Source: Nereocystis luetkeana (taxonomy: Eukaryota > Sar > Phaeophyceae > Laminariales > Laminariaceae). Taken from it: a stretch of 64,000 nt of DNA. Both the position numbers and the translations under genes were made by a program. The notes beneath the pieces are model-generated. The model was not told where the DNA came from, made no database searches, and worked only from the letters and a program-made list of their open reading frames with translations. The stretch covers positions 1,885,001 to 1,949,000 of the forward strand of contig JARUPZ010000009.1 in NCBI GenBank assembly GCA_031213475.1. The letters are read 5' to 3'. Position 1 is the stretch's first letter. Each line of letters opens with the position of its first letter. Of this stretch, positions 1-64,000 are shown in pieces.

Positions 1-90
1 AGAAGGGATCTTTAGGTTGGTAGGCTGTTCGGATGTTTTGGTTCCTGTTGGGATGAAGGCACGGGCGAAGACCCAACCCAACCCCTGACT

Positions 91-116
91 CTAACCCTAA
101 CCCTAACCCTAACCCT
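91..116. repeat. Interstitial telomere-type tract (CCCTAA)4
   Basis: Four tandem CTAACC units preceded by related CCCAACCC sequence. This is the complement of the TTAGGG telomere repeat. It is short and embedded in ordinary sequence, so it is internal and not a chromosome end. Confidence 0.6.
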
Positions 117-555
117 GACCCCAAACCGCAGCCGAAACGGGGCCAAAACTCGCCATAAACGAGGCTACGCCGAGTTTGCATCGAACCAGGAAGTTTCTCA
201 GATGCAGACGACGATTCCGAAGTGCAGACCACGCTAGACATTTTTCAAGTAAAAAACATCCCTGAAGATCCCTTCTCCCAGACTGCTAAACCTACTCACC
301 CCCAGGGGGTAAAAATAAAATAAAAATCAAGTACACCACACCAACATGCGTCACCGTACTACAGTGTGATACGTACGCGCGCGGACCTCCTTTTTTCATG
401 TTTTTTTCTGAAAAAGTAAGTGTAGATGTGCTCCAGTTATCGTGTGTACTACTTTTTGCTCGTTTTATTTTTTCACCGAGGTATTTCTTCCAATCCAGAG
501 TTATTGGAGCCTGTCCTGCGACCACGGACTGCATTGTATTGTGAGTTAATGTGAG

Positions 556-593
<38 letters not shown>

Positions 594-814
594 GTAAGTG
601 CCGTCTGAGTAATTTGTCTGTATGTACGTAGTCAATCCTACTCTCCCCCTAAAGGTGCAAAAAACACGTTATTTTTGCGCCGAGTTTTCTCGACTAGTTT
701 TGCTGTGCTTGTCGGCATCCATCGTACACTTACTTGACGAGTCGAGAGAGTACCGACAATCTCTTCAAGGACAACGCGCGACTACACAACATTCACTTTC
801 CTTATCTTCCAAGT

Positions 815-932
815 TATTGCGGGGGAACACAGTAAATAGGGCCTGTGGTGCCCACAAAAACCTGTGTATCCACCTATTTTCACTATTAATAACAATATAT
901 ATTTGGTCCTATTTTACCATGGTTCCCCGTAA
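815..932. mobile_element. MITE-A copy 1
   Basis: Diverged copy: the left end has TATTGCGGGGG, the interior AAAAACCTGTGTATCC, and the right end GGTTCCCCGTAA. It matches the 110-120-bp MITE-A consensus along its whole length. Confidence 0.6.
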
Positions 933-941
933 GAGTTGTCG

Positions 942-1074
942 TATTACAGGGGGCCATAGTTAATAGGACCTATGGTATGCATAAAAACCTACCAGGTATC
1001 TCAGGGTATCCATTTAACCATTTTTACTAACAATATTTGGTCCTACTAACTACTATGGTCCCCCATCATAATAG
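942..1074. mobile_element. MITE-A copy 2 (with TACCAGGTA inside)
   Basis: Ends match TATTACGGGGGRCCATAG and its complement. Relative to clean copies the centre carries CCAGG and TCTCAGGG segments, each flanked by TA. It lies directly next to copy 1. Confidence 0.8.
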
Positions 1075-1758
1075 TATTATAGTGACTATTTTGCTCTGCG
1101 CTTTTCGGGACTGTTTTTTTGTGCGCGCGCGCCCACAGCAAGCAGCAGTATACCGCCCCCGGGGAAAAAAACATTCAGTCGCGCTAATTTTTTGGTGACT
1201 AATATTTTACTGATGATGAAAGATGTATGTGTATGATTGTGTGCGCGCGCATCCATGCCATAAGCAAAAAATATTATGCAACACAAACAAATGGGATGCA
1301 TACACCGGGTAGATAGTTTCTCCTCAGTAATTGAGGAGCTCTCATGCGGTCATGTGCATAGTTCGGTCCCAAAGCCCGGCCTTTATCACGCGTCTGTATG
1401 GCGCATACAAACACCGACCGGTATTTGGGTGTATGTATACGTATGTTTGTCGAATTTTCGTACTTTTGCCAACTTTTCTCTTCGTACACACCAGTATAAT
1501 TTGTGACCAGAGAACTTGTATCTCTTCTAGGATTGAAGAATCGGCACGGACACTGGTTGTGCTGGATGTCGACGGGTAGAAAGAACGGTTTAATGTGAAG
1601 AACACACACACATACAGGTACCTGGTGGTACCGAAATACGGCACGTACGTACGTGCCGTCAGCATAGGGGCCATAAAAGCCGCACCGAAGAAGAATCGAA
1701 AAAAGGTGGTGCACTGGTATGATAGCGATCCCATAAATGAGGACGCTCGCCCAATCCT

Positions 1759-1865
1759 ACCGTAGCGGGAAGGGGGGAGAAGAGCCTGCTATGTGACCCC
1801 GGATCTGAGTTACGAGTTGGAAGGAGAGAGAGAAGAAGATGTGCGAAGATAATGAATGGGATGGG

Positions 1866-1905
<40 letters not shown>
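1759..1905 (+). mobile_element. 5'-truncated SINE copy with poly-A tail
   Basis: Matches the 3' half of the SINE at 43477 (ACCGTAGCGGGAAGG through GATGAATGGG-like end) and finishes in about 39 A. The tRNA-like head is missing. Confidence 0.7.
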
Positions 1906-1906
<1 letters not shown>

Positions 1907-3199
1907 GGCGATGATGATTGATGTTCGTTCAGTGACCAGCGACACTGCTGGCTCGATATTTATTTAGTGGTATAATACTTGCGTTTGTCTCTCGTGCGGG
2001 GGGTATAACTCGGGAGCCGCGCACCGCAAGCTCAACACTGACTGCGTGCGAAGATCCCCGAAAAAAAAACAAAAAAAAAAGAAGTAGAGAAAGTTTATTC
2101 AACCGCAGAGACAGAGCTATTCTTCCCCCCTTTCCCCTCTCTCTCTTTCAACGGCATCAGAGAGAGGGAGAGAGGTCTCTCTCTCTCCTTCCTCCCCACT
2201 CCCTCTCGATAACGGGCATGGCATACGGTTATACGCGGCAACTAGAAAAAAAAGGGCAAGGGCCGCCCCTTTCGCCACACCCGCCAGCCACGCTCATACA
2301 GCATAGATAGGCATCAATCAATCAATCAATCAATCAATCAGGAATGATGAGCCAGCAGCCGCCACCACATCAACCAACAATAAATTTAAAAGCCATCGAT
2401 CAGTCAGTTCAGCATGAACGAGCCGAGCCTGCCACACCCACCACAATCAATCAAATCAGCCCGCACTTTTCATGAAGTGCCTGCATTATATATAATACTC
2501 TTCTCCGCGAATTATTGCACACTAAGTCTTCTGGAAGGATAGCACAGCAATTAAAACCCTAGGCGCCACCCGATGAAACCAACAACCGTTCGTCCCGCCA
2601 CCCTTCAAGCATCTTCGTGAGCATACTCGCTTCGTCTCACCGCTGCTTGCAGTAAATCTTGCAGCAGCAGTAGTAGTAGTATTCATATGATGGCCTTTTT
2701 TTTCTACTGCGGGACGAACACCGACCCAACCCTCCAGTCATCGGAATACGAACTACCAGGCATAATAAACTTACAAATTCAAGGCAAGACAAAAATACAT
2801 ATAGACCCGTTCCCGAATGAAAAAATGCCGACTCGAACCCCAAAACACACCAACTTCCTTCCATGCACGCAGTCAGCGGAATATAAGGTCACAAGTTGGA
2901 GAAAAAAACACACAAGTGTCCTCACACTCCATAAATAAAAAAGTTGGCTCGAACCCCAAACACGGAATAATTATAGCAAAAAAAAACGCAGACAGACAGA
3001 TAAGACAGACAGATCCGAAATCCCTGGCGAACGAGCCCAAACAAACCCAAAGAACAAGCAATGTAAGGGAAAAAACGAACCACAAAAAAAAAATGTAAAT
3101 AGCTTCGTACGTACGTATGTGGTATGACACTGCTGGTTGATGTTCCACTCAATCAAATGAACAGCAAGGAGAAGCGGAGCTAACGCAAGCAGGCAAGAA

Positions 3200-3345
3200 A
3201 AATGCCCCCCCCCCCCCCCGCGTTTTGTGCATTAAGCAATGCCCACTGCCTGGTCGGGGAAAATTTGACGTGCTCCGTCCTGGCATTATACATAGGGATG
3301 CGAGGGCCCATGGCCAAACGCGACTACGCCCATGCATGACCTAAA
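3200..3345 (+). repeat. Element E fragment 1
   Basis: Contains the family core: GCAAGCAATG-like sequence, GGTCGGGGAAAA, GTGCTCCGTCC, GATGCGAGGG and a CCATGCATGA-like end. Next to a poly-C run. Diverged. Confidence 0.5.
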
Positions 3346-3662
3346 AACCACCCCTCCCCCCTCACCAAACCGGGCGAAAGGAGCAACATAACTATAAAAA
3401 CTCTTGGATGATGACGCACGCGCAACTGTTGCTTCATTCGACAGCATCAGGTTCACGATATCATCATTTTATATTACACCAGGCATATAAACTTGCCTCG
3501 CCCCACCTGCCCCTCCCCCCGGCCACTTCCCTATACAGATCACATATATACCGCTCGTAACCCCCATATGTCTACTACCATGCTGTGGTTGTTGATTGCT
3601 GCCCACAAGCAAATACAGAACCTCAATCGTTCATTGGACATAATGAAAATCAAGGTTATATA

Positions 3663-3998
3663 GCGCACCATCCACCTACGAAGTAGCGTACCTTTTATTG
3701 GACCAGAATAATAGGGTAATACCTTTTTTACTCTGTTTCTACCTTCCTTGCAATTAAAATAAACAATGCGAGCAGGGTGGTTTTGTTGGAAGCAATCAAA
3801 ATCGATAGGCGCCACCCACGAAGTAGAGTACCTTTCATTGGACCGGATGAATACGATACCTGGTACCTTTTTTCGGACCGCTACCAACCAAAATCAATCG
3901 GCGCGACCCACATACTACGGAGAGAGTAGATTACATTTCGTTGGACCCGAATGATGGGATACCTTTTTTTGGGCCACACTCAAAAAATCAATCGGCAC
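3663..3998. repeat. Three-copy minisatellite (about 100-145 bp units)
   Basis: Three imperfect copies of a segment with CACCYACGAAGTAG, a TTGGACC..GAAT..GATACC core and AATCRATCGGCRC. The second copy carries TACCTGGTA where the first and third do not. Confidence 0.6.
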
Positions 3999-5306
3999 GA
4001 TCCGACCCCGTTCACGTCAGTTCAATCAAGCACGACGAGACCGAACGCACCTTACGTCGCGTTACGTGCGTACGTACGTACTGCTGCACATAATACGCCG
4101 TATAAACTAAAAGTGATGGGCGTTGTGTGAGTTCGTACAGGACTAACTACCTGGTAGCATTTTGTCCACCTTATTCCTTACTTAGGAACCACACACAAGA
4201 ATAATCTAAAGAAACCATCGAAAACCACCTAAGACACCCACCCGAAACGCCCGGAACGCGAAAACAAAATCACGAAAAAAAAGAAGAGAACACCTGACTG
4301 CGACACCAACAGGTATTCATACCCCACCAGGCTCAACTTATCGGGTGTGCATCTTACGCAATATCGAGGTAGATAGAAAACAGACACGCGGCGAAAACAT
4401 GACAGGGACGGCCCATTTTAAAGACACGCGCGCCTTTACATTGTACCCGCTATATATATTACGGAAACGATTGAAAAGTACCGGTAGACTCAATGTACTT
4501 TTATAGACTAAACAAGCCCTTAATTTTATTTACCCCTAGACTCAATCTGCCTCTGTATGGCAACCCTCGTCAGCAGTAGGAGGGGGGGGGGGGCGACGGC
4601 GACTACTCTGCTGCTGTTTATGCGTACTTCAACGATATACTGCTTGTTGCCCTACTCCTAAAAAAAAACCCGACTCAGTTCAATTGAACACCATACTTCA
4701 GTTTACCAGTATTTCAACGATACGCTGGCAATTTTCAGTATTTTCATCTCAATGCATGCACCATGCATGCCGCTCGCCACAACAAGGCAACTGATGACCC
4801 TTTTGAGTGCTTCTACTGTTGTCTGCTTACTCGACGATGCCCTCCTCCCGGCGAAGTCCTGCTGTTTATCAGTACTTAAACGATATACTGCTACTGCTTA
4901 CCAGTGTCTACTCATGACGTAGCGCTACTGTTGTCACCGATGTTCACGATATACTGATTACTCACCAGCAACCGTACTCTATATGCCCGTGTCAAGAAAG
5001 CAACGGCTCTATGACAACGGCTCTGTTGAGGGGTTACGCTCTCTGCCGTGTTCGGCTTTTACGACCACCCCCCCCGCGCGCCTCGGTTAGTTGCCCGAGA
5101 CACGAACCCCCCCACCTCCCCTCGCCATTTCCCCCCCCCCCGCTCTCTCTTAGCGTTGGAGAAACTTAGCTTTTGTTTCTTTCTCTCCCTCCCTCCCTCG
5201 CTTCCTCCTTACCTACTCTCCCTGTCAAGGCAAAATCATAACTACGAACAAACACGAAAATACATCTCATCCCTTCCTCGCTTGCTCTTCGCTTCACCAG
5301 CCAGCA

Positions 5307-5345
<39 letters not shown>

Positions 5346-5404
5346 AAAGCCACTTATTGTCAACCAGAAAAAGGCCACACCCCCGCCCCCGCCTCACTCG
5401 CGCC

Positions 5405-5570
5405 TGGTGCAAGCAATGAATGCCTGCCTGGGCGGTGAAAACCTCACGTGCTCCGTCCCATCAATGTAGAGATGCGAGGGTCTATGGCCATACGACTGCA
5501 CCCATGCAAGCCACTTGAAGAGCCCCCCGATACGACTACGGCCACGCATGAACATGAGTACCCCCCCTAC
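5405..5570 (+). repeat. Element E fragment 2
   Basis: Family core present (TGGTGCAAGCAATG, GGTGAAAACC, TGCTCCGTCCC, GATGCGAGGGTCTATGG, CATACGACT). It ends in a C-run. Confidence 0.6.
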
Positions 5571-6869
5571 GCCCTCCTACCCTATCTCTCTTTCGATCAG
5601 AGCCATCCTGCACCAGTCAGCAGAGGTCACACCCTCTCTGCCCCCCCTCCTTTCTCTCTCCATCAAAAACCTCCTTTATCAAGTCAGCAAACAGGACAGC
5701 CCCCCCCCCCCCCGTCCACTCTCTTCTCGGTAAAAAAAAAAAAAAACACCGGCTCTCGAGACAAGCCACACCATCGCATCCAACACAAAACAAGACACAT
5801 TCTGGTGCTTGAGTGTTTCGTGTTTTTTTAGTGATGGTCCAAGCAAAAGAAGAAACATCTATCTACCCGTACGTCATGACCAACCGAACAAACGAAATGT
5901 CGAGAACATAACGAACGGGTCTCGAGGCAAGCATACGTCCCACCCCCATCCTATACACTCATAGAAAGGACAGACCCTTTACCTTGCTCTTTACCATCAT
6001 CCATCCCAGACACCAAAAAACGACACCCTCAATCTTGCTCTCTTCTCTCACTATATGTAAAAAAGGCACTGCATGCAGAAAGAACGTATATGCTACTCCG
6101 AGTTACGCACGCCCAAGGAGGTTTTGGTTATATCAGAGACGAGAGCACACAAGTGTTGTGGTGACCGCAAGCCAACGAACGGCTCTCGAAAAAAACACCA
6201 ACCACCACCACCACCACCACCGAGAGACGCCTTTTTGTTTAAAGAAAGATTCACAAACCGATAGAAACTGCCCGAAACCTAGAAAAACAAAGAACAAGAT
6301 AACCTCTCGAGTAAGGTTTTGATTACCCTCTACGCTCATCTTACTCTTACGCAAAAAAATTGCACACCTACCATCTGTATCCCCCCCCCCCCGAGCATAA
6401 TGTAAAACACCAAGAGAAACAAAATTACACAAACCAAAACGTACTTCGTTCGAACTAGAAACACAGAAACGCACCATTTTTTCAACCGACCTCACCGCAT
6501 ATCTACCGCTCTCTAGGAGAACATTGCTATTCCTCCCGGCATCCATCTGCTATCACTCATCTTCCCCAAAAAGCACCCGGTAAGTGTAGAATCCACTGCC
6601 TGCTATGCTACTCAGTTAGTATATCTATAATATAAATAAACCTCTGCTTGCTGCTTGCTCCCGTGCACTGCTTTTCAGGTAGGTACCTGGCACCAGTCAG
6701 GCACGAAAAAGGCACTGACCGCCTCTCCCGAGTATCAACTCGTCAGGTGCAGGCACTACTTCCCCCCCCAAAAAAACACTCCCTGCTACTTACTTCACTC
6801 CCCGAGCAACCTATCAGACACCACGGTGTAATCAATGCATGCATGCATATGCATGCACCCGGCACTCGG

Positions 6870-9800
6870 TTAGTAGAGATCGCCGGCTTCGACGCCACCG
6901 CTAGAGCTAGCCGCAGTAGTAACAGCACCCCCACTTGCGGTAGCCGTCATAATCTTCCCACTCCACCCCTTCGCCGTCCCCGCTATCTTGTGAAGTCCAC
7001 CTATCTTAGACAAAAACTGCGCGGATTTAATAACACCACCACCACCACCATCACCCTCACCACCACTTTTATCCGCCGTCACGTCCCCTTGGCTCTCGGA
7101 ACCAACACCCCCTTTCTCATACGCCGTTACGTCCCCTTGGGTCTCGGAAACACCCCCCCCCCCCCCCGTCCCGCCTCCGCCTCTGCTACCTTTTGAGCCA
7201 CCCCCCCCAACCCCACCTGGACCCTTGACCGCATGCATGCCGCCACCACCGCCATAGCGAGGGCTGCCGTACCGAGGGCTGGTGGTATTTGCAGTCAGGA
7301 TGTCTTCTTCGGGCACGGTGACCGCGCGCCGGAAGAGGAGACCTGGCCTAGCGAAGGGCGCCGCCGTCGCCGCCGCCACCGCCGCCCGGCTTTTGGACGC
7401 GGCCGCGGTCTTGATCTTGTTGAGGGCGCTGCTGCCGTTGATCATCATGTTCCTACTGCTGTTCCTGTGCTTGTCGCTCCCATTCCCGTCGGCGCCGCAA
7501 ACACCACCGCCGCCGATCTCCTTATCCCCTCCGCCCTCCCCGCCAAGAACGCCGCTGCCACCAGCGGTACCAGCGGCAGCCGCAGCAATAGCGGCGGCAG
7601 CGGCGGCGGTAGCGGTGTCAACTTCGGGAAGCAGGTCATCCGCAGAAGGAACAGCACGGAACGTCGCCGTAGCCTCGGGCTTCGTCCAGGAGACCGCCCC
7701 CCCCCAACCCCTCGATCCCTCGCCTTCCACGCTGTCCACCCTTTGCAAACCCTTCGCCTTGGCCGCTGCTGCTCCCGGCTCTTTCACCTGAGGAAACACG
7801 CCTTCGGAGGCCGTAGCTCCCGGAAAGCCTTCCACGTCGGAATCTCCCGGGAAGATCACCATGTGGGGGGCCTCCCAGTTGCTTCCCCTTGGGCACTCTG
7901 GTCGTCCGCCGCAGTTGTCACAATTGGTGTACTCGTACTCGCTTCCAGCGTCGGGGTCACTACTGTCCTTGTCAACATCATTGCTGCCATTTTTGCTGCC
8001 CGCGGAGGCACAGCGGGCGGAGGTACAGCGCATGCATGCGGGAGGCGTGACCTCCGGGGTGGGGGGGAGGATGGGCGAGTTGGGCCCGCCGCCGTGAGCG
8101 TCCTCCGCGTCCGGGTCAGTCCCCGACGCCACGAGGTGACGCAGGAAAGCCTTGGCCTTCGCCCCGCCAACCTTCGTCGCCGCTGCCGCTGCCGCCGCCG
8201 CGGCCGCCGCGCAGGCCGGTGGCTCCTCCTCCTGCTTTAGCCTCTGCCTCTCCTGCTGCAGCAGCAGCTTCTTTCGCTTCTGCTCCTGCTTCTGCTCCTG
8301 CTCCCGCTCCCGCTGCAGCTGCAGCTTCTGCTTCGCGAGGGCGTCGTCCGCCGCCTCCTTTTTGGCCGCCGCCAACGCCGCCGGCCGAACACCGACCCCG
8401 GCCCCCCACGGCATCACTGCCGCGGCCGCCTTCTGCTGCAATGTCTGCTGCTCGGTCGAGGGCGAGGGAGACGTAGCGCTGGCGTAAGACGAGCGCTGCG
8501 GCGAGCGCGAGCGGGAGCGCGAGCGCTCTCGGGAGGGCGAGGTGACGGGCGCGGGAACAGCGCCGATAACCTTGCCGCTACTCGTTTTCATCACGTACGA
8601 CGAGGCCGCCGGTCTATTACTGTCGCCCTTCACTCCGCCGCTGCTGACTTCACCGCCGCCAGCAGCAGCCGCGAGAAGGAGCTTCCGTTCGTGCTTCTCC
8701 TTCCTGGCGGCCATGAGCGCGCGCTTTCCCTCCTCCACGAGAGCAGCAGTTTCGGCGGGGGTAAGCCTGCGCGACGACCTCGAGAACGTGCCACCGCGAC
8801 CGCCGCTAGACGACGAGTCCGTAGGAGACGAGGAGGTGATGATGGTGAGACCTTCACCTCTACCGAGTCCGCTGCTAGTCCCGCTGGCGCCGTCCTCCGC
8901 GCCCTCAGCGATGACGTCGCCACTGCTACTGCTGATCCCAAGGGAAGGAGAAGCGGTACCTTCTACGTCGCGTTTCTTCTTCTCCATTGCAGCAATCGCG
9001 GCGTCAAGCCCTCCAGGACCCTGAGGCAGCAGCGAACCGGGGGCAACCTCCTCTTGGGGGGGAGCGGGGGGGGGCTGCATGGACAGGTGCCTGCGGAGCA
9101 GTCCCGAGGGCGCCGGGGCAAGGTCGGTGCTAGTCACAGCTCCCCGGGTCCAGGCCCGCCTCTTCACACCACCGCCCGGGGTCGTGATCACCTCCTCCTC
9201 CTCTTCCTCTACCCCTTCCCCCTTCTCCTCTCCTTCCTCTTTCTCCTCGCCCTCCGGCGGCACAACCACCGTCATCGCTCCGTTCGACGAAGCCGATGAC
9301 AGTTCTTTCGCAACATCGTCATCTCCCTCCACTCCGACGTCCCCGCCTCCCTTCCCCCCCCCTTCCGTACCGGAATCACCGCCCCCGCCCTCTCCTCCTC
9401 CTCCTTCAACGGGGGCCTTTTCATCTTCATCCCCGGCTGGCGCCACAGTAGGCAAAGTTGACGCCGACACCACCACCGCCGCCGCAGTCGCCGCAGCAAC
9501 CGCCGCAGCAGCTTGCGCAGCCGAAGAAGCGGTAACCGCGGCGGCCACCGCCCGCTTCGCCCGCGCCGCCCTCATCCGCCCCCCCGCCCCCGCTCCGCCT
9601 GTATTCGCCCGTAGCAACGCCCGCGTCCCCGCCCTGGTCCACGACCTCCTCGTCCCTTCCGCCTCAGCGAGCTTTGCCGCTGCTGCAGCGGAGGCATTCG
9701 AAGCAGCCGCTGCCGCCGCTTCGGCCTCGGTCTCTGCTTCCACCGCTGCCGTCGCCGCTGACGCGAGCGCTGCCGCCGAGTCTGCTGCCGCGGCTGCTGC

Positions 9801-10293
9801 CGATACCGCATCGGAGGCCGCGGCGGACGCTTCTTCGGCCATCGCTTCGGCTGAGGAAGCCGACGCTGTCGTTGCTACTGCCTCCGCAATTTCTCCCGCC
9901 ACGGCGCCCTGACTGTTGTGGGCGTCGTTTCCGGTAGCCTTTTCGTCGGCAGCGTTTTCGGCATTTTTTCCGGTAGCGCTTTCGTCAGTAGCACTTTTAT
10001 CGGAAGCGTTTTCAGCGATTTTTCCGGTAGCGCTTTCGTCGGTAGCGCTTGTAGCGGCCGGGACCGCATCAGCACCAGCAGCAGGGTATTCTGTTGGTCC
10101 GTCGCCCTCCAGCCCAGCCCCCTGCGGAAGTACGGGCTGCTGTTGTTGGTCGGGCTTAGGCTCATCGCCGCCGCTGTTTGCTGCTGGTTCTGGAGCTGGG
10201 TCGGGCAGTACGCCCATACTGGCCTCGAGGTTAGCGCCAGGCTCGACGCAAAGGTCTCCGTAGGAAACGTGGCCGGAGCACGTTGCTCCGCAC
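6870..10293 (-). CDS. Bactofilin-like gene, exon 4 (last beta-helix turns and low-complexity tail)
   Basis: The acceptor CCTGCTAG ends at 10294. The first base completes an Arg codon and the frame continues CGATCSGHVSYGDLC and VEPGANLEAS, the closing turns of a bactofilin domain. The remaining roughly 1,120 residues are Ala/Gly/Ser-rich. Visible sub-features are a Ser/Arg-rich tract with SPSRERSRSRSRSP (about residues 5473-5497), a Gln/Glu/Lys/Arg coiled-coil-like stretch (about 5543-5582) and two Cys triplets, CMRCTSARC and CDNCGGRPEC (about 5643-5692), that could bind zinc. The exon ends with a TAA at 6870-6872. The sequence upstream of the acceptor is a polypyrimidine tract that stays open as leaderless frame and should not be translated. 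Confidence 0.72.
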
Positions 10294-10791
10294 CTAGCAG
10301 GAGGTAGGGAGAATGGGGGGATGGAGGTGGCAGGGAGAGTGGGAGATTGAGGGAGGGGGAGGGGACAGGGAAAAAGGGAGAGGAGGAGCGAGGGAGAGGG
10401 TAGATATGGGTAAAGGAAGGTTGGTATCATATATTGCTGGAAAAAAATGGAATAAATATCAGCGGAACATTACGCACCAATGTTGGGGCGTCGCATGGAA
10501 TCTTCCAATACACCAGGAGTTGTAAATATGTCGGTATCAAAAAAAAGAAGAAAAAAAAATGTCAGAAGTTTCGACAAAAGCTCCTTTTCGGTGGGGCAAT
10601 GACGTCAGAATAACAGAAGATAGGAGTATAGATCACTACGGTTAGACAACGTACCGGGTTTTCCGACTTTTCCGTCAAACCGGAACTTTCACGTATGTAT
10701 CGTATCGGTTGTCAGCTCTCGGAAAATAAAGTGCCCAAATTTACGATGAACACAAAGATAATTCGGCGACACAAAGATACGACCGATTTAG

Positions 10792-10826
<35 letters not shown>

Positions 10827-13800
10827 GTATTTTGCTCATCCCCTTTATTATCTTCGCACATCTTCTTCTCTCTCTGCTTCTAACTCGTAACTCAGATCCG
10901 GGATCACATAGCAGGCTCTTCTAACCCCTTCCCGCTACGTTACGTGCCTTCATTTTTATCGCGAGAAGATTTCAGCCTTTTCTTCCCTCGTCGACTCGCA
11001 TCGAATTGTGCCTGCCCACGCTGCAAGGCGCTCTCAACAATTGAATCCTTTTTTATTTTTATTTTTGCAAATAAAGTCAAATGTACGACCCACCTGGGGC
11101 TCGAACCCAGGACTCAAATACTACCAGAATTCGAGTTTAACCACTTAACCACCGGGGCGACCGGCACACTAGTTTACGTATTGCATCGGTTATCAAGTTG
11201 GAAACTAAAACGTCCCGATCTCCGATAAAAAACACCTTTCGGCGACGCAATGATAAAACGAAACCAGATCATTTTGTATCACATTCATGTTGGGACATCG
11301 TATAGGGTTTTCCGATAAATCGGAATTAGTATGTACCATATCGTTTCTCCAATCAGAAAGTATGCGTGGTTTCTTGTCTGTCCCTCTCGATCTCCGCCAA
11401 CACCCATTCATCCACGTAGCGAGGCAGGAGATGTATATTTTAATTGTCTACCAGGTAGGTATACACTGCTGCCTCCTCCCCCACATGTTATAATATATAT
11501 ATATATATATATATATACGAGGTGAATGGATTCGACGTGAGGTGTCTGCCAGAAATAATAAAATAGCGCCTTCCTCGTCTGCAGGCACATCGGCATGTAT
11601 TACCCGAGTGTCGGCTAACTCCTCGATGTCACCAAAAGATCACACGGCTGATGCCAATGGAACACTTTATATATAGAGTACCGTCTGCTTAAAAAACAAA
11701 ACCCCGGTGGCTTGGAAGGTTGTCCGCGTGCCTATCAAGATCAATTTCATGGGTTCGAGTATCACTGAGCGCATGCTCGTATATACCTGGTAGGGACTTT
11801 TTGTTGCATTAACAAATTGATTGGCGGAAAGCGCGAGAGCGTGAGCTAGCTACATTCGATGAAAATCGACGCGCAGTGGGAATGCCGAACCCTATGCGCG
11901 ACAAAAAATCCAGGCACGTACCGGGGGGGAGCAGGGACGACACCTGTAACCACGGCTTGTCCAGAAGATCGCTCCTACGAGTTAGGCTGGAAAGTAAAAG
12001 TGAATGATGACTAAGTTTACTTACGTACGTACACGTAGGTGTACGAGCAATTTACCGTCCAATTAAAGTTAGCCCCCTCATCCCATGTAGTATTGCCAGC
12101 CAATCCCAGAATGTAAGGGAGAAAGGGGTTGAGGAAGATCGTGACTTGAGTTTGTGCGAAACTAAACGATCATTATCAGCGACTTGAGTTAGTATGAGAC
12201 CAAACGAATATTACCAGTATTGCAGAGTAATTCAAGGCGTCATTAAACAGTCCTCACCTCGGAAGGCGCACATTAAAGCATGTCCAAAACAATAAGTCCG
12301 TGGCCACAGGGACAGGCTCCAAAAACTGGAGCGGAAGGATATCTCAGGGGGAACATCGTTACATATATGCAGCCAAAGCTCACCACCTTGTGTCACATTT
12401 ACAACTGATACCTCATTTTTTAATAACGATAATGATGCACACAGCGCTTGTTCTATCGAAATAAATCACACCATCCACAAAAAAAAAAAGAGAGAATTCC
12501 GGAATATACTTCATGACTTCAAACAACGCCATTTATTTTCATGCATTCACCTGACGGTCAAGAGATGCCTGCACTCCATGTTTCCATCGAAGGTGCCCTT
12601 GACAGTCACATTATCCGCGAGAACTTTGCCTTCGACGGTGGCTCTGGAGAAAAAAAAAAGAGATGCGAATACGAGGGGGCGAGCTGAGCGTAAGGAGGGG
12701 CCGGGTAGGGGCGATGAGATTATCCATGCTAAAAACAACAACAACAAAAAATGGGCAGACGTGCATTTTGATTTGATAGGTTGAACTCGAAGCAAAATGA
12801 ACCGCCGTTGCCTCCCCTCCGCAGCCTGCCTCCCCCCCCCCCCAGAAAATCACTGACTGTTTGTTTTTTTTTCAACAAAAAGTCACCACCACAACCTCCA
12901 CGAACCTAACTCCTACGTACTCGGCGACCCAACCGAATCCAGCCAAAGCACACCGAACCGAACGTATCCTAACTCACTCCGTTTACTTCAGCCACACCTA
13001 ACCCACCCCAAGGGAGAAGATGCTAGGAAGTAGTGCGATATCATGGGAGAGGGGAGTGACAGGGAGGAGATGGTATTAAGAGGGTGCTTTTTTACATTGG
13101 CGGAGGCCATGTAGAGAGAGAAGGATGAGGTGATGAAAGTGTTGCAGTGCGTTGAAGCAGTCGAGGGAAGAGAGGGGGTGGGGGTGTTGATACCTATACT
13201 GCCTTTAGGACTGTGGGTACATGCATACATGTGATTTGGATGTTACGGTAAGACGTCGATGGGATACAGCAGTACTCCTGCGGTTTCACGAAATAAATGG
13301 TTGAGTTGCGTCGGCAGCTTTGTTAATAGGGTGAAACAAAAAACGAAGGTATTTTGCGCACCCAACTCGTATATCAGGACAAACCACATGGAACTGTTAC
13401 GGGGGGCCATAGTTACTAGGACCTATGGCATACATAATAACCTATACCCTGGTATATTTAACCATTTTTTACTAACAATATTTGGTCCTACTAACTATGG
13501 TCCCCCGTAATAGTGCGAGATTATTTTTGTGGAGGGAAAACAAATTGGGCTCCGCAAGCTCACCCTTCGTCGATCTGCAGGGTTTTCACGTCCATCGCAC
13601 CCGCCACCTGGCCCTGCACCACCAACAGCTTGTTGGCGCCGGCAATGTCGGCCCCCTCCATCACCTCCTCTGGGCTCACGACCATCGTAAGCATCTCCTG
13701 CCCGTCCTCCGACCCCTGCGCGCCATCGACGTCGACATCGCTCGCTGCTGCTGCGCCATCAGCCTTTCCCGAGGAGGCGGCAGTGACAGCAGCAGCAGCG

Positions 13801-16800
13801 GTAGCAGCGGCTACGGTGGCGGTAGGAGTAGCCGAGACAGAAGCAGCAGTAGCCTCAGCAGGAGCAGTAGTAGCGGCGACAGCAGTAGCAACAACAACAG
13901 CCTTGTCGGAGGAGGAGCAAGCGCTTCCGCCACTCTGAACGCTAGCCTCCTCCTTAGCACCAGCACCACCGCTACCGTTGGCGTCAGCACTATTACCGTT
14001 GTCGTCAGCATTATTACCGTTGTCGTCCGCACCACCGCCATCCTTAGCGTCGGCATGGGCGCTAGTCTTGGCGTCAACATTTCCGTTGGCGCTATCATTT
14101 CTGCTAGCAATACCGGCAACCGTAGACGAAGGCGCCGCCGCCGTCGCCTCGGCAGTAGCGGCCTTACCACGGCGTCGCTCGCGTCCAGGCGTTTGCGCCG
14201 CTCCCGCGAGCGTCTTCATCAACATTCCGTTCCCGCGCTTGTTCCCTTCCCAGCTAATGCCGCCGTACCCACCATCACCACCGCCGGTGCCAGCGGCGCC
14301 GCCGATGCCGCCACCGCCACCACGTCCGAGCCCGAAGGCCGGGAGGACAGGACTGCCTGTTGTAGAAGCGGCGGAGGGGGGAAGAGGCAACCTCGCACCG
14401 CCACCGGCGGCGGCGACAGCTCTTGCGACAGCGCTGCTGCTCTTTGTGATGCTGCTGATGGTGTTGGTTTTGGTCATGGCGTTGTTATTGTTGGCGTGGG
14501 TGTTAGCGTCGGCGTTGCTGTTGCTGCCATTGGTCTTCGCGTCTTCGCTGCTGCCAGTGGTGGTGTCGATGTCGGAGTTGGAGCTGGCCTTGTTGGCGGT
14601 GGAGGCGGAAGAGCTGGAAGAGACAGTCGTCTCCCCCGACAGCATGCCGGCGACGGTGATGCGGGTCCGCGGAGGGATCACGATCGACTCGGCGGGGGTT
14701 TTGATGCCGGCGGAGGCGGCGGCTACCGCGGCGGCCGCGTCGAGGGCCGAGTAGTCGTCCAGGTCGTCACCAATTGATGACTCCAGGATGGTGTCGAAAA
14801 ACTCGTTCATGTCGATTCCTGTAGTATTAATATGTCAGAAGGAGGGAATTAGAGGGGGGGGGGGGGGGGGTGAAGGCGGAGATGGGCAGGGGTGGAAGGG
14901 AAGGGAAGGGGAGGCGGACGGGTGGTGGGAGGGGGACAGGGAGACGAGGGTTAGCGAAAGATTGTCCGGAAACCATATATGGTAGGTAGGGAAGGGAGAG
15001 GAGAGAGGTGGCGGAGCGGATTGGGTCGCTTCGATACAACGTCGAGGTTTATTGTTTCATTGTTTAATTTGATTGGAAAAAAAACTTCGCACCCGAAGGT
15101 CGCGAGCGCATGCATGATCCCACACTTGATTCCACGTATATTCAAGTTTGTCTCCAAGAAGGGAGGGCGAAGCAAGGCAGATGTAATATTATTAGTGTCA
15201 CCAAGCTTTGAAAATATGAGTTTGAAGACAATTAGAGCCAGCGGTATACAAAAACGAATAGAACACGGAGCCATACTCGCCACGATGTCGAAAACAAACT
15301 ATTGGCGGGTTGGGGATTTTTATCCAGAAACTGAAAAAAAAAAAAATGTTTTTTCTTGATACGCTTTTTTTTCCTTGGGGTTAGCACACCCCCCCCCCCC
15401 CTCCTTCCCTGGGGCTCGAAAAAAAAAGAGGTAGGGCGTCGATTCGTTTTCCGTGAACGAACCCTTGTTAGAGCAGGTGTTCACAAAAAAAAAACAATAA
15501 GCATATTCGCACGAGACACTAAAAAAACTCCTGAGACAGTGGTGGTGGGAAGTTAGTTGTAGAGGGGGGGAAGACAGGGGAGAGAAAGAACAGAGGAGAC
15601 GAGACTGCAAAAAAATGAAAAAAACAAAACAAGCACCCCCCTCCCACCAACCGCCTACCAACAATAAAACTACCAAAACAACAAGATGAACAAGAGACCA
15701 AAAAAAAAAAAAGAGAAGAGACACGAACATCAAAAGGGAAGAGAAACCGAGACGGAGAAAAACGGAGGAGGAAACAAAACTTGAACGAAAAGCAAGAGAC
15801 GCAGGTAATAATCCACCCTCTAAAAATAAAAAACAGCCTTATTAAAATCAAGCTCACCAAGAATCTTGCACGCCTTCTTGAAGCTCTTTTCCGCCTCGAC
15901 CACGCTCTGCGCGTTATCCACATCCCCGAAAGGTCCCCCGCCGATCCCGGAGATGCGCTGCCCCGCGCTCTCCCCCCCTCGCGCTCTGGACGCAGCCCCC
16001 CCCCCCGCCCCGACTCCTGCCTCCTCCTGTCCTTTGACTGTTCCCTTGACGTCCAGCTTGTTAGCCACAACCACCGGCGCCGCCGCCGTCGCGGCCGCCC
16101 GTGCTGGGGTCGTCACCGGTGCCGTAAAAACCGGCTTCAATACCTTTGCTGGTACCACCGCCGGCACGGCCACCGGTGCCGTTGCGGTCAACACGGGTTT
16201 CAAAACCTTCTTCGCTGTTGGCGCCACCACAGCCACCACACTCTGCGCCGGCACTTCCCCCGACGCCGGCATCTCCTTGGGCGCCGCCGGCACTTCTTTG
16301 GGCGCCGGCACCTCCTCCGACGCAGGCACCGCATCCGGCGCCGGCATATCCTCTGATGCCGCCACCTTCTCCGGCGCTGGCATCTTCTCTGACGCCGCCA
16401 CCTCCTCCGGCGCCGGCATCTCCTCTGACGCCGCCACCTCCTCCGGTGCCGGCATCTCCTCTGACGCCGCCACCTCCTCCACCAGAGGGGCAACCGGTAC
16501 CGATACCGCCGCCATCTTCACTGGTGTCCGCGCCTCTTCCGGGGCCACCACCACCGCCGCTGCCACCGTCGTCACCGCCATCGCCTCCTCCACTAGAGGT
16601 GAAACCACCGCCGGCGCTACCACCGTCGTCACCGCCGACGCCTCCTCCACTAGAGGTGAAGCCGCCGCCGGCGCTACCACCGTCGTTACCGCCGGCGCCT
16701 CCTCCACTAGTGGTGCAACCGACGTCACCGCTCGAGTCGACGTCATCGCCGGCGCTTCCTCCACCAGAGGGGCAACCGGTACCGATGCCGGCGCCATCTT

Positions 16801-19800
16801 TACCCGTATCCGTGCCTTTTCTGGTGCCACCACCACCGTCTCTGCCGCAGCCGTCACCGCCGGCGACCCCTCCGCCAGAGGGGCAACCGGTACTGATGCC
16901 GGCGTCGTCTTCACCTGTGGCCATTTCTTTGCTGGTACCGATGCGGGCGTTGTCGTTACCGGTGCTCGCGCCTTTGCTGGTGCCGCCGCCATTGCCGACG
17001 CCACCGACAGGGCTGCCACCGGCGTCACCGCTCGCATCGCCGTCACCGACGGGGCCAGTGCCTCCTCCACCAGAGGGGCAACCCGTACCGATACCGGCGC
17101 CGTCTTTACCGGTGTCCGTGCGGCCACCGCCACCGTCGCTGCCGCCGTCGTCACTACCGGTACCTCCTCCACCAGAGGGGCAACCGGTACCGACGCCCGC
17201 GTCGTCTTAACCTGTGGCCATTTCTTCGCCGGTACCACCGCTGCCGCCGCCGCAACCACCGTCTTTTCCTGCGCCCGTGCCTCTGCTGGTGCCACCGACA
17301 TCACCGCCGCCGCCGCAGCAGCCACCGGTGCGTCGTCTACCAGAGGGGCGGAAAGAGAGACGCTGTTGAAGGTGCTTGTTGTCAGGAGAGCGTCCTTAAC
17401 CTGGACGACAGGCTCCACCTCATGGGTCTCCTGGACAACTTGTTCATCTTGTCCTTGATCCCCCTTCTGCGCTCCCTCTTCCACCCTAGCTAGTTCTTGC
17501 TCTAGGTCAACCTCTTCCTCCCTCTCCAAAATTTGCATCTCCCCCTTAACGACCTCGTCTCCCTCCCTCCGCTCATTCTTCTCCGCCTCTCTCTCCACCA
17601 TACCTTGCTCCGTCCTCCCCCCCCCCACCACCCCTCGCCCCTTCTCCTGCACTTCTTCCGACTGCGAGACGCTCCCCCCACGGTGACCATCGCCACTAGC
17701 CCCGACGCTTGACCTCCTAGTCCCGCCGCTCAGCCTAGACACGCTGCTGAACCTAGCACCGCCGTCGCCACCGTCACCGCTACCACCACCGAGGCTGGCA
17801 TGGCCGAACAGCATACTTTCGCGGCGGCTCCCGGTCGTCGAGTACCGCGCCGCCACTCTCCGCAACACCTCAAGCGCCTCCCCCGGAGTGTACTGGCTCT
17901 CGGCGTCGCTGTCGCCATACCATTCTTCTTCCCCCCCCGCCACCCCCATGACCTCCGCCGCAGCATTGTACCCGAAGTTTTCCCAAACCTTACCTTCGCC
18001 GGCGCCCTCTCCCGCCGCCGCCGACCCACCAGTCTTGCTGCGAACGTCACCGCCAGCACCCTTGGCGGCCGGGGCACGGGCGGCGGCGACGACAATTGCG
18101 AGCGGTGTTTCGTCCGCGTCGAACTTGGCGAAGACGTCTTGTCCGGGGCTGCTGCAGCCGCTACTGTTGCTGCTGCTTCCACTGCTGCTTCTAAATCCCG
18201 CTCCAGGGGCTGCCTTCTTCATCCCTTTAGGCGCTACAGGCACGGATACGCTTCTGCGTCCGCCCGCTGCGGGCGAGGACGTCTTCATCTCCTGGGACGC
18301 TACTGGCAAGATCACTTTGGGCGTTACTGGAACGATATTTTTGGGCACTACTGGAACGATCCTTTTGGGTGCTACTGGCACGGATGCAGACATTTGATTC
18401 CACTGCTGGATCTTCTCCCGGACGCTGGTCTTGGTGCGGCCCACCTCCTCGGACTCTTCTTCTGCCGCGAATTTCTCGGCCGCGGTGGGGTAGGATTTGT
18501 CACATTTCTTCTCTTTTTCCGCCTCCGCCTTTTCTTCCACCGCCGCCTCCGCAGACTTTACAGGGCCGGTGCGGCCGCTGCTGCTGTAGCTGACACTACC
18601 ACCACTATTGCTGGTGTTATCGCTGTTGCTTCTTTCGTCGGGAATGGGGACCTTTACTTCTTTGATGCGCGAGGGGTCCACCTCGCCATCGGTGGTGGCC
18701 GAAGAATTCACCGCGGCCGCCGCCGCCACCGCGACCGCCTGCGCCGCCACCGCCTCTGCTGACGCAACGGCGGCCGCTGTCGCTGCTGCCGCCGCCGCAA
18801 CCGCTGCCACCGTCGCCGCTTCCGCAGCTGCCGCCGCCTCCGAGATGACCAAGTTTTCGCCATCGATATCACCACCGCATGCCGTGTCCAAACACGCCGG
18901 CGTGCGGGACACTGGCGCCATCGGTGCCACTGGCATCACCGACCTTGATGAAGCCGTCGGCGCCACCTCCGACACGACCTCTGGAGCGGGCGCTGGCGCC
19001 ACCGACGATTCAGCGGCTGTCACCGCCAAAGACACGACCTCCGTGCCGGGCGCATGCGCCACCGGTGCCACTGGCGCCACCGGCGATGAAGCTGCTGACG
19101 CCGCCTTCGACATGACCTCCAAGATGGCCGAGCTGTCGCCTCCTCCGCCACCGCAGGCTGGATCGAAGCGCGCCGGCGTGTCATCCGCCCCCGCGACAGG
19201 CGCCGCTGCCACCACCGCCGCCTCCGAGATGACTGATCTGTCTCCGCCATCAGAACCGGGCGTTGTGTTGTCGCGCGCCGTTGTCACCACCGCCGGCGAA
19301 ACAGGCACCACCACCGCCCCCGCTTCCGCCGTCGCCACCAGCGCCGCGACTACCAAGTTTTCGCGATCGCCATCACCACCGCACGCTGTGTCGGCACACG
19401 CTGGCTTGCTGGGAACAGGCGCCACCGGTGCCACTGGCGCAAATATCACCGCAGGGAGTAAGGCTGCCGAAGCCGCCTCCGACATGACCTCAGCGCTAGG
19501 GGCTGGCGCCACCGGTGACACTGGTGCCACAGCCACCACCGGCGATGAAGCCGCCGACGCCGCCTCCGACATGACCTCAGCGCCAAGGGCTGGTGCCACC
19601 GGTGCCACTGGGGCCACAGCCACCACCGGCGATGAAGCCGCCGACGCCGCCTCCGACATGACCTCCGAGCCGGGCGCTGGCGCCACCGGTGCCACTGGCG
19701 CCACAGCCACCACCGGCGATGAAGTCGCCGACGCCGCCTCCGATATGACCTCCGCGCCGGGTGCAGGCGCCACCGGTGCCACTGGTGCCACAGCCACAAC

Positions 19801-22800
19801 CGGCGATGAAGTCGCCGACGCCGCCTCCGATATGACCTCCGTCCCTGGTGCAGGCGCCACCGGTGTCAATGGCGCCACAGCCACCACCGGCGATGCAGCC
19901 GGCGACGCCGCCTCCGACATGACCTCCGTGACGGGTGCTGGCGCCACCGGTGCCACTAGAGCTACTGGCACCACCGGCGATGAAGCCGCGGACGCCGCCT
20001 CCGACTTGACCTCCGTGGCGGGTGCTGGCTCCATCGGTGCCACTGGCACAACAGCCACCACCGGCGATGAAGTCGCCGACGCCGCCTCCGATATGGCCTC
20101 CGCGCCGGGTGCAGGCGCCACCGGTGCCACTGGCGCCACAGCCACCACCGGCGATAAAGTCGCCGACGCCGCCTCCGATATGACCTCCGTGCCGGGCGCA
20201 GGCGCCACCGGTGTCAATGGCGCCACAGCCACCACCGGCGATGAAGCCGGCGACGCCACCTCCGACATGACCTCCGTGCCGCGTGCTGGCGCCACCGGTG
20301 CCACTAGAGCCATTGGCACCACCGGCGATGAAGCCGCCGACGCCAACTCCGACTTGACCTCCGTGGCGGGTGCTGGCTCCGCCGGTGCCACTGGCACCAC
20401 AGCCCCCACCGGCGATGAAGCCGCCGCCGCCGCCTCCGACATGACCTCCGAGCAGGGCTGTGGCGCCGTCGGTGCCACCGGCGATACTGACACCAACGGC
20501 GATGAAGCCGCCGCCGCCGCCTCCGACATGACCTCCGAGCAGGGCTGTGGCGCCACCGGTGCCACCGGCGATACTGGCACCACCGGCGATGAAGCCGCCG
20601 ACGCCGCCTCCGACATGACTTCCGTGACGGGCACTGGCGCCGCCGGTGCCACTCGGGCTAATCGTACCACCGGCGATGAAGCCGCCGACGCCGCCCCCGA
20701 CATGACCTCCGTGCCGCGTGCTGGCGCCACCAGTGCCAATGGAGCTACTGGCACCACCGGTGATGAATCCGCTGACGCCGCCTCCGACATTGCCTCCGTG
20801 CCGGGTGCAGACGCCATCGGTGCCACTGGCGCCACAGCCACCACAGCCACCACTGGCGATGGAGCCTCCGACGCCGCCTCCGACACGACCTCCGAGCCGG
20901 GCGCTGGCGCTATCGGTGCCAATGGCGCCACAGCCACCACCGGCGATGAAGCCTCCGACGCCGCCTCCGACATGACCTCCGTGACGGGTGCTGGCACCAC
21001 CGGTGCCACTGGAGCCACAGCCACCACCGGCGATGAAGATGCCGACGCCGCCTCCGACATGACCTCCGTGACGGGTGCTGGCACCACCGGTGCCACTGGA
21101 GCCACAGCCACCACCGGCGATGAAGTCGCCGACGCCGCCTCCGATATGACCTCCGTGCCGGGTGCAGGCGCCACCGGTGCCACTGGCGCCACAGCCACCA
21201 CCGGCGATGAAGCCGCCGACGCCGCCTCCGACATGACCTCCGTGACGGGTGCTGGCACCACCGGTGCCACTGGAGCCACAGCCACCACCGGCGATGAAGA
21301 TGCCGACGCCGCCTCCGACATGACCTCCGTGACGGGTGCTGGCACCACCGGTGCCACTGGAGCCACAGCCACCACCGGCGATGAAGTCGCCGACGCCGCC
21401 TCCGATATGACCTCCGTGCCGGGTGCAGGCGCCACCGGTGCCACTGGCGCCACAGCCACCACCGGCGATGAAGCCGCCGACGCCGCCTCCGACATGACCT
21501 CCGTGACGGGTGCTGGCGCCACCGGTGCCACTGGAGCTACTGGCACCACCGGCGATGAAGCCGCCGACGCCGCCTCTGACATGACCTCCGTGGCGGTTGT
21601 TGGCTCCATCGGTGCCACTGGCACCACAGCCACCCCCGGCGATGAAGCCGCCGACGCCGCCTCCGATATGACCTCCGTGACGGGCACTGGCGCCGCCGGT
21701 GCCACTCGGGATACTCGTACCACCGGCGATGAAGCCACCGACGCCGCCTCAGACATGACCTCCGAGCAGGGCTGTGGTGCCACCGGTGCCACCGGCGATG
21801 AAGCCGCCGACGCCGCCTCCGACATGACCTCCGTGACGGGCACTGGCGCAGCCGATGCCACTGGTGCCACAGCCACCACCGGCGATGAAGCCGCCGACGC
21901 CGCCTCCGACATGACCTCCGTGCCGCGTGCTGGCGCCACCAGTGCCAATGGAGCTACTGGCACCACCGGTGATGGAGCCTCCGACGCCGCCTCCGACTTG
22001 ACCTCCGTGACGGGCACTGGCGCCGCCGGTGCCACTGGCACCACAGCCACCATCGGCGATGAAGCCGCCGACGCCGCCACCGACATGACCTCCGAGCAGG
22101 GCTGTGGCGCCACCGGTGCCACCGGCGATACTGACACCACCGGCGATGAAGCCGCCGACGCCGCCTCCGACATGACCTCCGTGACGGGCACTGGCGACAC
22201 CGGTGCCACTAGAGCTACTGGCACCACCGGCGATGAAGCCGCCGACGCCGCCTCCGACATGACCTCCGTGCCGGGTGCTGGCGCCACCAGTGCCAATGGA
22301 GCTACTGGTACCACCGGTGAGGGAGCCGCCGACGCCGCCTCCGACATGGCCTCCGTGCCGGGTGCAGACGCCACCGGTGCCACTGGCGCCACAGCCACCA
22401 CCGGCGATGGAGCCTCCGACGCCGCCTCCGACATGACCTCCGAACCGGGTGCTGGCGATATCGGTGCCAATGGCGCTACTGGCACCACCGGCGATGAAGC
22501 CGCCGACGCCGTCTCCGACATGCCCTCCGTGACGGGCACTGGCGCCACCGGTGCCACAGCAGCCACCGGTGCCAATGGTGCTACTGGCACCACCGGCGAT
22601 GAAGCCGCCGACGCCGCCTCCGACATGACCTCCGTGCCGGGTGCTGGCGTCACCGGTGCCACTGGTGCCACAGCCACCACCGGCGATGAAGCCCCCGACG
22701 ACGCCTCCGACATGACCTTCGCGCCGGGTGCTGGCGCCACCAAGGCCACAGGCGCCACAGCCACCACCGGCGATGAAGCCGCCGACGCCGCCTCCGACAT

Positions 22801-25800
22801 GACCTCCGAACCGGGCGCTGGCGCCACCGGTGCCAATGGCTCTACAGCCACCACCGGCGATGAAGCCTCCGATGCCGCCTCCGACGTGACCTCCGTGGCG
22901 GCGGGTGCTGGCGCCACCGGTGGCACTGGCGCCACTCGTACCACTGGCGATGACGCCCCCGACGCCGCCCCCGACGCCGCCCCCGACGCCGCCTCCGACA
23001 TGACCTCCGTGACAGGTGCTGGCACCACCGGTGTCCCTAGCACCACTGGTGCGACTGGCGCCACAGCCACCACAGGCGATGAAGCCGCCGACGCCGCCCC
23101 CGAAATGATCTCCGTGCCGGATGCTGGCGCCACCGGTGCCACTGGCACCACCGGCGATGAAGATGCCGACGCCGCCTCCGACATGACCTCCGTGACAGGC
23201 GCTGGCACCACCGGTGTCCCTAGCACCACTGGTGCCACTGGCGCCACAACCACCACAGGCGATGAAGCCGCCGACGCCGCCCCCGAAATGATCTCCGTGC
23301 CGGATGCTGGCGCCACCGGTGCCACTGGCACCACCGACGATGAAGCTGCCGCCGCCGCCTCCGACATGACCGCTGCGCCAGGAGCTGGTGCCACCGGTGC
23401 CACTGGCGCCGCTGGTATCACCGGCGATGAAGCCGGTTGCACCATCGGCGATGAAGCCGGTGGCAACGCTGGCGCCACAGTCACCACCGGCGATGAAGCC
23501 ACCGACGCCGCCTTCGACATGACCTTCGTGCCGGGTGCTAGCGCCACCGGTGCCACTGGCGCCACTGGTACCACCGGCGATGAAGTCGATGGCACCACTA
23601 GCGCCGCAGCCACCGCCGGCGATGAAGCCACCAACGCCGGTACCGACATGACCTCCGTGACGGGTGCTGGCGCCACTCGCAGCACCGGTGAGGAAGCGGC
23701 CGACACCGCCTCCGAAGGTGCTGACACCAAATCCGACGTGACCTCCGTGCCGGCCGATGACGCCACCGGTGCCACTAACGCCACTGGCACCATCGGTGCC
23801 ACTAGCACCGTAGGCAATACCGGCGATGACGCCGACGCCGCCTCCGACATGACCGCCGTGCCGGGCACTGGCGCCACCGGCGATGAAGCTACCGGCACCG
23901 CCTCCGACATGACCTCCGTGCCAGGCCTTGGCGCCACAAGCGCCACTGGCGCTGTTGGGACCACCGGCGATGAAGCCGCCGACGACGCCTCTGACATCAC
24001 CTTCAAGATGGCCGAGCTGTCTTCTCCCCCGCTGCCGCAAACTGGGCCGAAGCGCGCAGGCGTTACATCTACCCCCGTGGTAGGCACCGCCACCACCACC
24101 TCCGCCCCCGAGATCACTGATCTGTCGCCGTCATCACCACCACCGCACGTTGTGTTGGGGCACGCCGTTGTCACTGTCGCCGGCGATATAGGAACGGGCA
24201 CCGCTGCCTCAGGGACCGCCGCCGCCGCCGCTTCCGCCGTTGCCACCTCCGAGATGATCAAGTTTTCGACATTGCCATCACCACCGCACGTTGTGTCAGA
24301 GCACGCCATTGTCACCGCCACCGGTGATACAGGCACGGGCACCGCTGCCTCAGACGCCGCCACCGTTGCCTCTTCCGAGATGACCGAGCTGATTCCGTTA
24401 CCGTCTCCACCGCGTGCTGTGTCGAAGCATGCCGGTGAGTCCGCCGCCGATGATACGGGCACCGCCGGTGATACGGGCACTGGCACCGTTGCCGTAGGCG
24501 CCACCACCGACAAAGCCTCGGCTGACGTAACGGCGGCCGCCGTCGCTGCCGCTGCCTTCACCTCCTCCGATAAGTCCAGGCTCGTGCCGTCGCCGTAACC
24601 ACCGCACGCTGTGTCGAAACACCCCAGGGTGCCCGCCGCCGCCGTCATTCTCGCCGCCATCGGCGATGAAGCCGTCGACGCCGATTCCGACATGGTCTCC
24701 AAGATGATCAAGTTGTCGCGATGATCATCGCCACCGTACGTGTCCACGTGCGCCGGCATGTCGGCCACTGACGCCGCAGCCGTTGGTGCCACCTCCTGTG
24801 AGATGGCCGAGCTGGCACCGTCGCCCATACCACCGCACGCTGTGTCGAAGCACGCCGCTGTCACGGCCACGGGCGAAACAGGCACCGGCGCCGTTGCCTC
24901 CGGCACCGCCACCGACACAGCCTCCATCGCCCTCGCTGCGGCCGTCGCTGCCGCTGCCACCGAAACAGCCTCCGTCGCCCTCGCTGCGGCCGCCGCTGCC
25001 GCTGCCACCGCTACAGCTGCCGCCGCCGTCGCTGCCGCCACCTCCTCGGAAATATCCGAGCTTGTGAAGTCGCCGTCACCACCGCACGCTGTGTCGAAGC
25101 ACGCCGGTACAGCTGCCGCCGCCGCCGCTGCCGCCACCTCCTCGGAAATATCCGAGCTTGTCCAGTCGCCGTCACCACCGCACGCTGTGTCGAAGCACGC
25201 CGGTGCCCCCGCCGCCAAAAAAGTCGCTGCCACAGGCGACGAAACCGCCGACGCCGCCTCCGACATGGCCTCCAAAATGATCGAATTGTCGCTATCACCA
25301 TGACCACCGCATGCACGGTCCACGCCCGCCGGCATGTCGGCCACCTCCACCGCCGCCATCTCCTCTGAGATCTTCGCAATAGCCCCTTCATCGTCACCAC
25401 CGCACGCCGTATCGAAGCACGCCGCTGTCACCGCCCTCGGCGACACAGACACCGGCGCCGCTGCCTCTGCTGACGCTACGGCGGCCGGTGTCGCTGGCGC
25501 CGCCGCTTCTGCCACTGCAGCTGCCGTCGCCGCCACTGCTGCCATCTCCTCCGAGAGGTCCGAGCAGATGCCGTCGGCGATACCACCGCACGCTGTGTCG
25601 AAGCACGTCGGCGTGCCCACCACCACCATATTCGCCGCCACCGGCGACGAAGCCGCCGACGCCGCCTCCGACATGGTCTCCAAGATTACTAGGTTTCCGC
25701 GATCAGCATGGCCACCGTACGTAGTGTCCACGGGCATGTCGGCCACTGCCACCGCTGCCGCCGCCGCCACCACTTCCTCTGAGACCAGGTTATCGCCGTC

Positions 25801-28800
25801 GCTATCACCACCGCAAGCTGTGTCGAAGCACCCCGATGTGACCGCCACTGCGGCCGAGGTAATAGCCGCCGTCACCGGCCCCGCCGTCGCCGCCGGCGTC
25901 TCCGAGAGGACTGAGCTGTCGCCGTCTCCATCCCCACCGCACGCTGTGTCGAAGCACGCCATTGTGTTTGCCGCCACGGACGATGAAGGCACCGCTGTCC
26001 CCGCTACGGGCGATGAAGCCGCCACTGCCACCGCAGCCGCCACCGGCGTCTTTGATGTGACCGCGCTTTCATCACCATGACCACCACCTCCGCCGCCAGC
26101 GCACGCCGTACCCACCACCGCACACGGCGCGTCGACCAAGATCCCTCCCTCCTCACCCACTTCTACCTCCTCCTCCTCTTCTTCGTCTTCATCTCCCTCA
26201 CTTTCTGCAGAATCATCAGAATCATCATCAAGGCCACCACCAACAAGGACTTCAACATCGTCCTCGTCGTCGAATTCGCCTTCGTCCGGGAGCGACTCTC
26301 CGTCGTCCGAGGTGGGGGCGCTATGAATGACGCTGCTGAGGTCGCTCTTGGATTCCTCCACATCATCGGGGGACCACATCCACACCTCCTCTTGCCCTTG
26401 CACCACCCCATCCGAACAGTCCGACAAGCGGGCCGAGAAAGAGCACGAGGTCGACGAAGACGAGGATGAGGACCGTTCCACGGAACGCTCCGACCGTTCT
26501 TCGACGGAGGAAAACCGGTCGCCGCGGGAGGACCGTCGACGCTGCAGCTGCTGCTGTTGCCTCCTTTTTTCGGTGTCGCGGTCATCGTCCTCGCTGAACG
26601 ACGGGATAGATGGAAACGATGACCGCTCGGACGCGTCCTCGGCCTCCCCCTCCACAATGGCGCTCATGATGTCCACCACGCAGCCCCCTACTTCTTCCTC
26701 CTCCTCCACGTCGCCGAAGTCCTCCTCCTCCTCCTTCTCCTCCATGTCGACGAATTCTTCTTCCTCCTCCTCTACCTCCCGGCCCTCCTCCTCCTCCTCC
26801 ATGTCGCCGAAGTCGTCTCCCTCCTCCTCCTCCTCCAACTCGCGGCCCTCCTCCGCCTCTTGCGTGCCCAGGACCCCGCTAAAGCCCGGGAGACCGTTGG
26901 GGTCTCCCCCTCCATCCTCCTGCTCCTCCTCTTCATTCTGGTCCTCTTCCTGCCTGCGCAGGAGCAGGTCGGCCGCGTCGGCGAGCAAAGAGGCGTCGTC
27001 TACGAGCAGCAGCGAGTCATCGTCCACATCCTCGCCGCATACGACCATCGGGGCCAACGCCGCTGCTGCTGCCTCCTCCTCCGCTGCTGCCGCCGCTGCC
27101 GCCTCTGCCTTTGTTGGAGAGGATACCACAGTGTCCGGCGACGAGAAAGCGGCTGCTCGGTTTGCCAAGAACTGCCACAAACCCTTGGAATTTTCCTGGG
27201 CAGCTTCACCGTAGCCAGCGCCCCCACCCGCCTCCCCCCGCCCTGCGGCCGCCCTCTGCCCCACCTCCAGTCCCATCGCGGACGAAGACGACGGTGATGT
27301 CGGTACCGCCACCGCTACCGCTACCGCTGTCGCGGCAGCAGCAGCGGTGCTTGGTGGCTGCCGCTGGTGCTGTTGATGCTGTCTCGGGTTCGGGTGCTTG
27401 TTCTCGCTGTGACCCGCTTCCTCCCCCCCCTCGCCCTCGCGCCACGGTGCCCAGAGCTGCTGTGGTGGGCGTTGCTGCTTGGGGGAGGTGTGCGGGCGAC
27501 CGGGGCTCCTTCTCCCCGTCTCGTTAGCGGCGCCCGTTGTGAACGAGCGAGGGGAGGAAGAGCACGACGCTGCCCCCCCCCCGCCGGCCGTGCCCCCCCC
27601 GGCCGCCGCGCCGTACCCCGCGATGCCGAACGCTGCCAACCTCTCGCCCGTCAAACGCGCTACCCCCGCCTTCAGCAGGATGTCTGCGTGCATTCTCCCC
27701 TGCCGCTGCCGCGCCTGCTCCAATTCCCGTCTCCTCTCCTCTTCTTCGACGGCTCGCAGCTCCTCCGCGGAGAGCACTCCGTCGAACTCGTCCCTCGCCA
27801 CCAGCGAAGGCGAAGACGCAGGAGAATTATAAGAACCGGCAGAGTAGTGGCCGCCGTGCGCGATGGACAGAGGGGTGGGGGCAGGCGGCGCAGACTCCAC
27901 CGCCGGCCTCGGTAGGGGTCGCTCGAAGCCGCCCGACCCCGCGCCCCCTCTGCGAGCCGGAATACCGCTGGCCGCGGCCGCCTTTGCGCGGGCGTGCTGC
28001 TGCTGCTGCTGTTGCGCCGAGGGACTCATGGCGGCGACGGTGGAGGCGACAGCAGCAGAAACGAACCTGCCTGCAGGGGACGCGGGACACGCGCCGGCGG
28101 GAGCGGTGGCGGCGGCGGTGGAGGCAACAGCCGCAGAAACGAAGCTCCCTGCAGGGGAGGGAGGTGTGGTGCCGGCGGTAGAGGTAACAGCAGGAGAGAC
28201 GAAGCTGCCGGCAGGGGAGGGCGGCGCGGTGATGTTCCCGACGTAGCCGTTGGGAGGAGGAGGAGCGCCGAGGAATCGCGGGGCGGGTGGTGGTGGTGCC
28301 GCTGTCGCCGCCGTCATTTTCGCCAAATCCGGCGGCGGCCCGTGGTGGTAGTGGTGGTGGTGGTGGTGGTGCAGGTGTTGATGCTGGTGGCGGTGGTCCT
28401 GCTCCCCCGTGCTGCCGACAGAACTCGTACCCGTCCCGCCCCTCCTCTCCGAGCCTACCGCGAAAGAATCCCAGTCCGAGTCGCCGCTGTAGTGCTCCGC
28501 GCCGCTGTACGAGTGCTCCTCGGACGAAGCAGCAGAAGAGTAGACGACGGACATGGGGGAGTTGCTGGAAAGGCGGGCCTCTAACCGCGAGCCGTCAACG
28601 GCGCGAGGGTAAGGGAGGCCCAACGAAGGGGGTCGAACGGTCCCGCTTTCAGGCGGGCTTGGGATATCGTCGGAAAAAGAGTCCTCGCGGAGGATGGCTT
28701 CGTTCGGCAGGGTCGACGCTGGTGCTGGGTATATCGCGTTGCTCCTCGTTGTCCCACTGCTGTTGCTGCTGCTGGTGCTGTTGCTGCTATTGTTGCTGCC

Positions 28801-29184
28801 GCTGCTGCTGCCGCTGCTGCTTCTGCATCCCGCTCCAGGCGCGGTTTCATTCATCCCGTTGGGTGCTGCTCGCGCGGACAGAGATCCGTGGTTCCACTCG
28901 ATGGCTTCGTTCGGCAAGGTCGAGGCTCGTGCTGGGTGCGTCGCGGGGCTCCTCGTCGTGGTGCTGCTGCTGCTGCTGCTGCTGTTGCTGCTGCTGTTGC
29001 TGCCGCCGCTGCTGCTCCTGCGTCCCGCTCCTGGCGCGGTCGCGCTCATCGCCTTGGGTGCTGCTGGTGCGGACACAGACCCTTGGCCCCACTGCTGCTT
29101 GTTGCTACCGCCCTCGGAGCGCCGACACGGCTGCCGTTGGGACATGTCCGTGTCCTTCGAGGGAAGAGAAAAAAGGGACGACAT
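6870..29184 (-). CDS. Giant multi-exon protein with an internal bactofilin domain (whole gene)
   Basis: Four minus-strand exons (29184-15858, 14818-13564, 12643-12551, 10293-6870) join with matching phases (1, 2, 2) at GTGAGC/GTGAAT donors and AG acceptors, giving about 6,032 residues. Joined residues about 4840-4910 form four consecutive turns of 16-17 residues with the alternating hydrophobic/Gly pattern of bactofilins (Pfam Bactofilin, formerly DUF583): short beta strands closed by motifs such as IDEGATVEG, VKGTFDGN and VEPGANLEA. Bacterial bactofilins polymerise without nucleotide into filaments that scaffold membrane or wall enzymes; they are usually 120-200 residues with short disordered ends. 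Here the core is flanked by about 4,400 repetitive residues and a tail of about 1,100. I infer a structural or scaffold role. No signal peptide or membrane segment is evident. ATG 29184 is the first ATG after an in-frame stop; ATG 29145 is the alternative, and an upstream 5' exon is possible. Domain call strong, exact termini less so. Confidence 0.78.
10294..12550 (-). other. Intron 3 of the bactofilin-like gene
   Basis: 2,257 bp, GTGAAT...TGCTAG. It carries a full-length SINE with (TA)n tail, a second (TA)n tract at 11493-11516 and two TACCWGGTA motifs (11449 and 11784). No exon was recognised inside it. Confidence 0.65.
10790..11166 (-). mobile_element. tRNA-derived SINE, full length, in intron 3
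   Basis: Read on the minus strand it opens GCCGGTCGCCCCGGTGG, has a B-box-type GGTTCGAGCCC about 50 nt later, then a body of about 240 bp shared with the copy at 43477. It ends in a (TA)n tail. The A-box region reads TGGTTAAGTGG. Confidence 0.8.
12551..12643 (-). CDS. Bactofilin-like gene, exon 3 (93 nt, two beta-helix turns)
   Basis: This is a 93-nt exon between acceptor TTTCTCCAG (ends at 12644) and donor AG|GTGAAT (12550). It completes a Gly codon, then encodes 30 residues containing ATVEGKVLADNVTVKGTFDG and NMECRHLLTV, and ends in phase 2. The Gly/Val spacing and length match two 16-17-residue turns of the bactofilin beta-helix. An alternative acceptor 2 nt downstream would break the frame. 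The exon is too short to be found by ORF length and is identified by phase and domain continuity. Confidence 0.8.
12644..13563 (-). other. Intron 2 of the bactofilin-like gene
   Basis: 920 bp, GTGAGC...CTCCAG. It contains one MITE-A copy (13395-13512). The rest is unremarkable. Confidence 0.7.
13395..13512. mobile_element. MITE-A copy 3
   Basis: Inverted ends GTTACGGGGGGCCATAG and GGTCCCCCGTAATAG. The centre carries TACCCTGGTA where clean copies read TATATA. Confidence 0.8.
13564..14818 (-). CDS. Bactofilin-like gene, exon 2 (start of the beta-helix domain)
   Basis: The acceptor CTACAG ends at 14819 and a CTGAC branch-point-like sequence lies just upstream. The exon begins by completing a Gly codon, then reads IDMNEFFDTILESS, continuing the helix-like end of exon 1. 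At residues 4486-4505 a beta-strand-like segment (ESIVIPPRTRITVAGMLSG) resembles the first bactofilin strand. About 330 residues of Ala/Ser/Asn/Gly low complexity follow before the core resumes with LLVVQGQVAGAMDVKTLQ. The donor is GG|GTGAGC at 13563 (phase 2). An ATG at 14810 could be mistaken for the gene start. Confidence 0.75.
14819..15857 (-). other. Intron 1 of the bactofilin-like gene
   Basis: 1,039 bp, GTGAGC...CTACAG. It holds poly-A/T and C-rich runs and AT-rich unique sequence. No mobile element was recognised. Confidence 0.7.
15858..29184 (-). CDS. Bactofilin-like gene, exon 1 (about 4,442 residues, repetitive)
   Basis: A single open exon of 13.3 kb. From the N-terminus it shows: two copies of a Ser/Asn-rich module marked by TAPGAG and RSSSG; a charged, probably helical stretch at residues 459-519 (LSAEELRAVEEEERRRELEQ); a Glu-rich acidic stretch at about 742-842; a block with the motif CFDTACGG at about 1030-1710; about 50 tandem 29-residue repeats at about 1725-3250; a less repetitive stretch near 3740-3800 (YTPGEALEVLRRVAARYS); and a Val/Ala/Pro/Glu repeat block at about 3945-4370. 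Its last coding bases, after KKACKIL, meet a G|GTGAGC donor at 15857 in phase 1. Without splicing the frame stops 12 codons later. Composition is extreme, but 4,400 codons without a stop and an exact phase match to the next exon argue for real coding sequence. Confidence 0.75.
16080..17350 (-). repeat. Val/Ala/Pro/Glu repeat block near the end of exon 1
   Basis: Imperfect repeats of VPVAPLVEEAPAVTT type, then a shorter Glu/Pro repeat (EEVAASEEMPAPE). They are coding and in frame, with much trinucleotide drift. Confidence 0.7.
18860..26110 (-). repeat. Repeats carrying the CFDTACGG motif
   Basis: Nineteen copies of a short motif, eight of them exactly CFDTACGG, usually followed by DGDG and an acidic ISEE-type segment. 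Fifteen lie between about 26100 and 24000 and four after the 29-residue array (about 19300-18860). Spacing is irregular. The paired Cys and following Asp/Gly suggest disulphide or metal-binding potential, but I recognise no family. Confidence 0.7.
19440..24010 (-). repeat. 87-bp coding minisatellite, about 50 units
   Basis: Tandem units of 87 bp in frame with exon 1. Each encodes 29 residues built from MSEAASAASSPVV followed by a Val/Ala/Pro stretch such as AVAPVAPVAPAPG. Many units differ by only a few substitutions, and some blocks (for example around 21000-21420) are nearly identical. That pattern suggests recent unequal exchange or slippage. The frame is kept throughout. Confidence 0.85.
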
Positions 29185-31067
29185 GCACAGCAGTACGTTC
29201 ACACTCAGCTCGCGCACACGACGTAACAAGGGAGCAGCAAGCAGTCACAGCACCCTGCGCCAGGGTACGTACCCACAGCTTGGCAGGTCTGGCTGTCTCT
29301 CTATGTCGGATGGTCTAGCTAGTCTCAGTTTGTCTGCTTGCTACTTGCTCTCTTATGCTTCGATTCGATGGCTGCGCTGCCGCTACCTTCTCCTACATGC
29401 ACGGGCGTACCCGCCTTCTATTGGCGCCAAATACTTTACGCGGGAACGCTGAACGGGATGTTCATCGATATGCTCTCTCCTCCCACAGGTCTACGTTTGT
29501 TCTCACTTGCAGCAGGAGCAGAGTCGCTTGGTCAGTAGGGCAGGCAGATCGTTCTCCGGGAAACCCGGCGCCACAGTTGCGATGAAAACCTGAGGGGAGA
29601 TTAGATGCTTGCGTGCTTGCCCCCCTGATAAGTAAGAGCTGGCGCTTGTAGGCGTGGTCGAGCCTCTTGTGGGTCGTTCGCTTTGTGCGCCGCAGCGTAA
29701 AAAAACTTTTTTTTTTGCCGTTTGCCTTTTGCCTCTTCCACCACCCCCAAAAACCTGCTGCTTCCGCGAAAAACAATCTCCCCGCATTGAAAATCTCGCC
29801 GCATTTTCGGCCCAAACAGGAACTCAAATCTGAATGGCCCCTGACCCCGTCTTGTTAAGTAGTTGGCGTTTTTATTTCCGACAGTGCCGAATGACGACCA
29901 CGCGAGCAGACGGACAGCAGCACAGCAACAGCAGCTGGCGCATAGTAAAGCAGAGGAGCCTAGATGGCGGTCACATCGCGAACGCCGTGAGGTGACAGCC
30001 CCGATTCTTCTGCTACAACGAGAGGATCCGGGAGTATACCAGCTTGCCTTCGGTGACGCCTTTGGCTGTCTCGCTCTTGGAGGAAGGAGGAGCATCAGCG
30101 TGGCTTCGTCGAGTGTTGTCTCTCTCTGTTTTTGAATACTCGTGCTGCCTGCTGTAGTGCCGAGCTTCGAGAGCTGGCGGTGATACGTATCGACGAGCTC
30201 TCCGGAGGGACAGGGCGAGAGAAGGCGGGGAGGCGGGGGGGTGGGGGGGAGGTATCAATCGCCTGCCGGGGTTGGCTCTATCTCCTTCTCGTGAGGCGTG
30301 GAGGAATCATCGATGATTCGCTCGAAGCAGGGCGGGAGTTCACACTCGAGGCGTCACGTCGACGTCGACCTGGTTCGTTCCGAGGTACGTACATGCGTAT
30401 GTTACGAGAGTGTGAGCATGTACCAGCACACATGTGCACTGCTGTGCTGCTGCTGCTGCTGCTGTCTGTAGTCGCGCACCTATTATATCATACCACCAGC
30501 AGCGGGTGTGTTCAGTGTTTTGTAGGCTTCTTTATTTTCACGTCCCCAACGACAGCACATTCCTGTGCAAGTGTGTGCCCCACAGCAGTGTACAATATTG
30601 CTCAAGATACGTGCCAGGTACAAACGAATTTCAGACCCGGTTTCCTCCAAAACATGGAGAGCAGAGACAAGGAAAAATGTTTTTTTTTTCAAGATTTCGT
30701 CGAGAAGGTTGCACAGACGCATCGCTCGTCGCATCCAGTTCGCCCTCCCCATTGTCGAGAAACCCCGGCTTTGAAAATCGTCCGAGGGGGTGCGTTGTCT
30801 TGCGTAAGTTTGCGTACACAGCACACCCAGCGGAGCAGAGCAGAGAGCAGAAATCGCGAAAGCATGATATTTCTTGTACCAGCGGTACGTGCGTACAGTA
30901 CGCTTGTCGTGCACCAATGGTTGCAGTCTATGACATGGTCCGTACAGCAGTACCAGGTACCTGGTATTAATAGTACGGAGTAGGAAGTCTACTGGGGATG
31001 TCGTATATACCTCGGCTTTCTGACAGCATTAATAGTATTTAATACAAGGCGCTTCGCTTCGCGGGCG

Positions 31068-33140
31068 CTCTACGCCGCCCGCTACGCTCGCTCAGGAAAA
31101 AAAGGGAGCGGACAGAGGTCCATGATTGATTACCTGGTACCTGGTATATGTTTTTTTTTGTGATTATAGTTACAAACTGGCGACTTGATAATGCCAAGAG
31201 TCCCGCCGCCATGCTTCAGGAAAAACTGCTCGGAAGCCACATATACGCTTCGCGTCGCGGATGTCGTACGTACCTACATACCCCAGGCGGGGTACTTTTT
31301 TTCTTCTTTTGATACCTGGTATGCTCTGTGTCTGTACTCGTATGTACGAAAGAGAAAGCACAGCACGGCACAGCAGTACAGCAAAAACAACGAAAAAGGA
31401 AACCGAAAATTTTGGAAAGAAAGAAAGAAAAAAATCCCCGCCCCCTCTCGTGTACCTGGTATTTATGTTCTGCTTGATCGGAACACCTTACATCCGGTCA
31501 AATAGAAAAGAAGAAGATAATCGAACAGAAGAGCTCTATCAGCCTCGTACGCCGCCCGCCCCCTCTCGCCAAAGTTAGTACTCAGAATGCGTCGCTCTCT
31601 CATTGATTTTAAGTTTCGCCGCAAAAATAAGCGCACCGCTTGAATGTTATTTTGCGTACCAGGTATCACACAACGACCCTTATCTACTCGTACATAGTAT
31701 AACCGGAACCACATCAGGAGGCCAGACAGAGCCCATTGGTGCTTCCCTCGTGTCTCGAGGCACACGCGACGCCTAGCTACCAAAACGGGGACCGCGCTCC
31801 TTGCAACCCCCTCTCTACCCGCCACCACTCGCCGACACCCGCGTCGGTGCCGCGCCCGCCCGCCCGCGGAGCCGCATTCGGAGTACACGCACGCACCCGA
31901 AACGAAATGAAACGAAAGAAGAAAAAAGGGAAAAAGGACTGAAAGTGCCAAGAGAAATGGAGAAAACAAAGAACCGCTGGAAAAGGTAATAGAAGGAGGC
32001 GATTCCCAAGTGGGAGCTCGGAGAGGCCAGGGATGTACCAACCGAGCATGCTCAGGGAGTGCCCGCTACGCTCGCTCAGGAAGAAAAAAATTATATCAAA
32101 TTATGCGAAGCGAACAGAGGTCCACGATTGATTTTAGTGTTTTCAAGGATGGTAGTTGCCAACCGGCGACTTGATAATGCCAAGAGTCCCGCCGCCATGC
32201 TTCAGGAAAAAACAGCTCCGACGTCAGCTTGGATGCCACATATACGCTTCGCGTCGCGGATGTCGTACGTACGTACATACACCCCAGGTAGGGTACTACT
32301 GTCTGTACTTATTTTCTTCTTTCGATATACTCTACCGGTATGTCTGTACTGTATGCGCGAAGAAAGCGAAAGCACAGCACGGCACAGCAGCAAAAACAAT
32401 GAAAATGAAACCGAAAACTCGGAAAGGAAAAAAAATCCCCGTCCCCTCTCGTGTAATATTTTTCTGCCTGATTGGAACACCTTACACCCGGTCGAAAAGA
32501 AGAAAATAAACAAATCGCACAGAAGAGCTTCTCTCTCAGCCTCGTACGCCGCCCGCCCCTCTCGCGACCACCTCGCTACCGATTAGGTCTGGGTAAAGCT
32601 TTTATCACTCTCTGTCACAATCAGCCCCGTCGCCCGCCCCGCGTGAAGCCCGGTGCTCACCGTGGCCGTCGTTCGCCAGCTCGATAACGTTGGTGTTCAA
32701 ACTGCACACCTCCCTCTTTCAACTTCAGCGTGGTCGCAAAAATAAGCACCGCTTGAGTATTATCTTGCCCTCCCGAACGACCTTTATAAACTCGTACATA
32801 CTCTATCAACAATCGTAAATCGAAGCCAGACAAAGCCCGTTCATGCATCCCTCGTGTCTCGAGGCACACGCGACGCCTAGGCACGAAAGCGGCGACCGCG
32901 CTCTTTGCAACCCCCCCTCTACCCGCCAGCACCCGCTGGCACCCGCGACGGTGCCGGGTCCTCCCGCGATGCCGTGCTCGGAGAGCACGCACGCACACGA
33001 AACGAAAGAAAAAAAAAAGGAAGAAATGGCCGAGAAAACAAAGAACTGCTGGAAAGATCCGGCAAGTAATGAAAGGAGGCGGTTTGGAAGTGGGAGCTCT
33101 GAGAGGCCAGGGATGCACCAACCGAGCACGCTCAGGAGTT
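31068..33140. repeat. Tandem duplication, two diverged units of about 1 kb
   Basis: Unit 1 (about 31068-32061) and unit 2 (about 32062-33140) share, in order, CCGCTACGCTCGCTCAGG, GGCGACTTGATAATGCCAAG, ATACGCTTCGCGTCGCGG, AGCACAGCACGGCACAGCAG, CCCGCCCCCTCTCG-like and GAGAGGCCAGGGATG. Unit 1 has four TACCTGGTA sites that unit 2 largely lacks. The copies share open frames but resemble no protein family. Confidence 0.75.
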
Positions 33141-33375
33141 GTGATCTAAGTATGTAATTCTATCTATTACTATTAAAAGAACTGCTGCCGGAATGGTTGT
33201 CTTCCTGTAAATGCCGGCCTGCCTTTCTTATTGCCCGTTTTTTCTTGTTACTACTGCTGCTGTAGATGTCCTGCGCTACTGCTATGATACTGCTGTAGCT
33301 GCTGTATTAATAGTATGCGATAACAACGGAGTAAAGGTTGTGCACCACGGACAATTTCCCCCTGTGTAGTGTTAA

Positions 33376-33464
33376 CCCATTTAGAACCGCAGTCCCGTTT
33401 TTGGGGACAAACCAGTCAAATTCCTTGTAGTATGTCCCCAAAACAGGACCGCGGTTCTAAAGGG
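33376..33464. mobile_element. MITE-B copy 1 (TTAA target)
   Basis: Preceded by TTAA. It begins CCCATTTAGAACCGC and ends GCGGTTCTAAAGGG. The right-hand TTAA has decayed. Confidence 0.65.
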
Positions 33465-33564
33465 AGTCGACGAGGGAAGAAAGGCTTCTCGCGATACGAA
33501 AAATGCAAGGAACGCACGAACTGCTGTTCTGTACCAGGTAGTGGGAAGCGGGGACAAGAGCCTA

Positions 33565-33684
33565 CTATTACGAGGGACCATGGTAAATAGGACCTATATA
33601 CGGTACACACAAAAAACTATATACTTCCCTATTTTTACCAATAATATTTGGTTCTATTTACTATACTCGTAGGCCCCCGTAATA
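33565..33684. mobile_element. MITE-A copy 4
   Basis: Diverged ends CTATTACGAGGGACCATGG and GGCCCCCGTAATA, with the usual GGACCTAT and ATATTTGGTTC inner motifs. Confidence 0.7.
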
Positions 33685-33780
33685 TGTGACCCCGGATCTG
33701 AGTTACGACTATCGATAGTGTAGGCGGGAGCAGGACCGAGAAGGGCGAAGATATTGAATGAGATGAAAAATGCGACTTCC
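33684..33780 (+). mobile_element. SINE 3' fragment
   Basis: TGTGACCCCGGATCTGAG and the terminal GAATGAGATGAAAAAT match the SINE 3' region, with diverged sequence between. A second short 3' piece lies at 33993-34030. Confidence 0.5.
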
Positions 33781-34062
33781 CGTAGGGAGGTAGAGTTTAT
33801 GGAGGCGTTTTGGAATTCGAAGAAGCTGGCAGAATCGTGAGACGAGGAGAGATCAGACGACAGTCGCAAGGGTCTAGCCACTAGAGCTGCTTGGTCTAAG
33901 ACGGCCGCTGCGGCAACAACGAGGAGAGGTCGTAGCATCGCTGTATCGAAGGGGGAGGCAGTAGTGTGCCCAGACAATTTGATCGACTTTTGGGCGAAGA
34001 CGATGGATGAGATGGGAAAAAAAAGAAACAAAGAAAAGCGCAGTTCTACAAGTGTTACTTAA

Positions 34063-34148
34063 CCCTTTTAGTACCGCGGTCCCGTTTTGGGGACAAACTA
34101 CTTGGAATTTGACTGGATTGACCCCACAATGGGACAGTTCTAAAAGGG
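34063..34148. mobile_element. MITE-B copy 2 (TTAA target)
   Basis: Flanked by TTAA (34059-34062) and TCAA (34149-34152). Ends CCCTTTTAGTACCGC and TTCTAAAAGGG; interior CCCGTTTTGGGGACAAAC. Confidence 0.75.
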
Positions 34149-34299
34149 TCAAGGCCCAAAAAGGCCTCGATGCGACCAACAAGACCCGCCGTCCACTGCT
34201 GTAGCCTCTTTGCTCAACAAAGGAAACATATCGAGGCCATGGCTGGCTCTGCGAGTGCCAGGATTGGCCGCGAAAGTCGCGCCCCCCCCCCCCCCCCTC

Positions 34300-34528
34300 C
34301 CCTCATCCATTGCAAGTCCGCCTACGAAAACGGTTTTTAGGAGGATGCCCGCTCACCCTTCATGCGACTCGCATAACATCACACGGCGCTCCGCGCTTGG
34401 TGTAAGCAATGTCGGCCTAGTCGGTGAAAACCCGACGTGCTCCTTCCCGGCATTGTAGGGATGCGAGGGTCTATGGCCGTACAACTACGGCCGTGCATGG
34501 CAATGAATACATACCCCCCCCCCCCCGC
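34300..34528 (+). repeat. Element E copy 3 (lacks its 5' part)
   Basis: Reads from TGCAAGTCCGCC through GCGACTCGC, TGGTGTAAGCAATG, GGTGAAAACCCGACG and ATGCGAGGGTCTATGG to a C-run. Directly followed by copy 4 in the same orientation. Confidence 0.7.
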
Positions 34529-34531
34529 TTT

Positions 34532-34862
34532 AAGGTAAGGCACCCAAGAGGCAGTTACATAGTACTCCCATTGCTGTCTCTGGAAATGCCTACACCGGAA
34601 ATTAAAGTAACTCATTGAAGCTGTCGTCCATATGCAAGTCCGCCTCAAAGGCGGTTCTTAGTAGGATGCAGTTCAGCCTTCATGCGACTCGCCAGACACC
34701 TCACGGCGCTTCGCGCTTGGTGCAAGCAATGTCTGCCTGGTCGGTGAAAACCCGAAATGCTCCGTCCCGGCATTGTAGGGATGCGAGGGTCTATGGTCAT
34801 ACGACTACGGCCATGCATGATATCGAGTACATCTCTCCTATCGAGAACACCCCCCCCCCCCC
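34532..34862 (+). repeat. Element E copy 4 (full length), just upstream of the zeta-type gene
   Basis: Starts GGTAAGGCACCCAAGAGGCAG, continues through ACTCCCATTGCTGTCTCTGG and the common core, and ends in a long C-run at about 34846-34862, ten bases before ATG 34873. It therefore supplies the immediate 5' flank of the gene or of its second exon. Confidence 0.75.
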
Positions 34863-34872
34863 GCGCTCCCCG

Positions 34873-36530
34873 ATGCTGCGGTGCTGTTTGCAGCGCCGCG
34901 CTGATTCTCGTAGACAGGTCCCGACATTTTCCGGCCTCTGGAGGGCGGGCGTAGCGGTTCAGGCCCTTGCCCAGTCCGTGAAGCCCGAGCAAGCCGAGCG
35001 GGCTCCCGAGCAATACCAACATCACCACCACCATCACCACCACCACCACCAACAACAACAACTCCAATACGAACACCAACAGCACAAACGCCAACAGCAG
35101 TTTGAACACCGACAGCAAAACCGATGCCAACAACAACAACCACAACACCATCATCATCAACATCGCTACCAACATTTACAACAACACCAACACCAGCAAC
35201 ATCAACAGCAACAGAAGCAACAACAACAGGTTGCGCCCGAGGGTTCGGAGTTCCACAGCGCTAGCGAGGCGGTGTCGCACTCTGTCGATGCTGCTGCGAC
35301 GGAGGTTGCTTCTGTAACCGACTGTATCGGTGACTCGCGGCATTGGAAGAAGATGAGAGCTCCCGGGGAACAGGGGAGCGAAGAGGCTTGCGGTGGGAGT
35401 GGGAGCGGTGGTTATTGCGATGGTGGTAGTGTGGACGTTGTTGGTGGTGTTGGTGTTGGTGTTGGTCGTGGTGGTGGTGGTGGTGATGATTGTGGTGGTG
35501 GTGGTGGTGATGATTGTGGTGGTGGTGGTGGAGGCAGTAGTGGCTGTGATGGTGGTGGTGGTCGTGATGTTGGTGGTGATGGCGGTGGTGGTGACGGTTG
35601 TGGTGGTGATGGCGATTGTGATGGTGGGGTCGCTGGTGTTTGTGAAGACGGTGACGGTGTTGGTGTTGGTGGCGGTGGAGGGGGGCGTGTCTCTGGAAGC
35701 CGAGAATTTTGGTCGGTGATTGCGGCGGACGGCGGCTTAGATAACGACAGCTTCGACAGCGACAGCGGCGACCGCAGCGGCGACGGGTGTGACAATGTCG
35801 ATGTCATCGATAACATCGATAGCACCACTAGGGCCGACACTATCGATATTGTCGACAGCATCGATAACATCGATAGCATCACTAGGGCCGATATCATCGA
35901 TAACTTCGAGGGGATGGAGGAAGAAGCGATGGAGGCGGCGACACCAGGAGGAGACGATTGTGAATCATCCCCTGATGTGACCGAATCGGAAAAAGCGAGT
36001 TTGGTGGTGGAAACCCGTGATATTGTTTCTGGTGGGGATGGGATCAGGCGGGGGCAGAAAGCGGTGGAGGCGGCGCCGACACCGAGGGTAGTCACTTGCG
36101 AACCATCCCCTCCGATCGCAGTGGCGGCAGAAGCATGTTCGGAGCTGGAAACCCTTGGCGAGACAAATTCTAAGGGGGATGGGGTCAGGGGGAGGGGAGC
36201 AGCGGTAGAAACGGCGAGACCAGGAGGGGACGTTTGCCAATCATCCCCTGGGGTGGCGGTGGCGGCAGAAGCGGGATTGGGGCTAGAAACCCTCGATGAG
36301 GCATTCTTTTACGGGGTTGGGGCGAGACGGGAGGAAGAATCGCTGGGGGGCGAGGCGTGGGGGCCGGGCTGCTCGGTGGGGGTCACCAAAAACGCCGGCG
36401 TGGAAAACCATGATACTAAGGCGTGTTTTGAGGGACGAGGGCGGGGAGGAGGCGAGCCGGGGTGGTCCTACGACTACCGAAGGAGCACGGAGGATAATTA
36501 CGGCGTGGAGCACGAGGGATGGGCCGAGCG
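34873..36530 (+). CDS. Zeta-type gene, exon 1 (His/Gln- and Gly-rich N-terminal region)
   Basis: ATG 34873 opens MLRCCLQRRADSRRQVP. TTTGCAG at 34887-34893 is also a plausible acceptor, in phase 0, so this may be an internal exon. After about 50 residues come a poly-His/Gln tract, a Gly/Asp/Cys tract and an Ile/Asp-rich repeat (DNIDS, TRADIIDN). Three loose copies of an AxPGGDxCxSSP...ETR/L unit follow. The donor is GCG|GTGAGC at 36531, phase 2. Confidence 0.65.
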
Positions 36531-39500
36531 GTGAGCGAGCAAGCGGTTTAGTTTTTGTGCGCCGCATTTTTTTTTGGGGGGGGGAGGGGGCGAGGAGGGG
36601 GCAGCGGGGGGTGTACTCATTATTATGCATGGCCGTAGTCGTATGGCTGTAGACCCTCGCATCCCTACAATACTGGGACGGAGCACTTCGGGTTTTCACC
36701 GACCAGGCAGACATGGCTTGCACCAAGCGCGAAGCGCCGTGAGGTGTTTGGCGAGTCGCATGAACTTTTTGTTTTTCTTCTTCACTCTCTTTCCCTTTTC
36801 GCGCGAGAGGCAGTGTCAGCACGCCTCGCCGCCTTTTTGAAACCGTCATCCGGTGGATTTTGGGAGTGGCGCGAAAGCGACGGTCTCGAGAGCGTTCCGG
36901 TTCTGGTTTCGATTCGGGGCCGGCTGAGCATCGGTTCAACGACCTTTCGCGAGTGCACATTGCATGATCACGAGACGTTCCATCCACCATAACGGTACAG
37001 CGAGATAGATACCCCACAAACCATTTATTGCCGCCTGTGCGTGGCATGAGCGCGCGATACCCGTGGCATGGTCGGTGTATGGTCGCTGAATAGGCATTGT
37101 AGGAGCGTTTTCTGGCGCAAGTTTGTTGCATGAGCGTTGCATGCGTCTCATGCCCATTAATAGTATACGAACACGAGACAATTGTATGTAGGCTCTGCAT
37201 GGATTTTACTTGCTGGTTGCATCGACACGATGTCTTTACATGACCGTGGTGCGAGGTATGATCGTTTCGTTAACTCAAGATGAAAAAAAAGAGTTGAATA
37301 TGCAAAAAAACACACTCGGACTCGGAAACAACCTGTCGCGTAGCTACCGTAACAACCGTTTCGAAACAAACGATTCGGAGTACACATATATACAAACCAC
37401 GTCGAACTAAACCAAGCTTATACCGAACCGCATCACACCAGGCACCACCTCCACCCCCGAACCCAACCCAACCCAACTTATCCCGACCCAATTCGAACCG
37501 ATCAACAACCGAACCTATGAAATCGAATCCAGCTTGTTGGAATAGAGCAAACCCAGCCCAACCCGCTACACCCAACCAAACCCCAACCAAGCAACCCAGC
37601 CTAGCCCAACCCAACCCAACACAACACAGCACAACCCGACCCGACCCAACCCAACCCAACCCAACCCACCCCAACCCACCCCAACCCAACCCAACCCAAC
37701 TCAACCCAACCCACCCCAACCCAACCCAACCCAACCCAACCCAACCCAACCCAACCCAACCCAACCCAACCCAACCCAACCCAACCCACCCCAACCCGAC
37801 CCAACCCAACCCAACCCAACACAACACAGCACAACCCGACCCAACCCAACCCAACCCACCCCAACCCAACACAACCCAACACAACACAACCCAACCCAAC
37901 CCAACCCAACCCAACCCAACCCAACCCAACCCAACCCAACCCAACCCAACCCAACCCAACCCAACCCAACCCAACCCAACCCAACCCAACCCAACCCAAC
38001 CCAACCCGACCCAACCCAACCCAACCCAACCCAATGCAGCCCAACCCAACCCAACCCAACCCAACCGAACTGAGCCGAGCCGATCTGAACAAAATCTATT
38101 TCCCCCGTTGACCCCAGGTTTCGCGAGGCTCGCTCCTTGTTGGACTACAGGTATCACTCCAACTATGCGCTGGCGCGGCAGGAGGTAAGGGGGAGGAGGC
38201 GTTGCACGTTTAGAAGGCGTTGCTCGTTACAGAGGCGTTGTCCAAGGCGTTTCACGTTTAAAACGCGTTGCACGCTTCAGAGGCGTTGTCCGTTTAGAAG
38301 GCGTTGTCCGTTGAAAGGGCGTTATCCGTTATGGAGGCATTATCCGTTTATAGGCGTTCCTCGTTTAGATGGCATTACATGTTAAAAATGGCGTACGCGT
38401 TTGAAAGACACTGCGCTTTGCACGTTTTTGAGAAAAATGTTGAACATAACAAGGAGGTCTGTGAGGAGTAGGGAGGGCGATGCGATATTTAAGAACGCTA
38501 CCACCGTGCCCATATAGGTCCCTTCTAAAAGAGCTTCGAGGCAGTTTCAAACAAAATCGTTTCAAAAAATTTTCCAACCAGTTGTATACTGTCGACGTTG
38601 TGTGCCTCCGGGGTCTGAGTGGTATTTGTTGAGGTATCTAGAGATGCCGTGATTCTGTGGGTGGTGTTTTCGAAACCGTTTCAGTGTCGTTTTCTTGAAG
38701 ACGTTTTCAGTCGGAGTCGTCTCTAACCGATTCGAAACCGTCTCGAAGCTAACTTCAATCGTTTCAATCCTTTCTTTTTTTCGTGTGTGTGTTTCGGTCA
38801 ACGTGGTCTGTCGGGAAAACAACCGATCAGGTGCAGGACGACATTATTCAGGGGGCTCTGCGTGCTGATGCCCCGGGATCTCTAGAGAGGCCGTGGGTGG
38901 TGTTTACAGCTGGCGCGATGGTGGGTGGTGGGATCGATCAATCAGACATTTCGTGTACTTTCAGGATAAGAATTTTGAGTTTCATACGAAGTGCCAGATA
39001 TCAGGGTTGTCAACGGTGCACAACTCCTGGACAAGTGATCGATTCCCACTCGATGATCTAGATGTTTCAGGATAGATAGATATATAGATAACTCCCTGAT
39101 CTGTACGATCTACAGCTCGTGTTGCCGGGGGCCGTGTACTCTGCATGATCTATACACCCCATGTACGGAGTGTTTACCCGGCATGAAGCCATATGAAACC
39201 AGCAGTACGCGCGAGATCGAAGTATCATCCACACAGCTACGCGTAGCAAAGACGAGTTTCGACGAAATGCTCGATCTCACATCTGTTTCTTTTTCTTTCA
39301 ACATTTTATTTGTGCATGTGGGATGTTTCCTGGGTTGGATCTGTACCGCTGCTGTGCAGAACCCGCGCAGGATCTCATCACGTCAGTGGTACGGTAGATA
39401 CGAGTCACCTCACGGTAGGGGCTGCACATTTTGGGTCAAAGATATCTGACCCGACTGAGTTCCTTCAGCGAGGGACCAGCAGTTGGGATGGACTATTTAC

Positions 39501-42500
39501 TCGTATATTCGTTTTAGGTCTAGCGCATAGAAGCGCCGGTCGGGTGACGCGAACGGTTTTCTTTCAAGCACTGTATCGGGTGAGATGTTGAGCTCCTGTT
39601 ATGAGGGGCTCAGGAACTTCTGGTGCACCCCTGCCGTGGGATGGCTCATAGGCTCTTCCACAAGTCGATCGTGATCTGTACACGAGGCGTGCAATACCTA
39701 TTATTCGAGGTGCACGCAGCGTCACGGGCAGAGAGCACAGACGAACTCGAACAGATTTTCGTTTCGACATCAAGAAGGGAGCCGGGGCTTTTGAGTCGTT
39801 AGTTCATGACGAGGATGCTTCCCTGCGTCCGATTGGTTTTATTGTCTACTACGGGGGGTCATAGGTAATAAGACCAAATATTGTTGGTAAAAATGGTTAA
39901 ATGTATACCATGGTAGGTTTTTATGTATACCGTAGGTCCTATTAACCAGGGTTTTTCGCGGGTCAGGTCAAACCTCACGGGTCGGGTCGGGTCGGGTCAG
40001 CTGACCCGACCCGACCCGCGAAATTTTGGAGGTATGTTGACTTGACCCGACCCGACCCGCGAGATTTTGAAAGCCTCTTGATCCGACCCGACCCGACCCG
40101 TGAGATTTGAAAATCTCTTGACCCGACCAGACCCGACCCGCGAGATTTCAAAACCTCCTGACCCGACCCGACCCGACCCGCCACCTTCCGACTGACCCGT
40201 GAGACACGGGTTTCATGCGGGTCGGGTCACCTTGACCCGCGAGACCATTTCGCTTGACCCGAAAGCTCGACCCGCGGATCTGGCCCGTGGGTCGGCACTT
40301 CAAAAACAATTTAATGTTCATTTTAGTGCCCCGAAGCGATATATGACCTGGCTGTAGTGGGTATAGATGGATGCGGGCATGCGTATATGAATTTGGCGGT
40401 GTTTTGATGTCTGAATATGATGCCAAAGGAGTATTATTGGATATTGGTACGAGAGAAGCGTTTGGGTAAGAGAGCGGGAAGTGATTCAATTGTCGGATCC
40501 GCGAGCCGAATGCGCGGGTCCGACCCGCGGGTCAGCAAAAAACAACTCGCGGGTCATGCTAGCCCGACCCGCGAGTGACCCGCTCCTCGCGGGTCATGAC
40601 CTGACCCGACCCGTGAGCTTTTCATCACCTCTTGACCCGACCCGACCCCACCCGTGAGATTTGAAAAAATCTCGACCCGACCTGACCCGACCCGCGAGAT
40701 TTGAAATTTTCTTGACCCGACCCGACCCGACCCGTGAGAGTTTCAACACTTCCTGACCCGACCCGGCCCGACCCGTGACATTTTAAACATCAAGGGACCC
40801 GACCCGCGGGTCGGGTCATGACCCCCGTAATAGAAGTAAAAACTTACAACTTTTTTTGTGGTGACGCGAAAATCACCGGTAACGGTAAAATAATTCGCGT
40901 TCATTTTCTCTATTACGGGGGGAAGACATTAAATAGGACCTACGGTACACACAAAGACCTTCATATTACGCTATTTTTCCTAACAATATTTGGTCCTATT
41001 TACTATGGTCCCCCGAAATAGCAGAAAATGATGAAATCACAGCAAAACCGTACCGGTAGGTGCGAAGTACCGCTCAGTTCGGACTTTTTCATGGCCATTT
41101 TGTTTGGGTATTCGTATTATACCAGTATTACCACTACTGTATTCATATTGCGGGGGGCTATATTAAATAGGACCTGCGGTTCACACAAAAACCTATATAT
41201 TTTCGCTAGTTTTACTAACAATACTAGGTCCTATTTACTATGTCCCCCCGTATTAGTATAACCCCAGAAGGGCCTTACTGTTTGGGACAGAGTGTTTTGT
41301 TTTTTTACCTGGTAGTTCCACCGACATTTTTTCCTCCTCATTTTTTTATTTTATTTTTTATTTCGTTGTTTTTGGCCGAAAATGTCGAAGCGTTTTTTTT
41401 CTTTTCTTTCTTTCCCAAATGTTTTTGGCTCACGGCCCTACTGCTGCGGCACATGTCATGGAGCGCATGACGTGACGAGTAGCTATATATATATATAGAA
41501 AATGTGTTGTTGCTTTCGTATTAATAGCATTGTTAGGGTATAGTCCCGTCTCGCTTCTGACAATCTAGCCGGTACGCATATCGAGACATGTGGGAACCGC
41601 AATGGATAGCCTACGAGTTGCCCTCTGTCTAAATAGCACTTCGTCTTGCGTCCTGCTTCTCTTCTTTGCACAGAAGTCGAGAGACAAGTCAAGCAAGGCA
41701 AACGTGAGCTGTCAAGGGAGTAGGGCCGAGTGTTCCACACTAAAACCTAGTAGTTTGGTGTCAGTCAAGGCATGTCAGGGCAACGTTGCTGTCTGTCAAG
41801 GGGCGAAAGCGCTGTCTCCTTGGAACCGTTGCTTCTGTACCCTAGCTATACCCTTGGACGGAGCGGGAGCGACGACAATGGACATGTACTATTTCGGGGG
41901 GCCATAGCTAATAGGACCAAATATTGTTAGTAAAAATGGTTTAATATATACTCCGTACCTGGTAGGTTTTTATGTATACCATAGGTCCTATTAACTATGA
42001 TCCCCCGCAATAATACTACCACTCGTTGTCGCGAAAATTAATATCTATTTCGATCGAATGCTAATGTACAAAATGGGCTTATATTTTGGGGGAGGGTGGT
42101 ATTATACCTATGCCAATGGAAACGCGAAGTTGAAAAGTTTTTTTCCAAATATATGGCTTTAAAAAAACAGCCGAAAAATTTCTCGTACCGCCGCTGTGGG
42201 AAAAAAAGAGAAAAATGTTTTTTTTTTTCTTTTTTTTCCCCCAACGGCTGCAGGCGGCGCAATTTGTGTTTTTCTGGTCGCAAATTGTCAGCACGGTGAT
42301 CGAAACCAGCTCGTGCGACGATCGACGCTCGATCTCGACATAGACTCAGCCCACGGCCAACCCACTCGGTATCTGGCAAGCCCAACGAGTATAGATGACA
42401 GCCTCGAAGATATCAGGCGGATCCATGGTCTAGGGGGCGAGAGCTTGCCGGCGGCGTCCTACGGTATCCTCCCAAACCTGAAAAAAAGTCTATTTTTTGC

Positions 42501-45500
42501 CATTCGAGACGGATGGAGAAGTTTTGTCTTCTGTTTTGTGCAAACCAGCGGCCAAATGTTTTTTTATCACACACCTGGTCAGCTCCCGCCACATGACACC
42601 GGCCATGGTGTGAAGACGGTGACCCTAGGGTGGGTCGGAGCCCCTAACGAGCGCACTCCGTTCAGAATTCAAGACGCCATCGTTGGTTTTGTTGATCGAT
42701 GTCTGTCGAGGACTCGGATCTCGCCGCTTCGAACCGAAGATCGGCCTGAGTTTTTCTCAAGCCGATGTTGGCCCAACATCGGCCCCAGATTTGCTTTTTT
42801 CGGGCTTTTCCAAAAGTTAGGAACTTTTTTTTTTTTTTTCAGGTGGCCCATAGGAAGCGTGTTCTGATTTTTTTTTGGTGGGTATCTTTGAAATTCAAAC
42901 TTTTTATTACAACTTCGCTGTACCATTGGCATAGGTCTTACATAGTGTTTTTTTTTTTTTTTTTTTTTCAATCCTCTGACGGATTGGTCAAAATAAGGCT
43001 TTTAAGCTCACCACACTTCCACGTTCATATTTCGTGTCGTGTGTCAATTTAACCCATAGCTCCCGTGGCAACATCAGCCCGAGTTGTTGCTACCACTGGC
43101 GCTTGTGCACGGTGACCCGACCTGATGGATAGCAATTAGTAACTGCCAGCACCGACATCCCCTCACCCGTAGGGTATGATGACACCTTCACACACGCCTC
43201 CAATTTGTAGATCGTACCAAAAGCCGGTATCACAGTTAGTGATACCCATAAATCGCAAAATCGCACATGTTCATGGAAACTGCTGACAACTGACGGGTTT
43301 TTCTTCCCCCGGAATGCCTGTGGTAACTATGAAAACTGCTGACAACTGACGGATTTTTTCCTTCCCCCCGGGATGCCTGTGGTAACTATATGGTCGGTGT
43401 CGGATGTGGTACTTTTTGTGCAGGCGAGGGGCGATTTTTTTTTTTTTGACTATGTACTACCCCTGTGGTTGTATATGCCGGTCGCCCCGGTGGTTCAAGT
43501 GGTTAACCTCGAATTCTACGTGTTTGAGTCCTGGGTTCGAGCCCCAGGTGGGTCGGACTTTGACTTTATTTGCAAAAATAATAATAAAAAAGGATTCAAT
43601 TGTTGAGAGCGCCTTGCAGCGTGGGTAGGCTCAATTCGATGCGAGTCGACGAGGAAAGAAAAGGCTGAAATCTTCTCGCGATAAAAATGAAGGCACGTAC
43701 CGTAGCGGGAAGGGGGGAGAAGAGCCTGCTATGTGACCCCGGATCTGAGTTACGAGTGGGAAGGAGAGAGAGAAGAAGATGTGCGAAGATAATGAATGGG
43801 ATGAGATGAAAAATATATATATATATATAAGAACCGCTTGGTACTAACAAATAATGTCGAAACAGTTCCTATATTTCCGCCCAACGTGCTCGTAAAAGAA
43901 AACATTACTAGAAATCGGGAACCGCTATGATAATAATCTGCAGTTTGTTGTTGTAGAGATAATTAGGCGTGTTATGGTTCATATTCTTCTTTGGCTGGGA
44001 ACGTATGAGTAGTACGTATTAATACAGTCAGTAGCTTGCTTCGACAGCAACAGCGGGCACTGTTCGGTTGATCGCGCTTGTGGGACTACCAAGTGGATAT
44101 ACCGCACGGACCGATGCTGGCAGACTGGAAGAACACGCGAACAGACGGCCCGTGGCTTGCACCTGGACAGCGGTCGCTCGCTGGGCCAGGTGTTCGTGAT
44201 TTCTATACTTCCGCCCAGAGTGCTAGTAAATAGTAATATTACGGGGGGGGTTGCATACTAGCACACAGTAATCATGACCCCAAGATGGGCAAAAAAAAGC
44301 ATGCGCCAGTCTGACCTTACATGTGTATGAGGTACATTTCGACATTTTGTCACCATCTAAACGTTCCTTGAAGTTACGATCAGACTGGCGTCTTTCTAAT
44401 TTTTTTTACACACCATATTTCCAAACTTAGGGCTCTCCACGGGTCATGACCCGACCAGCGGGTCGGTTCGGAAAGTCTTCAAAATATCACGGGTCGGGTA
44501 GGGTCGGGTCGGGCCAGGAGGTTTTCGAAGTCTCACGGGTTGGCTGGGCCGGGTCACCCTGACCCGACCCGAGCCGACCCGAGCCGAGCCGACCCAACCC
44601 GACCCGACCCGACCCGACCCGACCCGACCCGACCCGACCCGACCCGATCCGACCCGACCCGACCCGACCCGACCCGACCCGACCCGACCCGACTCGACCC
44701 GACCCGACCCGACCCGACCCGACCCGACCCGACCCGACCCGACCCGACCCGACCCGACCCGACCCGACCCGACCCGACCCGACCTGACCCGACCCGACCC
44801 AACCCGACCCGACCCGACCCGACCCGACCCGAGCCGACCCAACCCGACCCGATCCAATCCAATCCAGTCCAATCCAATCCAACTCGACCCGACCCGACCC
44901 GACCCGCGAGAGTTTTGACCTGACCCGTGTACGGCCCTACATACTTGGTTCCAACTACCTACTGTAGGTTTCCCCGTACTGTATGTAGTATTACGGGAGA
45001 CCATAGTAAATAGGACCAGATATTGTTAGTAAAGATAGGGAGATATAAAGGTTTTTGTGTGCACCGTAGGTCCTATTTACTATGGTCCCCTGTAGTAGTG
45101 TTGGAGTCAAGTCAGCGGCTGATGTCATGTTTATTTTGACGCGTGCCCGGGGTAGCGGTGAGGGTTGCCTACCACTTGTTCGAGAACGCGGGTGACACAC
45201 TCTGCTGTGTACGAGACGACCATAACGAACCCTAACCCCAAGCCAATCAGAGCAACCCTAGTCCCGACCCTGAGCCAATCAGACCAAACCTCGAATACGT
45301 GGTGAGCTCTGCCGGCAGCGGCATATAGCGCCTACATTTTCGTGAGGCTTTTCACTTGATTACAGTGTAGGACCTCCATGATTCACCTAGGTCACTTGGT
45401 TATAGTGTATGACCTCTACGCTTCACCTATATCACTTGATTATAGTGCAGGACCTCTACGCTTCACCTGTGACACTTGATTATAGTGCAGGACCTCTATG

Positions 45501-48500
45501 CTTCACCCCTATCACTTGATTGTAGTGTAAGAACTCCATGCTCCACCTTAAAACTCATTTTGATAAAGGCGAAGAAATGCGAAATCCGATAAACTGCCCG
45601 AAAGCCATTTATTATGAGGACGCCAAGAATAGTATTACGGGGGGCCATAGTTAATAGGACCAAATATTGTTAGTAAAAATGGTCAAATATATAGGTTTTT
45701 ATGTATGCCATAGGTCCTATTAACTATGGTCCCCCGTAATAATGTAGTACGAAGAACCCTCCCCAAGCCTACGGCATTTTAACAGTTTCCCCCCGAGTCG
45801 TGGGTGCAATTGTAGCTCTAAAATACCTGTTTCTTAAGCCCCCCCCCCTCAAATGTTGAAGACGTCTCTATTACGATTATTCATAGGAACAGTGCTCTGT
45901 CCCGAGAGGGATGCGTGGTCAATTGTCAGTATGTCCAAGGTAACCAGGCCCCCTCCCCCTCCCCCCTCCACATTTCTTCACTCCGCCCTTCCCGTCTCCC
46001 TAGGGCGCGGGCAAGAGCCACGTGATGGGGCTGCTGAGCGAGCGAGGGATTTTCCCGATGGATGCTTTCGTGCGAGTCGACCCCGACCGCCTCCGCAGGG
46101 AGCTGCCGGAGATGCAGGCGTATGTGCGGAGGGATCCGGAGACGGCTGGTTCGCTCACCCACAAGGAGGTGCGATGGACCAAACCTTCGGGTGCTGACGA
46201 ATCTCTGAGGGACTGTGAACCGTCCATTTGGCGTGCCTTCGGCCAGTTCCCCCCCCCCAAATATTCTCCCTTCGTTTAGTAGGCTTCATTGATGGAACTC
46301 CAGTGACCTCTGCCAACGGAGTACCCCTCTCCCCTTCCCCTACTCCGACGGACCCCCTTCCCTCCCCCCTTCCATTTGGTCCGTCCGCCTCCGACAATGG
46401 AACGCCCCCCCCCCCCTCGCCATTCTCATTTCGTCCGATCGTCTCCATCAATGGAATCCCCACCCGCCTCCCCCCCTGTCGCCCGGCCACCTACATCAAC
46501 TCGACCTCCACCCCTGCCCCCCCATCCCTCCCCCCGCCTTCCTTACCCTCAACTTCGGCGGTATGGTCCGAGAACATCCCTCCGTCAATGGAACTACCCC
46601 CCCCCCCTCCCTCCCAACTATATTATGTATAGGTTGGGTTGGGTTGGCGTCTGTTGGGAACGCCAATGTAAATCATGCCGCTCACTACTTGAGCTACAGT
46701 AGGCAACCAGGGTAACGCTTTTTTTTGTTCGTTTGGCGGTCGGTCACAGCTGGTGGTTGAGTTAAATCATTCGCGCGAAGTGGAGAACCTTTACTCCGCA
46801 CATGGGGAATGATCGTATCACGTACCAGGTAGTGTTTATGGTAAGGCGCCCAAGAGGCAGTTACATAGTACTCCCATTGCTGTCTCTGGAAGTGGCTACA
46901 CCGGAAATTAAACCAAGTCATTGAAGCTGTCGTCCGTATGCAAGTCCGCGTCACAAGCGGTTCTTAGTGTTAATAGGATGCAGCTCACCCACCCTTCATG
47001 CGACTCGCCGGACACCTCACGGCTCTTCGCGCTTGGTGCAAGCAATGTCTTGCCTGATCGGCGAAAACCCGACATGCTCCGTCCCGGCATTGTAGGGATG
47101 CGAGGGTCTCTGATCATACGACTACGGTCATGCATGATATCGTGTACATCTCTCCTATCGAGTACCCCCCCCTCCCCCCTCCTCGAGATAGATGATGGCC
47201 ACAACCGGCGAAGCAGGAAGGGGATAAGATGAGCTAAGCGTTTTATTTAATGGTATATATAACAACCTAGGAGCGCTCGAAATGTTGGGAGGTGTCTCTA
47301 CCATTATTGGGAGCAGGAAAGGTACGGCCCGTCTCGAAAGGGATGCGTGGTCGATGGCCAAATACATGACTCAAGGCAAGTAACGAATGAGTATCCCGCC
47401 CCTCCCCCGCTCCCCCAGCGAGGGTCTATGGTCATACGACTACGGCCATGCATATTAATGAGTACCCCTGCCCCCCCCGCCCCACTCCCCCATCCCCCAT
47501 CTCCATACTAGGCGGGCCTGATGGCGGAAGTACTACAGACGACGGCGCTGTTGCAGCGAAGGAATATTTTGGTGGACGGGTCGATGAGGGACGGCGAGTG
47601 GTACAAGTACCACATGCGAGACCTGAGACAGCGTTTTCCCAGGCTGAGGGTAGCCATCATACACGTGAGTTCGCTCATCTTTTTTTTTTTTGTCGACCAG
47701 GCGCCCTTTCTTTTTTCCCTCTCAGCGAGCGGCATGTCCCTTTTCGTTGTTGTCTCTCTCTACCCACGAGACAGTTACCCCTGATGTGCCCAATAGGCAG
47801 TTACCCTTAGTTTTCCCACGAGGCAGTTACCCGTAATTTACCCAAGATACGGTTACCCTTAATGTGCCCAATAGGCAGTTACCCGCAGTTTTCCCTCGAG
47901 GCAGTTACCCGTAATTTACCCACGAGACAGTTACCCCTAATGTGCCCGATAGGCAGTTACCCGTAACTTTCCCTCGAGACAGTTACCCGTAATTTGCCTA
48001 CCCGGCAGTCACGTCTAATTTTCCCAGGAGGCAGTTACCCGTAATTTTCCCGCGAGGAAGTTACCCTTAATTTTCCCACGAGACAGTTACCCCTAGTTTT
48101 GCCCAAGAGGCAGTTAGAGGCGTTCCCCGATAGAGGTTCACCATAATATTTCTGAGGCTCCTCATTTGAGGAGCTCCATACCTCACCCGAAAACTGACTC
48201 CAGCTAAAATGTAATTGCTTTCCGATGAACAATCCCATGGCCCAAGTGTACGATAACGTAATTGGCCGATACAAGATTAGCATTCCGACAATTATGGGTT
48301 TAGGAGCCCCGTAATTCAGAAAAAAAGTAGAGGAAACGTGCTACCTCTATCGTAGAACGCGTCGTTACTCGTATTTTTCCTACGAGGCAGTTGCCCCTAG
48401 GTTGCCCAAGAGGCAGTTACTCGTACTTTTCCCACGAGGTACTGTAGTTACCCGTGAGGAGCGTTGAGTTCGCATAGGGGTGCGATCGTTTTTTCGGCGG

Positions 48501-50646
48501 TCGTTTTCTCTCGACAACGCTATTAATGGGTAATGGCACTAAAGTCGAAGAACATATATTGTCGGAAGGCTCTCGGCCAGATTTTTCCGAAAACGTTGCC
48601 ATTGTTCGGTATTTGGCAACCTTCCCCTTTCTGAAAAAATCGAGCGCAGAAGAACGACCGTACCCCTGTGCCAATCTCAACGCTCCTTTACAGTACGTGG
48701 TACTCCCATTGCTGTCTCTGGAAGTGGCCACACCAGGAAAAAAAATCAATTTGACGCTGTCGTCCGTACTCAGGAAAGTCCCCCTCACTAAAGCAGCGGT
48801 TCATACTGTACTCGGATGCAGTTCACCCTTAATGCGACTCACCCAAACTCCTCACGTTTCGCTTCGCGCTTGGCGCAGGCAATGCCTGCCTGGTCGGTGG
48901 AAACCCAACGTGCTCCGCGCGTGCATTGTAGGGATGCGAGGGGCTACAGCCATACGACTACGGCCATGCATGATACGAGTATGCGCCCCCCCCCCCCCCC
49001 GCCCTCTCCTCCGCTCCATATCTTCCGTCTAAATCTTACTCTTGTCGAACTCCTTTCACACCTCGGACAGATCATCTACAGATCATCAGTTCCTACAAAT
49101 CATGATCTAGATCTTTCAAGGCAGTTGTATTCGCGGTCTCGTACCATCTAGCTCGTGTTGCCGGGTGGGACTCGCATAGTCTGCGTGATCTAGCTCATGT
49201 TGCCTGGGTTGGATCTGTCCTGCGCAGATAGATCCCGCAACAACGTCTCGCAACGGTAGGCGAGGGACTATTTACGGGGGACTATAGCAAATAGGACCAA
49301 ATATTGTTACTAGAAATAGCGAAACATACAGGTTTTTGTTTGTACCGCAGGTCCTATTTAATACGGTCCCCCGCACTAGATGATCTAAAAGATCTGCAGA
49401 TGGATAGATCATGATTTGTCCGAGGTGGGAACTCTTCCCTCCCACCCCCCCTATCCCTATGTGCCGCTCTCCCTCCCGCTCACGCCAGGTCTGGGCCCCC
49501 GAGGAAGAAGTGCAGGCTAGAGCGGCGCGGCGGGCCGTCCAGACGGGGCGCGTCATCCCGCCCTCTATCCTCCGCGAGACCATCGACGCCGTCCCCAGGT
49601 CCGTCGAGGCCCTCGCGCCCCTAGCCGACTACTGCGTCCGCATCGACAACATCGGCGACGACCAGCACCAATACCAACGCCGACGCCACCACCAACACTG
49701 CAACGGCAACAACATCGGGATCGGCGACGGCAACGGTAGCGGTAATGAAGTCGGTAGCGGTAGCGGCAGCGGCAACGGTGACGGTATCGGAAACGGCGAC
49801 GGTATCGGTGGCGGTATTGAAATCGGTATCGGTATCGGTAACAAGAACGGTAACGGTATCGGAAACGGCGACGATATCGGTAGCGGTAATGAGATCGGTG
49901 TCGGTATTGGGAGCGGCGACGGCAACGATATCGGAAACGGCGACGGTCACGGTAACGGTAGCGGTAATGAAGCCGGTATCGGTAGCGGCAGCAGCATCGG
50001 TAACGGGATCGGAAACGGTGACGGTATCGGTAGCGGTAACGAAATCGGTAACGGTGGCGGTAACGGTAACGGTAACGGTAACGGTAACGGTAACGGTAAC
50101 GTTAATCGCAAGGGTGAGTGTGACCTTTTAGTCACGGGCGAAGGCGACGGCGAGGTTAGGAGGGGGAGGGGAAGGGCGGGGGCTGTAGCTCCAGGCTTCG
50201 GTTTAGGCGTCAGCGCCGCAGACAGTGGTTGGAATAGCGGCGGCAGCAGGAGTAGCACCAGCAGAAGAAGCAGTAGCGACAGCGACAGCGACAGCAGAAG
50301 CAGCAGCAGAAGCAGCAGCAGCGACGCCACCACCACCACGACCAGTAGCAGCGGCAGCGACAGCAGCAGCAGAAGCAGCAGGACACGTGGCAGTAGCGCG
50401 ACTCTTTCATCGTGCGCGTCAGCGCGGGAATGGGAAGGGGGGGGGCAGGCCGGCGAATGGGATTTCGTAGGAGAGAGGGAGGCGTGTAAGAGAGAGGAGC
50501 CGGGTCGTGATGATGAAGAGGGGTCGTGGAGGGGAAAGGGGGACGAAGAAGCTCTCCCCATATTGGCCACCGTTGGGGAGACGTGGGAAACGTTCCGAAG
50601 AACGTTCCACCAGGAAAACGTTCCGAAGAACGTTCCGCTCGCGTGA
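34873..50646 (+). CDS. Zeta-toxin-type P-loop kinase, multi-exon eukaryotic gene (whole gene)
   Basis: Six plus-strand exons (34873-36530, 38118-38184, 38831-38920, 46004-46168, 47512-47664, 49489-50646) join with matching phases (2,0,0,0,0) to about 1,096 residues. Exons 2-6 hold a compact domain typical of the zeta toxin family (Pfam Zeta_toxin). The Walker A P-loop is split by intron 3: exon 3 ends in GAM and exon 4 opens with GAGKS. After it come VDPDRLRRELPEM, the hydrophobic ILVDGSMRD strand and a C-terminal WAPEEEVQARAARR segment. Bacterial zeta toxins phosphorylate UDP-N-acetylglucosamine; the substrate of eukaryotic homologues is not known to me. No antitoxin-like gene is adjacent. 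The N-terminal 35 residues are Arg/Ser-rich and could be an organelle transit peptide. About 550 residues of low complexity precede the kinase. All kinase motifs look intact. An upstream exon feeding the acceptor at 34893 is an alternative start. Confidence 0.75.
36595..36770 (-). repeat. Element E fragment (reverse)
   Basis: Reverse complement of the family core: CATGGCCGTAGTCGTATGG, ACCCTCGCATCCCTACAA, GGTTTTCACCGACCAGGCAG, GCGCGAAGCGCCGTGAGGTG. It starts at a G-run. Confidence 0.75.
37567..38075. repeat. (CCCAA)n pentanucleotide array, about 0.5 kb
   Basis: Nearly pure CCCAA units with scattered CCCGA and CACAA variants. It sits just upstream of the exon 2 acceptor and could supply its pyrimidine tract. 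The array is open in several frames, which yields spurious ORFs of Trp/Val/Gly/Leu. Confidence 0.9.
38118..38184 (+). CDS. Zeta-type gene, exon 2 (67 nt)
   Basis: Acceptor CCCCAG (ends 38117), donor GAG|GTAAGG (38185). It completes the Arg codon left by exon 1 and encodes 22 residues, FREARSLLDYRYHSNYALAR plus two more. This charged helix precedes the P-loop in eukaryotic zeta-domain proteins. Ends in phase 0. Confidence 0.75.
38185..38830 (+). other. Intron 2 of the zeta-type gene
   Basis: 646 bp, GTAAGG...GATCAG. Holds a short-unit minisatellite at 38197-38385. The rest is rich in CGTTTC/GTTTCGAAACCGT-like words. Confidence 0.65.
38197..38385. repeat. About 18-20-bp minisatellite, roughly ten units
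   Basis: Imperfect copies of AGGCGTTGTCCGTTTAGA with substitutions in the middle (CACG, CTCG, ATCC). Confidence 0.7.
38831..38920 (+). CDS. Zeta-type gene, exon 3 (90 nt, first half of the P-loop strand)
   Basis: Acceptor CGATCAG (ends 38830), donor ATG|GTGGGT (38921). It encodes 30 residues including ERPWVVFTAGAM: the beta strand leading into the Walker A loop, whose GKS lies on the next exon 7 kb away. A second in-frame acceptor six bases downstream is possible. Confidence 0.75.
39847..40833. mobile_element. MITE-A copy 5, interrupted by element F
   Basis: The left part runs from TACTACGGGGGGTCATAGG to GGTCCTATTAAC. The missing terminus CCCCCGTAATAG reappears at 40822-40833 after element F. 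The centre holds TACCATGGTA. Confidence 0.75.
39948..40821. mobile_element. Element F copy 1 (GGGTC-rich inverted-repeat element)
   Basis: Begins AGGGTTTTTCGCGGGTCA. Both flanks are built of CCCGA/GGGTC pentamers interleaved with GCGAGATTTGAAA-type spacers. The unique centre (about 40260-40500) matches, inverted, the centre of copy 2. It ends in GGGTCATGAC against the MITE-A terminus. Confidence 0.75.
40911..41021. mobile_element. MITE-A copy 6
   Basis: Ends TATTACGGGGGGAAGAC and GGTCCCCCGAAATAG, with inner GGACCTACGGTACACAC and AACAATATTTGGTCC. Confidence 0.85.
41146..41256. mobile_element. MITE-A copy 7
   Basis: Ends TATTGCGGGGGGCTATA and GTCCCCCCGTATTAG, with the shared inner motifs. Confidence 0.85.
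41890..42013. mobile_element. MITE-A copy 8 (with TACCTGGTA and TACTCCGTA inside)
   Basis: Opposite orientation to copies 6 and 7. Relative to copies 10 and 15 the centre has two extra TA-flanked blocks (CCTGG and CTCCG) at one spot. Confidence 0.85.
43477..43829 (+). mobile_element. tRNA-derived SINE, full length, in intron 3
   Basis: The head GCCGGTCGCCCCGGTGG has TGGTTCAAGTGG as A-box-like sequence and GGTTCGAGCCCC as an intact B box. A body of about 250 bp and an (AT)n tail follow. This is the reference copy for the family here. Confidence 0.85.
44429..44938. mobile_element. Element F copy 3 (short, centre replaced by (CCCGA)n)
   Basis: Terminal AGGGCTCTCCACGGGTCATG and, at the other end, TGACCCGTGTACGGCCCT, imperfectly inverted. 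Between them lie about 330 bp of almost pure CCCGA units. Confidence 0.6.
44989..45098. mobile_element. MITE-A copy 9
   Basis: Ends TATTACGGGAGACCATAG and TATGGTCCCCTGTAGTA. The inner GGACCAGATATTG gives its orientation. Confidence 0.85.
45353..45550. repeat. 40-bp minisatellite, five units
   Basis: Units read CACTTGATTATAGTGCAGG then ACCTCTACGCTTCACC plus five variable bases, with a regular 40-bp period. Confidence 0.85.
45633..45743. mobile_element. MITE-A copy 10 (clean, close to consensus)
   Basis: Perfectly matched ends TATTACGGGGGGCCATAG and CTATGGTCCCCCGTAATA. The centre AAATATATAGG lacks the small TA-flanked inserts seen in copies 2, 3, 5 and 8. Confidence 0.9.
46004..46168 (+). CDS. 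Zeta-type gene, exon 4 (Walker A)
   Basis: Acceptor TCCCTAG (ends 46003), donor GAG|GTGCGA (46169). It encodes 55 residues beginning GAGKSHVMGLL and containing FVRVDPDRLRRELPEMQAYV and LTHKE. The Lys and Ser of the nucleotide-binding loop and the VDPD segment after it are present. Confidence 0.85.
46838..47175 (+). repeat. Element E copy 5 (full length)
   Basis: From GGTAAGGCGCCCAAGAGGCA through ACTCCCATTGCTGTCTCTGG, TTGAAGCTGTCGTCC, ATGCGACTCGCC and GGGATGCGAGGGTC to a C-run. Same order and length as copy 4. Confidence 0.8.
47418..47490 (+). repeat. Element E fragment (3' end only)
   Basis: GAGGGTCTATGGTCATACGA, CGGCCATGCAT and the terminal C-run, ending about 20 bp before the exon 5 acceptor. 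The element's C-run contributes to the polypyrimidine tract. Confidence 0.7.
47512..47664 (+). CDS. Zeta-type gene, exon 5
   Basis: Acceptor CATACTAG (ends 47511), donor CAC|GTGAGT (47665). It encodes 51 residues, including ALLQRRNILVDGSMRDGEW and YKYHMRDLRQRFPRLRVAII. The strand-loop VDGSMRD follows the family pattern. Confidence 0.85.
47775..48115. repeat. GGCAGTTACCC minisatellite
   Basis: About a dozen units of 26-30 bp, GAGGCAGTTACCCGTAA followed by TTTTCCCAC or TTTGCCCAA. It resumes at 48364-48455 beyond element C, so C split the array. The same CCCAAGAGGCAGTTAC word forms the 5' end of element E. Confidence 0.8.
48117..48363 (+). mobile_element. Element C copy 1
   Basis: About 247 bp with inverted ends GAGGCGTTCCCCGATAGAGG and ACCTCTATCGTAGAACGCG. 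An internal palindrome GAGGCTCCTC..GAGGAGCTCC lies 40 bp from the left end. Confidence 0.85.
48688..49000 (+). repeat. Element E copy 6
   Basis: Same order as copy 5 but diverged (AGTACGTGGTACTCCCATT, TTGACGCTGTCGTCC, GCGCTTGGCGCAGGCAATG, GGGATGCGAGGGG). Ends in a C-run. Confidence 0.75.
49270..49379. mobile_element. MITE-A copy 11
   Basis: Ends TTTACGGGGGACTATAG and ACGGTCCCCCGCACTAG, with the shared GGACCAAATATTGTTA motif. Confidence 0.8.
49489..50646 (+). CDS. Zeta-type gene, exon 6 (end of kinase domain and repetitive tail)
   Basis: The acceptor is CACGCCAG (ends 49488). It opens VWAPEEEVQARAARRAVQTG and runs to LADYCVRIDN, completing the kinase fold. The rest is Gly/Asn/Ile hexanucleotide-type repeat (49690-50100), a Ser/Asp/Arg tract (50220-50400) and a unique end, with TGA at 50644-50646. 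A strong donor-like AAGG|GTGAGT at 50114 might remove part of the tail, so the C-terminus is uncertain. Confidence 0.7.
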   Translation, partial: VWAPEEEVQARAARRAVQTGRVIPPSILRETIDAVPRSVEALAPLADYCVRIDNIGDDQHQYQRRRHHQHCNGNNIGIGDGNGSGNEVGSGSGSGNGDGIGNGDGIGGGIEIGIGIGNKNGNGIGNGDDIGSGNEIGVGIGSGDGNDIGNGDGHGNGSGNEAGIGSGSSIGNGIGNGDGIGSGNEIGNGGGNGNGNGNGNGNGNVNRKGECDLLVTGEGDGEVRRGRGRAGAVAPGFGLGVSAADSGWNSGGSRSSTSRRSSSDSDSDSRSSSRSSSSDATTTTTSSSGSDSSSRSSRTRGSSATLSSCASAREWEGGGQAGEWDFVGEREACKREEPGRDDEEGSWRGKGDEEALPILATVGETWETFRRTFHQENVPKNVPLA

Positions 50647-51060
50647 TGTTGACGAGGGGTTCGGGGCCGAAAAGCTGGGTTGTCGTATGTATTTAGTTTT
50701 ACGAATTATACACGATTAATTTATAGCCGTTTTACAACTTGTTACTGCACCCTTTTCCGTTCGTTTTGCTTGCTTTGAGGCCAAACCACTTCATAGCCGT
50801 TTTACGACTTGCAACTGCATCATTTATTTTTTTTTCAGCGTTGTTTGTGCTTGAGGCCAAACCCACCTGGCACGATGGTTAGGATCAAAACATTATCTTG
50901 GAAGTCAGTATCGTATGAAAATAGACGAGCAGTCGGAAATTCAATAATATTTAATAGTAAGAACGGAGACAGGTGTGTTCTACGATGGGGGTATACCAGG
51001 TATCTCACTCTGACTGGGAATATAAGCACCATTTGGACTCAGATATATTCCGATAAGAAT

Positions 51061-51205
51061 GAGAGGTTCCACGATAGAGGTTCACCCTCATTTTCCCGAC
51101 GCTCCTAACTTAAGGAGCTCCATACCTGACCAGAAAGCTGACTTCGGCAAAAGTCAAATTGCATCTCGATGAATAACTCCATGGCCCAAGTTCCCTACGT
51201 TTACC
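51061..51205 (+). mobile_element. Element C copy 2 (left half)
   Basis: GAGGTTCCACGATAGAGG, the GGAGCTCC palindrome, and CCATGGCCCAAG at the break. The right inverted end is missing. Confidence 0.7.
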
Positions 51206-51463
51206 CAGGGTATCTAGAAGAATGTTGAAAACCTGTCGCACTGGACAAAACGACAAAAAAGGGCGCACCAGTGATTATTTGCCAGTTTTCGGTACAAAAC
51301 ATGAACACCAGCAAATCAGGGTACACCAAACCCAAGTTAGAGGACGTTTTCTGTCAAGCTTTACCGTTTTCTGGTAAAAAATCCATGCTCGTCCAAGTCA
51401 CAAAAATGACAAAAAACGGTACACCAATGCATTAGTGCCAGTTTACATGGATGGGTTGATGGG

Positions 51464-51800
51464 TGGTAACTTCGGTAGGGACCCCCGAGATACCGACCAA
51501 TGCAATCATTTTGGTAGCTTTGGTTGGGACCCCCGAGATAGCGACCTAAACCGTGGTTGGTAGCTTTGGTTGGGATCCCCGAGATAGCAACCAATACAAT
51601 GTTTCGTAGCTTTGGTTGGGACCCTCGAGATACCGACCAATGCAATGATTTTGGTAGCTTTGGTTGGGACCCCCGATAGCGACCAATACAGTGGTTGGTA
51701 GCTTTGGTTGAGGCCCCCGAGATAGCGACCACTACAATGGTTGGTAGCTTTGGTTGAGGCCCCCGAGAAGGCGACCGAAACTATGATGGTTGATGGCTTT
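51464..51800. repeat. About 58-bp minisatellite, six units
   Basis: Units contain GGTAGCTTTGGTTGGGACCC, CCGAGATAGCGACC and a variable AATACAATGGTT-type end. Confidence 0.8.
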
Positions 51801-51909
51801 GGTGATATTCATCAGCCAGCTGTCTACGAACAAGCTGAGTGAGCGTAGAGCCGCACGGGTAGGATCTAGCTGCGCCCCGTGCCAGACGACTCCTTGCCAA
51901 TTTATATGA

Positions 51910-52172
51910 CGAGGCGTCCTACGACGATAGAGGTTCACCCTAACTTCTCTGAGGCTTCTTGAGGAGGCTTCTTGAGGAGCGTCATACCCCACCCGAAAAA
52001 TGACTTCAGCAAAAATCCAGTTACATCCCGATGAATAACCCCATCGCCCAAAGCATACGAACACGTCATTTTTCGGAACAAGATTGGCATTCGGACGAGT
52101 TGGGTTCAGGAGCCCCGTCAGTCATAAAACATTTCAGCGAAAAGATGTGCTACCTCTATCGTAGAACGCGTC
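51910..52172 (+). mobile_element. Element C copy 3 (full)
   Basis: Ends GAGGCGTCCTACGACGATAG and CTATCGTAGAACGCGTC. Contains a local duplication of CTTCTTGAGGAGG near the palindrome. Confidence 0.85.
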
Positions 52173-52624
52173 TGATCCCCCAGTCGCACGCAGCGGGCGT
52201 TGTTGCTGAAATGATCAAACTATTATCATCAATAGTACCTCTCAAAGTCCCATGAGGACTCAGCTTGCTGCGGCTGCTCCCTGTGAGACATACCATCCTC
52301 CGGAGATGAGCAAGCGTGGCAGGAAGGCATACCGCATCGGGTAGGTCGAGATAACTTGTCGTAGAAAAAAAAACGCCTCTTTGTGGTGGGGCGCGTGAGA
52401 GTGGTAGCATTCGTCTGTCCGTTTGTATCTGTCCGCCGTTGGTTCGTGTGGTCTGCCTTACGAGATACGTTATACATCATTGCGAGAGCTGCTGAATACA
52501 GCTCACGACAACATACGGATTCTACATAAAACGAAAACGCAAAGGTTGAGAGCCCTTTGCGTTGGTTTCATTGTAAATAGTCAAAAACTGTCATATGGCG
52601 GCAGCAAGTATGAGGCAGCCTCGC

Positions 52625-52737
52625 TATTACGGGGGATCGTCGTAGTTAATAGGACCTACGGTACATACAAAACCCTATATATATACTTATTTTTACTAAC
52701 AATATATGGTCCTATTTACTACGGTCCCCCGTAATAG
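52625..52737. mobile_element. MITE-A copy 12
   Basis: Ends TATTACGGGGGATCGTCG and ACGGTCCCCCGTAATAG, with inner GGACCTACGGTACATAC. Confidence 0.85.
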
Positions 52738-53270
52738 ACTACTACTCTATAATATGATGCCTCGCCGCCGCTCGTTCACGAGTACCGGTATGTGAGTGCT
52801 GTCGTATATTTGTTACCTTACAACTTCGAAACCAGCCATTACGGAGTATTATCATAGCCCGGCCTAGGCCTCCCTTGCAGGCCGCGGGGCCTACTTATTG
52901 TCCCAACCGGACGCTCTCCCTCATTTTAATAGAATAATGTTTTGACATCTTTCGCCCCCCGAGACAGCGAACTAAGCGATGATAACTTTTGGTGTTGTCC
53001 ATCGTCTACGAGCATCACTCCCCTAGCAGTACACACGTAGACCATGTCGCTGCCGTGCCGCACGACTCCGTGCATCGTAACTCATCGGACACCAGTTTCT
53101 ATCATCCACCAACCACGCTGTGGCCGTTGGTGTAGTCGCCACTTTCGATCGTTAACATTTCCCTCTGAAGCCCCAAAAAGGATGAACCCCAACCACATGT
53201 CATTGCACACTAGCCCCGACAACGGCCACATGTTGCACCCCGCTTTAGAATACAGCACAGTAGCGCTCAC

Positions 53271-53361
53271 CTGCCGATGAGACCCACGAAGAACCGTCCA
53301 CTGCTCTGCCGGAAGGTTCGAATACCAAGAGGGTTCTTCACGGCCGGCGGAGACGAGAGGC

Positions 53362-53440
<79 letters not shown>

Positions 53441-54249
53441 GTCGTCATCACCGCTACCACCGGCATCCGCTTCTCTCTCGAAGGGCCGCGCCCACGATCG
53501 GGCTCGGTAAGCATCGCCGCGCTGCAGCATCCGGCGACTGGTAACCTCCTGTCCCCGACCCACTTGAGCCTTACCGTCCCGACCGAGTTTCACCCCGATG
53601 ACTTCTCTACGCCCATGCGAGCCATGCGCCGTCTTATCCCCTCTCACCTCGAGTAGAACACTCACCGCGGCGGGATAGTAGTAGGCAGCGGCGATGCGCA
53701 GCAGGTGCCTGCCATCGCCGATCCTAGCGTTGGCCCACTCCGACCGTTTCTCCTCTTCTTCCACCGCGAGCAGCAGCCGGAGGATTCTCGCCTGGCAGGA
53801 GTACATGTCAGTGACCTGCGCGCTGGGCAAGGCCTTCCCGCATGTTGACCACAGTGGGGTGGAGCCTGTGTCATCGATGGCGCTGGGATCGGCGCGGGCT
53901 CGCTTCAGCAGCAAGCGAACAATTACCGACCTCCCGCTCCTGGCCGCTATAAGCAGGGTTCATTCACCAGGGTGGGTGGGTGGGTTGTTTCGCCCAGCTC
54001 TGGACGTACGTGCGATCTCCACCGGAACAGTCCGGTCGGGATCTGCCTCCGTTTCAGGGGGAAGCAGCGATCATGTCGAAACCATTATTTGGCCATGATG
54101 TGGTGGCAGCCGCGAGGGCGGGAATGGGTTGGTTGCTCTGGAGATCCATTCACGTTCGCTCCCGCCGTAAGCGCGGCCTTCGCCGCCTCAAAGTCTCCCT
54201 CCAACACGCCCTGCAGCAGCATCCATTCGCTCTCGTTAAGGTGACACAT
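53271..54249 (-). CDS. Ankyrin-like repeat protein, partial and unresolved model
   Basis: Minus-strand ATG at 54249 opens MCHLNESEWMLLQGVLEGDF and continues EAAKAALTAGANVNG, a clear ankyrin-repeat end. A second segment from about 53946 reads ARSGRSVIVRLLLKRARADP then DDTGSTPLWSTC and, later, AAYYYPAAVSVLLE: further ankyrin helices. The two segments are in different frames, so an intron (about 53947-54150) or a lesion separates them. The codon just before TLLIAARSG in the second frame is TGA, which makes a decayed gene possible. The second exon either runs to a CAG|GTGAGC donor at 53270 or stops earlier at GAG|GTGAGA (53647), which would put the (AGC)n tract in an intron. Ankyrin proteins mediate protein binding; no partner is indicated here. 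Confidence 0.5.
53367..53438. repeat. (AGC)n trinucleotide tract, about 24 units
   Basis: Pure AGC on the plus strand. In the minus-strand ankyrin frame it reads GCT and would encode poly-Ala if exonic. Confidence 0.85.
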
Positions 54250-54345
54250 GCACCACATACACGCCGTAGTGGGGAGGAGTGAGGTGATAATAGCCTGCTA
54301 CGTGTGCGACCCGGGATCTGAGTTACGACTATTAATCGGACGACT

Positions 54346-54609
54346 GAGGCGTTCTACGATAGAGGCTCACCCTAATGTTTCTGAAGCTCCTCACTTCATG
54401 AAGTCCATACCTCACCCGGAAACTGACTTCAGCGAAAAGCAAATTGCTTCCCGATGAAGTATCCCACATGCCCCAGTATACAAACCGTCATTTTTCGGAA
54501 CAAGACCAGTCAGTCTGGCCTTCCGACGATTTTGGGTTGAGGAACCCCGTCATTCGGATTTTTTTTCGAGCGGTAATGTGCTACATCTGATCTGTCGAAA
54601 AACGCGTCG
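54346..54609 (+). mobile_element. Element C copy 4
   Basis: Left end GAGGCGTTCTACGATAGAGG, internal GAAGCTCCTCACTTCATGAAG palindrome (slightly decayed), right end degraded (CTGTCGAAAAACGCGTC). A short SINE 3' fragment (54285-54330) lies just upstream. Confidence 0.8.
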
Positions 54610-54869
54610 ACAGCTAATTTAAATAGGAGGGGGAGACAAAAAGAACGGCGAACAGCATGAATAGTTGATACTCTCAACTTCGCCAGCTAGCTATGATGAC
54701 ATGTATTTACAAACTCGTACCAGGTATTAATAGGAATTACCGCTGAGTGTTTGTAAAACTCGGAGTTTCGTGTTTGGTTTCGTACTTCGTGGTGGGAATG
54801 AGTTGTGTCGGCGGGAGGGGTGGGAGGGGACTGCTGTATGTGACAACAACGGTGCAGTTTTTGATAACG

Positions 54870-55225
54870 AGACGGGACGGTAAATTTACTGTGTCACGAC
54901 GGGACGGGACGGTAATAATTAATTTCGAACGGGAAATATTTCGTCAGTGGGACGGGACGGTAAAGTTTCGGTGTCACGACGGAACGGGACGGTACTTTCC
55001 AACAGAAGCTAGATTTTATCGGCGGGACGGGACGGTTAATTTATGGTGTCACGACGGGACGGGACGGTGACTTCCAACGGGAGAGAGTTTATCGGCGGGA
55101 CGTGACCGTAAGTGACGAGGGTCAGGGAATTTGTCGGCGGGACGGGACGGGACGGCGGGGCCATTTTGACGGCAGTTTTACCGTCCTGTCCCGTCCCGCC
55201 GTTACCGCCGTTACCGTCCCGGCAA
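54870..55225. repeat. GGGAC pentamer array with about 80-bp super-period
   Basis: GACGGGACGGGACGG blocks alternate with TAATTT..GGTGTCAC and TTATCGGCG spacers. The right end is inverted (CCGTCCTGTCCCGTCCCGCC). The plan resembles element F with a different pentamer. Confidence 0.7.
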
Positions 55226-55241
55226 AATACCCTGATAAGCC

Positions 55242-55358
55242 TATTACGGGGGACCATAATAAATGGGAGCTACAGGTATGGTGCAGACAAAAACCTATAC
55301 ATCTCCTTTTTTTCCTAACAGTATTTGGTCCTATTGACTATGGTCCCCCGTAATAATA
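55242..55358. mobile_element. MITE-A copy 13
   Basis: Ends TATTACGGGGGACCATAAT and CTATGGTCCCCCGTAATAA. Lies directly after the GGGAC array. Confidence 0.85.
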
Positions 55359-55773
55359 GGAAATTTGAGATTTGGTTCAATGGGAATGGTTTGATAAATA
55401 AATTTGGTTCAAGCGTTCATTTTTCTGAATTAATTTCAAAATTCAAATTTCAAAATTAATGGCATGTATGTGGGCTTCTTTAAAGCAGTGCTGTACGTAA
55501 GCATCTCCGGTGCTATACTACATTGTATAGCCTAAACCTGTGGCCTGCCGCTGAGCTGCTGCTGTTGACTCTCTGCACAAAGCGAGACACCGAGAGGCGT
55601 TCATTCGTGGTCGTACGAACATGTGCTAGTAGTGGTACTGATGTGTAATCACGATGGATGAGTTTGCAGTCATGTGCACCTCTCTCCGTCCTGCACAATC
55701 AAGGATGCTCGAGAACAACGTTTCGCGTCTCGGACACTTCACCCCGATCCCCGCTTCACCTGGTGGGCGTTTC

Positions 55774-56018
55774 GGACGCGTTCTACGAGAGAGGTAGCAA
55801 ATTTCCGTTAAAACTGTTTTCTGAATGACGGAGCCAAAATCGTCCGAATGTCAATATTGTTTCGAAAAATGACGTAGCTGTGTACTTAAGCCATGATATT
55901 ATTCATCGGGGTGCAATTTGATATTTATTTGCTTAAGTCAGTTTTCGGGTGAGGTATGAAGCTCCTCAAGTGAGGAGCCTCGCAAAATTCAGGGTGACCT
56001 TCTAACGTAGAACGCCTC
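55774..56018 (-). mobile_element. Element C copy 5 (reverse)
   Basis: GACGCGTTCTACGAGAGAGG at the left and CTAACGTAGAACGCCTC at the right. The internal palindrome reads GAAGCTCCTCAAGTGAGGAGC. Confidence 0.85.
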
Positions 56019-56228
56019 TCCGGGGCAGAATGATTCCTGGTCTGAACGTATGACATACCTGGTAGCTCATTATGCTGCCGGGGTGGAGCCGTACAATGTG
56101 CACGGCCCACATACAGCAAAGCGGCAGTAGTAGCAACATGGTTCTTGGATTAGATCAGTACTGACCGTATCAACACGCAGATCTTTCTTCCAGAACACAT
56201 CACAACTCACAACGGACGTTACATTGTA

Positions 56229-56443
56229 GAGCAGAATCTATTTACCGGGGCCCATATTAACCCTCTTAGAACCGCAGTCCCGTTTTGGGGACAAACCACT
56301 TAAATTTCAAGTAGTTTGCCCCCAAAACGGGACTGCGGTCCTAAAGGGGTTAAACAGGACCTACGATAAACACAAAATACAGATGTTTCGCTATTTTTAC
56401 TATCAATATTTGGTCCTATTTACTATATGGTCCCCCGAAATAT
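56229..56443. mobile_element. MITE-A copy 14, interrupted by MITE-B
   Basis: Left end TATTTACCGGGGCCCATAT, then TTAA and the MITE-B insertion, then TTAA and ACAGGACCTACGATAAACAC through to GGTCCCCCGAAATA. Confidence 0.85.
56261..56349. mobile_element. MITE-B copy 3, nested, with perfect TTAA duplication
   Basis: 89 bp flanked by TTAA on both sides (56257-56260 and 56350-56353). Ends CCCTCTTAGAACCGCAGTCC and GGACTGCGGTCCTAAAGGGG. Removing it and one TTAA restores a continuous MITE-A. Confidence 0.9.
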
Positions 56444-56767
56444 TCGTCAGTGATCGATCCTCTGTAGATCGTGTTTTGTCGGACGTGTGGTCGGGTCGGA
56501 CGTCTGGACGCTTCTTTTTACGCCGCCCGGCGTTGCGCTCGCCCAAGGGAGCAAGTTATACAACAAAGCGTGCAAAGTAGACAGTGGGCAGAGAAAGCTC
56601 ACGACCTGGTGCAATGGGCGACATGCAAAATGACGAGACCTGTGTTCGCGCATGAATAATCATGTCGGGCCTATTCGTGTCCTCTTTGTAGCTCGGTCGT
56701 GGGCCTCGGAACGATGGTGTTACCTGTGAGTGTGCTGTTTGCTGTATGCTGAAAAAAATGAAGGTCG

Positions 56768-57792
<1,025 letters not shown>

Positions 57793-57981
57793 GCGGTATA
57801 TGCGGGTACTTCCACATACATACCTCAACCAGCTGCATGTGGCCGAGCATAAAAAACGAAGTTCAGCGCGGGACCACAAAATAAAGGAAGCGGCGGGATC
57901 CAGATAAACTCTACGATCAATCATGAAAAACGATGTTTTCAAATCGGCAATATAAACTCGAGGGTCGATCCTGACCAAAGA

Positions 57982-58866
57982 AGGGCTTTTCGCGGGTCAT
58001 GACCCGACCTGCGGGTCGGGGAACGGGGTGTTCATAATGTCACGGGTCGGGCCGGGTTAGGAAGTGCCCAAAACCTCACTCGTCGGGTTGGGCCGGATCA
58101 AGCGGTTTTATAATCTCGCGGGTCGAGTCAGGTCGGGTCGAGACCTTTTCAAATATTTCTCACGGGTCGGGTTGGGTCGGGTCGGGTCGGCTTAAGAGGT
58201 GATGAAAAGCTCACGAGTCGGGCCAGGTCACGATCCTCCGAGTCGGGCCAGGTCACGATCCTCGAAACACGGGTCACTCGCGGGTCGGGCCAGTACGACC
58301 CGCGAGTTGTTTTCTGCAGACCCGCGCGTTGGATGAGCGCATCCGACTCGCGGATGCGGCATTTGAAACACTTCTCAGACCCAAAGAATCTTCTCACGTA
58401 CCGAGGAGTACTCAAGAATACTCCTTTGGTATCATATTCAAGCATTAAAACACCGCCAAAACCATTTACGCATGTCCACATCCATCCATACCCACTGCAG
58501 CCAGGCTACGTACCGCTGCGGGGCACACCACTATTTTTTTTTTTTTTGAAGTGTCAACCCACGAGCCGTATCCGCGGGTCGAACCCGCGGGCCAAGATAA
58601 ATGGTCTCGCGGGTCAAGGTGACCCGACCCGCATAAAACCCGCATCTCACGGGTCAATCGGAGGGTGGAGGGTCGGGTAAGGTCGGGTCAGGAGATTTTT
58701 AATAGGTCGGGTCGGGTCGGGTCGGGTCAAGAGGCGTTCAAAATCTCACGGGTTGGGTCGGGTCACAATTCAACACACCTCAAACATTTCGCCGGTCGGG
58801 TCGAGTCGGGTCAGCTGACCCGACCCGACCCGACCCGTGAGGTTTGACCTGACCTGCGAAAAACCC
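57982..58866. mobile_element. Element F copy 2 (full, inverted relative to copy 1)
   Basis: Ends AGGGCTTTTCGCGGGTCATG and GACCTGCGAAAAACCCT. GGGTC/CCCGA pentamer flanks surround a unique centre (58360-58570) that is the inverse of the centre of copy 1. Confidence 0.8.
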
Positions 58867-59838
58867 TCGATTGTTTTATTCTTCCCCGTCAGAGGCGAGA
58901 TAATTCCCGTGGGCGTCCTCGGAAGGGGGGGGGTATATCCGTCAGACAGTCTATACGAGTAGGGTGTTAGCGGGACGCTTCCCGGAATTTTGCTAGGGTT
59001 TTGAAGCGAAGCGAAGCTTCGTGGACAAAGCTATCACAACGACCCCTTCGCATCATACTTGATCATCACCAGTAAGTAAGTAGTGTTGTTGGAGTTGTAC
59101 GCCCCGTGGGGTACTGACGACTTGAAATTACTGCCGGGACTTCCTATGAGCACATTATTAGAAGGCATGCATGCTCCTCTGCTGTGGCATTATACATTGG
59201 TTGGACAATGACTTGGAACTAACTGGAGGAGTTCGTTCTGGAATTTGTTCGCTGTTTTTCGGATTGGATTTGAAGCGATCGCGTTATTATTGCGGTGCTC
59301 AGTTGCAACAGCGCAAAATTGAACGAAGGCAACCTGGGGTTTGTGGAGAGGTAAACTGAATCGTTGGCGTGCTCCAGAAGAAGCGATGGGGAAGAGGGCC
59401 ATCAGCTTGTTGTGACGATGGGTGCAGTTGGTTGGAACTGGGAAGACAGAGGCTGGGAAGGGTTCAAAGGGATTGGAAAGGAGTACTGCCATCTAGTACT
59501 ACCGGGAGTCTGCTCGTGGGCGTGGGTGAGCAGGAGTCTGACACCGGGTGGGAGATCGGCGAGTTGAAAAAATAACTGCTGTGTCTTGGCTGTGTAGGAA
59601 GGTCTATTTCGTCATATATTTGTATTCCGCACTGACAAATAAATACGACACTCCGTTTATCTGGGAAATCGTTGTTGTGTTGATAGCGTGGTATATATAT
59701 CGTGTACCTCATCATGCAGAACAGGGAGGATGTTTGTGATCCTCGTTGAAAGATACCGGAGCGGCGCAGGCTGAGGAGTTCCATGGGTGTAGAATTTGCA
59801 GTAGCGAGATATCCGATGCCGGGAACCCCATGGGGTTC

Positions 59839-60098
59839 AGAGGCGTTCTACGATGATAGAGGTTCACCCCAGATTTTCTGAGGCTCCTCCCTTGAGGTGC
59901 TCCGCGCCTCACCCGAAAACTGACTTTCAGCAAAAAAACCTAATTGCATCCCGATGAATAATCCCGTGGCCCAAGTATACCACTGCTTTATTTTTCGAAA
60001 AACAGACCGGCCTTCCGACGATTTGGCGTTAAAGGAGCCCTGCCATTCAGAAAAAAAATAGCGGAAATGTGCTACCTCTATCTATCGTAGAACGCGTC
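59839..60098 (+). mobile_element. Element C copy 6 (full)
   Basis: Ends GAGGCGTTCTACGATGATAG and CTATCGTAGAACGCGTC, with full-length similarity to copy 3. Confidence 0.85.
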
Positions 60099-61966
60099 TT
60101 CATCCATACCCCGATACCCGCTCGATACGATACATCAGGGACTTGGTTTGGGTTGATGACTTTGGTGAGGCTTCTGTGAGTGCTCTCCTCTCCATCTGCT
60201 GGTGGCGCTGACGGGGGACTCCTCGTGAAGATAAGCAGAGTGTGAAACTGGTTTATGTGGTCTACCGTCCGAGCCTCTGCGCTTCTCCTCTCCTCTACCC
60301 CACCTGTGATAAGAGTGCTCGAGCTTCAGGGAGAGAGAAATACTATCAAATTACCGGGCACGATCATCTATCGCAGTGAACTGATTTTCAGCTTCGAGCG
60401 AGCCGGGCGCACACGCGGGAGAGCGAGAAAGAGATGCGCCCCTTCGGGGACAAATACAAACTTTGCCTCCTGAGCAAATCAATCGGAGCAAGTACGAACT
60501 GCTGTCTGAGGCAAACAACTCGAGGCACGATACGGACAATTCCAGACGGACGGGGAAACCCCGTATCCCGTCGAACGATCCGTCAGCATTTTTTTTGTTA
60601 TTTTATTTTATAAAATTATGAAACACGTCAGCTGTGAGTTCGACTGATTATATAGATAGTTGATACTCAACTTTATAAAAAACTAAAACATCAGCCGTGA
60701 GATCGGGGATCTCGCCGAAACTCATACCTGGTATTTGCTAGCTGTGTGTGATATTTCGAGCGAGCACTGTGCGGTAAAACAAACCAAACTGTAAACAAAA
60801 TCCGGTTTGCAAGTAGTACAACACACGAGCTGAAACCCCCATCCCACATCTGATCTGCGAAATTTTACCCGCCGTCTGTCTACTGCACTGGGGTACTTCG
60901 CTTTTGTCCGCGCCTTGTTAAGGTCTGAGCGCAAGCCACGCACCACAGCGAGAGACCTGGCCGTCGACACCGCGGGTGAGCCAGCCCCTGCCATGTATGT
61001 GTATCTAGGAGTGATACCATGGCCCTTCCTTTCTTTCCTGGCGGGGCATGCTTTGCGCTCCTGGTGCCTGTTACAGTAGATGTATAAAACAGACCCAACC
61101 CACGATACTTGTGGGAGTTGCACTTTTTTTCTTGTCTCACTCAGTGTTTTCTGACCGGCGGAGACCCCACAAGCGATCAACTACCGGGGTGTGTGATCAT
61201 CTTAGTGGCACGTTTTGCTTTATTATGGCTTAGCGCAAAGACAGGTTGCTCGGGCTGCGCGAACAGACGTACGCCGTCGACGCGATACTCCGGTTGAGCT
61301 TTTACGGAACTCATGATGTGAGGATCTTGAACAAAATTGGAACCACCCCGACCGCACCGTTGCCCAACAGAACCCTGTGCTACGTGGTTGTTTTAGATAG
61401 TTTGTGTCTGACGCGTGCTACGATATATAGGGGCGTGTAGAACTTTCTGATCAAGATACCTCTGACCGACGGCGCTCTTCAACCAAAGAAGTACCCAATA
61501 TCGCTAGAAAACCATGTGGGCTTCCATCAAGTTTCGACTACACTAGTAGTACCTAAGGGCGTGCCTAACGACATGTAAACATTTTTCCAAATTTGGCACG
61601 AGGTTTTCCCTTCTTGCTTTCAAGCCTCGAAATAGCAACTCCAACTATTACTATTGATAACGGCAAATGGCTTTTTCTTTCCTCCATAAACTTGCCAAAA
61701 CGCAGGACTACGTACGGGGGTAGTATCCAAGACGAAGTTTGGCAGAAAACTTGCTATTTTGGAGGGTCAAGATCTCCATTAAACTTGCCATTTTGGCAGA
61801 ACAATTTGCCAGATTACGTCACGTTAAAAATGGCCCTGTAAAGCCATGGGATCGTTCATCGTTTTGCGTTATATAATTTTTCTCGGGGTCAGATTTTTCC
61901 TGGGGTACAGAGCTCCTCCTTCAAGCGAGGAGCCTATACGTATCATCAGAAAATACTGGGTTCAGG

Positions 61967-62180
61967 CACAATTCGATGCGAGTCGACGAGGGAGGAAAAG
62001 GCTGAAATCTTCTCGCGATCAAAATGAAGGCACGTACCGTAGCGGGAAGGGGGTAGAAGAGCCTGCTATGTGCCCCCGGATCTGAGTTACGAGTTGGAAG
62101 GAGAGAGATAAGAAGATGTGCGAAGATAATAAATGGGATGAGCAAAAAAACAAAAAAAAACAAAAAAAAACTCTATCACA
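61967..62180 (+). mobile_element. 5'-truncated SINE copy
   Basis: From CAATTCGATGCGAGTCGACG through ACCGTAGCGGGAAGGGGG to AATGGGATGAGC and an A-rich tail with CAAAA interruptions. The head is absent. The preceding 100 bp recall the GAGCTCCTCC..GAGGAGCC palindrome of element C. Confidence 0.75.
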
Positions 62181-62694
62181 GCATACATCGTCTGTAGGCG
62201 TCATACCTCTCGCCATAGTGTGGTCTCGCGGGCGAGCCGCCATGGGGAGCTTCGGCGCCGGATCTTGCCGCAGGTGTGTGGGCCGGTGTCTGCACAGGGC
62301 GGAAGCGGTCCTCTCGCGCCGCCGCGGTTCACCCTGGTAGCATCGTGGGCGCGGGATACGGGCGGGTCGGATGCGGCGGGACTGCGTTTCACTCGAGAAT
62401 AGAGGGGCCGGCGGGGATGGGCCTCGAGCTGCCGACGAGGGCGAGCACGACTATACCTTACTGTAGTAAACTTCAATTTGTAGGTAATATGTCTGTTCCT
62501 CACACATGCCCATCCAAACATCTCAACACATACTCCTGTATAGAATAAGGCGCGGTCGGGGATCTAGAGTGCTGCCGGACTTCGGCAACGCGGCCTCGAA
62601 GCCCAACCTTGGAGTAGTCTTGTAGTTTCATCACGGGGCATATCCATATAATAGGTGTACATATATTTCCCCATCCCGTTGAATACCCTTCGCC

Positions 62695-63000
62695 CTTTTT
62701 GTCTGGCCTCCTTTTATTACGTAGTCGCAACTCAGATCGGGGGTCACATAGCTGGTTCTCCCCCCCTATGGCACACGCCTCGTTCTGGAATAATAGCGAG
62801 AAGGGTTCAGCACTTTCTTCCCTCGTCGACTCGCGTCATATAGCGCTCGCCTAAGCTAGAAATATTAGGTGCTCTCGGCATGGTTGGTGACTGTCTTTCG
62901 ACAAGGCAAGCACTTCATGTCGCGGAGAGTCAGAACCCTCGACACCTGACGCTATTAATAGCAGCGTTAGGAGTTAACCACTAGAGCTTTGTACCGGACA
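62695..63000 (-). mobile_element. Diverged SINE copy, minus strand
   Basis: On the minus strand the 3' part matches the family (GAGTCGACGAGGGAAGAAAG, GTGACCCCCGATCTGAGTTG). The head differs (TAGTGGTTAACTCC..TCGAGGGTTCTGACTC), which suggests a subfamily with a different tRNA-like head. Confidence 0.5.
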
Positions 63001-63024
63001 AAACATAATTAATTATTGTAGAGA

Positions 63025-63090
63025 GAGGCGTTTTACGATAGAGGCTCACTCTTTTCTGTCTGAGGCCCCTATGCCCCCGCGAGGTATAAC
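63025..63090 (+). mobile_element. Element C fragment (left end)
   Basis: GAGGCGTTTTACGATAGAGG followed by about 45 bp of diverged element C sequence. Confidence 0.55.
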
Positions 63091-63319
63091 GCGGAATCCG
63101 ACGGGGACAGACATAAGAATGCGGCTGATGCTACAGGCATCTCGTACGTGTACGTAGGCGTTATGCCCAACGATTCAGAGCACAAGTTCCATACGTGTAT
63201 CGTTCGCGGTCAGGATTTATCGAGGTCTGAAACATGAGGCACCCGGTAGGAGGGCGTCGTGGTAGCAACGTACCAGGTACCAGTATAAATTAGCCCCAAA
63301 TGTGATACCTCGATTTTCC

Positions 63320-63430
63320 TATTACGGGGGGCCATAGTCAATAGGACAAAATATGTTTAGTAAAAATGGTTAAATATATAGGTTTTTATGTATACCATAG
63401 GTCCTATTAACTATGCCCCCCCCGTAATAG
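63320..63430. mobile_element. MITE-A copy 16
   Basis: Ends TATTACGGGGGGCCATAG and CTATGCCCCCCCCGTAATA, with a clean centre ATATATAGGTTTTTATG. Confidence 0.9.
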
Positions 63431-64000
63431 GACGCCTCTGCATTCCGTACGAGAATACAAAATATCCATAAAATTTGGTATATATCATAGAATATCCGCG
63501 CGACAATTGGTGTATGCTGGGTGTGAATGTCTTCCCTGACATCAAAGCCGCCGCACGCGCTGGCTCCTCGTTGACGATGTCGTTATTGATTGAATGCTAC
63601 CTTGTACGCTTTTACCTGCGTACAGGCACTATCCGGAGAAACATATTATAGAAAACATAGCTTCTTCCACCTCCTACGGTATTTTTCAAGCTTATGTTCT
63701 ACCCCCCTCCGCCCCCACGGCGGTATTCTAGTAAGTAGTAGAGCCGCAATGGAGCACGCAGAGTCTGAAGAGCATGTATGTGCGAGGCTTACACAAAAAG
63801 CCATAATATGCCGAAGGGTTTATAAGAAGGGGAGGGACACATCTCACAGAACAGGTCAACTGCGTTCGACCAAAAGTGACGGCAAAAAAGGAAGAATTAC
63901 TGCGTAAATTCTCTCCAGAAAAACGCGACAATCTCCGCAGTTTCCCCCCCAACAATCGTGGGTCCGATTTTCAACTATTATTCAGAGTTTTTTTCTCCCG

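Follow-up and report, generated by a model that had tools for sequence, protein, structure and literature searches.

Four exons on the minus strand of a 64,000-nt stretch of Nereocystis luetkeana DNA (the window, i.e., the whole stretch analyzed) can be joined into one open frame of 6,033 codons, stop included, from the ATG at 29184 (Table 1). The introns are GT...AG in 3 of 3 cases and lie in phases 1, 2 and 2; as had been predicted, the phases agree at all three junctions. The donors of introns 1 and 2 are identical over 9 bases (GTGAGCTTG). The MITE-like element of intron 2 occupies 13393-13514 and has 31-nt inverted ends, while the tRNA part of the SINE-like repeat in intron 3 spans 11085-11159; no Rfam match was found in the window. 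A further in-frame ATG lies in exon 2 itself, at 14810 and 8 nt from the exon start (MNEFFDTILES...), so that the product would have either 1,587 or about 6,032 residues.

Table 1. Exons and introns of the window gene, and bactofilin loci elsewhere in the genome
Feature	Location	Strand	Details
Exon 1 (provisional gene member)	15858..29184	-	4,442 codons from ATG 29184
Intron 1, 1,039 nt	14819..15857	-	GTGAGCTTG...CTACAG
Exon 2	13564..14818	-	First bactofilin turns in its final 43 residues (from 13691)
Intron 2, 920 nt	12644..13563	-	Contains MITE-like element
Exon 3, 93 nt	12551..12643	-	Phase 2 at both ends; two bactofilin repeat turns (ATVEGKVLADNVTVKGTFDGNMECRHLLTVR)
Intron 3, 2,257 nt	10294..12550	-	Contains tRNA-headed SINE-like repeat
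Exon 4	6870..10293	-	Last bactofilin turns (to about 10218), then C-terminal tail; stop 6870-6872
Seven other bactofilin loci	C3, C4, C16, C36, C23, C2, C22		PF04519 above cut-off at each

The joined 116-residue core matched the Pfam Bactofilin profile (PF04519) at 61.3 bits (E 1.1e-16, profile positions 9-96 of 98), against a gathering cut-off of 27.9 bits, and Bactofilin was the only Pfam family reported up to E 1. No single exon reaches that cut-off: exon 3 alone scored 23.3 bits (profile 41-70), and the parts in exon 2 and exon 4, each alone, gave no match up to E 1. Joining exons 2 and 3 gave 41.8 bits and joining exons 3 and 4 gave 41.9, while skipping exon 3 dropped the score to 22.1. 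When joined, adjacent exons fill the profile without gaps (exon 2 about 8-40, exon 3 41-70, exon 4 71-96), and the full domain is found only in the joined product. The original prediction of a bactofilin domain in a spliced eukaryotic gene, assembled over exons 2, 3 and 4 with two turns supplied by exon 3, is thus borne out, the Pfam search that it had proposed as a check having given a significant match.

Scored in the same way, four annotated bacterial bactofilins gave 61.4-81.0 bits, placing the joined core at the low edge. A second HMM, built from four bacterial bactofilins only, gave the joined core 72.9 bits; the highest score among 2,000 shuffles (1,871 of them scored) was 10.3. Among the six-frame ORFs of the window (at least 15 aa), the top three on this HMM were exons 3, 2 and 4 (E 6.5e-5, 0.0054 and 0.95, at HMM positions 69-94, 21-66 and 100-123, respectively), the last of these barely better than the next, unrelated ORF (E 1.1). 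A lone bactofilin turn proposed at residues 41-64 of the short form scored about 2 bits by HMM and is unsupported. Searched up to E 1, NCBIfam and PHROGs both left the core without a family. Against the PDB, the core as a single sequence found BacA (2n3d, E 4e-4), and a profile of five sequences, the window core among them, found 2n3d at 1.9e-22 and 6ria at 1.2e-12, the latter (with 6rib) being the Thermus bactofilin. The same profile drew in designed ankyrin proteins (best 1.2e-6), a phage tail fiber (6.5e-6) and, at 0.07, the CA2 protein of complex I, as could be expected if the core belonged to another beta-helix family resembling bactofilin, such as the left-handed hexapeptide-repeat proteins (e.g., gamma carbonic anhydrase). 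We judge this very improbable, because BacA and the Thermus bactofilin lead all other PDB matches by at least some six orders of magnitude, and Pfam, searched up to E 1, returned Bactofilin and no hexapeptide-repeat profile.

Identity of the core to four plasmid-borne bacterial members was 23-29%. Its repeat segments, cut by eye, measure 16, 19, 17, 16, 17 and 15 residues, and on this repeat and the profile match the joined core would fold as a right-handed triangular beta-helix of about six turns. As in the bacterial bactofilins (Caulobacter BacA 2n3d, 6ria/6rib, Myxococcus BacM/BacP), the same Pfam domain is nearly full-length, with similar turn spacing and tails on both sides. At the place of the C-terminal polymer interface, a Leu here aligns with BacA Phe130 (PDB chain numbering being assumed native), so that this place would stay hydrophobic, though the Phe itself is not kept. 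A passage of PMC12448750 reports that changing BacA Phe130 to Arg blocks polymerization. Unlike its bacterial relatives, the window gene has a domain interrupted by introns, tails several hundred to several thousand residues long and no clear membrane-targeting peptide: neither candidate N-terminus, MSSLFSLPSK (29184) or MNEFFDTILES (14810), clearly fits by eye the bacterial consensus MFSKKKK given in section 8 of PMC12448750. Such a peptide is common in bactofilins and not universal. Short disordered tails are usual in the family and do not define it, and a passage of PMC12448750 attributes an exceptionally long C-terminal tail to BacP. Counted from the start at 14810, the N-terminal arm of the window gene comprises at least 373 residues, or about 4,800 if exon 1 is joined, and the Ala/Gly/Ser/Glu-rich C-terminal tail in exon 4 has about 1,110. 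These long tails mark a variant, and membership in PF04519 is still compatible with them.

Exon 1 is of low complexity (Ala/Val/Ser/Pro-rich), has no Pfam match up to E 1, and holds at 19418-22975 about 41 tandem copies of an 87-bp (29-residue) unit. Over 36 equal-length units, relative N/S was 0.91 in the coding frame and lower, 0.75, in an antisense frame; variation by codon position likewise gave no strong constraint on the sense frame, and the repeats thus seem to bear little sign of protein-level constraint. The period was a multiple of three in 43 of the 44 tandem-repeat rows, which overlap and lie in triplet-rich DNA that favors such periods; we used neither this nor the N/S result as proof of exon 1 expression. 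The joining of exons 1 and 2 in one protein is provisional, being read from the splice sites and phase. Quite plausibly, at somewhat less than even odds, there are two genes here, namely a bactofilin gene starting at ATG 14810 (1,587 residues), and an exon 1 that forms a leader or else the 3' portion of a different low-complexity gene, ending at a stop just beyond the donor. The ATG is in frame and close to the start of exon 2, the exon 1 ORF continues only about 12 codons past the donor (stop at 15820), and no Pfam domain (up to E 1) or paralogue links exon 1 with bactofilin; when the exon 1/exon 2 junction was searched against the whole genome, the matches were the gene itself and a weak one (E 0.43), with no paralogue. 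A single gene is favored by the identity of the exon 1 donor to that of intron 2, by the fit of phase, by a helical moment of the joined QSVVEAEKSFKKACKILG/IDMNEFFDTILESSI that 1.9% of shuffles reach (2.9% for the exon 1 half and an unremarkable 14% for the exon 2 start, taken separately), and by sub-threshold Pfam matches over the junction (KilAC-type ANT, E 0.23; Myosin_head, E 0.35), none of which appears decisive. Of the giant gene originally predicted, the introns inside the domain and the long repetitive flanks stand, whereas the length of about 6,000 residues is provisional, given the start codon within exon 2, and the proposed role of the flanks as a giant spacer on a self-polymerizing core is hypothetical.

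Outside the window, PF04519 signal was found at seven places in the 465-Mb genome; signal was also found in 4 of 14 control genomes, all four prokaryotes. The joined or single-exon cores of the seven loci scored 35.8-69.7 bits on PF04519 (vs. the cut-off of 27.9). On the HMM made from bacteria only they reached 23.2-42.2 bits, and none of 500 shuffles per core exceeded 12.8. At C4, C16, C22 and, provisionally, C23 the core was assembled from two exons, an intron lying within the domain. Only part of the domain was found at C3, C36 and C2, and their partner exons were not found in the surrounding 9.9-kb stretch or in one adjacent 9.9-kb stretch. The family HMM used for these missing exons included paralogue pieces, which it is therefore bound to recover. 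Of the 13 loci on which it was run, the reverse strands yielded a single weak match (E 0.15). Three further candidates (C10, C21 and C6) were weak matches that were not upheld, and C34, at first E 0.22, had no match with the family HMM. Sub-threshold matches of the paralogue cores were to Phage_spike (C2, E 0.0048), Rv1893 (C4, 0.072) and Mcm2-like (C22, 0.4). The window domain shares about 19-35% identity with the seven, the repeat register of the short pieces being uncertain, and C4, C16, C36 and C23 form a tighter group at 32-45%; by eye, intron positions at the other loci differ from those of the window gene. The C3 sequence starts with MSLFKRRSSSKDLS, resembling the bacterial membrane-targeting peptide, and has low-complexity sequence before its domain, while C4 has a Lys/Ser-rich tail. 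Judged from these profile matches, the genome contains a eukaryotic bactofilin family of at least eight loci, to which the window gene belongs.

Homologue searches found nothing with the core alone (targets of 64-203 aa; 4 candidates) or with the 1,587-aa form when the region was set on the core (79 candidates), and a single protein, P0003, with a 451-aa piece (280 candidates). Within those length ranges, in a database that may contain few spliced proteins, the searches brought up no orthologue from any named eukaryote. P0003 (416 aa, 4 substitutions) is the exon 2 ORF again, on a second ENA contig. Bactofilins are mostly bacterial, which would suit bacterial contamination of the assembly, an explanation to which we give next to no credence: the introns inside the domain already refute it, the introns hold SINE-like and MITE-like repeats, the locus lies at 1.885-1.949 Mb of a contig in a 465-Mb assembly, and the exon recurs on that second contig. 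The same genome gave 68 light-harvesting matches, one of which aligned over 179 residues with FCP17 of 9ygv (364 bits) and next with fucoxanthin-chlorophyll proteins, a gene content that suits a brown alga. The divergence from bacterial members noted above and the very long repetitive flanks might instead reflect a decayed, non-functional remnant of a transferred bacterial gene, open by chance only. This too is improbable, since the joined core has no stop or frameshift, all three introns keep GT-AG, the pattern is kept at seven other loci, and none of the P0003 substitutions falls in the last 43 residues, those of the domain (chance expectation about two in three).

The original prediction called such a protein in a eukaryote unusual, which was too strong: stramenopile bactofilins, in the same broad eukaryotic group as the window gene and known here by description only, were already in print (Deng et al. 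2019, Nat Microbiol, as cited in a passage of PMC9448923). The literature passages on them mention no introns inside the domain, multi-locus family or giant versions. That 2019 report by Deng et al. reportedly names oomycetes. Bactofilins are also attributed, in a passage of PMC12192438, to giant viruses of the Imitevirales, where the domain is likewise in a eukaryote-linked genome, a likeness by description only. Plasmid records gave 11 matches, all bacterial, at 27-36% identity, and phage records one weak match (E 0.7). Viral contigs yielded 8 pattern matches and no confirmed bactofilin with the single core, 4 loci with a DNA motif (no bactofilin among their ORFs, read by eye), nothing with a long motif, and one relative among 77 pattern matches with a two-sequence alignment, lying on a contig that encodes a Loktanella-like bactofilin and ORFs resembling phage tails by eye, and that is not a giant virus. 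These four scans speak neither for nor against a giant-virus origin. Scanning genome contigs with narrow patterns, which provide no census, confirmed 1 of 70 pattern matches, from Loktanella.

We consider it probable that the window holds a nuclear gene for a bactofilin-domain protein, one of at least eight loci, acting as a self-assembling scaffold with long arms. A domain of roughly 100 residues, a family member by profile, is divided among three exons and set between long low-complexity arms. Folded as the bactofilin right-handed beta-helix, it would assemble end to end, nucleotide-free, into non-polar filaments, from which the long disordered arms might project as a brush or as binding arms, tethering membrane or client proteins and so making the protein a scaffold. 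Bactofilins are treated as prokaryotic cytoskeleton, and a passage of a 2025 article still lists them among polymers 'typically absent from eukaryotes' (PMC12448750); if our reading is true, a complex eukaryote would have acquired a bacterial-type filament, multiplied it and built on it, and located genes are now available for asking whether eukaryotic bactofilins polymerize and where in the cell. More speculatively, and unlikely to hold in full, the lineage of this alga may have built its own cytoskeletal system from at least eight diverged bactofilins, several intron-split in the domain, including a self-polymerizing beta-helix protein of about 6,000 residues whose disordered arms, thousands of residues long, would form a molecular brush. 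In this reading exon 3, which is two turns long and bordered on either side by a phase 2 intron, could be skipped in frame, and splicing would then set helix length and polymerizing ability. In the whole-genome search with the core, exon 3 was found only in the window.

The gene under study, on the minus strand, was predicted from the sequence to carry a bactofilin domain whose core is spread over exons 2, 3 and 4, and both the domain and its dependence on splicing held up. By Pfam (PF04519) the 116-residue joined core scored 61.3 bits (E 1.1e-16) against a cut-off of 27.9, and only the full join covers the profile. The exon 2 part alone gave no match up to E 1, the exon 4 part alone no match, and exon 3 alone 23.3 bits (profile 41-70); exons 2 and 3 together gave 41.8 bits (8-70), exons 3 and 4 gave 41.9 bits (41-96), and exons 2 and 4 without exon 3 gave 22.1 bits, below the cut-off (44-96). 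That the exons occupy adjoining stretches of the profile, with full coverage by the join alone, is evidence for both in-domain splices that is independent of the splice sites. The three introns named in the original prediction proved to run GT...AG throughout, with a single frame preserved across the joins (6,033 codons from the ATG at 29184, stop included).

An HMM of four bacterial bactofilins taken from plasmid records (L001-L004) gave the joined core 72.9 bits; the highest shuffle reached 10.3 (2,000 shuffles, 1,871 of them scored). Applied to all six-frame ORFs of at least 15 residues in the 64 kb, this bacteria-only HMM ranked exons 3, 2 and 4 as its top three (E 6.5e-5, 0.0054 and 0.95), collinear along the model; the next, unrelated ORF came at E 1.1, so that exon 4 is without significance by itself here. 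The four bacterial proteins score 61.4-81.0 bits in the same Pfam scan, which places the window domain at the lower end of the ordinary range. The top PDB match of a single-sequence search was the Caulobacter bactofilin BacA (2n3d, 4e-4), and a profile search placed BacA and the Thermus bactofilin 6ria on top, well ahead of designed ankyrins, CA2 and a phage tail fibre; an NCBIfam search with the core returned no family. The domain and its splicing passed all of the sequence tests applied.

The stronger result is a multi-locus bactofilin family in the same genome, with loci on seven further contigs (C2 to C36 in the table). A PF04519 search of the genome gave seven places on six contigs, none in the window, whose exons, taken singly, fall under the report level; among control searches of known genomes the profile was found in 4 of 14, all four prokaryotes. 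Searching with the window core returned its own three exons at the expected places, C3 weakly (E 0.33) and C22 as new (E 0.54). With the C4 core the search recovered C36, C16 and C23, and it added C34 (E 0.22) and another exon of C23 (E 0.18). By the bacteria-only HMM, with 500 shuffles for each core, 8 of 8 cores exceeded the best shuffle (real cores scored 23.2 or more, shuffles at most 12.8). Since the genome search scores best candidates only, these eight loci are a lower bound. Mutual identity is 32-45% among C4, C16, C36 and C23, and the window domain shares 31% with C22 (85 aligned positions) and between 19% and 35% with the remaining loci (19-25% in a second alignment without C22), all rough figures because short repeat pieces may slip by one turn. 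The C3 ORF has an ATG beginning MSLFKRRSSSKDLS, resembling the membrane-targeting consensus MFSKKKK derived from 14,337 bacterial bactofilins (PMC12448750). The C22 exons are followed, after about 0.9 kb, by a 434-codon low-complexity ORF, which may be a separate gene.

Features of the window and bactofilin loci elsewhere in the genome (exon lengths counted from ATG 29184; scores are Pfam Bactofilin bits, cut-off 27.9)
Feature	Position (strand)	Description	Score
Exon 1	15858-29184 (-)	13,327 nt, provisional member of the gene
Minisatellite	19418-22975 (-)	87-bp unit, ~41 units, in exon 1
Antisense ORF	18608-24598	1,996 codons
Exon 2	13564-14818 (-)	1,255 nt
MITE-like element	13393-13514	intron 2
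Exon 3	12551-12643 (-)	93 nt
tRNA call Thr-GGT	11085-11159 (-)	intron 3
Exon 4	6870-10293 (-)	3,424 nt
tRNA call Val-TAC	43483-43556 (+)
Zeta_toxin ORF	46004-46276 (+)	PF06414, E 3.8e-8, profile 26-82
Zeta_toxin ORF	47512-47781 (+)	PF06414, E 0.0074, below cut-off, profile 82-132
Ankyrin-like	53270-53959 (-)	below Pfam cut-offs
ORF	54088-54297 (-)	adjoins ankyrin-like sequence
Trinucleotide array	within 56916-57978	~900 bp
C4		two exons joined	69.7
C23		two exons 32 kb apart, provisional join	66.3 (first exon alone 37.3)
C16		two exons	53.8
C36		only part of domain in flanks read	46.7
C3		only part of domain in flanks read	41.8
C2		only part of domain in flanks read	35.8
C22		two exons	35.8

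The genome holding the window, which lies at 1885001-1949000 of contig C9, comprises 465 Mb in 1,987 contigs, and its DNA is rich in introns and repeats. A PF00504 search gave 68 matches; for the ORF from one of these, the leading match was FCP17 of 9ygv (364 bits, 179 residues), and fucoxanthin-chlorophyll proteins came next. Taken together, these features suggest that the host is a brown alga. The MITE-like element of intron 2 has 31-nt inverted ends, and by eye look-alike copies adjoin two paralogues (L015 and L042). The two tRNA calls are copies of one tRNA-headed SINE-like repeat, sharing ~100 nt past the tRNA part. As expected, such repeats in introns 2 and 3 fit a nuclear gene.

Stramenopile bactofilins were described by Deng et al. 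2019, according to PMC9448923, and a bactofilin is reported from Imitevirales giant viruses (PMC12192438). Among the literature examined, which took in some of the eukaryote-related bactofilin papers, we found none on brown algal or intron-split bactofilins and none that pairs bactofilins with oomycetes. Some protist proteins carry the annotation 'polymer-forming cytoskeletal'; the papers retrieved here that use the phrase have, judged by title, bacterial subjects.

Bactofilins form non-polar filaments by nucleotide-independent assembly, which F130R abolishes in BacA (PMC12448750). The window core has Leu at the place aligned to Phe130, so the polymer interface would still be hydrophobic. By analogy with the bacterial family, the most likely job of the window protein would be that of a static scaffold carrying very long disordered arms. 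Both ends of exon 3 are in phase 2, and the exon supplies two turns of the repeat, so its skipping, were it to occur, would preserve the frame and shorten the helix.

That exon 1 is spliced to exon 2 in one gene we consider somewhat probable. Its donor and the intron 2 donor are identical across nine bases, the phase is compatible, and the helical moment of the junction stretch was reached by only 1.9% of shuffles; the exon 1 half alone stands out nearly as much, and Pfam matches across the junction were sub-threshold (ANT, E 0.23; Myosin_head, E 0.35). We read this stretch as a putative helical segment, no more. Two points count against the join: the repeats of this 13.3-kb, Ala/Val/Ser/Pro-rich exon show little constraint at the protein level, and an in-frame ATG at 14810, inside exon 2, allows a shorter protein of 1,587 residues. 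The ORF antisense to exon 1 shares its third positions, by arithmetic.

Elsewhere in the window lies what looks like an intron-split match to the Zeta_toxin P-loop kinase profile, with two ORFs covering adjoining parts. The ORF beside the ankyrin-like sequence had no Pfam match up to E 0.01. Within the trinucleotide array several frames are open, on both strands.
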